Made by a program: the position numbers and the translations under genes
DNA from: Antedon mediterranea
Lineage: Eukaryota; Echinodermata; Crinoidea; Comatulida; Antedonidae
Reading direction: 5' to 3'
Length of the DNA: 64,000 nt
Assembly (NCBI RefSeq): GCF_964355755.1
Contig: NC_092675.1
Location: 30,404,912-30,468,911, forward strand
Notes under the pieces: generated by a model
Told to the model about the DNA's origin: nothing
Database searches by the model: none
What the model saw: the letters and a program-made list of their open reading frames with translations, nothing else
Shown: in pieces, positions 1 to 64,000 of the stretch
How positions within the stretch are numbered: the stretch's first letter is position 1
How the letters are laid out: each line of letters starts with the position of its first letter

Positions 1-496
1 CTGCTCTTCGTCATCTAACATCACCACTGTATATGACTTGTAGTCATAGATCATCTGCCAGAAATTGGAAAATTCACGTAGCATTGATTCCCTTGGCACA
101 AGATATTCACGTTGCGGCTAAAATAAAGATTACAATACTATGATCACATAATAAATCCATAGGACATAAAGAAGCTTAATCTAAGAAATCATTGTACAGT
201 TACCAAAAAAAGGTTGAGGTTGTATATAGTTTTACTCTAGATTTCACAAAATAGTTGGCGCTAGCAAATCTGACCTTGGTACTCTTCGTATTGGAATATA
301 CAACATCTTCTGACTCCACATCAATCAATAGAGGTTCTGCAACATTCACTATTAGATAAAAAAATCAATTTAAGACAAAGTATTACAGCTTTCTTAAATA
401 ACACCAATTAGAGAATTTAGTCTATAGTTCCATTTAACACTTACATTGCAATGTGTTATCGTTTTGTGTTTTGTTTGGTAGAAGAGCTTCAATGTT
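1..496 (-). CDS. Gene 1 PTP D2, first exons only
   Basis: Exons 445-496 (NIEALLPNK...), 275-348 and 1-117 correspond to the first three D2 exons of gene 2 (15943-15994, 15763-15836, 15521-15637) with identical lengths 52, 74 and 117 bp. The last one contains EFSNFWQMIYDYKSYTVVML, the usual FW-x-MI...VML core of PTP domains. The P-loop exons lie to the left of the window, so it cannot be said whether D2 of this gene keeps a cysteine. Confidence 0.85.
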
Positions 497-3400
497 CTGT
501 AAAACATTATAATACATGGATAATGAATTACACTATGCATTCAGTATTTAAAGTACAATAAAAGTAAACATAAAAAAAAAACGTTTTCCCCAATTAAAGT
601 TGATGTGATCAATCATGGTTTTAATACATTCAAGATTAATAATAATAATAATAGAACAATAGGTTTATGTCACCATACATTTATCTGTTCTTGAATAACT
701 GGTCTTCCAAGTAAACTTGTTGTGTTTTTAATTGCCTTGTATCGTTCAGAAATATCGGTTGATGGTATGCATGTTGCTCCACAAAACAAACACTCCAAAA
801 TCATCTCATAGATAAATACATACTGGTTCTGAAAAACAGCAACAAAAAACATTGACGTGCAACTATTTACGCAAATAAACACTTTAAAACTGTTGTGAAA
901 ATGGAACATACCTCTTTCAAACGAATATGAGAACAGCTACTAAGTGTATCTTTGACAAAGTTGAAAACATCAATCTCACTGCTTTCTTCAGCCATATCTA
1001 GCATTGCGTTTACTGCGATGACAGTTCCAATTTTGTGACAATCGGTACTTTGTAACAGATAATAAATAGTTGATACCGGTAAATGTCGACCACAATATTA
1101 CAAATTAATCGACTCATTACATTGCCTTATTCCAACGAATATAGTTTAATGTATTCATACAGAGAAATAATGCAAAGCAAATTATTTTGTAATACCTATA
1201 CACAAGTATTGGTCCAACTCCAGAGTCTTTCTTAGCTTTCCTTAAACTGTGTGTAAACTCAATAAGATGTGCAGATGTGTCCATAACATCTCCAGGCCAT
1301 GCAATGAAGTTATATTGATGGACAACACGAGGCCGCGATTCACGATTTTCCTGCGTAAAGAAGAAGGTATAGTCATTGCCCCATCACATTTGGATAGCAA
1401 CATTAAGGTATATCTAATTTAATAGCTAAACAACATTTTAACACACCTAAATGAATCCTTGCCACTTGATTGGTTAATTTTGTATCACATGCTTTTCACT
1501 ATTTATATTATGTTAATGGATAACGTTCATCCTTTTGTACACTTTTTTCTGGATAACTTTTTACATTTTTGTATTCGCTGAATATTATAGGGGAAATGGG
1601 TTCAGTAGTTGACATCCTGATAGTCCTATTCAACTCATAAAAACATTCTCTCCATTAAACACATTTATTACTTATATAATAGATTACTTCATTATAAACA
1701 AGATATTTGTTACCGTCATAATTTCGAACTTGCAGACTGTAAAACCATTGTCATTTAATTCCGCTTCCAGTTTGCGGACATGCATCTTGCCATGTTGTGT
1801 TATTATACATCCAGTATTTTCATGCAAAAGTAGATTACAGTTGACCTTTGAGGTGAGAAAAGTATTTAAAAAATTAAAAATGAGTAAATCCTTTGTCCTT
1901 TGTAATATTTTGTACAGCCAACAACTGGTCTTCCAAATCAAACGAATTCATACTTTGAAATGGCTTTAACATAGTGTACTCATGTGTAGTCCATATAGGT
2001 ACTCATTATTTGTTGATCCTATCCTAAAACATACCTTGTCACCATCACATGTAATGTTAACTATTATATTGATGTTTTCTCTCCAAATCATTTCCAATAA
2101 CTGTTTTTCTTGTTCATTGCCTGTTAAGAAATTTAGTGTATCAATATTCAAAGCATTTATTTAAAAAGTTTAGTAAAGCATGAACATTGCGTTTAATGTA
2201 AGCGACCCATTAAAAACCAAAAACAAAAGTACAAGATGCTCAAACATAAGAAACAGACAAATAATTTCAAAAAAATATATATGTACTGCATACATATCAT
2301 TTTGGTTATACTACGTACCTCTTAACAGAAGAGAGAGGCTATACACAAACAAAACAGTTGAGCAGTTATTATTGCAACAATTATTGTCTAATGTCAATCT
2401 TACCATGGATAAAAACTTTATTTATTTTTGCTCTTACTTAAACATCGTTAGACCGTTTGTTACGTAATTAAATTGTTTTAACATTTCTCCAATATTATAA
2501 TGTAAATACTATGGCAGCAGTTTTAGTTGTAAGAATACAGTTTAGAGTTTATGAATACAGAAATTATAATAATTTCCTCACCATGATAAGCGATATATGC
2601 ATTCGGTTTGTCCTAAAAATAAAATACATTCGTTATTATGAATTATTATTGAATTAAAATTTAACGTGATTAAAGAACATACAGTATTCTAATTAATCAA
2701 TTATGTACATTTGTTTGTAAATGTTATATGTATTAGGTTGCACAAGTCCCTAATGATAATATGTTATTACTTACGTTAATGTAACAGGCGTTCGATTTGT
2801 CAGATTTACCTTCCAGACGGATACTTGAATATCGACTAAATAGTTCCTATAACAAAAAACACATACAAAATAAAAATGTATCTATCATAGGGCATCTTTT
2901 GTTAATTATTATCACACATGTTATTTATTTACTTTTCTAATTTGTTTTTTTTTTCTAATTCAAATTTATAGACTTACCCCAAATTCGGATGTAAAAGTAA
3001 AGCTTGTTCCCTGTTTTCTATGTTTGATGTACATGTGTAGATCTTTCAGCTTGACAGGTCGATTGTAATCAGTAACACTGGAGTCCACGACAACAGTGTT
3101 CAACTGATTTGCAACCACATAACCGTCTTGCATTTCTGATAAACAATAATGACTTATTGTAATACAATATTGAATTTATATATTGTGCATTTTAATATTA
3201 TTATTTATATACGTTTTTAGCAAGCCTGGTATAATTAACATCCACAATTAGCATTTTGTTCAAGGTGTTGACAAAAAAAATTGAAATCTATTATTAGGAC
3301 TTACCTATTTTATCTACTTCTCTTGACATCTTTGATCTGACTGTACTAGTGGTATTTAGATTACTAAAATTAATATATTGCGGAGTATTATAATATTATT

Positions 3401-6400
3401 TAAAGATATCTTGTCAAAAAACACAAACTACATGTTATGTTGTTCTGAAAGGATTGATTGTTTTACAATCTTAGGAATCAATCCAGTTGGATAAGCATAA
3501 ATAATTTACCAACATTATGGTTTACCCTAAGTAGATGTGTTAGTACCTTGTGGGTGAATAGAGAATATCGTACAGGTAAAATAAGTCATACAATCCGGAA
3601 TCATGACTTTTGTGATATATAATAGCAATATTATATTTATTTTACGTTTTACGTACAGTATGGCAGAGTAAAATATACTTAGTATACCTTTTTCTTTTAT
3701 AATGCACCGTTTGTACAACGATTACAGTCACTACCACAATGATACACGTGATTAGAAGACCAACTACCCACCAACCTGTTAAAAAAAAAAAAAAGTAAAT
3801 TATTTGACTTGTGAAAAAGATTGTACATAAAGTTGTAATATTGATAATATTTATTAATTTATTAACTCCTCCCTCCTCCCCCAAACAAACATGATATCAC
3901 CTACTTGTATGTTTGAATGAAGTCACTATAATAATTGATTTAGGACCGATTCCTTTTGATGTTCTTGCTTCAATCTCAAATGTATACATCTTAGTTGTGT
4001 CAATTCCATCTATGGTTGTTTGTGTGTCTGCATATCCTATCTTATACTCTTTAAGTTCCAATTTATCAAGAAACAGTTTGTAATCATAGGTTATTAAACC
4101 TTTTCTGTTGCCACATTTTGGAGGTTCCCATGATAAACTAATCGATTTCGATTTTGCAGACACAACTTGAAGTGATGTTGGAAATCCAGTTGGAACTAAA
4201 TTATAAATGTAGTTTCACAAAATATTTAAATTGTGCTTTATCAAGCCATTTCGGACTATAATGTTTCTAATACCAACAAGACTCTAGATAGTGAAATTTG
4301 TTGAAATTGTATTCCTAATCTATTTAAACTTTCTTAATTTATATTACTCGGTATGCCACATACTTACCACCTTCTTCTGTTTGTACTGTATGAATATCTG
4401 ATAGCTGTTCAGCTGAGTTGGATACTGAGGTTACATGAATTGCATACTTGGAATATGCACTCAGATTGGAAATGATATACGAAGAAGTGTCGAAAGGACC
4501 TTCTTCAACGGCGTCCACATGTACGTCCTCGCACATATCAGCTTGTATTAGTTGGTAAGTGACGTTGTACATAACAGGACAGTCTCCATTTTCCACTTTA
4601 TTCCAAGTCAGAGAAATATTATTTGTCCCAGTAGTAACATCTATCCCATCAATTTTGTTTGGAGCTAATAATGCATAACAATGTCAAAAGTAACTGTAAA
4701 TGTATTAGAGTCTAGGAGACATAGTAGTTAATTAGTTAATGTTTACTTGACTATTCATTTATTCATGGGTGACACTTTGGCAGTATGATGTACAGAGACT
4801 ACCACTTGAGAGTCTACATGCATATGCCGACGCTAATATTGGGTCAGATATTTTAGCACTTTTTGGTGTATAATATTGAGAATTCAAAGCATGCATACTT
4901 TATGAATGTTTTCTTAAGTTTGAATAAGTAAAAGCTATGGAGAAGAACAAAAAATATATATAATAGGCAATTATGATTAAATTTGATTAGTAATAGTATA
5001 TATATTAAATTGATTAAATTGAGTGGAGCTGTGGCTTGGTGGTTATGATGCTTGGCTACCAATCTAAGGGTCCTGGGTTCAAGTCCTGTCATATATCAGG
5101 GTTTTTTTCTCATGACAATTTACAACTCCACTCCCAAAGACTTAATAATAAGTCTTTGTTTATGTAGAGCATCTTGTGTATATGTTTGTCTTGTGAAATT
5201 ATTAAATAGTTTATCCATCCTGTAATTGGCGGGTTACTCGCTGTTGGATGAGTATGAAATAAAATAAAATAAAAAAAATAAAAAAAATAAAAAAAATTAA
5301 AAAAAATAAAATAAATAGATTTACCGTTCGCATGCGTTTCAACTGTTTCAATATTACTCCATGGTCCTTTGAATCCAGCGTTGTTCTCTATTCGTACTTT
5401 GCATGTATACAATGTGCACGGCAATAGTCTGTCAATTGTAGTTGATGTAACATCACTGGCAGCGATAGTTCTAGATTCGGAATCGGATTCACAATATATT
5501 TCGTAATCAAAAGTGTTGCATTGTATTTTCTTTGAATTACTATCTAATTTCTGCGGCAAAAAATATATAAAAATAAATATAATTATTTTGGTAAACAATT
5601 TGAATTAATCACTGACTAAGTAATAATAATCATTACATTATAGCATAGGCCTACATCATTAATTATTATACAGTAAATTGAATACTTAAAAATACCTGAA
5701 ATGTCACCCACCTGCCATGTAATGGTTAATGAAGAAGAACTAGTTGCAGTAACTGCAATATGAGGGGAGATCAATGGACCTATTCACAAAATGATAAAAC
5801 AAAAGTTTACTATCTAGGGTAGTGTATTTAACTATACTAGTTACTGTACATTCGGTTCCCTATTCTATATACTTTTCTTTATTTTCTATATTTCCTGCTA
5901 TCGTTATGTGAAGATCGATTAATCGATCTATTAACAGATTGATTATCTCACTTGAACATATAGTTGATAATTTCACAACTTGACTATCAGGTCCACACAC
6001 ATCTTTTCCGTTGATTTTCCTACAGACACGAACTTTCACCTCAATTGTGCGATTTGGCAGTAACCCAATTGTAAAGACCTCATCACTTGTTTCGATTGTT
6101 GTAAATGTTGATTCTTCTTCACTTTTATATAACACTTTATAAGATGACGCTGGTCCAGTTCCATAATCCTCACCAAAAGTCCAACCATAAGCGATAGTTA
6201 TGTTTATGTATCGAAGGCGTTTTCTTCCAAAAAAGGATTTATTTTTGGCTAAATTCAGACATGTAGACCTTATGAATTAAAAGAAATGTAATGTAAGAGA
6301 ACCAATACCAACCTATCTGGCAGTCGTTGCCACCCCAACCATGTTCACAGTCTCCACTATCGCAGTAACCCGTATCTTTATCACATGATGCTGAGGTCGC

Positions 6401-9400
6401 ACAATGACAATTATACTGACAAAAACGACCAAACTTTCCATCAGCACATGTTATGTGATCTAAAAAGAAAATCATGGGCTACGGTTTAAATGAGCAGCTG
6501 AACACAACACATCTGAACTATGTGTATTGGTGTATAAGTGGTGTTGTCTTCAGATAGTAGTTTCAGAAAGAAGAAAGTAAAGAATATTAATTAAGTTACT
6601 ACTATTGGTATTTACTCTCTACATTAGAGCAATGGTTATCCTTGGCAATTTGCCTAAAATATAAAAACAACAAATTTACCAAGACACTTGTCTCCGTAAA
6701 ATCCATTGCTACATGTAGTTCCAATTTGACATCCTCTTTCGTTGTCACAGTCAGTTGAAGTACAATGACATTCTTGACTACAACCTGCACCGTAGTTATT
6801 TCCTGTGCATGCTACTTTCAAAATGGATAAGATATAAGATAAGATTTATAACAACATAAGCTTTAGCCATTACCTATTTTTTTTTTTTTATTAATTTCGG
6901 CAATAAACATAAAATAATAATTACAAAAAAAAACATAGAAATATATATATATATATATGAAAAACAAGACACGAGGCCGAGGAAAGACAAAAGCATTAAA
7001 CAAAACGCTGTCACCGGTAAGGTGTGTCTCTCCACCACAACAGCGATTGTGGATGGGATATCAAGAGTGTCTAGTCTCCCCTCATATGACTGTTCCTGAT
7101 AACGTTGATGTAAAATCAACCGGGTGGCCCGTCTCTGGATTTGCTCAATCATTTGAATTTGACATATGCGATAAGGGTACCACACTTGTATGAACAATTG
7201 TTGTTAAATATAATGAAGGTACAGATAATAATAGCGAGATTATAATATGATGATGCAATATTATAATTTAATTTATTTAGCAATTGCTTAAAATGTTTCC
7301 AAATTATAAGATAACAAAACATTTTGACACACCCTCCTGTATGACTTATAACATTTCCTTTTCCGAGACAGAAAAACCCTACCATTGAAGGAGAAAGTAA
7401 ATACGCTTTAGAAATAACATAATGGGCAGAATGTTTTACACGAAAATTGATTGTTTATTTGTACTTCAATCTATAAAAATCACAAATACATAGTAGGCTA
7501 GTAGTAGTATAGGCCTTCTAAATTCAGGACGACCTAATAATCCTTGTATAAAATAATTTATACCTGACTTTATTTTTAGAAAGAAATCAACTTTCAATCT
7601 CTGGTAAATACTATGTGTAAGGTTTCAGGTAATGAGATAACATTTACAATGCATTCTTAATTTTTAATGTTATCTAAAGAAAATAAACTCAAATTATCTC
7701 CGTGGTAAGCCTCCATGCTATAACCCACCTTGATCACATGTATCACCATGGAAACCTGCAATACAGGAACATCCAACAGGATCTGGAGGACATAATAAGA
7801 TTCCTGAGCATGTTGCTCCTGACCTTTTCGAGCACACAATACCACATGTCCGACCCCAGTCATTGTTACCACATCCTAACAAATTTAAATACTATCTTGT
7901 TAAAATTTATTTTACGTTTCTGGTGTATTTATTAACTTCAGATTTTTATTTTTGTGCTATAGTAAAAAGCATCCACTGTATACCCACGGGGTTTTTTTGA
8001 ATAAAAAAAAAACTCTTTTTAAAGACTGTACCTTCTGAGCAATCAACACCTTTAAATCCTGCTGGACAGATACATAACCCAGTCACGTGATCACATATTC
8101 CTCCATTATAACAAACTGGGCAATCTACATCACAGTTCATTCCATATTTTGTTGCGGGGCAACCTATGATTATGAGTATAAAAATGAGTATATCACATTA
8201 CTCTTAAGTAGACTTATTAAAAGTTAAAGAATTAGTTTTTAATTGGCGGATTAGGGGCATCAAGTACACTGCCATGTATGTTTTTTTCCTACGACAGTGT
8301 TGTTGGTGGTACAGTAGAAATGAAATACAATATTCCTGAACTCATGGATTAATGAATAAATAAAGCCATGCTGAACTTAATTAATAATAACAATAATAAT
8401 TAATTAATAGCATTGAAAAAATTATGTACTGAAAATCAACATTGTGCCAAACCCTAAGCAAAACATGTGAAAATAAAGCTATAATATAGTTCACCTCTGA
8501 CAATCAATCTCATCATTGCATGTTTTCCGTTTCTTTCTTTGTAACATTCGTATATTCCAGCATCACTTGTTCTGACATTGTTAATAGTCAACGTATCTTC
8601 ACCATTGCCTTGTAGTAAGCTAATGTTGTTAACTTTCCATTTCAATTCTGTTATACGTATTGCGGTATGAACTCGTAAAGTCACGTGGTCACCGATACTA
8701 ACAGTAATGGAACGTTGGTATGGAGTGACGTCAGCTAAAACATACAACCGATTTAAATCTTTTATACGATTAAGGTTAAGCAAGTGTGGTATGTATAATA
8801 ATATTTAATTATTATAAAATGAAGAAACTGAGTTTTGCAAATGAATAGGGCCTACCATTACATAATTTATAATTAACTAATGAGATTAATTAGACAAATT
8901 AAGTGTAGAAATACTGTGACAGATAACGTACACTTTTAAAGTACTGTATATGATACTCCCCAATCCATTTAGCAAATTGAACAAGAGTAATTTAAAGAGA
9001 AATGAGTGTCAATCAAATTTCAGTAGGGCCTACCTTTCAACCAAATAACTAATCAATCATAGTTTTTTTTTATTAACTTGTTTATATACATATATTATTT
9101 ATGTTGTTATATTTATGTGTTTAATGCAATACTTTGTAACTTTTAGATTATTTATTTTAGATTATAAAAAGATCCAAATGGAAATAAGCTATTAAGCTTT
9201 TTTGGGCCGGCTATCCTGCAAAGTCTGTATCTATTTGTAGTGTCAGTAATTTATGTTATTACTTTGTATTTTGTATTTTATGACGATTTTCCTAATTAAA
9301 ATTAAATCAAATCATATATTTATTTATAACATTCTAATTATTTGTTAATTATTGTAAATGAAAATTCGACTTAATATGATAAATTATCTCACCATTTTTT

Positions 9401-11002
9401 GGCAAAATTATGAAAGGTATATGCTGCGATCTGGTATCCTTTGTAGCATTTGCAAAGAAGGCACCGACCATTTGAAGGCCTGAGGCAGTATTGATATTGA
9501 CGATGAGGGCAGTGCGTCCATAATCATCTGATCTTTGTACTGTCGATCCTGTAGGGAACATTGTACCAGAAGCAACAGGTGTGCTGTCACGACGATCACC
9601 ATAATAATCATAACCATCATCATCATCCCACGTCACAGGTCTTCCTTGCAACCCAGTGCCTGTATCGCTTTCTCTTCCCAGTAAGATATCAGTAGTTTCA
9701 TCTGAACCGCCAGTATAACCTCCGAATCTTGATTCTTCATTAAAACTATCAATGTCAACCGTTGGAGTTGGACAACAGATAGAAAAATCAAGAATTTCAT
9801 CTGAAAGGTCAGTTGAGCAGTTATTGATTATTTATTGATTGTGAATGATTTACTTCTATTTATCTTTTATTTTAATCATAATTATTAAATTGTAATCTAA
9901 GCAGTATCATATTCTAAATTATTCCACCAATCATAGAAAGAACTTGAAACAAAATTTGTAATTACAGTTTACCTTAATGGCGTGCTCATAGGCTTATTGT
10001 TAAATCAGTTTTATTTTATTTTATTTTATTTTATTAATTAGTTAAGTATTACTCTGGACGCACCTTCACTCAAAAAGTGTGCCACTGTTTCAAAAGTGTG
10101 CCACTGTTTCAAAAGTGTAGCTTCCAAATCAATTTTTATTAGTTTATATAGATAACTATATAAGCACCAATACACGGTATCAACAGAGTATTTTAATTAT
10201 TTGCAGCGGTTCTCATTAAACAGTGGTAGCATTAGCATTTGTACAATAACATTAATTCAACCACTTTGAAATTTTAACCTGACTGTAGGAAACATTGCTA
10301 GAGGATAAAAAGTCTAACGAATAACTCCCAATGTTGACGCATAGGGCCTAGTTGTTGTCACATAGTCGAATTGCTTACAATCCAATTATAAATAATCTAA
10401 ACGCATTTATAGGCCTATCCATATTTTAGACAGACACGGATGTCATCTTTCTCATTTGCGCCTAGTCTGCATTATGTGCACATAAAAAAAAGTAATTTCC
10501 TGCTACGGGTCTTTGGAGTCAAGTTGTTTATTCAAGTGTCTATATAAGTGTAAAATAACATGGTAACTGTCATCCGATAACCAGGAAATAATAAACCAAT
10601 TTTAGATTTACTGAACTAATAACAAATATATAAAAAACGACATGTTAATGTTGTGTAAGATTATGTAAAAGTATATTCCATTTTTTAAAAACTGTCATAT
10701 GAGGTTTCAAAAGTGTAATTGCGTTAATTATGAACAGTAATATTACCAGTACTGTCAGTACAAACAATAGGGAGCTAAAATGCATTACAACCCCAAACAT
10801 GATTGTGCCATCGTTTCCCGCATCGTTCCTATCATTGCAACATGGAAACATTCTACCGATAATTTGAATGATCTAATTCGAACATGTTTGTTTATTTTAA
10901 CTAGTTTTTTTAGAATTATTGCGATAATTACTTACCTGATCGTACTGTACAAAGCAAGACAAGGATTAAAAGGTTCACATGAATAACTTCTAAAGTTGAC
11001 AT
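1..11002 (-). CDS. Gene 1: Tie-like receptor with tandem PTP domains, D1 inactive (3' end outside window)
   Basis: Type I membrane receptor read from 11002 downwards. Exons, high to low: 10936-11002, 9393-9800, 8495-8734, 8032-8163, 7729-7875, 6680-6811, 6313-6459, 5952-6248, 5712-5779, 5325-5550, 4368-4664, 3905-4195, 3688-3775, 3305-3363, 2978-3135, 2775-2846, 2582-2612, 2035-2120, 1714-1845, 1196-1350, 912-1047, 679-828, 445-496, 275-348, 1-117. All have GT/AG borders and compatible phases, and they total 1254 codons with no stop. Order of parts: signal peptide, Ig, Ig, EGF x4, FN3 x4, membrane span, D1, start of D2. The last exon seen ends exactly at base 1; four more D2 exons are expected by comparison with gene 2. 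The D1 catalytic motifs are lost, so the protein is probably a pseudophosphatase. Its ligand is unknown; Tie resemblance suggests an angiopoietin-like or other secreted partner, which is inference. Confidence 0.9.
679..3135 (-). CDS. Gene 1 PTP D1, catalytically dead
   Basis: Exons 2978-3135, 2775-2846, 2582-2612, 2035-2120, 1714-1845, 1196-1350, 912-1047 and 679-828 align exon by exon with the D1 of gene 3; the last two have identical lengths (136 and 150 bp). PTP folds need Cys and Arg of HCX5R, the WPD Asp and a Tyr in the recognition loop. Here WPD reads WPG (AWPGDVMD). The P-loop, formed across the 1196/1047 junction, reads VY-STDCHKIGT: the His codon is Tyr, the Cys codon is absent and the Arg position is Lys. 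The recognition-loop region is replaced by a 24-codon exon, and the Q-loop QT is lost. A phosphatase reaction is not expected; a binding or scaffold role is inferred. Confidence 0.87.
3688..3775 (-). CDS. Gene 1 transmembrane exon
   Basis: One exon encodes WWVVGLLITCIIVVVTVIVV followed by a basic stop-transfer stretch (HYKRKR). It lies directly after the fourth FN3 domain and before the cytoplasmic exons 3305-3363 and 2978-3135. The span is about 21 hydrophobic residues, as expected for a single-pass type I receptor. The same exon in gene 2 is 19421-19517 and in gene 3 is 50096-50177. Confidence 0.88.
3905..11002 (-). CDS. Gene 1 ectodomain: signal peptide, 2 Ig, 4 EGF, 4 FN3
   Basis: The signal peptide exon 10936-11002 encodes MSTLEVIHVNLLILVLLCTV, a short head followed by a hydrophobic core. 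Exon 9393-9800 is the N-terminal Ig-like domain, starting [17 protein letters not shown] and ending near [10 protein letters not shown]; it carries an unusually acidic loop (WDDDDGYDYYGD). Exon 8495-8734 is an Ig domain with LKWKVNN and [11 protein letters not shown] exons are 8032-8163, 7729-7875, 6680-6811 and 6313-6459. The FN3 domains are 5952-6248, the split domain 5712-5779 plus 5325-5550, then 4368-4664 and 3905-4195. Most exon borders are phase 1, so modules can be duplicated without breaking the frame. The first about 16 residues of the first FN3 differ from the paralogs (see findings). Confidence 0.88.
5022..5320 (+). mobile_element. tRNA-derived SINE, copy 1
   Basis: The head is tRNA-like with a Pol III A box (TGGCTTGGTGG) and B box (GGTTCAAGTCC), and the copy ends in an A-rich tail of AAAAT-type units. 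It lies in a gene 1 intron, antisense to the gene, and its tail stops about 5 bp from the splice donor of exon 5325-5550. A nearly identical copy is at 17328-17596. Confidence 0.8.
6885..7197 (-). mobile_element. LINE fragment in a gene 1 intron
   Basis: On the minus strand it encodes VWYPYRICQIQMIEQIQRRA followed by TRLILHQRYQEQSYEGRLD, the thumb-region signature of non-LTR reverse transcriptases (QRRATRLI...YEERL), then noncoding sequence with an A/T-rich tail near 6890. Severely truncated. Between EGF3 (6680-6811) and EGF2 (7729-7875) of gene 1. Confidence 0.65.
7915..8005 (+). repeat. Short copy of the same dispersed repeat
   Basis: CTTCAG-TTTTTATTTTTGTGCTATAGTAAAAAGCATCCAC-type sequence resembles 33000-33060 of the intron 1 repeat. 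In the gene 1 intron before EGF1. Confidence 0.4.
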
Positions 11003-11122
11003 GTTTGTCGATTGCTTACACTTTGATTTTGAATTTCTTGGTTTGCAGTATATTGTAGGCTATTTTTGCATCTTTAAATGTTTGACATGGTTACAGTAGA
11101 GCTAAGTACCGAACTTATACGT

Positions 11123-11175
11123 ATGAAATGAAACACGGAAATGATGAATGATCTTAAGTTTCAGACTTTTGAACC
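11123..11175 (-). promoter_or_regulatory. Conserved element upstream of gene 1
   Basis: About 120-175 bp upstream of the gene 1 ATG. Read on the gene strand it has GGTTCAAAAGTC followed by TTTCCGTGTTTCATTTC. The same pair of blocks lies upstream of genes 2 and 3, while the surrounding sequence has diverged. A proximal promoter or 5' UTR role is inferred from position and conservation only. Confidence 0.5.
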
Positions 11176-11299
11176 AAGTGATTGGCACAGACAATTTAAG
11201 GATGCGATAATACCATCAATTATGATGTGACATGATAGGGGAATAATGAACAATGGAAGAGTGAAAGTAATTTAACTCTTCCTGAATAGACCATAGACA

Positions 11300-11600
11300 C
11301 CAGAAAGCATTTTGGTTTTATTTTAGGCGGAAATCAGAGAGCAACGGCATTTCGGCTACACTGGTGGTAGTCAATTGTGGGCTACACCGTGAAATAACAT
11401 TTTATTTGGTTCACCACGGTTCGAATCCCATCGTTTTTCTAACTGCTGGTGGATTGGAATACGTGTTCTTACGTTAAGCCGTTGGTCCCGTGTGGGATTG
11501 TCTCCCGGTGTACTGCCAAATTCACCATCAGGAGGACACCACTGGAAACAAGTCTAAGGACTAAATAGAGGGTCACATGTACAACACCAAATCATTCATT
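11300..11600 (+). mobile_element. tRNA-like SINE upstream of gene 1
   Basis: Contains GGTTCGAATCC (B box) and begins AGCATTTTGGTTTTATTTTA, shared with the region upstream of gene 2 (25471 on). The body includes GATTGGAATACGTG and the end has AAACAAGTCTAAGGA, both matched in the gene 2 copy. It therefore appears to be an insertion that predates the gene 1/gene 2 duplication. Confidence 0.6.
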
Positions 11601-12029
11601 CATTTTATTTGGTCAAAATCATTGTCAACATATATATAGGCAACAAAAAATATACATAAAATTGAGTTAAAATGGTATAAAACTGCAACAAAACAATAAA
11701 AAGCAGAAAGCATGAGTTAAAATATTAAAAAGATTATAGAAAGATATGTTTAAAAAGGTATGAAAGTACATTAAAAATTGAATGTTTACAATATTATAGT
11801 AAAAATACGTTTAAAAGATATCAAATTACATTACAGATTGAATGTATAAAATACACTAAAATAATAAAAGTGGTTTGAAAATTGATTTGGTAAATATAAG
11901 ATTTTGACCAGGATAGTCAAAATATCTCTCCATAGATAGATAAAAAAAAACATATTACTCGGGTTTATTTCCGTTGGGGTCCTGAAAATAAACAGTAATA
12001 CAAATTATAATAATAACTTGAGTTAGTGT

Positions 12030-12056
12030 TTACCGACCGACCGACCGACCGACATA
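12030..12056 (+). repeat. GACC tandem repeat with shared flank
   Basis: Five to six GACC units followed by GACATAGTGAGCTGTAGAGT. The same unit and flank (GACATAGTGAGCT) occur at 50990-51022 in gene 3 intron 25, so this is a dispersed element with a tetranucleotide head rather than a chance microsatellite. Confidence 0.6.
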
Positions 12057-12169
12057 GTGAGCTGTAGAGTCGCGTTTGCACGTGACTAAAACATCGTTAA
12101 CTTTCCTTAATGTTTCGTTGTGTCGCTAAAATGCTGTTTAAAATTACCCAAATGTTTTATTACTCTATA

Positions 12170-12893
12170 GGGCCTGTTCGTAGGGGTTGAAAATACCAGC
12201 TTATTCCCGATTTCCGTTCGCGTGATCCAATTAACTTTTGCCTCAGGCTACAAAAAATTCGAGGTAAATTGTTCACCAAATTTGCAGGTTTTTTCAGCGA
12301 TAATCCAATTATACTCGGCCTTCGAGGATAATAAATCTCCGATAGAGGCAATGTGTCAAATTTTGACAAACGTTCGCTGCCTAGGCCCGTCATTTCTCCT
12401 ACGAAGCTCTTCCATACACGCTTCGAGAGCGATCGTCAGCTGGTGCTGTCCTTGTTGGTGTAGACCGCTTAGTAGGCCTAGCTGGTCGGGGAGCCGCTGG
12501 TCGGTGGTGTTTCCGTCGTGTAACATTGGGCTCAAATTCTTCGTCAATGAGTAAAATAATGGTCGTCAGGAGAAGGCATATTTCGGCAGGATTATCGGCG
12601 TTAAGAGGCATAAGGTTTGTCGCAAGGATAAGCAGTGTAAAAGGTAGCAAGTAATTGTTATTGTAAAGAAAGATCGCGAGTAAAAAATATACAACACGAA
12701 ACTAGCGTGCGAAAATGGGGTCGTAGGTTGTAAAGACAACTGACCTTAAAACGTAATTTCCGGTTTGTGATTCGTCGATTAAGCATTTAAGCGGTTAAAT
12801 ATTTCAAGTACGAACAACGCTCAATTTATAACCCGAGGCATGGGTGAAATTAAGCGCTTATTTTAACCACCGTACGAACACGACTAGGTTCTT
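12170..12893. mobile_element. DNA-transposon-like element with imperfect terminal inverted repeats
   Basis: The left end reads GGCCTGTTCGTAGGGGTTGA and the right end, complemented, GTCGTGTTCGTACGGTGGTT. Both are flanked by TAG, a possible 3-bp target duplication. GC content is clearly above the surroundings. Short minus-strand open frames (12399-12650 and overlapping ones) have no recognisable motif. A PIF/Harbinger-like derivative is possible; not settled. Confidence 0.5.
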
Positions 12894-13224
12894 AAGTGTA
12901 ATTTCTTTCTGTCGAGTTTTTAAATTTTGCCAAGTTTTTTTATTGTATATATACAAATAATTTTGTAACTCTAAATATTGTCTGAACTCCTTTACTTGTT
13001 TCAACATTGTTGTTAAATTGCAGAATACCATGAACATGCGTAATCAAAATGATGTTAAATAAAAGCAAAACATCATCAGTTTTCTAGCGTATTTCATTAA
13101 ATGATGCTTGTCTGATACAATAAATGTTGTCCTACACACATTTTTTAAACAATTGTACTAAAAACATTTTCACTATTTAACGACTGATCACGGGATAAAC
13201 CTATGTAATTTATACAGGTGTTAC

Positions 13225-13424
13225 AACCGCTAATGTAGAAAACCCCAGCTAATATCTAAACAACCGCTAATGTAGAACAATCCACCGCTAATGCAGTAAA
13301 ACCTCCAGCTAATGTAGAAATACCAACAGCTTATGTAGTAAATACAAAATCAACACCAGCTAATGTAGAACGGTCAACAGCTAATGTAGAACCAAAAGTT
13401 GCCTCCCACAGCTAATGCAGTTAC
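13225..13424 (+). repeat. Irregular repeat of AGCTAATGTAGA
   Basis: Nine copies of a 12-16-base word, (C)AGCTAATGTAGAAA or CCGCTAATGTAGAA with variants GCAGTAAA, are spaced irregularly by 1-16 bases over 200 bp. It lies 250 bp beyond the gene 2 stop codon, so it may be in its 3' UTR or flank. Confidence 0.75.
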
Positions 13425-13674
13425 TAAAATGGATTTATTCGCATATATTCCTAAAAATATATAGCTTGGTCTATGAGCAGCTGTTTGTAGACCGTTTGCC
13501 GCAAGCTGATTTAAATAGGATAATTATATTAAAACAAATATTATGACAAATTTGGACATGAACATTAGTGGTAATACGAAAGCGACAAAAACTCCTCTAA
13601 TAAACAATAATAATTATTTAGTTCAAGGCACATGGCCTACATTACACTCATTTAAATTTAAGTTTTGTTCAAGT

Positions 13675-15994
13675 TTACTGAACACTTTCATAAATGTCGC
13701 ATGATCCAGCAGCGCAGACGTTTGCCATTTCATAACACAACTCGTAATGCTTCTGTGGGAAAAAAACAACATTAGTTAACTAACAGATATCGAAATCTGC
13801 TTTTAAGGCCTTGTCAATCAATCAAAATTAGATAAATATTACGAAATGGAAAAAAGTTTAATATATAGTAACACTTTTTAGTAGTAAGTTTTAAATTCAA
13901 TGGTCTGGTTTCATATTTGTTTCCACCTCATAAGACCATACGCAAGCACGAAGACAATATTGGGGTTTTTTTTTTGGAATACACGCGATTTGATATTTTG
14001 AATGTTATCTCATTTTATATTTATATATTATATAAACCCCAATATTGTCTCCGTGCTTGCGTATGATCTTTTGAGATGGAATTACGTGGTATTATAAATG
14101 CTAAGGTTGCTTAATTATGAATAAAGTATAACGTAACTTGTGTGTATACATAACCTAGTTTATCAATACCGTGACAATCTACAATAAAACGTTACCTTTG
14201 TATCAAATAACGATGGAGAAACGCGTTTGATACGTTTCACTGTGTGGTAGACATCAACCAACGCGTCTTCATTCATCTTACGAACGATTATGTCCACTGC
14301 ACAGAAAAATCCACTTCGACTCTCGTCCCTTGAGTTACAATAAAAACAAAATATAACAGAATTACCCATTAAGATTGTTTTACTTAGGAAGAATCGTTGA
14401 CAAACAGAGAATGTGGATAATATTCATATATGAAGTATCGTGAATTTAGTTGTTCAGTTAACAACTTCTTCTTATACCTGTGTTGGATTAGTAATATCCA
14501 CTTGTATGCATTGTTGTTATGATTGAATTGTGCAATTGCAATTTACAGACAATTTTAAATAAAAAAGAAATCATCAAATGAAATTATTATAGCCTAGTCA
14601 TGTGTTATGTTGTAATCTGGATTATTGACGATATGTGAGTTTATGTGGTATAGTCTATTATTATGTTTTCGACATAAAAGTTTAATCAGTTTAAGTTTGT
14701 TAACTAGATTAGTCAAAACTAAGAAATTCATGCTTATCAAAATTAGAGTGGATTTCAACGATCATGTGACCGAATTACAAGCAGAATAGTTACTTACAAA
14801 CTAAAAACTGTAACATAGTCATCTCGATTATTAGTTCGTTGAACTTCTCTGACATCGTCACAGAATTGTTTAAAGTATCCAAGAGATGAAGGTTTCTGTG
14901 ATTCTTTAGGCCAGTCCAGAAATGTCAGGTGACATATCTCACGTGGTTTTGCATGATTCTGATTATTAAGTAATGTACAATAAAGTAGTGTTTTATCATA
15001 GGAAAATCTATTACTATAATATTATTAATAATTCTTTTTTTGCATTAAAAATAGACAGGATTGTATGCATTTTTCATATAAACTGGCCAATGCGAGAATT
15101 ACCTCATACTAATATATTATTTATTTCACTATGATGCAATCTTTTACAGCTTGACCAGTATTTTACATAGGTTTGAATAGTGTTATGATATTCTTCTTTT
15201 ACCTACTTACTTTAGTCAATTTTAGTGTTCGTTTTAAAACATAATCGTGCTTCTCAGAAGATAGAACTTCAACTGCAAATTGACCTTGTGTCATCTTACG
15301 TTCAGGAACAAGTGTAGCAATTCTCTAAATTGGAAATATCATAACTTGTATTTATTATGAAAAACCCTATTATAGATTAATAATGTTTAACAGTCAGTCA
15401 AGGAAAAGAAAAAATCCATCCATGAAGATTTAACAATTTAATCTGTATTTTAAATTTTATAAAAATCTAAATTAAATAATCACACTAATCTTATCATACA
15501 ATTTACTTTACCTTATAAACCTGCTCTTCGTCATCTAACATCACCACTGTATATGACTTGTAGTCATAAATCATCTCCCAGAAATTGGAAAATTCACTTA
15601 GCATTGATTCTCTTGGCACAAGATATTCATGCTGTGACTAACACAAAGAACATTACATTACTTATAAAATGCCCAACATGGAGTTAATAAATATATAATA
15701 GTAATCCTAACGACAATTTGAATTTAAGTTAGGCCTATGTATTATATTAAATTTCACCTTACCTTGGTACTCTTCGTATTGGAATATACAACATCTTCTG
15801 ACTCAACACCAATCAATAGAGGTTCTGCAACATTCACTATCAAATACAAAATCAACTTGAAAGAACATATATAAAACTATCTTAAACGGTTAATATCAAT
15901 TATAGAGTTAGTTTACTTATATAGTGACCATTTACCACTTACATTGCAGTGTTTTATCACTTTGTGTTTGCTTTGGAAGAAGAGCTTCAATGTT
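13675..15994 (-). CDS. Gene 2 PTP D2, catalytic Cys replaced by Phe
   Basis: Exons 15943-15994, 15763-15836, 15521-15637, 15211-15324, 14798-14958, 14196-14328 and the terminal exon 13675-13752, which ends in ESVQ and TAA. The WPD loop reads DWPKES, so the general acid is Lys. The P-loop across 14798/14328 reads TVFSLDESRSGFFCAVD. In gene 4 the same position reads TVCSLDESRSG, so here the cysteine codon TGT has become TTT. The arginine is kept. An active D2 is not expected; D2 domains of receptor PTPs are commonly regulatory. Confidence 0.88.
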
Positions 15995-18900
15995 CTGTAA
16001 AAGACATAATAAATAAATAATGAAATTGTAGTAATCACTCTTAGCATGTTATATATATCATTGTAGTTTCATTTAACATGTACACATTAAAAATACTTTT
16101 TCTCAAGTAATGTCCAACCCCTAAAAAGTTTGTGTGATAAATCATGGTTTTAGTACAATCAATTAGATTCCTCTATGTATGCATGTAATCTTTCAAATGT
16201 AAAGTTTAATAGAATAAGCATAAGTTATGTCACCATACATTTATCTGTTCTTGAATAACTGGTCTTCCAAGTAAACTGTTTGTGTTTTTTATTTCTTTGT
16301 ATCGTTCAGAAATATCTGTTGATGGTATGCATGTTGCTTCACAAAATAAACACTCCAAAATCATCTCGTAGATAAACACATACTGGTTCTGAAAAAACAA
16401 AAACCATTGGCATGCAATTTACCCAAATAAAACTGTGAAAATGGAACATACTGGTTCTAAAAATTTAATACGACAATTAACGTCTTCATAACTTTTTTTA
16501 ACTGTTTAAAATGATAACAAGCTACATACCTCTTTCAAACGAATATGAGGGCAGCTACTAAGTGTATCTTTTACAAAGTTGAAAACATCAATCTCACTGC
16601 TTTCTTTAGCCAAATCTAGCATTGCGTTTACGGCGATGACAGTTCCAATTTTGTGGCAATCGGTACTTTGTAAGAGATAATAAATAGTTGATATTTATGT
16701 CGACCATATTATTACAAACTAAAATCGACTCATTAGATTTCCTTTTATGACATGACAACATACAGAGAAATAATGCAAAGTAAATGAACTTTTAATACCT
16801 ATAGACAAGTATTGGTCCAACTCCAAAGTCTTTCTTAGCTTTCCTTAAACTGTGTGTAAACTCAATAAGATGTGCAGACGTGTCCATAACATCTCCAGGC
16901 CATGCAGTGCAGTTATATTGATGGACAACACGAGGCGGCGATTCACGATTTTCCTGCGTAAAGAAGGTTAGTTATTGGCACTTTTTTTTTTCATAAATCA
17001 CGTTTGAATAATCATTTCTGATATATGTATATATCTATTAATTATAATAATAAATAAATAAATATTTCTTAACATTACCGTCAGAATTTCGAACTTGCTG
17101 GTTGTAAAACCATTGTCTTTTAATTGATCTTCAAGTTTTCTAACAGACACCTTTCCATATTTGGTGTTCATGTATCCAGTTCCTTTTTGCCAAAATGAAT
17201 TAACTTTGGTCTTTAAGGAGGAAATAGAACAAATGCTGGTCAGTGGATCCAATAAGAGAATTATAACAGAAGGCACTACTGTAACAATTACTCTGGAAAG
17301 AACTAATACTAACCAGTCTCCGTAGGAGTGGAGTGGAGCTGTGGCTTGGTGGTTATGATGCTTGGCTACCAATCTAAGGGTCCTGGGTTCAAGTCCTGTC
17401 ATATGTCAGGGTTTTTTTTCTCATGACAATTTACAACTCCACTCCACTCCCAAAGACTTAATAATAAGTCTTTGTTTATGTAGAGCATCTTGTGTATATG
17501 TTTGTCTTGTGAAATTTTAAATAGTTTATCCTGTAATTGGCGTGTTACTCGCTGTTGGATGAGTATGATATAAAAAAAAAAAAAAAAAAAAAAAATAGCG
17601 AGTGAGTGGCTAAGCGGTTAAGACAGTGGAACCGTAATACCAATAGCCATAACATCGGCAAGGTTACGAACCTCACTCGCTCCATGATACCGGTGGTAGA
17701 ACGTGTCTTAGATACGACTATAAACCGTAGTTCCAGATCTGTACACATCTAGCTCATGTGTACTTCACCTTGTACATCTTTCTAGACGAGTAGGGGGTTA
17801 CCCCGGTGTACTAGTATACACTCAGACACTGTCACACACATCCATTCATTGCCATTGTCATTGTCAACTCTTATTATATGTGTAGTTACTGTTTATTCCC
17901 AACTATATATCTATATTATTTGGAAAGCTTTTGACTACACACATACCTTGTCACCATCAAATGTACTATTAATTATTATATCGATGTTTTCTTTAATAAT
18001 AATTTCTAATAACTGTTTTCCTTGTCCATTACCTGTTAAGAAATTGAGTGCATGGTGTGCATATTTAATATATTCAATGAATAATAATTGACATACAGAA
18101 ATGAATTATCGCAGATTTAGATAAATATCGTTAAATATTTCATAATTATTTTATTCTAGTAATAATTATTTGTTGTAAAACATTATAATTTTAGCTAGAA
18201 TACAGTATAATAATGTTCTCACCATGAAAAGCAATATATGCATTCGATTTGTTCTAAGCATAAAAAGATAATTATCAATTATAATCGATTTAAATTGAAA
18301 ATGAATAAAAAAATATTTCAAATAATATATACATTTTGTGAAATTTAGATACAGAGGTGGTTTTACACATACACTGTTGATAATAATGTTATAACCTACA
18401 TTAATGTAGCAGGCGTTTGAACTGTGAGATTCACCATCTAGACGGAGACGAGCATACTCACTCTGGAGTTCCTATTTCAAATAAAAGTAAACGTTTTCTT
18501 TATGTTCTTCAGTTTATGTTACTTCTTAAGTTAGTTATATCTATGTTGTATTTGTTAACGCACTGTAATACAATTTCTGAATATCAGTTTTTTAAAATAA
18601 AAAACAAATGTTTTTATTTACTTTTCTAGATTTTAATGTGTTTCTTTTCTTGATTTACCTCAAACTCTGACCTAAACGTAAAGCTTGTTCCTTGTTTTCT
18701 GTTTCTGATGTACATGTGTAAATCCTTTATCTTGACAGGTCGATTGTAATCAATAAATTCCATAGCAACAGGATTCAATTGGTTTGCAATCACATAACCG
18801 TCTTGCATTTCTAATAGAAATAAATCACTTGACATTTATCAGTAATGACGAATTTATGTTAGTGAATTGTTGAGACATCGTGATATTTTTAGAAACATCA

Positions 18901-21900
18901 ATTCGCTAAATAAGCATTTCTTGTCTTCATCAAAAAATGTATTTATTTGTAAGTATAAAGATACCGTCATTAGTAACCAAGTAATCACATATATAGCTAA
19001 ATAATACTATATATTTGCATATATATACTGTATTAGTGCCAAATAGGGCCTATTGAAATTGAATAACTCAAATCAGAATCTAGGCCAAAAAACTTTTAGA
19101 GAAATGCAAGTGGTCATTAAGAAATACTTAAATTACTAGAATGAAATATATATATGTGTACACACCTATGTTATTGTCTATTTCATCTGTAATCTTCTTT
19201 GATCTTAATGTACTATAGTATTGAGAGAATGCTAAATTATTATATTAAAGAGATAACGTATTATAATGCCATATTCGTTAACAATGTATATAACTCAATC
19301 AATTAACCATAAATAACTTATCAACATTTTATTTGTTTGACATACACAGCTGATTGGTCGTATATACGTCGTATGTTTTTAAAGTTAATCAAAGGTGTGC
19401 TAGCTTACAACATTACTTACCTTTTTCTTTTGTAGTGCAACTTTTGTAAAACGACTACAATAATTAGGATGACGACACACGAGGTTAAAAGGCCAACTAT
19501 GCACCAAACGAAAACTTCTAAAGTCGTTTAAAATACAAAAATAGCTCCATAATTTTGTTAATAATAATATCCTGGATTTATATAGCGCTTAATGTTGTGA
19601 AACCTCTAAGCGCTCAACATTATTACCGGCCCCAGTCATTTTTTTTGGGATCAAACACGTAGGCCTATATATGGAGACATACTCCCATAATGCAGCTAGT
19701 AATCAGCGCAAAGTTGTGTCTTGATCAAACCGGGGTTCCCTGGGTGAAGAGAGGCAAACGTAAGTAAAGTATCTTCGCTAAGGATACAAGCAATGCGGTC
19801 AGAGTTGGATTCGAACCTCAAACGATCAGTAGTCGAACGTCCAACACACTGTGCCACACGCCCTTACGGCAGTCATTGTGGAGTTGAAAGTATGGTGTAA
19901 TTTCAAAAATACAAATACATTTAAAATAGAAATGGTTAAAACATGATAGTAATCACCTACTTGTATGTTTGAATGTAATCACAGTAAAGTCCTTTTTAGG
20001 ACCGATTCCTTTTGAAGTTCTTGCTTCAATCTCAAATGTATACATCTTAGTTGTGTCAATTCCATCTATGGTAGTTTGTGTTTCTGTATATCCCGTATTA
20101 TTCTCTTTAAGTTCCAATCCATCAAGAAACAGTTTATAATCGTAGGTTATTAAACCTTTTCTGTTGCCACATTTTGGAGGTTTCCATGATAAACTAATCG
20201 AGTTAATTGTTACAGACACAACTTGAAGTGATGTTGGAGATCCAGTTGGAACTAAATAAATAAAATAAATTTTCACAATAATTATTACCGCTATTACTCT
20301 AAATCTAAGTATTATTATGTTTTATCAAATACACTTTCGTAGGCCTAAGCTTCTAATACCGTAGACTAGAAGAGCACTAATAATCAATAAACTGTTCAAA
20401 ATTGTATTATGCCTACTTTAATCTATTTAATTTATCTACAAATTGTTTTATTTCGTATGCCGTAAGGTTTAAAATACTTACCACCTTCTTCTGTTTGTAC
20501 TGTATGAATATCTGATGGTTGTTTAGCTGAGTTGGATACTGAGATTACATGGATTTCATATTTGGAATATGCACTCAGATTTGAAATGATATACGAAGAA
20601 ATGTCGAAAGGACCTTCTTCTACGGCGTTCACATGTACGTCCTCGCACATATCAGCTTGTATTAGTTGGTAAGTGACATTGTACATGACAGGACAGTCTC
20701 CATTTTCCACTTCATTCCAAGTCAGGGAAATATTATTTGTCCCAGTAGTAACATTTATTTCATCAATTTTGCTTGGAACTAATAATGCATATTTTAAAAA
20801 TCAATTATAAAAAGTAAAGTTTAATTTATTGAGTAGAGAGTAGGCCTAGTTACAAAATAATCAGTTTACAACATTCTTATATAGCTATTATTTTTAACAG
20901 TCTGAGAGTAATGTTGAAAAAAATGGAGGTGGGTGGGTGATGAGATCGATAGGTCCAATCTTACTGAATCTAAATGGTAATACGGGTACACAGAATGTTT
21001 AACTTCCAAAACAGCATACGATTGAAAATTACGGCTATTAGTTTAAAAGAGATTTGTTTGACGTGTGTGTAAAGCAGTAGAGGCTACTGTCGTCTGTTTC
21101 CCACTGTGAGGGATGAAAAAACTTTTAGTTTTGAGAATTCATAAACTAATTAATACTAGGTATAATGCTAGATATGAAGAATTTTCATAAAAATAATGTG
21201 AATAAAATAAAAAATTATTACGCTTAAAGTTCGATTAGCGACAAAATGAATTGGTTTACCATTCGCGTGAGTTTCAACTGTTTCAATATTACTCCATGGT
21301 CCTTTGAATCCACCGTTGTTCTCTATTCGTACTTTGCATGTATACAACGTGCACGTTGTTAATCCATCAATTGTAGTCGATGTAACATCACTAACAGTGA
21401 TAGTTCTAGATTCGGAATCTGACTCACAATATACATCGTAATGAAAAATGTTGCACTGTATTTTCTCTGGATCATTATCAATTTTCTGCGTAAAAAAAAA
21501 CACACACATAACATATTCAATATCAATTAATAAAAGGCTGTAATTTATGATAACATAAACATGTGTACATTTGGGGGACATCAATTTCAATGTAATATAT
21601 TGATAATGATAAAGTATTTAAAATAATTTCTAATATCATACATTTTAATACTAAACAAAATTACAGAATTATCAACTCACCTTCCATGTTATGATTAATG
21701 AAGAAGAACTATCTGCCGAAACTGTAATATGTGGAGATACCAATGGACCTATAAACAAAATGTACCAATGTTAACCACAATGTTCACATATTTCTATTTT
21801 AATACGTACTCTTTTCCTGTTTATATTATGAAGGTTATAATTGATTTTTCTCACTTGAACATATAGTTGTTTCTGTCACAACTTGACTGTCTGGTCCACA

Positions 21901-24900
21901 CACATCTTGTCCGCCGATGTTCTTACAGACATGAACTTTGACCTCAATTGTTCGATTTGGCGGTAACCCAGTGATTGTAAAGACGTCATCAGTTGTTGTG
22001 ATTGTTGTAAATGTTGATTCTTCTTCACTTTTATATAACACTTGATAAGATGAAGCTGGTCCAGTTCCATAATCCTCACCAAAAGTCCAATTATATGAGA
22101 TGATCATATTGGTGGCTGTGACGTCAATGAATTTAATTTGTTTGAACAAGTAGGGCAAAGCTATGGGAATGAACGTTCAGATTTTATTTACCGTCAGCAA
22201 ATACTGATAATATTAGAGTTAGCACACACAGATCAATTCAAGTACGGTTATTTATTCTTTTAACAGTAAACCGTACATGTGTTCTGTTTTCATGACACTC
22301 CTTATCATGTAAATTGCGCATGTTTATAGTACGACTTCTCTTTCTAGATTGAAACATGTGAGAAGGAATATTATTTACAGAATGTATACTGGTAGAATTT
22401 AGAATTAGATAAAATGTTGATAGGGCGCATTATACTTACCACACACTGTATTATCTTTATAGTATTATTTTGTTTCTTTTTCTTACTATTTAGTATTTGT
22501 AATCAATGTGTGTGGTAAACAAATAAAAAATATTGCACATATAAAAAGGTTATCACATAAAAAGAACATCTTATATTAAAATGGAATTGGATAAAGTACA
22601 TAATATGAAAATGAGAAAAACATTGATTAATGCTCACCTATCTGGCAGTCGTTGCCACCCCATCCATCTTCACAGTTTCCACTATTACAGTAACCCGTAT
22701 TTTTATCACATGAGTATGACGTTGCACAGTGACAACTATACTGACAAAATTCACCAAACTTTCCATCAGGGCATGTCACGGGATCTGAAGAAAACAATTA
22801 TGAAAGATGTACTATGGATTTTATCAGTTCAGACTACTGGTTGGAAAGATGTTTTAACTGGCAAATTCAGGATCGAATGTTAAGAAATAAATATTTACCA
22901 AGACATTTGTTTCCCTCAAATGCGTTGATACATGTAGCAGCTCCACCTAAACATCCTCTTGAGTTGTCACAATTTGAACTGCAGCGACATTCTTGACTAC
23001 ACCCTGCACCGTATCTAGTCCCTGCACATGCTATTTTAAATAAATCAAAATAATAAGTAACTTTTATATCATGACTTGTAGCATTACTATTTAAAGTAAT
23101 ATTTTAAAGACAAACATACGACACACCTTGCTCACATGTATCACCATGGAAACCTGCATTACACGAACATCCAGCAGGATCTGGAGGACACAACATGTTT
23201 CCTGTGCATGATCCGCCGGTCGCGCACTTAATGCCGCATGTCCGGCCCCAGAGATTGTTTCCACATCCTGAAAAATAATAATGTTAGTTTACAACATTCA
23301 GTATTTTAAATGTAACTTATAAAAAAGTGCAATTCAGTTTAATAATAAAATGAAATTGGAATATGATTTTTTTATTTGGTTAGTCAGATTTTATACCAAA
23401 CGCTGACGCAAACATTTTGACAAATCGTGGACATATCGTATTTAACATTTTAATCTGAAACTTACTTTTTGTTGTCATAAGGTCAGTATCTGGCTTAGAA
23501 ATATTCCATTCATCAACCAAAAAAGTTTCAAATTGTTTCCATTTTGAAAGAAGGTAGGGGTGTGTGTAACTTGAGTTATTTTAGATTTGAGTGGTGCGTT
23601 TGGTTTAACAATTTATAAAATTATCCCTTCAAATACTCAATACAGTTTCCAGCAAAAATGTATAATAATTTTATCTGATTTAACTTCAATTCCATAATGA
23701 AATACTGGAATACTATAATATAGTGTAAATTCCAAATTCAAAATACCTTCAGAACAATCAGAACCTTTAAATCCTGGTGGACATACACATAATCCAGTCA
23801 CGTGATCACATATTCCTCCATTATAACAAACTGGACAATTGTCTTTACACTGTGGTCCATGTTTTCTTGTAGGACAACCTTCAGTAAAATAACACGACTT
23901 TATAATATGTTATAATATGTTCTGCTTTTTATACCAGTATCTTGAAAATAGTCTATTTACAAATTATAGAGATAGACGGATATTAAAACATATTTTTTAA
24001 CCCTAACCAATGCAATACAAATATCATTGACCCACCTCTGACAATCAATCTCATCATTGCATGTTTTCCGTTTCTTTCTTTGTAACATTCATATATTCCA
24101 GCATCACTTGTTCTGATATTATTAATAGTCAATGTATCTTTACCATTGCCTTCTGGTATGTCAACGTTGTTTAATTTCCATTTTAATTCTGATACACTGA
24201 TTGTGGTACGGACTTGTAAAGTCACGTGATCACCAATACTGGCTGTAATAAATCGTTGGATTGGAGTGACGTCAGCTAAAGAAATTTGATTTTAAAATTA
24301 AACAATTTGTATTAAAAGGTAAAGGTAAGAAACCCCAACCTTCTTCAGATCTATTGACCACGTTTAACCACTTTTCCCCGTTTTTTTTTTTGCAGATAAA
24401 AATCAGATAATTATCGTAGGCTGGTGTGGTGTAAAATAAAGATAATACTCTTCAAATCACAAATCTATAATGGTTATTAATGTGGTGTTTTCCTAACTTT
24501 ACTAAACATGTAAATATCAAAGTTGTAATGGTAATATCAAAATATCATTACTCAACATTGTTATGTTACTAAAGTAAAAATGGTGTATTAAAAAGAATGA
24601 CATCCAGAATTTCCCTTATTTAAATTGAGAAATACAACTTACCATTTTCAGGTAATATGATGATAGATATATCTTGTGATCTTGAATCTTTTGTAGCAGT
24701 CGCGAAGAAAGCGCCAACTTTTTCAGCACCCGATCCTGCATTGATTCTAACACGTAATGCGCTATATTCAGTTGTATCTTTTTGCTGTACTGTCGATCCT
24801 GTGGGGAACATGGTACCAGAAGGTACAGGTGCAGGCGTGTTTCCAGGTGCGTTAGCATCGTACCATGTTACAGGTCTTCCTTGTAACCCAGTGCCTGTGT

Positions 24901-25306
24901 CAACCTCTCTTCCAAGTGATATGTCTTGCGTTTTATCTGGTGTGCCAGCATAACCTCCAAATCTTGGTCCTATAGTTATTTCTTCAATGTCAACAGTTGG
25001 GTTGTCACACCACATAGTAAAATCAAGGATTTCATCTAAGTTAATTAAAGGAGATGATTATTGGTTGTGTGTGTGTGTGAATTATTTAGATTTACTGAAT
25101 ATAATAGATCGATATTCTATCAACAGAGGAAATAAAATACCATTTTGCAATTCATAACTTTACACTTTTAAAAATATTCTTTACACTATTAGGCTATTTG
25201 CTTGTCTAGCCTCTTTTATAATATAATTACATTGCTTACCTGATTGTACTTTACAAAACAAGACTAGGATAAACATGTTCACACGAATAACGTCTAACGT
25301 TAACAT
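13675..25306 (-). CDS. Gene 2: complete Tie-like receptor with tandem inactive PTP domains
   Basis: Exons, high to low: 25240-25306, 24643-25035, 24036-24275, about 23748-23879, 23127-23267, 22899-23030, 22638-22784, 21855-22160, 21681-21748, 21260-21485, 20482-20778, 19961-20251, 19421-19517, 19166-19212, 18659-18810, 18400-18471, 18223-18253, 17947-18032, 17079-17210, 16799-16953, 16530-16665, 16239-16388, 15943-15994, 15763-15836, 15521-15637, 15211-15324, 14798-14958, 14196-14328, 13675-13752. They total 4227 bases, an exact multiple of three: 1408 residues and TAA. It is the tandem neighbour of gene 1 in the same orientation, with the same exon order and many identical exon lengths, so one arose by tandem duplication. 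Both PTP domains lack catalytic residues. Expected at the cell surface, single pass. Confidence 0.92.
13926..14075. repeat. 150-bp inverted repeat in gene 2 last intron
   Basis: The arm ACCATACGCAAGCACG...CAATATTGGGGTTT (about 13935-13968) is mirrored at 14034-14068 (AAACCCCAATATTGTC...). The spacer is AT-rich. Probably a short foldback MITE; unrelated in sequence to 25764 and 55465. Confidence 0.65.
16239..18810 (-). CDS. Gene 2 PTP D1, catalytically dead
   Basis: Exons 18659-18810, 18400-18471, 18223-18253, 17947-18032, 17079-17210, 16799-16953, 16530-16665 and 16239-16388. The defects match gene 1: the P-loop reads VY-STDCHKIGT with no catalytic Cys and Lys in place of Arg, the Q-loop QT is missing (NQYVFIYE), and a 24-codon exon (18400-18471) replaces the NRY recognition loop. 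Because genes 1 and 2 share the same lesions, inactivation came before their duplication. Reading frames and splice sites are intact, so the domain is conserved as a protein module rather than decaying as a pseudogene. Confidence 0.87.
17328..17596 (+). mobile_element. tRNA-derived SINE, copy 2
   Basis: Same family as 5022-5320: identical A box and B box and the same body through GCTGTTGGATGAGTATGA, ending in about 25 A residues. It sits in a gene 2 intron between exons 17079-17210 and 17947-18032. This is a different intron from copy 1, so the two are independent insertions. Confidence 0.8.
17597..17860 (+). mobile_element. Second tRNA-like SINE abutting copy 2
   Basis: Begins directly after the poly-A of the previous SINE with GCGAGTGAGTGGCTAAGCGG, resembling the head of a Ser/Leu-type tRNA, and has a B-box-like GGTTACGAACC about 60 bp on. 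It ends near TCCATTCATTGCC. The two elements make a composite insertion in the same intron. Confidence 0.6.
19562..19866 (-). mobile_element. tRNA-derived SINE on the minus strand
   Basis: On the minus strand it starts GGGCGTGTGGCACAGTGTG, an A-box-like stretch, with a perfect B box GGTTCGAATCC. Its 3' end reads AAGCGCTATATAAATCC followed by ATT-rich sequence, a tail type shared with the LINE near 62543. It lies in the gene 2 intron between the fourth FN3 and the transmembrane exon. Confidence 0.7.
19961..25306 (-). CDS. Gene 2 ectodomain: signal peptide, 2 Ig, 4 EGF, 4 FN3
   Basis: The signal peptide exon 25240-25306 begins MLTLDVIRVNMFILVLF. The N-terminal Ig-like exon 24643-25035 contains [16 protein letters not shown] and [11 protein letters not shown]. 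The Ig2 exon 24036-24275 contains [20 protein letters not shown] and the DAGIYECY signature around its second cysteine. EGF exons are about 23748-23879, 23127-23267, 22899-23030 and 22638-22784; the second has CPPDPAGC, the spacing seen in the Tie EGF2. FN3 exons are 21855-22160, 21681-21748 plus 21260-21485, 20482-20778 and 19961-20251. The third FN3 carries an extra cysteine pair (NGDCPVMYNV ... DMCEDV), also present in genes 1 and 3. Confidence 0.9.
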
Positions 25307-25394
25307 GCTTGTCAATTGCTTACACTTCTAAATAAATAACTCCTTCGTTTCATAGACCAGATTTCATGGATTCAGTAGGCCTATTAGTAGAGCT

Positions 25395-25439
25395 ACGAAA
25401 TGAAACACGGAAATGATTTCGGACTTTTGAACAAAGTGA
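25395..25439 (-). promoter_or_regulatory. Conserved element upstream of gene 2
   Basis: About 90-135 bp upstream of the gene 2 ATG. On the gene strand it reads GTTCAAAAGTCCGAAA then TTTCCGTGTTTCATTTCG, with the two blocks closer together than in gene 1. Possible promoter or 5' UTR element. Confidence 0.5.
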
Positions 25440-25470
25440 ATACCATTGTCAACAACATGACAAAAAAAAA

Positions 25471-26225
25471 CAGGAAGCATTTTGGTTTTATTTTAGGCGG
25501 CAATCAGAGAGCAACTGGTAGCGCAGTCGGTTATGTATTGTGCGCTAAACGGTGATGTACCATAGGTTTCATTTGGTTCACCGCTGTTCAAATTCCATCG
25601 TCGCTCTCTATGTGTTCGAACTGCTGGCGCGGATTGGAATACGTGTAGATATTCGCACAGTCTTTCTAATGAACGGCTCATGTGCATATTAAAGAACACA
25701 TTACAATCCTAAGCGTAGTTCCCACCGCGACGTATTGACGCAAAGTGTATTGCGTAATCCCAATTAAAGCTTGGTTCCCACTAGAACGTAACGCAAGGAC
25801 GTAAACGCAACGCAAACGTTTTAACCAATGACAAGCGAAGTCATAGACAGTTAGCAATCACAAGCGAATAAGCCATCGCTTGTGATTGGTCAATTCACTT
25901 GCGTTGCGTTACGTCCTTGCGTTGCGTCGCTCGTGGAAACCACGCTTAAGTGGGAACCGAAGACGCAAAAGTGCTGCAAAAATCGCTTTGATTTGAGGTT
26001 TGATTTCACGCAGGCGGGGGGCTTATGTTGCGTAGGTTGCGTTACGTTGCTTTGCTAGTGGGAACCAAGCTTTAAAAAATAGTAGGCATGGGATCATCTC
26101 CTGGTGTAATAATAATAAGGAAATCATATATTTGGTGTACTGCTCAATTCATCACAAGAAAAACTCGCAGGAAACAAGAAGTCTAAGGATTTGATGGGTC
26201 ATTCTTGATGTACAACAAATCATAT
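25471..26225 (+). mobile_element. SINE upstream of gene 2, broken by a foldback MITE
   Basis: Matches 11300-11600 in two parts: 25471 to about 25763, including GGTAGCGCAGTCGG (A-box region) and TGTTCAAATTCC (B-box-like), and about 26080 to 26225 with AAACAAGAAGTCTAAGGA. A palindromic MITE (25764-26074) separates them and is absent from the gene 1 copy. Confidence 0.6.
25764..26074. mobile_element. Foldback MITE, copy 1
   Basis: Terminal inverted repeats: AAAGCTTGGTTCCCACTAG at 25766-25784 and its complement at 26055-26073. Internally palindromic, with repeated AACGCAAGGACGTAA-type words on both arms. It has no coding capacity. Flanking TTA/TAA is compatible with a TA-type target, which is tentative. 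Confidence 0.75.
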
Positions 26226-26334
26226 ACGCTTCACAGGACAGACGCAATAAATAAAAAGAACGCTCGACTGTGAAGCTCACGGATTTCGAAGCATTGTAGA
26301 TAACTCGCATAATTTTCCCTGATACCCTCATTTA

Positions 26335-28340
26335 TTTTAGTTCAACCTTAATGTCATCATAATCTGTCTTTGACCTGATTATTACAACTTATCCCTTTTA
26401 TTTCCGAACCCCTCTGCTACATTTTCAATCTTTGTTTTGTAAATGGCACCTTTCCTGACACCCTTAAACTAGCTAAAGTAACTCCTATTTTTAAAACTGG
26501 TGACAAATCTGATTCCAGTAATTACCGTCCTATATCAGTGCTACCGATCTTTTCCAAAATACTTGAACGCCTTATTTATGATCGAACATACAATTATCTT
26601 CAAAAAAATAGTATACTTTACAATAAACAATTTGGCTTTCGTAAGAACTATAATACATCCACCGCACTTCTTCAATTAACAAATGAAATTGTTGGGGCTT
26701 TCGAGAGGGGTGAATTTGCCATTGGTATTTTCATTGACCTCTCGAAGGCCTTTGATACAATTGATCACGATATTTTATTATATAAGTTACATACTTATGG
26801 AATCCGTGGCCCTGTATATAATTTATTCAAAAAAAAATCAAGATCAAATAAGTTAAAACTGCCTCAATATAGATTTATTTTAACGACATGTTTCGGGCAT
26901 AGCCCATCATCAGGTGAAAAGAATTGTAACAAAGGATAACATATATAAGTCACAAAATTACATAATAAAACAAATCAACCAATCAAAAATGTTAACAAAC
27001 AAAAGGCATAGTTATAAAGGCACGCCTCCAAAAGCTATGGTGTACAAAGCAGGAATGGTTGCTTATAAAGCAGGAAATTTTAATTTATTCAAAAGCTACC
27101 TTTCAAACCGCAAGCAATGCACTAAATTTAAACACACCCTTTCTGATTTTCTTCCTATTATTTGTGGAGTCCCTCAAGGTTCCCTGCTTGGGCCTCTATT
27201 ATTTTTATTATACATAAATGATATCCATAATGCCTCAAATATGTTTTCTTTTCTGTTGTATGCTGATGACACAACCCTTATTTACACTGATAAAAATATA
27301 GATTCCCTTTTTAAAATATCAACCGAAAATCTACCCAAAATTTTAACATACTTTTCTGCAAACAAACTTTCTGTTAATCTAAAAAAGTGCTGTTGTATGG
27401 TGTTCAAAAATTCACAAATACCACTAAATACTAGTACTTTTAAACTAAAAATTAAAGATCAATTAATACCTATTGTTGAGAAAACTAAATTTCTTGGTGT
27501 TTATCTGGACTGTAAGCTAAATTGGAAACATCAGATTACTCAAGTCGAAAACAAAATATCCAAAAGTTCTGGTATCATATATAGATTATCATCTTTCATC
27601 CCTCAAAACATACTCCGGATTCTTTACTGTTCACTAATCCTCCCTTACCTCACTTACTGTAATATTATTTGGGGTAATACATACCCGTCCTACTTAAACA
27701 AACTGTTATTGATCCAAAAGAAAACCGTAAGATACATAGCAAATGCTCCTCCTTTATCCCATTCCAATCCTTTATTTTCTTCATTTGGTCTTCTTAAAAT
27801 TCAGGATATTAACCATCTTCAACAAAGTGTTTTCCTCTATTCATGGCTAAACTCGATCCTGCCATCACACTTTAATGATTTATTTAGTTTCAATCTTAAT
27901 TTTCATAACCACAGTACTCGGAGCGCAAATCAAATACGTATTCCTTTTTTTAAAACTACTTCTTTTAAACATAGCATTAAGTTCACTGGTCCTAAACTTT
28001 GGGATAACGTACCAGTTAATATAAAAAGTGCTTTGTCTAAGAAGAGTTTTTCTTTTAAATTGAAACGGCACCTCTTATCTAGTTATGTTTAATTATCCTT
28101 TCACTCATTGTAGTTTTGATATTTAGTCTTTTCGGTACCCTGAATCTAAAAGTCTTCATTACTGTTTTTGTCCTGTTTCCGGTTCCCGTTTTGTCCTGTT
28201 TTTTTTTTTTTCATTTTCTATGGGCTGCCTTATACAAGCTTTGCTTTTTAGGAATGTTGCCCCTCTTATTTCAATAATTTTTACTGCTAATTTTTATTTT
28301 CTATGAAAGACAAGAGAAATAAATGTTACTTTGATTGATA
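26335..28340 (+). mobile_element. 5'-truncated LINE (reverse transcriptase) with nested insertion
   Basis: Translating from about 26400 gives NGTFPDTLKLAKVTPIFKTG and NYRPISVLPIFSKILERLIY, then DLSKAFDTIDHDILL; after an insertion it continues with CGVPQGSLLGPLLFLLYIND and LLYADDTTLIY (catalytic YADD), then KTKFLGVYLDCKLNWK and GPKLWDNVPVNIKSALSKKS. This is a jockey/CR1-superfamily-type reverse transcriptase. The 5' end, including any endonuclease, is missing. Stop codon at about 28092; the 3' UTR ends near a GATTGAT-type tail at 28340. Between genes 2 and 3. Confidence 0.85.
26833..27081 (+). mobile_element. Nested 249-bp insertion inside the LINE
   Basis: Flanked by a 13-bp duplication AATTTATTCAAAA (26820-26832 and 27082-27094). 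Removing one copy and the insert rejoins the reverse transcriptase as ...YNLF-KSYLSNRKQC... in frame. The insert starts A-rich and contains GTTTCGGGCATAGCCCATCA, a motif style I associate with Penelope-like element termini; that assignment is tentative. Confidence 0.7.
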
Positions 28341-31300
28341 TAGTTATACAGACATAGCAAATAAGGCTAAATTTATTCTCAAATATTAGGCAATCCAATT
28401 AGTTAATATTTATAATAACGAAATTATGTTTTCAATAATATTGATAATTGTAATTATAAGGACGAAAATACAACTGCATTTAACTATAGGCCTAAGGAAA
28501 ACTATTACTCAGAGTCGAATATGTTATAACTGTTGAAAGATCGAGGGCGTGTTTAATCATTCAATGATTATTCAACTTGCTCAAGAAATTTATTTTATTT
28601 CAGTGATAATGAAAGCCCATAGTCCAGATAATGATTGATTATCAGCCTTGTGACTAGACTACCATGTGTAAAAAAAGTTATTTAAAAAAAACATTTTAGG
28701 TACATATTACATGGAAAATATCTTGAGAAAATTGAGAAAATATCTAAGCTCAACCAGGAACTCGGGTGTTGAGCTTTGGGGCGGATTTATTTACATAATT
28801 AGGTCATTCATTGGTACGACGAGACATACTTTAACAAACAGTGTGAGATAGATAATAATAATATAAATATTTGTCCAACAATAACAGGAACTATTCGCTA
28901 ATAAACGAGTATTGGTTTCAGAATGCATATTTTTTTAATCGTAGGTTAGAGAGAGTTCCAGATTGGATCATGGATTCCGCGATATATGGAGATATAGAAG
29001 TGGAGTTGAAGTTGAATTAAATTTCACATTATTATTATTATATCTCATGTAACTCTTCAGGGTTACAACTTTTTTTAATGAAATGTTTCAGTAATTCAGA
29101 AAGCAATAATTCCGATGGCGAAGCGAAACAATTAAACCAACGACTAAAGCTACATTAATCTTACAACAGTGTATAGTAATTATCTAATTATTTTTTGTCA
29201 ATAAAACTTTAATTATGCTTTATTTTACTGATCAAATTAATTTACCTAAATATTGTTATGTCTTTGTGCCATGTGTCCTCACAAATCTTGTTTTACTGTT
29301 TAATTCCATTATATGTTATGTTGGGTTAACAGCTAAACTTGAACTTTAAATCTTTAAACGCAAATGTTATGTTGTCCTCCACGTAACCCCGACAAAAACA
29401 CTTCCTGGTACACTCCTTATCCGTTCTTATGTAATAATTGTTTTCAAGAATTGCAAGAACTAGATGGTACGCTCGCTTCGCTCGCGTACCATCTAGGTCG
29501 TGCCCACAGATGGTTCTCGAATACACAGTAATTTCAGCGTAACAAAACTGGCGATTTCAAATGTACGTACCGCAGGACTATATACATTGTCGTTTACAGA
29601 AACGAATAAATAGACACGATGATTTATGTAGTCAACTAAAATTAGCACCCTGGGAATTACTTCCGAAGGAGAAACTTATCACAAAATGAGTCAAAGTTTT
29701 TGATTTGGACTCATTTAAAGAAACCCAATTTGTGTTTTGTATGTAACATTAGGGTTCAGGGATGGGAAAGCGGATAGGTACAAAGAGGAACAATTTTTAA
29801 ATATATTCTTTATCCACTCAGTAACGAAATATTGTTTTAATGTTTTATAGGCCTATAAATAATACACAGTAAAGTAAGTATACAGTAAAACATTTGCGAT
29901 TTAATACTTTTTTTATTTTATTTATTTATTTATTTATTTCTTTTAAATAATCATTGTACACTAATTTTCCCCGTGTATGGCAAGAGATTCATAATTATAT
30001 TAGAGAACATTCTTTATTTAGTTTAGTTAAAACTGTCACTGTCATAATCGATTGAAATATTAAAGTACCATGTCACGATACACCACTACGACGTTTATAT
30101 TTGGTAATTATTAATTAATACAAACGTTGAGAAAGAACTGTCAGTATAAAGTTTATTTGTATATAATAATGTGTTTATATATCTAACAGTAGAGCCTATC
30201 CACAATCTCGCAAGTTTATTCTCAAAGGGCCCATATATTTACCTACCGTATGTGTTAAACCAAGGGCTCATAAATTTACCTACAGTACTTGTGTTAAACC
30301 AAACTCTGGCAGACTGAGAGATTGGGATGTTCCATTCATCGCAAATCAACAGATTTGTATAATCGTATATTAAATCTATCAAAATAGTATTTTTTAAAGA
30401 AAATCGGCCTGTCTTCAACATTATGATGGTGTACTCTAGCTGTTCAACCGGTTTTCAGCTATTAAAAACAATTATCGTAGGAGGAGATAGGAAAATGCGA
30501 AGCCTCCTCGCATTTTTGTGGCGGGTATTTTTCAAGATGGACATCCATTAGACAGTGTATACCACGGTCGGAAAACACCTCTATTTGGGGCAAATCGTTG
30601 AACCTAAATTCGTTTTAATCGTCAATAACTAATTATCTAACTTATATTAATTAGTAAACAGGGTTACATCAGGTGGTTAAAATCAGTACCGAAAGTACGA
30701 ACCAACTTTATATACCATCGAGTAAAAATTATAGAAGTAAGGCGCGATTTACCGAATTTTGCCCTTACGTAAATTTATATATAGATAAAGCGATATGCTC
30801 TGTGATTGGTCGTTTGATTCCAGAGATTATTTACGTATGATTCTTAATGTGTTGGTATTAGTGTATCCACCTTGTGCATTTGAGTAGTAGTAGTAAGTGT
30901 CATCAGTGTTTTGTGCAAAGTTATAATTCCCTTGTTTACTTTTTACCATAATGATCTTTCAGTTATTAAGTTATACTTCCTCATTCTTCCCTGGTGGTCT
31001 TAGTTAATTACAGTATGCCATATCATTCAATGTATGTACATAAATCCCATTAAATTATTATAAATTATTATGGAACATTTCTCCCGTCTCCATCCCCTCT
31101 CACGCAATCCCTGAGTCCAATCATTCCAATTCACACCAAACAATATCCTGCGTACGGGCTAGAATTGTATAATTGTAATGATCAATTCATTTCCAAATAA
31201 ACACTTTCCTATACATTATGTTATTACAAAATAAATATTCTTTATACCTGAAGATGAACACAAAGGCCTACAGTTTGAAATAAAGAATTCTCTAATGGCT

Positions 31301-31593
31301 TGTCACCTTTTTGGAATTTTTTTTCATAATATCTTCATGTACTTTTTTGTTCTGGTCTATATAATCATACAAGTAAGTTGTATTAATTAGTTTTATCATA
31401 TTTATAGTTTCATTATTCGAAATAAATATCATTATATATTGTTATTCATGCTGGTAATGGATTGAAATGATACATTTTACCCTGTTGAATTGTGGTGTAT
31501 TAGTTCCTGGTTATACTCTACATACTGATGTATGTCTATGCGCTTATCACACCCTTAACTATATTCACTGTTTGAATAGCCTTAACCTAACTC
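28341..31593. other. Intergenic, no gene seen
   Basis: About 3.2 kb between the LINE and the gene 3 upstream element. No exon with family similarity and no long open frame with convincing content. Contains a TTTA run near 29920-29940 and the hairpin at 29462-29495. Confidence 0.6.
29462..29495. repeat. Perfect GC-rich hairpin
   Basis: GATGGTACGC and GCGTACCATC flank TCGCTTCGCTC. The only notable structure in an otherwise featureless 3-kb intergenic stretch. Confidence 0.65.
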
Positions 31594-31656
31594 GGTTCAA
31601 AAGTCCGTAAACACAGACGAAGAGGAAATAATTGTGTTCCTTGTTTCATTTGTTAG
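31594..31656 (+). promoter_or_regulatory. Conserved element upstream of gene 3
   Basis: About 110-175 bp upstream of the gene 3 ATG: GGTTCAAAAGTCCGTAAA at 31594-31611 and GTTCCTTGTTTCATTTG at about 31635-31651. Same order and orientation relative to the gene as in genes 1 and 2, although gene 3 lies on the other strand. Confidence 0.5.
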
Positions 31657-31768
31657 TGGATAGATGCAATAGGAATGAGGATATCTATGTTTGTCTAAAA
31701 TGTATAGATACAAGTATATTTAATGAGTTTGAAAATAACGGATAGAATTGTGAGAAACTACAACTATC

Positions 31769-34700
31769 ATGAGCCAAATGTCAATATTCAGGGATATTCG
31801 TGTGAACATTTCCATCCTAACTTTAATCGTGTTTGTTACGGTAAGATCAGGTAAGCAACTCGAGTAGTTATGTAATGGTTGTCAAATGTTGGCAAAGAAT
31901 ACTTTGTAATGACAATGTCAGTGAAATGTTGAATTGGTAGGAACGTATTAGCTTCAGGCTCTATATAATGCCGAATGCGCTCAATGGTCCTGGACAGTTT
32001 AAAGGAATATAGTTGTTTAGTTCCTTCTGATTTCCATATTTTAATCGATTGGATATTTGTTCTCCTTTCATACGTTTCTATGTACATGTACGCGTTTTAT
32101 GGATTAATTATTTGGTGTAAATTTACCCGTTTGTTTAAATCAGTTATAATAACACCATAGATTTACCCGAATAGTAGGTTAACGGGTATAGGCCCCACTC
32201 TATTATCCACGTAACGCACTTAAAGGAGCATAGTACCAATACTACAATTATTAACATTATTATAAAAATGCAACAAAATAGAGTGACAGTTGAAATTTAT
32301 CATTTTTAAAATATTATATAGAGAGTAGAGTATTTTGACATTTCAATAATTAAGGACTTGACAGAAAGTTTGCATTATCAATCCTAGTGGGACTCTATCT
32401 ATTTTATTAATAAAACAGGCCTATCATTTTTTACCTCCGCCAAGGAGGTATTGTAATCGATCGCGTGTGTTTGTCTGTCTGTCTGTCTGTTTGTTTTTTT
32501 TAGCAGGATTACTCAAAAAGTAATTACAAGATCTTTACCAAAATGAATGTACAGATAGATATGTGGTCAAGGACCACTCCATTAGGACCACGGTCCCAAT
32601 TCTGGACCACTTTTAGTATACTTTTCAGACCTGCTAGTGTTAAAAGATAGGACAGAATTTTTCAAAAGCCGGCGAGCAGTCTTAAAGGCCAGGTGCGGGC
32701 AAAAAATTTATATTGATCATACATTCCAATAATTATCGATCTATAGTTTCCCCTATGTTTCATAATTTTTGGGATTTTATTTGTGTTACAGGAGCTTTTT
32801 AAAAATTAGCACTTTCATATCAGTGGGGGGATGATAGTTCAAATTACACAGTAAAATCTCTATTCTTTTGTACACAAATTTTGAAAATAGAGAGGCATTT
32901 TAAAAAGCTATGAAAAATAAATGGTGTGGTAAAAAATGTTATCAGATGACTAAATATAGGTAATATAATTTGAATTTTACATTTCTGGTATTTTTATTCA
33001 CCCAACTTCAGAATTTTATTTTCATGCTATAGCAAAAATTATCCACCGTATATCCACCATCTTTTTTCACCTTCTAGGGAGTCACCAGACATGTTATTAC
33101 ATTATGTTAACTACCTAACTACTGAAAAAAAGTCTTTCTGTTTTTTTTTTGGCAGAATTTTGCCAAATTTTGTATTTGACCATATTAGGGGAAATTCATG
33201 GTTTTTCATCTTGATTTCTGTTACAAATATTTGATTTATGTACAATTAACAAGATTTTTATATTTAAAATTCATGCTAGTACCTGAGCTTTAAAGTAACA
33301 AGTAAATTGCATTTTCTCGAGAACTACATGTCCAAAAAACTTTATTTTTGTACAAGAGGCAGTTTGTTGTGATTTGTAATTTAAAAACATAATTTGATTA
33401 ATTTACAGGTTTTTTAATACGAGTAGTTTTAAAAAACCTATTTATTTTAAAATTCACCCGTTTGTTTTTGGCTTTGCTGTTCTATTGTTAGTCAACTGAT
33501 ACCATTGTTAGTTGAAAGGGTGGTTACATAACATACTTTCCTTGTTATCACAATTTTTAAATGCCATGGTTCGCAACAACAAAAAACTGGATTTATTACC
33601 ATTTTCGGCGTGTGAAGTGAACACGCAATACAACAATACGCCAACACGATAGCAAATTGTATCATAATAAAGACACGAATAGAATAAAATGAAAGCAAGG
33701 ACAAATAAATATAGCAACAAAAATTAAATAATTGTATCAAATCATCGATCACACTTTTAACTAACCAAGCGCAATTAAACGTTATACAGACATTTCTAGA
33801 ATCATCTCTATCATCGGCTTGCATGGCTTGGCATATACTGTAGTTCAGCATATCTACCACCGAGTAACCTGTATGCAAATTATGCACGAAACAAAAATAC
33901 CACAAACTCGTTCCACAACATGCACCAGGGGCAAAATCACTAATTCCTTATGATTTGGCTTGACTATGGTGATATATGCATATAAATCCGATCACAATTA
34001 TTAATCTATAAATCATGTAGGCCTAATAACCCATCATATATTAATCATTATTCTCTTTTCTATACTTACAAAATAAATTAAGCTGATATGACATTTAACT
34101 TTTTAGATGAAATCCTTGACCTCACAATATGGTGCCCAACTCCAACGGTTGACATTTCTAGTTCTAGCAGTGAAGTATCAACATTTGGAGGTTATGCTGG
34201 CTCTCCGGATATAACGGAGGATATAACACTTGGACGGAAGAGCGACACAGGCACTGGGCTACAAGGAAGAGCTGTAATGTGGAGTGATGGTGGACACACA
34301 CTAGATTCTGATGATAATACAATGTTTCCTCCAGGTTCTGGCGTAGTAACAAGAAAAGACAGCGCACGTAGCGCATTAATTGTTGATATCGATGCTGGAT
34401 CAGGTGCTAAAAAAGTTGGTGCTTTTTTCGCGACTGCTACAAAAGAGTCCATATCGCAAGATATATCTATCATCATATTGCCTGAAAATGGTGAGTTGTA
34501 TTTCTTTGAATATGGAACAAAGTATAGATACTGATTTACATCATTGTAGTACAGCTTTATACCTATATAAAGTGCGTCTTATTGAGAGTCCGTATACAAT
34601 TAAAATAAAATCTAGTTAACCGTTAGGCCTAGTTGAAATTTACATGAAACATTTTTTATTTAAAATAATATTAGGCCTAATTCGTTAATTCATTCATTCA

Positions 34701-37700
34701 ATCGTTTAATCTGTTAATCGTAATCTCTGGTCAATAGAAAGTAACATTATGTATAAATTAACAAAATTAAACAAACTGTATACTGACTAATTACAATAAT
34801 GCTCTACTATAATAATGGATTGATAATGTAACTATATAGTTTTAACTTTTATTATAATATAATTATATTATGGCAACGAATGATGAAATAACATTTTTCT
34901 GCATCCACCCAACTGTTATGTGATAGTTTGTTTAAAATTGTAGCCAGTGGTTTCCTGACCATGTAACACAATAGTTATTTCAATGAATATTTAATGAATT
35001 TGTATAGCTGAAGTCACTCCACTCCAACGGTCTATCACTGCCAGTATTGGTGACAACGTGACTTTACAAGTCAATACCACAATAAATACGTCCGATTTAA
35101 AATGGAAATTAAACAACGTTGACATATCAGAAGGCAATGGGAAAAATACATTGACTATTAATAATATCAGAACAAGTGATGCTGGAATATACGAATGTTA
35201 TAAAAATAGAAACGGAAAACATGCAATGATGAGATTGATTGTTAGAGGTAAGTTACACTAGGCCTATTTGTGGTGTGTTTGTAATTAAAGGATTTGATTC
35301 AGTTAAAGACTAAACTGTATAAAATGCAATTTCTTTGGAGGGTCCCCATCCGTTCTCGTTCTGTCGCGGTCCCCTACCTAGGTGACCAAACAAAGGAGCA
35401 GGATACACATTTGTCTTGCCACAGACGACTAGGTACTCAGAGACAACAACCAAGACAGAGGCACCCCACAGATAATGCTGGCCAGGAAAAAGTATACTAT
35501 ACAATTCTAAGTCTAGAGCGTAGAGAGTTAAGGAATATTGATCACAAGTTAATACTTTAAAACATGATTAAACAGTCTCTATAGCTTTAAACTAAAACCA
35601 ATAGACGGTGACTTATATAACTAATACAACAATGTAATTTAATTGTAAAACGATAATAGGGGCCTACGCAAATATCTTAGAATACTAATTAACAACTAAA
35701 TACTATTTGGAATCAGCGTTTGTCTCAAGATAACAGAACATGATTCTATAATAATTAATACATAATACAATTAATAACATTTAACTAAGGTTGCCCTACA
35801 AGAAAACATGGAAACAATTGTGATGAAAATTGTCCAGTTTGCTACAATGGAGGAATGTGTGACCACGTGACTGGATTATGTGTATGTCCACCAGGATTTG
35901 AAGGTGTTGATTGCTCACAAGGTAACGTTAAGAATTTTTCTCACTTAACTTTCAATTTTAAATTGCTTTCCTTTTATATATGTTTTCATGAAGTTGGCAA
36001 AGACTGTAATACTCATCTGACTCTTCCTCACACAATATTGAAATGATGTGTCTTTTCTGTTGGTATCATAATTATGTGTATCCATTATATGCACTGATAA
36101 ATTTGTAAACATAAATATGATTAAACTAAATTTGACACATTCATTCTATTATAGATATCTGAAAAAAGGGATTAAATTGTAAAATACTAGTTAAATTCAA
36201 TTTGAGTTATCACAGATTCCTGTAACTACTTTTAGGATGTGGAAACAATCACTGGGGTCGGAAATGCGGCATTTTTTGTACGGGTGGAGGATCATGCTCG
36301 GGAATCTTATTGTGTCCTCCAGATCCTGTTGGATGCTCTTGCAATGCAGGCTATCATGGTGATACATGTGATCAAGGTGAGTATATGTTGAAATTCAAAT
36401 TTTTTATTCTTATTCTTCTTATTTAATAATAACAACTAATAATTATTAACAACACTATAATGTCAGTTGCTTCAATAAAGCTATATTTATTTGTTTATTG
36501 AAACCAGCATGTACAGTTGGCTCTAACTATGGTGCAGGTTGTAATCAGGAATGTCACTGCAGTTCAAACTGTGACAACGCAAGAGGATGTTTAGGTGGAT
36601 CCGGTACATGTAGCAACGGATTTAACGGAGACAAATGTCTTGGTAAGATGTGTATACTTATTTTTATTGCATGAAACAGTTCATGATTAATGTTACTTTG
36701 TGATGTTTAGTAATTTATGCTCATCTATGTTTTATTATTTATTTACGTTAAAAAATTTAAAAAAACAATTCACATTTCATTTTATAATATTATTTATACT
36801 TTTTAAATTTGTTTTATATTCAATTTTACGATAACCACCAATCAAGTGTTAAGCTAGCTACCAGCTTAGTTATTAGATAATACATTGTACTGTATACTTA
36901 TTAATGTATAATGTCTAATGTCGTTATCTTGGTTTTTGTCTTTCAATGATTATTATTGTTTGATTCAATTATTTATTAATTAGTATTTAAGTTCCCGATT
37001 AGAATATAATCTATTATGGTTTATTATAATGGTTCATAATGAAATAATATTTTCGTTAGATCACGTGACATGTCTTGATGGAAAGTTTGGTGAATTTTGT
37101 CAGTATAGTTGTCATTGTGCCACCTCATCATCATGTAATAAAGATACGGGTTACTGCGATAGTGGAAACTGTGAAGATGGATGGGGTGGCAACGACTGCC
37201 AGATAGGTTGGTAAATTTTCCTATTCATCCACTACAGTATAACACACCTGAGTAGATTATTCTCATTATATTGGAGGATTATAGATCACAAAACATTCAA
37301 TAACTACTCCATTGAACTCTTACGTCATCATGTACGTTTCAAGATTCAAGATTCAAGAAATTTTATTTGTCCATAAAAATGGAAATTCACTTTGCTTGGT
37401 AGATTAAAACAACAATATTGCAACAATTTAAAAACGTGCAGTATTATAACAGATTAAAAATACAAGATAAAAAGTTAAAAATACTGTTAGAAATGTAAAA
37501 CTATTAAAAATGGCATTAACGTCTTACATTAGAATTAAAAATATGAATGCTATTTACAACGAAGGATTTTCTAGTTCTACAAAGATTTGCTCTTGGAGGT
37601 CGTAGCCTAATGCCTGATCTATTTAAGTTATAACAGTAATGTAACGGATGAGTGGGGTCTTTCATAATATTGTTTACTTTTTTTAGAATACTCTTTTCAT

Positions 37701-38933
37701 AGATAAATGAACAAGGCGTTAGATCAGCTTTAATAATACGTTGTGCAATTTTACGTGGTCTCTCAATATTTTTCTTATCATTTTCAGTAAAGTTACCATA
37801 AAAACATCCAATGCTAAAAGATAAAATACTTTGAATAATACTTTGATAAAATAGAATTAAAATAGTGTTATCAACTCTAATTTGCTTGAGTTTTCTGAGA
37901 AAGTAGAGCCTTTGAGATGCCTTCTTGGAAATCATGAGAGAGTTTGACTCCCATTTTAATTTGTTGTCAATTATAGTACCTAAGTATTTGTATTGGGTTA
38001 CTCTTTCAACCTCGGTTTCTTTAATAGTTATAACATTATGTTCAACTGCGGTTTTACGAAAATCTATTATCATCTCTTTGGTTTTAGTAATATTAAGTAT
38101 TAAGTTCATATCTTCACACCAATTAACAAATCTTCCAACTTCATTAACAAATTCATTTACATTATGCTTACTATCGCAAAGAAAAGCACTAATTACAGTA
38201 TCGTCAGCGTATTTTACAATATTGCAATCTTTACTTAAAATATTAAAACTACTAGAATAAAAAGAGAACAGAATTGGAGAGATAACACATCCTTGAGGAG
38301 CTCCAACACTGGTAGATTCTTTGTTGGATAGGATACCATTGCACTTAACCATCTGCGGTCTATTAATCAAAAAACTATATATAACTTTGGCGAGCTGAAG
38401 TGAGACATTAAAACTTAATAATCTATCAATTAAAACATGTGGTAAAATAGTATTAAAAGCACTGGAGAAATCAAAAAATATAGACCGTACATAATTACTT
38501 TTTGGTGATGATATGTATCATGGAGATAAGAATTAACAGCATCGTCAACCCCTCTATTTTTCTTGTATGCAAATTGATTCTTATCTGCATTACCAATATT
38601 TTCCTTAAGTCTAGAAACAATCAACTTTTCTAAGCATTTCATTAAATTTGAAGTAATTGCAATTGGTCTAAAATCTTTTGGTACACTAGGTTTATTAACT
38701 TTAGGCAATGGATTTATGATAGAAGTTTTCCATATGCGTGGAACAGTACCATTTCTAAAAATAATATTAAAAATATGAGTAAAAATTGGACATAGTTGGA
38801 TATTGCACGCTTTTAAAATTCTGTTTGAAATCCCATCTGGTCTAGTTGCCTTATTGAGTTTTACACGTGCAAATTCTCTTAAGACCGCGTCTTCATTAAC
38901 AAGAACATTATTATTATCATCATTAACAATATT

Positions 38934-38970
<37 letters not shown>

Positions 38971-40936
38971 TCATTATCTTTAAGATTGTTAAGTTTCTCA
39001 CTGGTAGCCAACATGTCTGTTTCATATTGACCATCATCAAATCTGCAGAAAAATTTGTTTAAGGAGTCCACAAACTTCTTGTCACATTCACCTACGTATT
39101 TTTTCGGTTTTTCTTTGTAGTCAGTGAGCATATACATTGCCTTCCAGGCCGAACGCGTGTCTTTATCCTTTAAATGTTTTTCCATTTTAGCTTTATATTT
39201 TTGTTTTGCTTTTAATATACTAGCATCAATCTCCTTCTGAATTCGCTTCGCTTCATCTTTCTTACCGGCTGCATATTCTTTTTTCTTTTTAACTATGAGA
39301 CATTTCGTTTCATGTAAAAACCATGGCTCGCAATTTGGGTACATTTTTGTCTTCCTTTTAGGTATAATGGTATCAGCACAATAGTTTATGTATGAACAAA
39401 CAGCATTCACTTCAACATCGATAGAATTTTCGGATTCTGAGAAAACACCCCAGTCCGTAGATTCAAAACAACCCTTTAGCATATCAATTGCCTCAGTGCT
39501 CCAGATCTGCCTTTCTTTGATTACAGGCTTCTGTCTTTTTAAGATTGGCTTGTAGAGTGGTCTTAGAATCACGATGTCGTGGTCAGAGTTTTCCAATGGG
39601 GCACATGTTTTAGCATTATAAGCCTTTGGGATGTTTGAATAACACAGATCCAGAATTGCATTTCCTCGTGTTGGTTGCTGTACAAATTGTTTAAACGTAG
39701 GGAGAACAGTGTTCAGGTTACATTGGTTAAAATCTCCCAGAATGATTTTTACAGCGTCTGGGGAATGCGATTCAATATTATTGACCTGCTCAGCAATGTG
39801 TTCACACGCGATAGTATAATTTGCACCTGGGTGAATATATACTATAAAAATAAAAATTTGTGGAAATTCGCGCGGTAAGTAGAAAGGTCTGATCCCAACA
39901 GTAAGTACTTCATAGTCGGGTGTACAGGCTTTCGACCAAACCTTCCAGTTGTTACAAAATTGTTGGTTAATATAAAGACAGACTCCACCACCTGTAGTTT
40001 TACCTGAATTTATGGTTCTATCACTTCTCAGGAATGTGAAATTTTCAAGCTCAATGGCTGAGTCAGCGATTTCATCTTTGAGCCATGTCTCCGTAAAACA
40101 TAGTAATGAAGCTTCTCTATATTCATGGAGAAATCGTATATTAGCTCGCAGTTCGTCCATTTTGTTCATCTTTCACATCATGAAATTATTTGTATCATTG
40201 CACTCATAAACATTTGTATAACATTATTTTACGCCATTTCCGGGTATTTCCCTAATCATAAGTATAGTCAACTGTTTGTACAGCAATTTATTTATTCTGG
40301 ACATCATGAAAAGTCAAACATAATAGACCAACATACAAAGTAAAAGTTATCTACCTTACTCCAAAAAGCCATTTCATTCATAGCAGACACGAGCATGCCA
40401 CTGGATCTATACGGTAGGCCTACTTTGGGTAATGCAACAACGCCTGAGTGAAATTATTATTATAACATGTAGGCCTATAGGGGTAGTTTTAAATTTTCAG
40501 CATACATTATTGCAATATACGCGTTCATTTGGAATTTTTTAAAAGGCAATATTTATTCAATACATACTGTAGATAGTATGTATAGTAATATTATGTGTAA
40601 TATTGTTTGCAGCTTTACCAATTCTGTCATCTGCACCAACTATATCGAATATAATGGATAACTCAATAACAGTAAACTGGCCTGCTTGGGATTATAACAA
40701 CGACTACGGAACCGGACCGATTCAGGAGTACGAAGTGCAGTACAGAAGTTCTATTAACTCAGATTTCATATCAGCAGGATCCGTGAATGGAAGCAAACCT
40801 GCGCCAGAATATGTAATAAATAATCTCAGTCCAGGGACCAATTATGAAATCAAAATAAAAGTAGTTAAAACGGCATCATCTACAGAGACCAATATATTTA
40901 CTTACACTCCTACAGCAGTAGCAAGTACAGATGAGG
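31769..40936 (+). CDS. Gene 3 first ectodomain block: signal peptide, Ig, Ig, EGF x4, FN3
   Basis: The signal peptide exon 31769-31850 starts [20 protein letters not shown]. The Ig1 exon 34107-34490 begins [16 protein letters not shown]. Ig2 is 35008-35247, with DAGIYECY and RLIVRG directly before the EGFs, the same junction as in Tie. EGF exons: 35790-35921 ([20 protein letters not shown]), 36236-36376 ([16 protein letters not shown]), 36508-36642 and 37060-37206. FN3 exon 40613-40936 contains [15 protein letters not shown]. Intron 7 (37207-40612) holds a LINE. The block is followed after a 272-bp intron, in phase 1, by a second Ig1. Confidence 0.87.
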
Positions 40937-43900
40937 GTAAGATGCAAATATAACAATGGCAATTGTTCAAAAGTGTTTTACAACAGTTTTACAGAAATGT
41001 CCTAATACACATTTTCAAAATCAGGGTTTATGTGTTTATTTGTTTGAAACTACTAATTAAAATTATTTCTTCTTTATTTTAAAATTTAAAAAAATTAATG
41101 ATGGAAAAGGCAATTGTTTTGAATACCAGGCACTTGCAAATTAAAAAAAAGTGTTCCAGTATTTTTTTACCGTCAAATTATTGCTTAATTATTAATTTAA
41201 TGTTTTAGGTGAAATCCTCGACCTTACAATCTGGTGTCCAACTCCATTTGTTGATATTAGTTCTAATATAGTATCAACATTCGGAGGTTATACTGGCGGT
41301 TCAAATCAAACACAAAATATCTTTCTTGGAAGAGAAAGCGACACAGGTACTGGGTTACAAGGAAGAGCAGTAAAGTGGAGCGATGATAATACAGATGGAG
41401 ACACAACTGTACCACCTTCTGTTACAATGTTCCCCACAGGATCAACAGTAGAAGGATCAACGAAGAGTGGACGTACGGCCCTGGTTGTCGATATCTATGG
41501 TGATTCAGGCCTTCAAAAGGTCGGAGCATTTTTTGCAAACGCTACAAAGGACGGCATATCTCAGCATATACCTTTCATAATACTGCCTAAAACTGGTGAG
41601 ATATAATTACAAAACAAGTTTTAGGTTTGGCTTTTGTCAAGCTACTAACTAATGAGAGAGGTATGCCTTTCCATTATGGTCAGGTTGTAGACTGGCAAAG
41701 TAGCGTTAGAAGAAACACACATGTCCTAACCTGTCCTGTTAAATCTTTAAATCCGCAGGGATTGATTTATAAGCCAGTTCTATTAATTATACATTTCTGC
41801 CCGGCCAACTCGTATCTTCTACTTATACATAGTAGGCCTAATGATGCTAATAATTAAATTAATTTTGTCTTTACATTTTATTCAAGTGGAATGTCTATAT
41901 TGATAATTTATTCAACAAATCTTCTCGACCTTTATTAATACTATAGAACTGTCCGTACAATTGTTGTTTTTTATTTACATGCAAATCTACTGTTTTAGCT
42001 GACGTCACTCCATACCAACGTTCTATCACTGTCAGTATTGGTGATCACGTGACTTTACAAGTCAGTACCACAATAAATACGTCAGAATTAAAATGGAAAT
42101 TAAACAACGTTGACATACCACAAGGCAATGGTAAAGATACATTGACTATTAACAATATCAGAACAAGTGATGCTGGAATATACGAATGTTACAAAGAAAG
42201 AAACGGAAAAAATGCAATCATGAGATTGATTGTTAGAGGTTGGTCTGCAGTACATATTCTACTAGAGTACTTCTACTGCTACTACATAATTAATAATAAC
42301 GATATTAATTATTATATATTTATTTTACTACTACTGATCTAAGGTTGCCCTACAAGAAAATATGGACCAGTCTGTGATGTAAATTGTCGAGTCTGTTATA
42401 ATGGAGGAATATGTGACCACGTGACTGGATTATGTGTATGTCCAGCAGGATTTAAAGGCGTTGATTGTTCAGAAGGTACCATTTTTAAAATTTTATTGGG
42501 ATGGGGTGAAGGGTTTTGTTAACGATTGAAAAGGAATTCTAAGCATTTTGCTATGGACATATTATTATCATTGATTTCAAATAACCTATTTTATTAACTA
42601 ATTTAAATATTTGAAAATATTTAAATTAGTTAATAACAACATGTAATTTGAAGATAAGCGTATGAAATGTAGACTTACCGACGGCGCACCAGGAAAAATC
42701 TGTAACCTGAAATTACTCTAAATATTCTATAGACGTGGTCATGTAAATAAAAATTAAAATAGTAGTTATTGAAAATTGAAAATACTGTTTTAAATTTGTA
42801 TTTGTTTAGGGTGTGGAAACAATGGGTGGGGTCGGACATGTAGTACTGTTTGCGTTACAGATGGAACATGTTCTGGAGTCATGTTTTGTCCTCCAGATCC
42901 TGTTGGATGCGATTGTATTGCAGGTTTCCAAGGTAGTGATTGTGATGACGGTGAGTTACAATAAATTATAAAGTAAATGACATATTAACTGTTTTGGTTT
43001 TTTTTTGTGATTTCATAGTAGGCCTATTTATATTGTAATATGTAATTACTTATTCTAGAACACCATTACAGGATCACCAAAAATACAATATAAAATGTTA
43101 TTTACTTACAAAATATATAACAAAGTTAAAACTGTACGTTAGACATTAAGAATACAAACATATTTGATTTTATTTACGAATTAGTAGGCCTAACTGAATT
43201 TAAATTCATAGTAACCATCCACTATACTATTAATTTATAATTTTATATAGTATTTTTTAATGATTTTCTTATTTAAAATAGCATGTAGTTCTACAGGGAC
43301 AAACTATGGTGCAGGGTGCAGTCAAGAATGTCATTGTAGTTCAGCTGACTGTGACAAGGAAAGAGGATGTTCAAGTGGAGTTATATGTAGCAATGGATTT
43401 CAAGGAGACAAGTGTCTTGGTACGTAAATGCGATTTCTAATAATTGCATACCCTGCATTAAAAAATGTGAAACACCATAAAACAATGGTTCTTTCAATAA
43501 ATATAAAATAATATTCTTAGGATTAAGGGGCTGTCATAGGCAGATAAATAGAGGGTCGCATCAGTTCTCCCGGTTTTTTTTTTTCAATGAACACATAGCC
43601 TACTTGAGGTTTTCTGGCGCAGGACTTGCCGAGCACTCTTTCTCAAAATCCTGGATTTGCCCGTATCGGCTTCGTTTATCTGAATATCTTTACATTATAT
43701 CATATAATGGCCTACATCGGAGGAAAATTTAAGTAATCGTGAGATTGTTGGTCAATGATTAAATATATAGATATTTTTAAAATAATACAATAATAGATCG
43801 ATATTTAATTACGCCTGATTGATTTGATTTATTTTTATATTTATGAAAAACAAATAAAGACACAAATAATAAAAAAACGCATTAGTATGGAATCAGTGAT

Positions 43901-45747
43901 GCGACAAAACCCCCTCTCCCCAAATCCACATTGACATTTTTTCTACACATATTACTTTTCACAGACCATGCGACATGTCCCAATGGACAATTTGGTGAAT
44001 TTTGTCAGTATAGTTGTCATTGTGCGACGTCAGCATCATGTGATAACAATACGGGTTACTGCGATAGTGGAAATTGTGAAGATGGATGGGGTGGCACCGA
44101 TTGTCAGATAGGTTGGTAGTTTATTTTAAATTAATTTCAGAATATATTTCGCTTACATTCGAATTATCTAAGTACATGTCTAAGTTAATAGGCCAAATTA
44201 TGACCGAAATAAATGCCTCGAATTTTCTTTAGTTAGTTTTAAATTATCATTGATAAACTTATTTAATTTTGTATTTTAAAAATATAATATTTCATGTTTG
44301 ACCTTTTTCTAATTACATTACTAATTTTTAAAAAATAATTATTAATTATTAACACCTATAGGGTCTGTTTTTAGCATAAGGAGATTTGAATATCGCAAAC
44401 TCGATGTTTCATTCTTTAACCGTGTTACAACCCATCCACATCAAGGAAATAGATTGTCTTGATTTTATACACGAGTATGTATGTTTTAACCTCCATAGCT
44501 TTACCACAGTTATTCAAGCAAGTTAACATTGCTGACGTCACAGCCACTAATATGACTATCGCTTATGGTTGGATCTTTGGTGAGGATTATGGAACTGGAC
44601 CAGCTTCATCTTATAAAGTTGTATATAAAAGTGAAGAAGAATCAACATTTACAACAATCACAACAACTGATGACGTCTTTACAATTACTGGGTTACCGCC
44701 AAATCGAATAATTGAGGTGAAAGTTCGTGTTTGTAGGAATATCGGCGGACAAGATGTTTGTGGACCAGACAGTAAAGTTGAGACAGAAACAACTATATGT
44801 TCAAGTGAGAACACTCTGTTGGTTTATAAAAAAAACTCTGTATAGTAATAAGATATCAACATAGGAAAGTACCGATATCCATTGATATGTCATTGTATTA
44901 AAATCCGTAGTAAAAATCCCTCTTTTTCCTTCTTACTTTCTTTCTTCGTTCATTGTATTACAGTAGTTAAAATTGTTTTAAGGAGATAAATAATGAGTAA
45001 CTAGAATAATTATGTTGATTGTAGTGTCGTTATTTATGTAGTTCACACCCCAATAAAAGAAACTGCATTTCTTCATCATTCAGGTCCATTGGTATCTCCA
45101 CGTATTGCAGTTACGGCAGATAGTTGTTCTTCAATAACCATTACATGGCAGGTAGGTGTTTTTCAAATTACTCTTAATAATTAATTTTAGACAATCATAA
45201 AATGTCTTAATTAGCATGATTAATTTACAGTTCCTATCAAAGCTTTAGGCCTATTATAATTTTTTTTTTTTATTTGCAGCAAATAGATAATGATCAAGAG
45301 AAAATACAGTGCAACAGTTTTCATTACGGTGTATATTGTGAGTCAGATTCAGAATCTAGAACTATCACTGTCAGTGATGTTACATCAACTACTACAATTG
45401 ATGGGTTAACAGCGTGCACGTGGTATAGCTGTAAAGTACGAATAGAGAACAACGCTGGATTCAATGGCTCATGGAGTAACACTGAAACAGTTGAAACTCA
45501 CGCGAATGGTAAACTTATTTAAACAAATTTGGTCATTTGGTGTGTTTCCTCATTTCATACTATTTATTAATAACAATAATACCAAATAGCTTTTGTTATT
45601 GCTCAAATTACTTGGTAAGACTTTTGCATCATCTGCAGTCTTGTGCCAAAAATGATGAGCCCGTTTACGTTTACGACAGCAATGACACCAAGCCATTTGA
45701 ATGTCCTGATAACTATAGTATTCTTCCCTCTTTCTTCCCTCTTTCCT

Positions 45748-45779
<32 letters not shown>

Positions 45780-48700
45780 TCCTCTTTCTTTCTTTCTTGG
45801 CATTGTGTAAACAATATATATATTATATAGGTATAAATCCTTAGGATTTAATAAACGGGAAAGTTTTTGTAAAAAAAATATTTGTTGTTTGCGACGATCA
45901 TGAATAATGCGGAACAAAAATTATTCTTATGGATTTGTTCGTACATTTATTTTTATGTATTTCTTAGCTCCGTCCAAAGTTGGTGGGATTACTGATACTT
46001 CAGGGTCAGATTATATTTATTTATCTTGGAATGAAGTGGAAAATGGAAACTGTCCTGTTATGTATAACGTAACTTATCAACTAATACAATTTGATATGTG
46101 TGATAACACTAGTAATGAAGTCATCAATGAAGGTCCAGTTCAAACTGCTTCATACACCTTATCAAATCTGAGTGCGTATTCCCGATATCGAATCCAAGTT
46201 ACTGCGGTGTCTAATGATGTAGCTGGAGCAGTATCAGATGAGCATACAGTACAAACAGAAGAGAGTGGTAGGCAAACAAATATTAGTTTATTAAATAAAT
46301 CATTTTGTTTGACAAATCCAGTAAAGAAATTACTCACGTTCTTTAGCTTTCGCCATCTTGGCTGATGGCTTGATCACAAGTGATCCGGTCCACTGCTACT
46401 TCCTGAAAATCTGTTGTTATTGTTTCTAGGTGAAGTCATACTTTTTGTAGCAATGATGTGAATACGTGCTCGAGAAATACAGCCCCTTCGTCGCGGTTGA
46501 TTGCGTTAGCCCCCCCCCCCCCCTCTTTCTGATTTGGATTGCCTCTCTGAGTCTACGCTTGAATGCTGTCAAGAATTTTGGCCCCCTCCCAATCGATGAT
46601 GTGGTTTTCTTGAGCTGCATGGTCTGTGATGGCGGATTTTTTTTTTTTTCACATCATTGCTACTAAAAAGTATGACGTCACCTAGAAACAATAACAACAT
46701 ATTTCCAGGAAGTAGCCGTGGACCGGATCACTTGTGATCAAGCCATCAGCCAAGATGGCGAAAGCTAAAGAATGTGAGTAATTTCTTTACTGGATTTGTC
46801 AAACAACATGATTTATTTATTATCTACAAGTTCAAAAAAGTTCAAGCTCAAAAAACATTTATTTGTTCAACAATGGCATTATACAGTATAATATATAGAT
46901 GTGTACATAAATGAAAACATTAGTAATAAGCCATCATTTGGGGTCTTCTCTAGAAGAAATCAAGTTTCTTGTCTCGAGAAAGACCCCAGAAACAATACAC
47001 ATACATTTAAACTAATAAAATTTACTACATAAAATAAAAAAAAAAACGATGAAATAAAAATAGATACTTTCAGTGTACTACAATCATAATAATATTAAAA
47101 TTAGTATAAAGAAATAAGATATTTTTTTTAATTTTTACGAAAAGTATTTAGAGATTTAAAATGCTTTAGTTTGTTATCAAGATCATTCCAGATTCGCGGT
47201 CCTGAATGATTGGTGAAGAATTTATATACAACATGGATGAGATACAATAGGCCTACTTATTTAGATCTCTGTTGTAATTTGTAATCTTTGTTCTTATTAA
47301 TCTCAGAAAATAATGTCAGTGTTCATTACACTGTGAGCACTGGTAATTCGTAGTGTGTTTTAATTCTAAAATAATGTTTAAAAAATCCGATCTTGCTTTA
47401 GTTCCAACTGGTGCTCCAACATCTTTAGAAATATCGTCAACTGATTTTGATTATGTGTCATTGTCATGGGATCTGCCAGAATGTGGTCAGAGGAAAGGTG
47501 ATATAAGCTATGACTACAAGTTGTACTATAACGGATCAGAGGCTGTAGAAACAAGAACGTCTTTCACAGAAACTCAAACAATGATTAGAGATCTTGTTCA
47601 ATGTACATCTTATACGTTCGATATAAGTGCACGGACGTCTAAAGGAATCGGACCATCTTCAGTTATTATCGTCACAACTAACCATACGGGTATTTCTAGT
47701 CATTATCTTTGATAATCATTCATGCATGCTTTAAATTGTGTTACACAAAGTTTATGATGGCGTTAGTTAGTAACGATTATATGTTCATTAACGATGATTA
47801 TCTTCTGTATATTACTTAATTCGAGTCATAGTATAGTTTGCTGTTAAGCCAATTCTCAAAAAGTATCATGCAGTATCATCAATCATCATGTAGGCATATA
47901 CGCTGTACAGCATCCCATATGAGATGCAAGTTGAAGAACACACGATACTGCATGCTGTTTATTGTCGGTAGATATGTTACCGGTCGAATATCAACCTTTA
48001 ATCGTGATAGAAAAAATGCAAAACACTTTCATATCTGTAAATGTAGTGTAAACACTATGAACTTTTCTTTCAATGAATTGATCATATTCTATTACTGCAT
48101 TGATTTGTTGGGAGTGGCCAAGACACTGAAACGTCATTCATATCCGACTATGATATCGGCAAGAATGACGATAATCACGTATTGTTCTGGTGGTGTTTTT
48201 TTTCATTCTTAAACCAGTGTAAACAATAGTTAATTATGAGCCTGTTTTTAGTGGTATAGAGAATGAAACTGATTTTTTCAATTTTTAATTCAGTTCCAGA
48301 TCCCGTAGAAGACTACTCGGTGACGTCGACAGATGAGGATATAACTGTTATTTGGGACCGTGTTGAAAATGGAAATTGCTCTGTTGTATATGACGTAATT
48401 TACCGACTCACAAATCGTGATCAATGTCAAGAGTTGGATGAATCTGACTTCATAGACGCCACAAACTTTACCAATAATACATTTTGTAGTTTACATTATT
48501 TGGAGCCTCATTCTACGTATGAGATAGCGATTATACCTTCATCTGCAGAATATACTGGTAACTCTACTGTGATCAATGAAATCACAGCATCAATAGGTAC
48601 GCCAAACCAATGTTCAAATCATTTTATTTTCAGGTTATTTAAAGATGCTTTTTCTAAAACATTAACTCGTTTAGATATTTCACACACATATTCAAATATT

Positions 48701-51700
48701 GTCTAAAACATAGAATTTAATTGATACAATTAGTAATTTGTTTAATTTATGCTCAACGTAATATCCTTTGATACAATTGTATTTGTTTTTTTTTTCCTTA
48801 TCAAAAGCTCCTGATAAAGCGCCTGAGATAATGACAATGGTTGATCAAGAGCCGTATTCTTTAACTATATCGTGGTGGGAGATTCCGTGTGGTAGTCGTA
48901 ATGGTGACATGATATATGAATATTCATTGAAAGATAAGAATAATGTTATTATACAAGAAGCAAGTACAAAGTCTAACACAGTGAATTTAGATGAAGATAT
49001 AAAGCCATGTAATGAATATACTTTTGAAGTTAATGGAAAGAACGAAAATCTAGAAAAAGGACCAAAAACATCTGAACATATTCAAAGTGGCACTGAACGT
49101 AAGTGAATAATCGATCATGTTGTAATTATCTTCTATGTTAATATACTGTATAACACAATTATGTTATACAAATATATTATTTGTTTTAAAAATAGTATAT
49201 CTTTTTAGATAATGGTAGAAAGCCTATTACACACCATACTATTACTTTTCTAGCTCCGGGAGATCCTGAAAATATCAAAGTAACTCCCGGAAAGGATACA
49301 GTTGAAGTTGAATGGGAAGCTCCAACCAGTAATGATTGTACAGTAGATAATTATACAGTGACACTGACGTCATCAGGAGGTGGTAAAATTAGCAAAACCG
49401 TTAGTGGATCAGTAACGAGTACGACGTTTAAGAGTGATGATGGTATCAAGCCAAACACAGAGTATACAGTTGAGGTCAGTTATTATTATAAATGATAAAA
49501 AAGATAATTGGTAATACTATAAAATCTAAAACCTTAACAGTTGTCTCGATGTCCCACATCAGAATTTTCACCAATTTACATTAATTCATATTTGTATACG
49601 CTTTAAGACATTAACAATTGATAATAGACTGATTTCCTCTTCTTGTTTTGTGTTATGTAGGTAGTAGCGAGTAATTCTGCTGGTTCTGGCAATAATTCCC
49701 CAGAAAAAGAAACGATTAAAACCGATCCTAGAGGTACAATTTAATTTTTATATTCAAATGCTTTCATACTCACTACCTTGCATGCAATATACAACAATAA
49801 AGCTCACACAGAACCAAATACTTAAACTTATTACAAGTATGTTTAAACAAATGTGAACTTTAAAGTTACGTTACTTGTAATATTGTTTCATTCTGTTTTT
49901 TGTTTTGTTTTGTATACCGCACGGAAATGGAATTAAATGCGTTTAAATAAGTGAGCTTATAAAAGGTTGTCTTGAACTGGACAATTACAATTGTATACCT
50001 TTACAGAATATTTAGTGACCATATGTTTACTGTAATGTAGTCAATATAAATGTTGTTAACGTAAGATTCATCAATGTGTATATCATTTATTTCAGCTGGA
50101 TTGATTGCTGGACTCACTATTCCATTTGGTATTCTACTCTTTGTGTTGATTGTTTTTCTTGTGGTACTAAAGAAACGGTAAAAATCATCTAAATAATACG
50201 CGTTTCTAGGCTACATATCAGAACACTAGACACACAGTTTAGTCATATGAAACATCATCAAACTTATTATAATAAACATCTTAGATATTTTTCAGGAACT
50301 TACAGTAGTTCTTTTTCTAAATATATATTCAATTAATCAATAAAAAATCTATTAGTAATAATATATTTTTTTAAACATATTATAATAACAATAATATAAG
50401 TACAGAGAATATTTACAATTTAGCCAATAATGATAAAATATAACAATAACTATTATAAATAAATTATATTAAACAAGTAAAGTAATAAGCGAATTACATT
50501 ATATTTGTATATTTGTTATATTTTAACTAGATTCTCAGATGAGAAGTAATACTTCGTCTTTGATATTTTGACCTCTCTGTCTATTTTAGGCAATCTAAAG
50601 ACAATGATCAAGGAGTTGGTGGGATAGAAAATCCGAACCCCAGCCACCCTATGGGTAAGTTAAATTAAGCTAATTAAGTCAACTTAACATTTTGACAACG
50701 ATTTTCACCAAATAGAAATTTCGTTTTGGATATTGTCTGTATCGTTTAGAAAGAAAATTATTACAGGCCAATTGAATTCCAATGAAAATATTCGTACTAA
50801 ATCATTCTTTTATAATAATTTTATACAAATTTCAAATATGCATGATGATAATGATCTCCATGCATTTAAGCAAAAAGAAAGAAAACTGTATAGCAGTACT
50901 ATTATAAAGGTTATGGTACAATAATGTAATAATCAAGGCCATCTACATGGCTGCAGTCGCGTGCGCAAGTTTGAGTTTGTGTCTACGGACCGACCGACCA
51001 ACCGACCGACATAGTGAGCTAAAATGAATACGGTATAACATTTCCGTTTTTGTTGATAATTAATTATTACTTTAGTTGATTGATTCATATTTAGATCACA
51101 TTATACCGGGACATGTTTCGCCAAGACCTACTCCAAAATCAACTTCCTACCAATATGTACGTCTGCGCGACCTTCAGAATTACGTCCGGAAAAGACAAGG
51201 CCATGAAACAGAAACTTTTAAAAAGGAGTTTAGTGTGAGTTTATATATACTTTTTAATTTACAAACAAATACCATAAAAATAGGTAATAACAATCACGAT
51301 CAAGTTTGTTTTCTAACTCATATACCCTATTTATCATTATTGGCTAAGAATACTGAGATTTAACACGTTCTGCCAATTGAACGCACTTAACAACATCTTG
51401 GTACATTGGTCATATTATGTTTGGCGCTTTCCTCGTTGTAGGCCTACTTAATAAAGTGCATATTGAGAATGCCACTGATTATCAGTGTAACCCTAACCCT
51501 AACCCTTCATATTATTAGCGTTTATACGCCGATGGTTAGGGTTGGTACTGATTCGGCAGGTACTGCAACGGCAAAAACATTCAGTTCACTGTACATCAAA
51601 CATAAACCAATCCACAACATAAATGCATTGTATTTTTTATTTAGGACATTGGATGCAGCATGTTACATCCTTGTATCGAGGCTAAGAAATCCATTAACAG

Positions 51701-54700
51701 GATTAAGAATAGATATGCCAACATTTTAACATGTAAGTTCTGGTGATGTTACTACTATGTCAATATATTTATTTATAAAATATATATATATAAATAAAAA
51801 GCTTCATAGTATTTATTTATACCGTTATGGTTGTTGCTATAAGTGGTATATAGTAAAAAATGTGTTTTTAACATTTATAATTATGTTAACATTATTTTCT
51901 AGATGACCACTCACGTGTGGTTCTTAAGGAAACCGATGACGATGAATCTGATTATATTAACGCTTCATATATCAAGGTACAATTTAGAAAACTGCACACT
52001 CTCAACGTACAATAATATACAATTTATAAATGATAAAGACACACAAATATATAACTTATTACTATATTCCAAGCTTTTATCACCTCTAAATATATGTACA
52101 TAGGCCTAAGGAAAATGTGGATTAAAAACGGTCTGTACGCGAAGAAGGTGCTTTTATACTAAATAGTATTGATTTATTTCATATGCATACCGTTAAATGT
52201 ATCATCATTAATAAGCAAAGTTTATGTTATTTCATTTTTATCTTAAAGTTCAATGGCAATTCTAAAGCGTACATTGCATCTCAAGGTATTTAATTATATT
52301 ATTTTTCACCTGTTATACTACTAGGAATGTTTGTATAAAAGATGTTTAGTACTACAATGGTCATACAACTATTACTGTATATTATGTCTAGGTCCAAATG
52401 AAGCAAGTTTAAACGATATTTGGAGAATGGTTTGGAAAGAAAACAGCAGTATTATTATTATGGTTACAAATCTAGTTGAAAAAAATAAGGTGGGAAATTG
52501 AATATTATTTGACATCTTGCATTTTAAAACGACATGAAACGATATAATAATAAGTTAATATTAAAAACATCACTATCAGAATCATCCGCATTATGCTCGG
52601 AATTATAAACGTACATTACATTGTTATCGAATCTTTTTTTCCAATCGGGCACATTATTATTTCCATGGTACAGTTTGAAGACCATAACGGATTACGTATA
52701 CAATCAGAATCGCTTATTATTTTAGCACAATCCAACGATTATATTATTATAGATTAAATGTAAACAATATTGGCCAGATGTTGGTGAAGCAGTAGCGTAT
52801 GGACGTCTTACTGTTACAAATGTTGACGAAAAGATCACTTCATATTTCACTATTAGAAAATTTGAAATTAAAATGGTAAGTTAAGAAAATAATACAATTA
52901 TTATTATGTAAATGGGGTGAAACAGTAATTTTATTTTAATTTTAGTATTTTTTAAAGTGTTATTTATAATTTTAAAAACCTTACAGTAAAGAAAGCACAT
53001 AATTAATTAATTTATATGTTAGATATTTTCACAGGAATACTATACTACATAATATTTCGGATGATTTTGTTTTTGTTTTTTCTATTTATGGTTCAGTAAA
53101 TAAGGTTTTCTTTTTCTTTAATTTAGGAAGGCCATTCAGAAACACGTTCTGTGCTTCAATACCATTTCACTGCATGGCCTGACATGGATGTTCCTGCCTC
53201 CCCAGCACCATTACTTGAGTTTGTCTACCAAATTAAAGAGGTTAAGAGGTCTCTTCCAGCCGACACTGGCCCAGCAATTGTTCATTGCAGGTAAACAAGT
53301 TTTTTCAACGTATTCTGTTTATAGCCTACGTCAAAGATTCTGTATGGTAAATGCATAAAATGGCATAATGTATGATTTATTTACTAGGTAGTGAATAATA
53401 ATAATATTTAAGATACGTTAAACTTTATGAGAAAATAAATTGACGAATCAAAATAGGAAAACCTTACTAAAGATTTTGTTTGAATAGTAGAAAGAAATAC
53501 TACGTATGGCAAAAAAAAGGATGATTCATTGGTTTTTTTAAAGAAGTTTAATTTTGTTTCTAAAAGAATAATAAGAATTTTGATGCTTTTTTTGCAATAA
53601 AAAACCTACTTATATTTATATGTTTATATAAGCAGTATACTGTAATGTGTATTTGTCATTTTTAAGTGCTGGCGTTGGACGGACTGGTACAGTAATAACC
53701 ATTGATGCTATGTTGGACATGGCTGAAGAAAAGGATAAAATCGATGTATACAACTTTGTGAAAGAAATGAGAGAAAACAGATTTAATATGGTACAAACAC
53801 AGGTAATAATTTGACGCATTCGTTATTAGTAAAATTGCCAAGTTTCACATTTAAAAAAAAATTGGAATTACTCATGGTTAGATAAATAACAAGATTTGAC
53901 AGACTTTAAGTTTGAAGTAAGCAACTTAGAACGGTCTAAATAAGATTGCAAAATAAATGATAATGTTAGATTGGACTATCTTTATCTATCACTGTAGTTA
54001 AAGCAATATCATTGGAGTATGTGAAAGTAAAGCAAAGCTTAATGTTACTTTTAGTTAAACTTAGTGTCAACATTATTTAGCCATGGAAGCCCGAACCAAC
54101 ACAAGGTTGTTCTTCTCGGAGTCGTACACTCGTATTACAATCATGAAATACTAAGACGAAATGGAAACCTACAATAATATTAATACAATAATTGCAACAC
54201 ATAAAACAAATTTAAATCGTATTTAAATTGTATTTATTTCTCAGGGGCAATATATGTTTATATACGAGACTCTTCTGCAAAGTCTGTTTTGTGAGTCGAC
54301 TCATATAACGACAGAAGCTTTTACAGCGTCGTTTAGAAAGTTAAAAGAAACCAACAGTCGACACGGAACGAAATTTATACACGAACAGTACAATGTAAGT
54401 GAAGCACACTTTATAAATGTCAATTTAGATAAACGTGAAAGTACATTTAACCTTATTATTCCTTGAGAAATGTCCTCAATTTACGTTTTTCTATTGGTTT
54501 ATACAGGTTCTGATGGCGCTATTGCCACTTCCGTTGTCTGATAAAACAAGAGCAGGAAAAGATCCTGCAAACGTTGACAAAAATAGATATCCAAGTATAA
54601 TACCAAGTAAGGCTTCAAATGTATCGTAAATAGTATCATTAGTATCATCTTCATAAAAATCAACGCATTGTTGTGTTCAAAGATAAGCTAATAATGATTA

Positions 54701-57633
54701 CGATAATGCCAGGTTAAGATTTAAGTATGACAACTGGGGTAATGGTAACAATTAATAATGGTTGGCAGTATGTGGATTGATGATCGTAGTAGGCTTAATG
54801 ACAGATGGCGTTAACTGTGATCGTGAGAATGATGGTGTAGTGTTGACTGGTGGTGATAGTGGTGATAGAGATGATAGGCCTAGTTAGGGAACGTCCGTGA
54901 TATACATTATACTGACCTGTTAATTTGGTTACATTTCAGTCGACAGAGCAAGACCATTCCTAATGACTAAAGATGGAGATCGAAACAATTATATCAATGC
55001 ATCTTTTTGTAAGGTAAGTATAGTGTCCATGATGTCTTCTTCTGCTAAACTGCTGAACTACAATGCGTCACTCGTAGTGTATATTGTCTCATTTAAATAC
55101 CTTTTATATCTAATATATTCTTAAATTAATATCCTTAATATCTAAAGAAATGTTTTAAAGTAGGCCTAAAATTTAATTATTATTATGTAGGGCTATGGAC
55201 AACGAGAAGATAAGTACGTAGTGACGCAAGCACCGATGCCAAACACGGTGTCAGACTTTTGGAGATTGATCTATGATTATAGTTTGTATATCATTGTGAT
55301 GTTGAATGACGAAAATGCCAAGGATGAGGTAATATATATTCATATCCGCCCCCCCCCACCCCCCAACTTAAAGATGCCAAGGATGAGGTAACATATCTTA
55401 TTCATAACTAGAAAAATCAAACTACAACCCAAAAAATGTATGTATAATATTGTAGGTTGTTATGTTAAGCTTGGTTCCCACTAGAACGCAACGCAAGGAC
55501 GTAAGCCGTAACGCAAGCGAATTGACCAATCACAAGGAACGGTTCGAATAATCCATCGCTTGGATCGGTCAATTCGCTTGCGTTGCGGCTTACGTCCTTG
55601 CGTTGCGTTCTAGTGGGAACCAAGCTTTACTAGGATGGACCACCCTGGTCAGTGATAAATGCTTCACCAAAACTGTTTAAATGAAAAGGTTATAATATCC
55701 GTGTATTGTAATCCACACCCGTTGTTTGTATGCTTGTCGGTCACTAACTTACTAATTTAATTTGTAGTCTATTGGTACATACATTCCACTTGAACTTAAT
55801 GTTCAAACAAAAATGGGTCCCTTTCTTGTTGAACTTGCTGCAATTGAAGATTACGGTTGTGCTATCAAACGAACATTGCAGTTATCAAAAGTAAGTAGGC
55901 ATAATTCTTTTATATGTATATTTGAATATGTTATAGCTCCTATATCAGGGGGATTATCACCTATCGGATACAGTGATTAATTTACTATTGATAATCTTTG
56001 GTCACATGGGTTTAAATCAAAATGTTCGTTAAAAATGATTCCTTTATTTTCAGTTCATGATGTAGGATGTTTCATGAGGCATGGCATTCCACAACTTTTG
56101 TTAGTCAAGTTAATGTAATTGCTTACTAGTTGGAGTCTAGCAGACGTAATTGCATACTAGTTAGAGTCTAGCAGACGTAGTTGCATACTGGTTGGAGTCT
56201 ACCAAACAATTGCTAAACTATTAGTGTGAAAACTCATCTGTGTTGGTGTATAAGTAGAAATCAACATTGTTATTGTGTTGTGATCATTAAAAATATATAT
56301 ATTTTTTTTTTCAAGGAGAATGAAAATCCCCGTGAAATACATCAATTTCAATATCGTGATTGGCCAAATGGTTCGGCGAAGCCTGCTTCGGCCGATTCTT
56401 TCTTTCAACTACGATCAGAAGTCGATAAATCTAAACGAGCAACTCAACAGAACATTGTTGCAGTACACTGTCTGTATGTATAACATAACTTTTGATTATA
56501 CATCAACAGTTTGTTTCCAGATTTTTATTATAACGAGTATTAAGTACATTAAATTACCTTGACGATTAAAAATCCTATCGCGAAAAGTACAATAGCTTAT
56601 TGTTCTTTGTTCACCCACAGAGATGGCAGGAGTCGATGTGGATACTTCTGCGCAGTAGACTCGATCATTCAGATGATTAATGAAGAAGCCATCGTTGACG
56701 TCTTTCAAAATGTCAAACGGATTAAAAGTACTTGTCCGTCTTTGATAAAGACTAAGGTAAATAAAAAGAATTGAACTTTTAAATCAAACCAACAAACACC
56801 ATAATAATTTAGTGGTTCAAAGATAATTATTTGAACTGGTAAAATATGATGATGATTAGTATGGTTATTTGTAAAATGACGACTGAGATACGACATTGAT
56901 TGAATGAATGATGATAGTAATTTATACCGGCACCTCTTTTGCCATGCCTTCAAACTATAGACCGGCTAAACTGCGCTTGTCTGTTTCCTCTATCTTCATC
57001 GGATCCACACGCGCGACACACTAAACTATCTTTGGCCGGCCTAGCCTGCGATGGTTAACTTTTGTTCATGGAGCTAACTTGGAGGGTTTAGTAATTTTAG
57101 CGGTTAGTTAAAATATGATGAATGAATATTTCGAAGCGACAAATTACCAAATGCATGCCTTTTTGTTGATGTTTACTTATTCGCAGCGAAACTATTTACT
57201 TGTCCTACTTCAACCAAGTCCATAGGTCCATAACTATATTATCTCTCGACTTCGCCTCGAGATATAGTATAGTCTCCAGTCACCTTGGGCTATAATATTA
57301 TCCCACGACTTTGCCTCTTGATATAGTATAGTCTCCAGTCACCTTGGGCTATATTTTTAACCATGCCCCTCAGCCCAGTAAATATTACTACTGTATTATG
57401 ATAGTATATGCAGTGGCACAGTGTGATGACGTGGTAAAATGATGATACTGATACCTTTGTTTTAGGAGTTGTTATGACATCGAATTATTTAAATTAAGTT
57501 TATTGTTTTATTAAATTTATGAACTGCATAACTGTTACATCTGCATTTTAATTCACAGGAACAATACACATTATGCTACGAGACGGCACAGTGTTATCTG
57601 GATTCATTCGACATCTACGGAAATTTTAAATAA
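31769..57633 (+). CDS. Gene 3: Tie-like receptor phosphatase with duplicated ectodomain and intact D1
   Basis: Exons: 31769-31850, 34107-34490, 35008-35247, 35790-35921, 36236-36376, 36508-36642, 37060-37206, 40613-40936, 41209-41595, 41999-42238, 42344-42475, 42810-42950, 43282-43419, 43965-44111, 44499-44804, 45084-45151, 45280-45508, 45968-46267, 47402-47689, 48294-48596, 48808-49098, 49254-49474, 49661-49733, 50096-50177, 50590-50654, 51095-51234, 51645-51732, 51903-51976, 52249-52285, 52392-52489, 52753-52875, 53127-53290, 53667-53802, 54245-54394, 54507-54606, 54940-55013, 55191-55328, 55768-55890, 56316-56473, 56621-56756, 57559-57633. Total 6810 bases, a multiple of three: 2269 residues and TAA. 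Opposite in orientation to genes 1, 2 and 4. It is the only family member in the window with a complete D1 active site, so it should dephosphorylate phosphotyrosine at the inner membrane face. Ligand and substrate are unknown. Confidence 0.9.
32425..33440 (+). repeat. Dispersed repeat in gene 3 intron 1
   Basis: Starts CCTCCGCCAAGGAGG with a GTCT run (32476-32491), a head I recognise from common marine-invertebrate repeats. The body contains TTTTCAAAAGCCGGCG and AGAACTACATGTCCAAAAAA. Parts recur at 58840-59070 (inverted) and 7915-8005. No coding capacity. Confidence 0.55.
35327..35530 (-). mobile_element. Solo LINE 3' UTR fragment in gene 3 intron 3
   Basis: About 200 bp almost identical to 62635-62826, including TTTCTTTGGAGGGTCCCCAT and AACAACCAAGACAGAGGCAC. 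Since the 62.6-kb copy follows a reverse transcriptase ORF, this is a severely 5'-truncated insertion of the same family. Open frames crossing it are not genes. Confidence 0.7.
37338..40170 (-). mobile_element. Nearly full LINE: endonuclease plus reverse transcriptase, in gene 3 intron 7
   Basis: The minus-strand ORF 40169 to about 38500 encodes an APE-type endonuclease ([44 protein letters not shown]) then the start of a reverse transcriptase ([31 protein letters not shown]). A single frameshift near 38495, in an A run, separates it from the remainder, which runs to 37516 with [16 protein letters not shown] and [10 protein letters not shown]. The 3' end reads TTCTTGAATCTTGAATCTTG. An ATT microsatellite at 38936-38967 encodes poly-Asn. 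Antisense to gene 3, between EGF4 and FN3. Resembles CR1/L2/Rex-type elements; clade not settled. Confidence 0.88.
41209..49733 (+). CDS. Gene 3 second ectodomain block: Ig, Ig, EGF x4, FN3 x7
   Basis: Ig1 41209-41595 ([14 protein letters not shown]), Ig2 41999-42238, EGFs 42344-42475, 42810-42950, 43282-43419 and 43965-44111. Then seven FN3 domains: 44499-44804, 45084-45151 with 45280-45508, 45968-46267, 47402-47689, 48294-48596, 48808-49098, and 49254-49474 with 49661-49733. The third and fifth FN3 share NG-C-x-V-x-Y with a second cysteine; the fourth and sixth share CG-R-G...Y-Y. This is a duplicated two-domain unit absent from genes 1 and 2. The seventh FN3 also has no counterpart there. 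No new signal peptide precedes this block, so it belongs to the same protein. Confidence 0.87.
42591..42637. repeat. AT-rich hairpin
   Basis: TTATTAACTAATTTAAATAT at 42591 is mirrored at 42617-42637 around a 2-4 base loop. In gene 3 intron 11. Confidence 0.7.
45718..45800 (+). repeat. TTCT microsatellite
   Basis: Imperfect then perfect CTTT units, broken once by CCTC, in gene 3 intron 17. Open frames across it are artefacts. Confidence 0.9.
46290..46822. mobile_element. Large inverted-repeat element with Penelope-like remnant
   Basis: Two arms of about 173 bp (46290-46462 and 46648-46822) are near-identical inverted copies, sharing TTTGACAAATCCAGTAAAGA, CGCCATCTTGGCTGATGGCT and CATACTTTTTGTAGCAATGA-like words. 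The 185-bp centre read on the minus strand gives [19 protein letters not shown] and later a SSTYSHH-type end, which resembles the C-terminal endonuclease region of Penelope-like retroelements. It lies 22 bp beyond the donor of exon 18. Confidence 0.65.
46830..47230 (-). mobile_element. LINE 3' fragment in gene 3 intron 18
   Basis: Minus-strand translation near 47225-47130 gives [20 protein letters not shown] and then [11 protein letters not shown] with a stop. GPxxWNxL is the usual C-terminal motif of non-LTR reverse transcriptases. The rest, down to about 46830, is 3' UTR-like. Truncated, between exons 45968-46267 and 47402-47689. Confidence 0.6.
50096..50654 (+). CDS. Gene 3 transmembrane and first cytoplasmic exons
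   Basis: Exon 50096-50177 encodes [20 protein letters not shown] followed by FLVVLKKR, a clear membrane span with basic stop-transfer residues. Exon 50590-50654 encodes the short juxtamembrane linker ([20 protein letters not shown]), with no recognisable motif. The junctions are phase 2 then phase 1, as in genes 1 and 2. Confidence 0.88.
50985..51025 (+). repeat. Second GACC repeat with the same flank
   Basis: CGGACCGACCGACCAACCGACCGACATAGTGAGCT-type sequence, 70 bp before exon 51095-51234. Shares repeat unit and downstream flank with 12030-12056. Confidence 0.6.
51095..54394 (+). CDS. Gene 3 PTP D1, intact active site
   Basis: Exons 51095-51234, 51645-51732, 51903-51976, 52249-52285, 52392-52489, 52753-52875, 53127-53290, 53667-53802 and 54245-54394. 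All hallmark motifs are present: recognition loop [14 protein letters not shown], substrate-core DYINASYI, general-acid loop WPDMDVP, P-loop [11 protein letters not shown] split by the intron between 53290 and 53667, and Q-loop [11 protein letters not shown]. Known chemistry: the Cys attacks phosphotyrosine and the WPD Asp and Q-loop help hydrolysis. WPDMDVP departs from the common WPDHGVP, but the Asp is kept. This is the only predicted active phosphatase domain in the window. Confidence 0.9.
51488..51506 (+). repeat. Short telomere-like repeat
   Basis: Three units of CCCTAA within gene 3 intron 26. Too short to indicate a telomere. Confidence 0.7.
54507..57633 (+). CDS. Gene 3 PTP D2, unusual P-loop
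   Basis: Exons 54507-54606, 54940-55013, 55191-55328, 55768-55890, 56316-56473, 56621-56756 and 57559-57633. NRYPSIIPS and NNYINASF mark the PTP fold. The WPD loop reads DWPNGS, with Asn for Asp. The P-loop across 56473/56621 reads [17 protein letters not shown]: the HC-X5-R spacing is kept, but the X5 residues are LDGRS instead of SAGVG and the usual Ser/Thr after Arg is Cys. The Q-loop position reads KTKEQY. Weak or no activity is likely, with a regulatory role as in other tandem receptor PTPs. Stop codon at 57631-57633. Confidence 0.87.
55465..55630. mobile_element. Foldback MITE, copy 2, near-perfect hairpin
   Basis: About 165 bp in intron 37 of gene 3, starting AAGCTTGGTTCCCACTAGAA and ending in its complement. 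The arms pair almost throughout and leave a short loop around 55540-55562. Same termini as 25764-26074 but shorter and more homogeneous, consistent with a younger copy. Confidence 0.78.
56116..56208 (+). repeat. 31-bp minisatellite, three copies
   Basis: Three consecutive units of TAATTGCATACTAGTTGGAG followed by TCTAGCAGACG, with a few substitutions. In gene 3 intron 38, about 100 bp before exon 56316-56473. Confidence 0.8.
57240..57356 (+). repeat. 59-bp tandem duplication
   Basis: Two copies sharing ATATAGTATAGTCTCCAGTC and ACCTTGGGCTATA, in the last intron of gene 3. Confidence 0.75.
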
Positions 57634-58839
57634 AATATGGAAATTATAGGCCTATAGATATAATATGTTTTATAAAAAAGAGAGTTTATTATTATAATTT
57701 TTATCGATTTTACTGTTTTACTATATTTTACTACGTTTATATTTGATGAAAGATAGTGTTTTGTGATAAGTTGCTATTTTTGTATTTGTTTGTATTTCTC
57801 GTATCAATTATTTCTTTTATGGTAAATGCACTGAAAACGGTGAAATGAAACCCTTTTTAAAAAAGTTTAAGATGTATCTGGATTGTAATGGTAAACAAAT
57901 AATTTATAAATTTGCCATAAGTCACAAAATACAAAAAAGATGACATATTTTGTTTCATATATTATTTTAGTAAATGTCGTACCAAATAGATAGCGTCAAT
58001 CCATATCAAGAAAACAACCGTAGTTTAAAGTTTCATCAATACCTACAGTAAAACATTCAAACTAAAAACTGGATTAAATCTTAGCAAACATTTAATTTAA
58101 AGTAATAGTTCATTGTTCTTCAATTCAGAGGTCTACTTTACTTATGTATATGTTTTGGGGTGTTTTTTGTTTTGTTTTTTTTTTTTTGCAAACCTGTGTA
58201 TAGGCTAGTGCGAGTTAGGAAAATAATTACGCATCATAATTTTTTTTTTGGAAAACATTATAAGTTAATCCATGACCATTTTGTGATAAATTAATTCCAT
58301 TAGTATTGCTTATTTGAAATAAATTGTATAGAAACTGCAATGTCATTTATCGTTGAAATAAATGGCATCATATTATTGAGTAAAATCTGTTCCACTTAAC
58401 GTGTCGTTTCTAAATAAATTTAGACAAAAAGTAAGACTCTAAGTAATTTAATTGCTTGGTGGTTTTACTATACTTTTGAATGTTCCTGTATTGTATTTCT
58501 TGTGTAAATTGCCTCCTTTTTTATATATAATTATCATTGGTTTTATACTTTTATACACATTTTAATATTGAGAAAATGTAAATATCTTTGTAATTCAGCT
58601 AAGGCTGCGATGATGATATTGAAATAAATGAAATGAAATGAAAAAAAAAAAGTGGTTGGTTTTATTCATAAATATTAGTAAAATTAAAACAAAACTACAC
58701 TGTGTTGGTTCAAATCTGACACTCCTCGCAAGACACTGACGTTTGCCTCTCTCCACCCAGGTGTATAAATGGGTATTTTGTTTCGTCAATACCCAACTTT
58801 GCGCTTAGCTGCATATAGTATGTTTCCATATATGTTTGA

Positions 58840-59070
58840 TCCAAAAATCCCCAACAAGCGGTTAAATTTGAAAAAGAAAAAATCTAAAACTACTCGTACT
58901 ACCTGTACATTAAATCAAATTATGTTTTGAAATTACAAAATCAAATATGATAACTCTTTTGTCCTTTTGTACAAAAATTAAGTTTTTTCGGACAAGTAGT
59001 TATCGAAAAATGCTTCATATCGCCGGCTTTTGAAAATCGTCTCCTATCTTTTAACGCAGGTCATCTGCAT
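58840..59070 (-). repeat. Inverted partial copy of the 32.6-kb repeat
   Basis: Read on the minus strand it contains TTTTCAAAAGCCGGCGA followed by ACTACTTGTCCGAAAAAAC, matching 32625-32690 and 33305-33360 with the middle deleted. Located between the convergent 3' ends of genes 3 and 4. Confidence 0.5.
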
Positions 59071-59661
59071 ACTTACAAATGTTCTATAGCATATTATTTG
59101 TTCCTAATTTTCTGAAATTATAACGCTGGTGTTCCTAAAATTGAGGGTGCTAAAAAACATTTACGAGATCGAAGCAGGTTGTGCAACCACGGAAAAAAAT
59201 GTTAAGGCCCTGTCACAGCCTTGGGGTCGTTTTCACGACAACAGATGCATTGATGTTGTCGCCTCATGTAATGATGTGGTGGAAAAGGAGAGGTATACAA
59301 AATGATTTTTTGACGTGAAATAGTTTATTTATCATCACCGATGTCTTAAAACAACTCTTTAGCATTACATAAGATATGGTATATTACTGTTGTTATTTGG
59401 GTACAACTACTGTTAGGTAAGTACTGGATTTAAGTTACATTAAATCAATACATATTATTACGAAAACATAAATAATACTTAAATTAACACGTCAACAGTT
59501 TTCTTTGAGTTTAAAAATTAATACTTTTATTTTAACAATAGTAATATCTTAACTACACATATTCGAGAATTGGTATTAGGATATAACTACTGATAGATTA
59601 AGTTAAGCTGGATTAAAGTTATTGTCTTTAATAACCATAAATAGTATAAAAGCAGGACAGA

Positions 59662-59737
59662 ACACGTCAGCAGTTTCTTCGTATTTACAGATTTATGATT
59701 TCATAAATGTCACACATGAAGCGTCGGCGCAAATATT
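59662..59737. repeat. Duplicate of the gene 4 terminal exon end
   Basis: 76 bp (from ACACGTCAGCAGTTTCTTCG to GTCGGCGCAAATATT) repeat 59740-59810, which covers the stop codon and last 16 or so codons of the gene 4 terminal exon. Differences are a few substitutions and 3-5 base indels. Confidence 0.75.
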
Positions 59738-59759
59738 AAAACACGTCAGCAGTTTGTAT

Positions 59760-62494
59760 TTACAGATTTATGCTTTCATAAATGTCACATGAATCGTCGG
59801 CGCAAATATTTGCAATTTCATAACACAACTTGTAATGATTCTGAGGGAAATAAAGAAGAACAATTGTACATAAAAAAATGATGAAAAGAAAATATTATGT
59901 TTTTACTCATGTGTAATGTAGTGTCTAATATTAGCTTTATATGAAGTGATCATTAATTTAATTTCAGTTATCTCCTTCAACAAAAAATAGACTGAGCCCA
60001 ACGTGTCCAAATTATATTTACTTAATTATGAATAAAGTAATAACTTGTGAAATCTGCAAAAATCTTTAAACGTTACCTCTGTGTCAAGCAGCGATGAAGA
60101 AACGCGTTTGATACGTTTCACTGTGTGGTAGACATCAACCAACGCGTTTGCATTCATCTTACGAACGATTATGTCCACTGCACAGAAAAATCCACTTCGG
60201 CTCTCGTCCCTAGAGTAACAAGATCAATAAAAATATTGTTGTGGCGATGGTTTAATAATTAGTAAAATCGTTGAAGAACATGTTAATATTCTGTTTGTTT
60301 ATACAACATTAAAATCTTTTTCTGAATTATGGGATGGGTATTTGTGCAGTTTCGTCAGTGTTTTTCCTATGTTATCTTACGTTCAAGTTATATTGGTCAT
60401 ACATTCAAATAATTAACGATATGATGCGCATAGGCACCGTAAGTGGGCCTATAGACTCTACACCCATATTTCCTCAAAATATAATCTGCCCTAGTAAGTG
60501 TTTACCATATTTACCAATAATTTAGTTTAACTTCAGTCCATAACAAATTTAGACGTCTTTAGACATTGTCCATTTCCCTCTATTCAAGTTTGGTAAGATC
60601 GTTTATGTATGACGTATATGCAGATTGGAGTAATACTTACAAACTACAAACTGTAACATAGTCATCTCGGTTATTAGTTCGTTGAACTTCTCTGACATCG
60701 TCACAGAATTGTTTAAAGTATCCAAGATATGAAGGTTTCTGTGATTCTTTAGGCCAGTCCAGAAATGTCAGGTGACATATCTCACGTGGAATTTCCTTGC
60801 CCTAATAATAAATAAATCCCAGTAAAACCTGTGTATTTACGGAAATCTACGAGAGTAGGTAACAGGTGTACGAGCTAACCAAATATAAACTCTTATATTT
60901 TTAAAGTTTTTCTTCTTAATTTTAATTAAGGGTTTAGTTTTGAACCTTCCAAACATGAAAATCTGCTTAGTTGGCAGCTACCTTTTGTTTCTCAATTAGT
61001 GCATATACACTTTGTATTCGCTATTATTCAATTTAATGAATTATCATTTAAAAAAAAATTAGACTATGTTTAATTATTTGGTACAATTTTCACAATAGGC
61101 CTACTTACCTTAGTCAATTTAAGTATTCGTTTTAAAACGCAATCAATCTTCTCAGAGGATAAAACTTCAACTGTGAATTGACCTTTTGTCATCTTACGTT
61201 TAGGAACAAGTGAACCAATTCTCTAAATTAATAAAAACAGTAATCTTAGCATTGACTTATTATCATTCCAACTTGATAAGGTTGTTACTTAAATCGCATT
61301 GAAAAATAAAATCAACCAATTAATGTTAATAATTAAATAATTAATAAACTTTATTTTTGACTCAATAGCAAGTTTATAGTGTTTAATTTACTTTTAAAAT
61401 GTGTGATGCAGCTGATAAATGTACCGATGGGTTTATACATTAGGACCAGTGTACTCTGGAAATGTGTGGAATAAAAATAATGTGTAATCCTTATGTGTGC
61501 ATTATGATCAGTATATTCACTTAAATTGTAAGTGGACAGATTTGAAAAAAAAGATTTGAGACTAATCTAAAAGCATAATGGATGACTAGAGCACTCAATT
61601 ACATTAATACGTTACCTCATCTTCTGCATCTAACATCACCACTGTATATGACTTGTATTTATAAATCATCTCCCAGAAATTATAAAAATCAGTTAGTGTT
61701 GATTCCCGTGGTACAAGATATGACTAAACAAAGAAATATTATAATAATCATTATTATATCATTACGTTGGTAAGAACAGTTTTCACAGTTTTGCAGATCA
61801 TACAACAAAGTTTAAAGATAAACATAGGATATTACAGCATCAATATAATTCCATTTCGGAAATTAGATACAGTTGAATGTATTCGTGTTTACGTTAAAGT
61901 ATCTTACGTTGGTACTTTTAGTATTGGAATATACAACGTCTTCTTCAATATCCATACCAATCAATAGAGGTTCAGAAACCTTAGCTATTAATTAAATAAA
62001 AACAAACATGTGAAACGTTTAAACAAACAAACTAATCAAACTCCTAAAAACGATCCAACGTTAATTTAAATGCATTTTTGATCTAAATTAGTACATATAT
62101 CTCTACAAAAATGTACTTTCATCGCGAAACCAGTCATAACAATAACTTTTGCGACGAAATTACAAAATAGCTGGCGTTGTTGTATTTCAAAAGCAATAGT
62201 ATAAACAAATATTTTCCGAACGCGAACAGATATTTTTTCGTACACGATTTTCGTACACGAAAAAAAGTACTATTAAACGATCGTTTAATAGTGCGAACTA
62301 TTGCACGCCATATGACATACAATCGTCCAATCAAATTTCAGGAATTTATATAGGCGTTATATAAAATGTTAATAAATAATAACGCCATTATACTCTTGAA
62401 ACTGGAGCTAATTTTAGTGGGACTAAAAGAGTGAACACTTACCTCGCAATGTGTAATCATTTTGTGTTTGGATTGATAGAAGAGCTTCAATGTT
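59760..62494 (-). CDS. Gene 4: D2 end of a fourth receptor PTP (upstream part outside window)
   Basis: Exons, high to low: 62443-62494, 61908-61984, 61616-61723, 61109-61222, 60641-60801, 60077-60209 and terminal 59760-59840 (ends ESINL then TAA). They match the last seven exons of gene 2 in order, phase and nearly in length; 61908-61984 is one codon longer and 61616-61723 three codons shorter. The WPD position reads DWPKES. The P-loop reads TVCSLDESRSGFFCAVD, so Cys and Arg keep the CX5R spacing although His is Val. No D1 or ectodomain exon is visible up to 64000; they may lie beyond the window or be missing. A LINE lies directly upstream (62525-63640). Confidence 0.85.
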
Positions 62495-62524
62495 CTGTTA
62501 AAAACCATCGATAAATATCAAACA

Positions 62525-63640
62525 TGATAATAATAGTAATAATAAGATTTTTATAGCGCACATACCACTCCAGAGTGCTCAAGGCGCATTTAAAAATAAA
62601 AAAGAAATAAATCATACAAATTCCTGACAAATAAAATGCAATTTCTTTGGAGGGTCCCCATCCGTTGTCGTTCTGTCGCGGTCCCGGACCCCTACCTAGG
62701 TGACCAAACAAAGGAGCAGGATACACATTTGCCTTGCCACAGACGACCGGGTGCTCAGAGACAACAACCAAGACAGAGGCACCCCAAAGATAATGCTGGC
62801 CAGGAAAAGGTATACAAAACAATTCTAAGTCTAAAAAACTTTAAGAAACCTCATGATTTCCATATGCCTTAATAATAAATGTGTTTTTAATAATTTTTTA
62901 AAAGTATCAACAGTTTTGCAAAATCTTATAGAGCTCGGTAGAGCATTCCACAGACGAGGAGCAGTAACGGAGAATGCTCTTTCACCCCATGAGTGGTGAG
63001 ACTTAGGCTGATGTAGAAGCAGCGAGTCACTAGAACGCAGATTACGTCCGGGAACATACAGCCTAAGCATGTCAGAAATATATTCAGGAGCCATGCCATT
63101 TATAGACTTAAAAACAAAGAGTAATATTTTAAAAACAATGCGGTACCTAACAGGGAGCCAATGCAATATTTCCAAAGTATTTGATATGTGTCCATATCTT
63201 GGTAATTTTTTAACAACTCGTGCCGCTGTATTTTGAATCAGTTGGAGCCTGTGGAGTTGTTTTTGTGGTAGCCCGTATAGCAAAGAGTTTCCCATATCTA
63301 GTCGTGAAGTGACAAAAGCATGAACAAGTTGTTTAGCTGCTGTCTCATTCATAAACTTGCGAATCCTTCGAATGTTTCGCAAGTGAAAAGACGACGCAGA
63401 AATAGTTTTGGAGATATGAGAAATCATAGTCATACCCACATCCATTTCAACCTGCCTAGCCGGGTCAATTTGGGTTTCACCAATGTGAATAAAGCTTGGT
63501 GGCAGTTTTTCCAACTGCTGTTTTGATCCAAAGAAAACAAATTCTGTTTTTTCATCATTTAATTTAAGAAAGTTGTTTTTCATCCAGACACGCAATTCAT
63601 AGATACAATGTTGGAGCAATTCCAAAGAAATGATCAATGT
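62525..63640 (-). mobile_element. 5'-truncated LINE upstream of gene 4 exons
   Basis: The minus-strand ORF 63637-62831 encodes the C-terminal part of a CR1/L2-like reverse transcriptase: WMKNNFLKLNDEKTEFVFFG, HAFVTSRLDMGNSLLYGLP, LQLIQNTAARVVKKLPRYGH, LHWLPVRYRIVFKILLFVFK and WGERAFSVTAPRLWNALPSS. A few residues around ARQVEMDVGMTM look deleted relative to the usual NLGV motif. The 3' UTR runs through 62636-62826 (also found alone at 35327-35530) and ends with a TATAGCGC and ATT-rich tail. Confidence 0.85.
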
Positions 63641-64000
63641 TGTATATTAATCAGACTGTTGTTTTTTTACTTTAAAAATTACATTTTAAGTACTTCATCC
63701 AAATATACACATTTAAAATTGTTAGGCCTAAAATTGTTATTATAGGTTTTGATCGACCTAATTAAGAGGGAGCTTTTCATTTGCGACGATTTACAACCTA
63801 TCAAGAAATCAAGCGAAGAAGCACGTCCTAATACTTTCACATACTAACTATTCACTAGTTTTTATGTCGTCACAAATCAAAAACTCCATAATATTTATTC
63901 ATAATATGCACAACACAAATATTATTTCGATAGTACTTCTATTAGATTCTTCATTCTTATATTTTACTTATTAACATAATTTGATGATATAAGACATTTT

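What the first reader, a model, noticed from the sequence alone, without database searches (positions are those of the whole stretch)
31769..57633. Receptor combining a Tie-like ectodomain with tandem tyrosine phosphatase domains
The order Ig, Ig, EGF array, FN3, with RLIVRGC joining Ig2 to the first EGF and CPPDPVGC in the second EGF, matches Tie1/Tie2 angiopoietin receptors, which are kinases. Here the same outer part is joined through a membrane span to PTP D1 and D2, in at least three genes. It reads as the phosphatase counterpart of a Tie receptor: same sensing module, opposite enzyme. In vertebrates Tie2 is controlled by a separate phosphatase, VE-PTP, so a covalent version would be a notable wiring change. 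Homology of the N-terminal domain to Tie Ig1 (GAYF/GAFF region) is my reading and weaker than for Ig2-EGF.
Basis: partly seen in the sequence, partly recalled or inferred. Interest (0 to 1): 0.85.

Follow-up and report, generated by a model that had tools for sequence, protein, structure and literature searches.

The report
Phosphatase receptors with Tie-type outer part
An animal, probably an echinoderm, carries cell-surface receptors whose outer part resembles that of the blood-vessel receptor Tie2 but whose inner part is a tyrosine phosphatase, the enzyme that reverses what Tie2's kinase does; some neighbouring copies seem to have lost the residues needed for the reaction.

Summary
Window 31769-57633 (+) is one hand-spliced 41-exon gene: all introns GT-AG, 2269 aa, open frame. 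Order: signal peptide, two copies of [N domain, Ig, EGF x4, FN3], six more FN3, one membrane span, PTP D1 ([13 protein letters not shown]), PTP D2 (WPN, HCLDGRSRCG). Genes C and D (minus) also carry head and PTP exons; D1 of both lacks HCX5R.

The Tie likeness rests on the EGF array: alone it hits Tie2 at 1.2e-20, next protein 2.6e-6, and EGF2 has [10 protein letters not shown]. The Ig alone is generic. The N domain shows no Tie Ig1 signal, and no Ig3 was found. So "same sensing module" is only partly supported.

The same genome has a Tie-like kinase, short-tail receptors with a related head, and 18 of 57 PTP groups (gene A's included) with a Tie-type match upstream. Two recalled echinoderm microRNAs match exactly.

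No report of this architecture appeared in what the open-library searches listed. New variant of a known kind (tandem receptor phosphatase). Transcript, ligand and enzyme activity are untested.

The parts
31769..31850 (+). gene A, exon 1: signal peptide (by reading)
   Evidence: ATG, hydrophobic stretch, GT donor, phase 1
34107..34490 (+). gene A module 1, N-terminal domain of about 128 aa, family unknown; not shown to be Tie Ig1
   Evidence: other three window copies 59-64% identical; no Tie Ig1 match
35008..35247 (+). gene A module 1, Ig domain ending in RLIVRG
   Evidence: Pfam Ig_3 6.9e-7, 30.1 bits against cut-off 30; generic Ig when searched alone
35790..37206 (+). gene A module 1, four EGF domains, one exon each (35790-35921, 36236-36376, 36508-36642, 37060-37206); EGF2 has [10 protein letters not shown]
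   Evidence: Tie2 1.2e-20, next 2.6e-6; EGF2 pattern; Pfam EGF_2 matches only the first, below its cut-off
40613..40936 (+). gene A module 1, FN3
   Evidence: Pfam fn3 2.3e-11
41209..44804 (+). gene A module 2: N domain, Ig, EGF x4, FN3
   Evidence: exons; Ig over cut-off, fn3 8.5e-4 below cut-off; EGF2 pattern
45084..49733 (+). gene A, six further FN3 domains
   Evidence: Pfam fn3 1.4e-47, six stretches
50096..50177 (+). gene A, membrane span (by reading)
   Evidence: [26 protein letters not shown]
51645..54394 (+). gene A, PTP D1 with [13 protein letters not shown] and QTQGQ
   Evidence: Pfam Y_phosphatase 1.9e-140 for D1+D2; PTPRA 9.9e-130, PTPRS 1.1e-128
54507..57633 (+). gene A, PTP D2: WPN and HCLDGRSRCG (HCX5R formally kept, loop changed)
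14166..25327 (-). gene C: signal peptide, N domain, Ig, EGF x4, four FN3, membrane span, D1 and D2 without HCX5R (limits approximate)
   Evidence: tblastn with gene A, ORFs, splice reading VYSTDCHKIGT and VFSLDESRSG
1..11059 (-). gene D, cut by the left edge: same layout as C; D1 VYSTDCHKIGT; catalytic part of D2 lies outside the window
60029..61723 (-). gene E, D2 exons (VCSLDESRSG); its D1 and head lie right of the window in L019

Best explanation
Gene A encodes a tandem-domain receptor tyrosine phosphatase whose outer head carries a Tie-type EGF array; it belongs to a multigene family in an echinoderm-like genome. Shown by sequence: the exon structure, the Tie-type EGF array, intact motifs in D1 of gene A, loss of HCX5R in D1 of genes C, D and E and in D2 of C, a separate Tie-like kinase and short-tail receptors in the same genome. 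Inferred: the head binds an extracellular or cell-surface ligand and a long FN3 stalk positions it; D1 of intact members removes phosphate from nearby tyrosines, possibly on Tie-type kinases or on the tyrosine-motif tails of related receptors; members without catalytic residues compete for ligand or partner, or act as scaffolds; the doubled head of gene A raises binding valency.
For: One uninterrupted 41-exon model. Tie2 is the best PDB match of the module 1 piece and of its EGF array alone. In 4 of 4 window copies EGF1-3 scores higher with human Tie2 (301-313) than with the host Tie-like kinase (272-283) or two long EGF arrays of this genome (245-276). The EGF2 pattern C.{1,4}[DN]P.GC.C is in 4 of 4 window copies and 10 of 14 other loci with an EGF2-type exon, three more having SP for DP, and in neither long array. 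PTP 1.9e-140. dN/dS 0.41-0.51. 18 of 57 PTP groups, gene A's own included, have a same-strand Tie-type match within 40 kb upstream. D1 exons of 17 of 17 other fetched loci have WPD and VHC, but that set was picked by Pfam match and only 12 of the 17 belong to groups with a Tie-type match upstream.
Against: No transcript was seen; the model is hand-spliced. N domain without Tie Ig1 signal, Ig alone generic, so a Tie ligand-binding head is not shown. Long EGF arrays are close: against Cys/Gly-fixed shuffles the z-score of array L029 (6.0, 6.1, 6.5, 5.6) beats or equals that of Tie2 (5.5, 9.1, 6.5, 7.1) in 2 of 4 copies, and for gene C L029 (276) just exceeds the host kinase (275). EGF2 of the host kinase matches at 2.8e-6, weaker than the best L029 unit at 6.3e-8. 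Of the window genes A, C and D only A has an intact D1. No ligand or substrate is known.
Confidence: 0.65

Rival explanations
1. The EGF array is an ordinary MEGF/SCARF-like array recruited independently by a receptor phosphatase; the Tie likeness is convergence within one EGF type.
For: Ig alone generic; N domain without Tie Ig1 signal; long EGF arrays of the genome match at 9.6e-17, 43% identity; their shuffle z-scores equal or beat Tie2 in 2 of 4 copies.
Against: EGF array alone: Tie2 1.2e-20 against 2.6e-6. The EGF2 pattern is in 10 of 14 other loci with such an exon and in neither long array. Ig-EGF order and the RLIVR junction match Tie2.
Confidence: 0.18
2. Module 1 (31769-40936) is a separate secreted decoy or a relic, and the receptor proper starts at module 2.
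For: A 3.4 kb intron with a reverse-transcriptase insert separates EGF4 from FN3 in module 1; reading past the donor at 40936 meets a stop at 40951.
Against: I saw no signal-peptide exon by eye in the 272 bases before module 2; phases match; module 1 evolves with dN/dS 0.46-0.51 against the other modules.
Confidence: 0.12
3. The family serves mainly recognition, like paired immune receptors; phosphatase activity matters only in some members.
For: D1 of genes C, D and E lacks HCX5R; short-tail receptors with tyrosine motifs carry a related head; copies are clustered.
Against: 17 of 17 other D1 loci read have VHC and WPD, though picked by Pfam match; gene A is intact.
Confidence: 0.3

Closest known systems
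Tie2/TEK and Tie1 angiopoietin receptors
   Same: Ig followed directly by Tie-type EGFs, RLIVR junction, CxPDPxGCxC in EGF2, later FN3
   Different: phosphatase not kinase; N domain not recognisable as Ig1; four EGFs; no Ig3; eight FN3; doubled head in gene A
Tie-like kinase of the same genome (C6:4274285-4288170, minus)
   Same: Ig, Ig, EGFs with the EGF2 pattern, FN3; one exon per EGF (by reading)
   Different: kinase; three EGFs; Ig-like sequence between EGF and FN3; its Ig2-EGF3 hits Tie2 at 5.7e-37
Tandem receptor phosphatases PTPRA, PTPRS, LAR
   Same: single membrane span, D1 plus D2
   Different: no EGF array known to me in the human ones; the review searched has 0 occurrences of EGF
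VE-PTP (PTPRB)
   Same: receptor phosphatase, acts on Tie2 in vertebrates (passage)
   Different: FN3-only outside, single PTP domain
Sea-urchin-specific receptor phosphatases PTPRLec and PTPRscav (Byrum et al. 2006, recalled; paper not held)
   Same: echinoderm receptor phosphatases with unusual outer parts, proposed immune role (recalled)
   Different: not compared here; names suggest lectin and scavenger domains

Membership tests
Tie receptor family | Tie Ig1 domain (Pfam PF10430) | tested here: not met
   no match for the N domain; human Tie2 control 1.7e-46, host Tie-like kinase only 0.054; hhalign E 0.07-0.35
Tie receptor family | Ig2 of Tie type | tested here: inconclusive
   an Ig domain, but alone it matches contactins best; Tie2 not in the 60 listed
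Tie receptor family | Tie-type EGF array with CxPDPxGCxC in EGF2 | tested here: met
   Tie2 1.2e-20, next 2.6e-6; pattern; four EGFs instead of three
Tie receptor family | Ig3 between EGF array and FN3 | tested here: not met
   in module 2 the EGF4 exon and the FN3 exon are 387 bases apart with no exon between; no Ig exon was seen in the longer intron of module 1 (ORFs)
Tie receptor family | cytoplasmic tyrosine kinase domain | tested here: not met
   two PTP domains instead
Tie receptor family | binding of angiopoietin | not testable with these tools
   needs a binding assay
Tandem receptor tyrosine phosphatases | one membrane span and two PTP domains | tested here: met
Tandem receptor tyrosine phosphatases | D1 with WPD and HCX5R | tested here: met
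   met in gene A; not met in C, D and E; WVD and HCSDGVGR in two genes right of the window
R3 receptor phosphatases (VE-PTP type) | single PTP domain and FN3-only outside | tested here: not met
   two PTP domains, Ig and EGF present

The most novel reading that the evidence does not exclude
In one animal a Tie-type head has been joined to four kinds of inner part: kinase, intact phosphatase, catalytically empty phosphatase, and a short tail with tyrosine motifs. Together they would form a repertoire of receptors with opposing outputs around shared or related ligands, like paired activating and inhibitory immune receptors but built from enzyme and dead-enzyme pairs.
Probability: 0.3. Interest if true: 0.78.

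Novelty: new variant of a known kind. Interest (0 to 1): 0.55.

Why it matters
If the transcripts are real, a Tie-type EGF head sits on the enzyme that opposes Tie's kinase, in an animal that also keeps a Tie-like kinase. It becomes testable whether the two forms read the same ligand and oppose each other, and whether a Tie-type head had roles outside vessels. Neighbouring intact and catalytically empty phosphatases with similar heads are a natural set for asking what receptor pseudophosphatases do.

Tried and rejected
Tie Ig1 homology of the N domain was tried by Pfam, a profile search of PDB (one match, an endoglucanase at 0.3), hhalign and AlphaFold (pLDDT 31 from four sequences). None supports it; the negatives are weak, since even the host Tie-like kinase barely matches the Ig1 model. 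What remains is a shared GA(F/Y)F motif and a divergent copy at C6:19.62 Mb with GAFFC. The second structure job was not used: by its stated rule the tool takes the window's own sequences and loci from three other tools, so I could not deepen the alignment.

VE-PTP kinship was rejected on domain count and on scores (PTPRB 2e-63 on one domain). A motif scan of loci L001-L013 found no kinase or PTP motif, so the inner parts of the Tie-type loci at C3:27.6, C4:1.8, C5:1.74, C6:1.0, C6:19.6, C6:26.08 and C8:15.8 remain unknown. A COX1 search to place the animal was empty; two recalled microRNAs matched once each, reversed controls none. Crinoid is only my guess from 11 large contigs.

Literature searches for this architecture: 3 of 3 listed; 15 of 168; 8 of 8; 10 of 150; 12 of 22; 2 of 2; 8 of 26; I judged by titles and abstract starts, and looked at passages of four papers. 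sought a crinoid genome note.

The count 18 of 57 used the 150 listed of 153 PTP matches and a hand-typed part of the 127 head matches (the C2 array rows and many single-EGF rows of the C6:30.4 cluster left out). It is a lower bound in one way (genes C, D and E of the window are missing from the PTP list) and shows neighbourhood, not one transcript. Only 1 of 5 PTP groups at C6:26.29-26.39 has a head match upstream.

One search shows 10 of 14 loci, and D2 of gene D is not visible. I lowered the main confidence from 0.68 to 0.65 and raised the convergence rival from 0.15 to 0.18 for these facts and the shuffle z-scores.

Full report
What is there. The window is G000:C6:30404912-30468911 of a 354 Mb genome in 18 contigs, 30-35% G+C. 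Splicing 41 exons by hand between 31769 and 57633 gives one open frame of 2269 aa, every intron GT-AG. In order: signal peptide; module 1 (N domain, Ig, four EGF, FN3); module 2 in the same order; six more FN3; a membrane span; PTP D1; PTP D2. Pfam supports Ig (just over the cut-off), FN3 (over the cut-off in module 1 and the stalk, below it in module 2) and two Y_phosphatase stretches at 1.9e-140; of the EGFs it sees one per module, below the cut-off.

Other genes. tblastn with gene A and ORF lists show gene C (about 25.3k to 14.2k, minus) and gene D (about 11.0k past the left edge, minus), each with one head, four FN3 and a membrane span, and D2 exons of gene E at about 61.7-60.0k, minus. 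Where D1 of gene A reads [12 protein letters not shown] across a splice junction, genes C and D read VYSTDCHKIGT. D2 of C reads VFSLDESRSG; the catalytic part of D2 of gene D lies outside the window. Gene E reads VY then STDCQRTGT in D1 (in L019) and VCSLDESRSG in D2, where a CX5R spacing survives one place off. So D1 lacks HCX5R in three of the four PTP genes that touch the window. D2 of gene A formally keeps HCX5R (HCLDGRSRCG) but has WPN for WPD. Two genes right of the window have HCSDGVGRTG and WVD in D1; WVD is also noted for a sea urchin sequence in a study of R3 phosphatases (PMC5336234, passages). None of these readings measures activity.

Is the outer part Tie-like? The module 1 piece (528 residues) hits Tie2 at 4.3e-32, the next protein, contactin-1, at 2.3e-8. 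Split up, the EGF array of module 1 alone hits Tie2 at 1.2e-20, next WIF1 2.6e-6. The Ig alone finds contactins and other Ig proteins, and Tie2 is not in the 60 listed of 2311. The N domain gives no Tie signal; human Tie2 Ig1 scores 1.7e-46 on its Pfam model but the host Tie-like kinase only 0.054, so the negative is weak. The likeness is carried by the EGF array and its junction to the Ig.

A harder test of the EGF array. EGF1-3 of the four window copies score 301-313 with human Tie2, 272-283 with the host Tie-like kinase and 245-276 with two long EGF arrays that the genome search also found. Shuffles with Cys and Gly fixed average 149-204. As z-scores the picture is less clear: Tie2 5.5, 9.1, 6.5, 7.1; host kinase 8.4, 7.9, 7.8, 6.5; array L029 6.0, 6.1, 6.5, 5.6; array L030 4.7, 4.6, 5.7, 5.9. 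For gene C, array L029 (276) just exceeds the host kinase (275). The sharper mark is EGF2. The pattern C.{1,4}[DN]P.GC.C, written after seeing the family, is in 4 of 4 window copies and 10 of 14 other loci with an EGF2-type exon; three of the remaining four have SP for DP and one lacks the first Cys; neither long array has it. Against this, EGF2 of the host kinase aligns only at 2.8e-6, weaker than the best L029 unit at 6.3e-8.

The rest of the genome. A search with the module 1 head gave 127 matches (105 of 542 candidates scored), among them clusters at C3:13.14-13.23, C5:7.66-8.06, C5:12.0-12.1, C5:25.2-25.3 and C6:26.08-26.37. The 150 listed PTP matches form 57 groups, 18 of which, gene A's included, have a same-strand head match within 40 kb upstream. 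In 17 D1 loci of C5 and C6:26.3, picked because Pfam matched them, 17 show WPD and VHC; 12 of them belong to the 18 groups; the next exon with the arginine (GAGRTG or GAGRSG) was seen in 7 of the 17. A Tie-like kinase lies at C6:4274285-4288170, minus: two Ig, three EGF, Ig-like sequence, FN3, membrane span, HRDLAARN (by reading); its Ig2-EGF3 aligns with Tie2 at 5.7e-37. Two more kinases with Tie-like exons lie at C6:15.10 and C6:27.48, their outer parts unresolved. At C3:13.16, EGF and FN3 exons on one strand are followed by a membrane span and a tail of about 120 aa with IFYLNV, YGNV, YTSL, YDEI and KPPVPKKP. A related tail at C3:13.24 lies in two frames and lacks the middle part. The link of head and tail there is by order; it was not spliced through.

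Which animal. Two microRNAs that I recall from sea urchin, miR-2008 and miR-2013, each match once exactly, the reversed controls not at all. From memory both belong to echinoderms and hemichordates. Crinoid is a guess. Sea urchin SpTie1/2 is called an orthologue of Tie1 and Tie2 and is expressed in coelomocytes (title in the reference list of PMC13409769), and that starfish study lists a Tie-2-like kinase and a receptor phosphatase F-like protein in coelomocytes (passages). I did not see that phosphatase's sequence.

How it most likely works. Shown by sequence: intact D1 motifs in gene A, a single span, a Tie-type EGF head, constrained coding. Inferred: binding by the head, local dephosphorylation by D1, a competing or scaffold role for copies without catalytic residues. 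I put the combined reading at 0.65, with the doubt mostly in the mechanism and the ancestry of the head.

Known or new. The PTP half is an ordinary tandem receptor phosphatase, closest among solved structures to PTPRA, PTPRS and LAR. The word EGF does not occur in the main text of the review of receptor phosphatase outer parts that I searched. No report of this architecture showed in what seven text searches listed. The library lacks most subscription papers, among them the sea urchin phosphatase survey that I recall, and no eukaryotic protein database was on hand; annotated echinoderm proteins may already show it. I call it a new variant of a known kind.

Noticed in passing
window 37516-40172, minus: A reverse-transcriptase-bearing insert (RVT_1 2.5e-18 in one ORF, 2.4e-6 in the other, overlapping one) lies in the intron between EGF4 and FN3 of module 1.
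   Followed up: partly
L002 3525-4127 (C3:13.16 Mb); L010 5343-5631: Short-tail receptors: membrane span and about 120-aa tail with tyrosine motifs and a proline-rich end; the L010 copy is in two frames.
   Followed up: partly
L014+L015 (C6:4274285-4288170, minus); L016; L018: A Tie-like kinase with Ig, EGF, FN3 and kinase exons, and two further kinases with Tie-like kinase exons.
   Followed up: partly
L020, L021 (C6:30.484-30.512 Mb, minus): Two neighbouring genes with WVD for WPD and HCSDGVGRTG in D1.
   Followed up: partly
L012 1325-1486 (C6:26.085 Mb): An EGF2 with FCLPDPYGCSC, letter for letter as in human Tie2; no kinase or PTP motif was found in its 10 kb.
   Followed up: no
window about 55467-55627: A fold-back element (inverted repeat) in an intron of D2, seen by eye.
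   Followed up: no
L019 4705-5356: A tandem repeat of about 99 bases, seen as repeated ORFs, within gene E.
   Followed up: no
L028 (C6:19.62 Mb), minus, 3-305: A divergent N domain that keeps a Cys in the GAFF motif (GAFFC), a possible bridge to Tie Ig1.
   Followed up: partly
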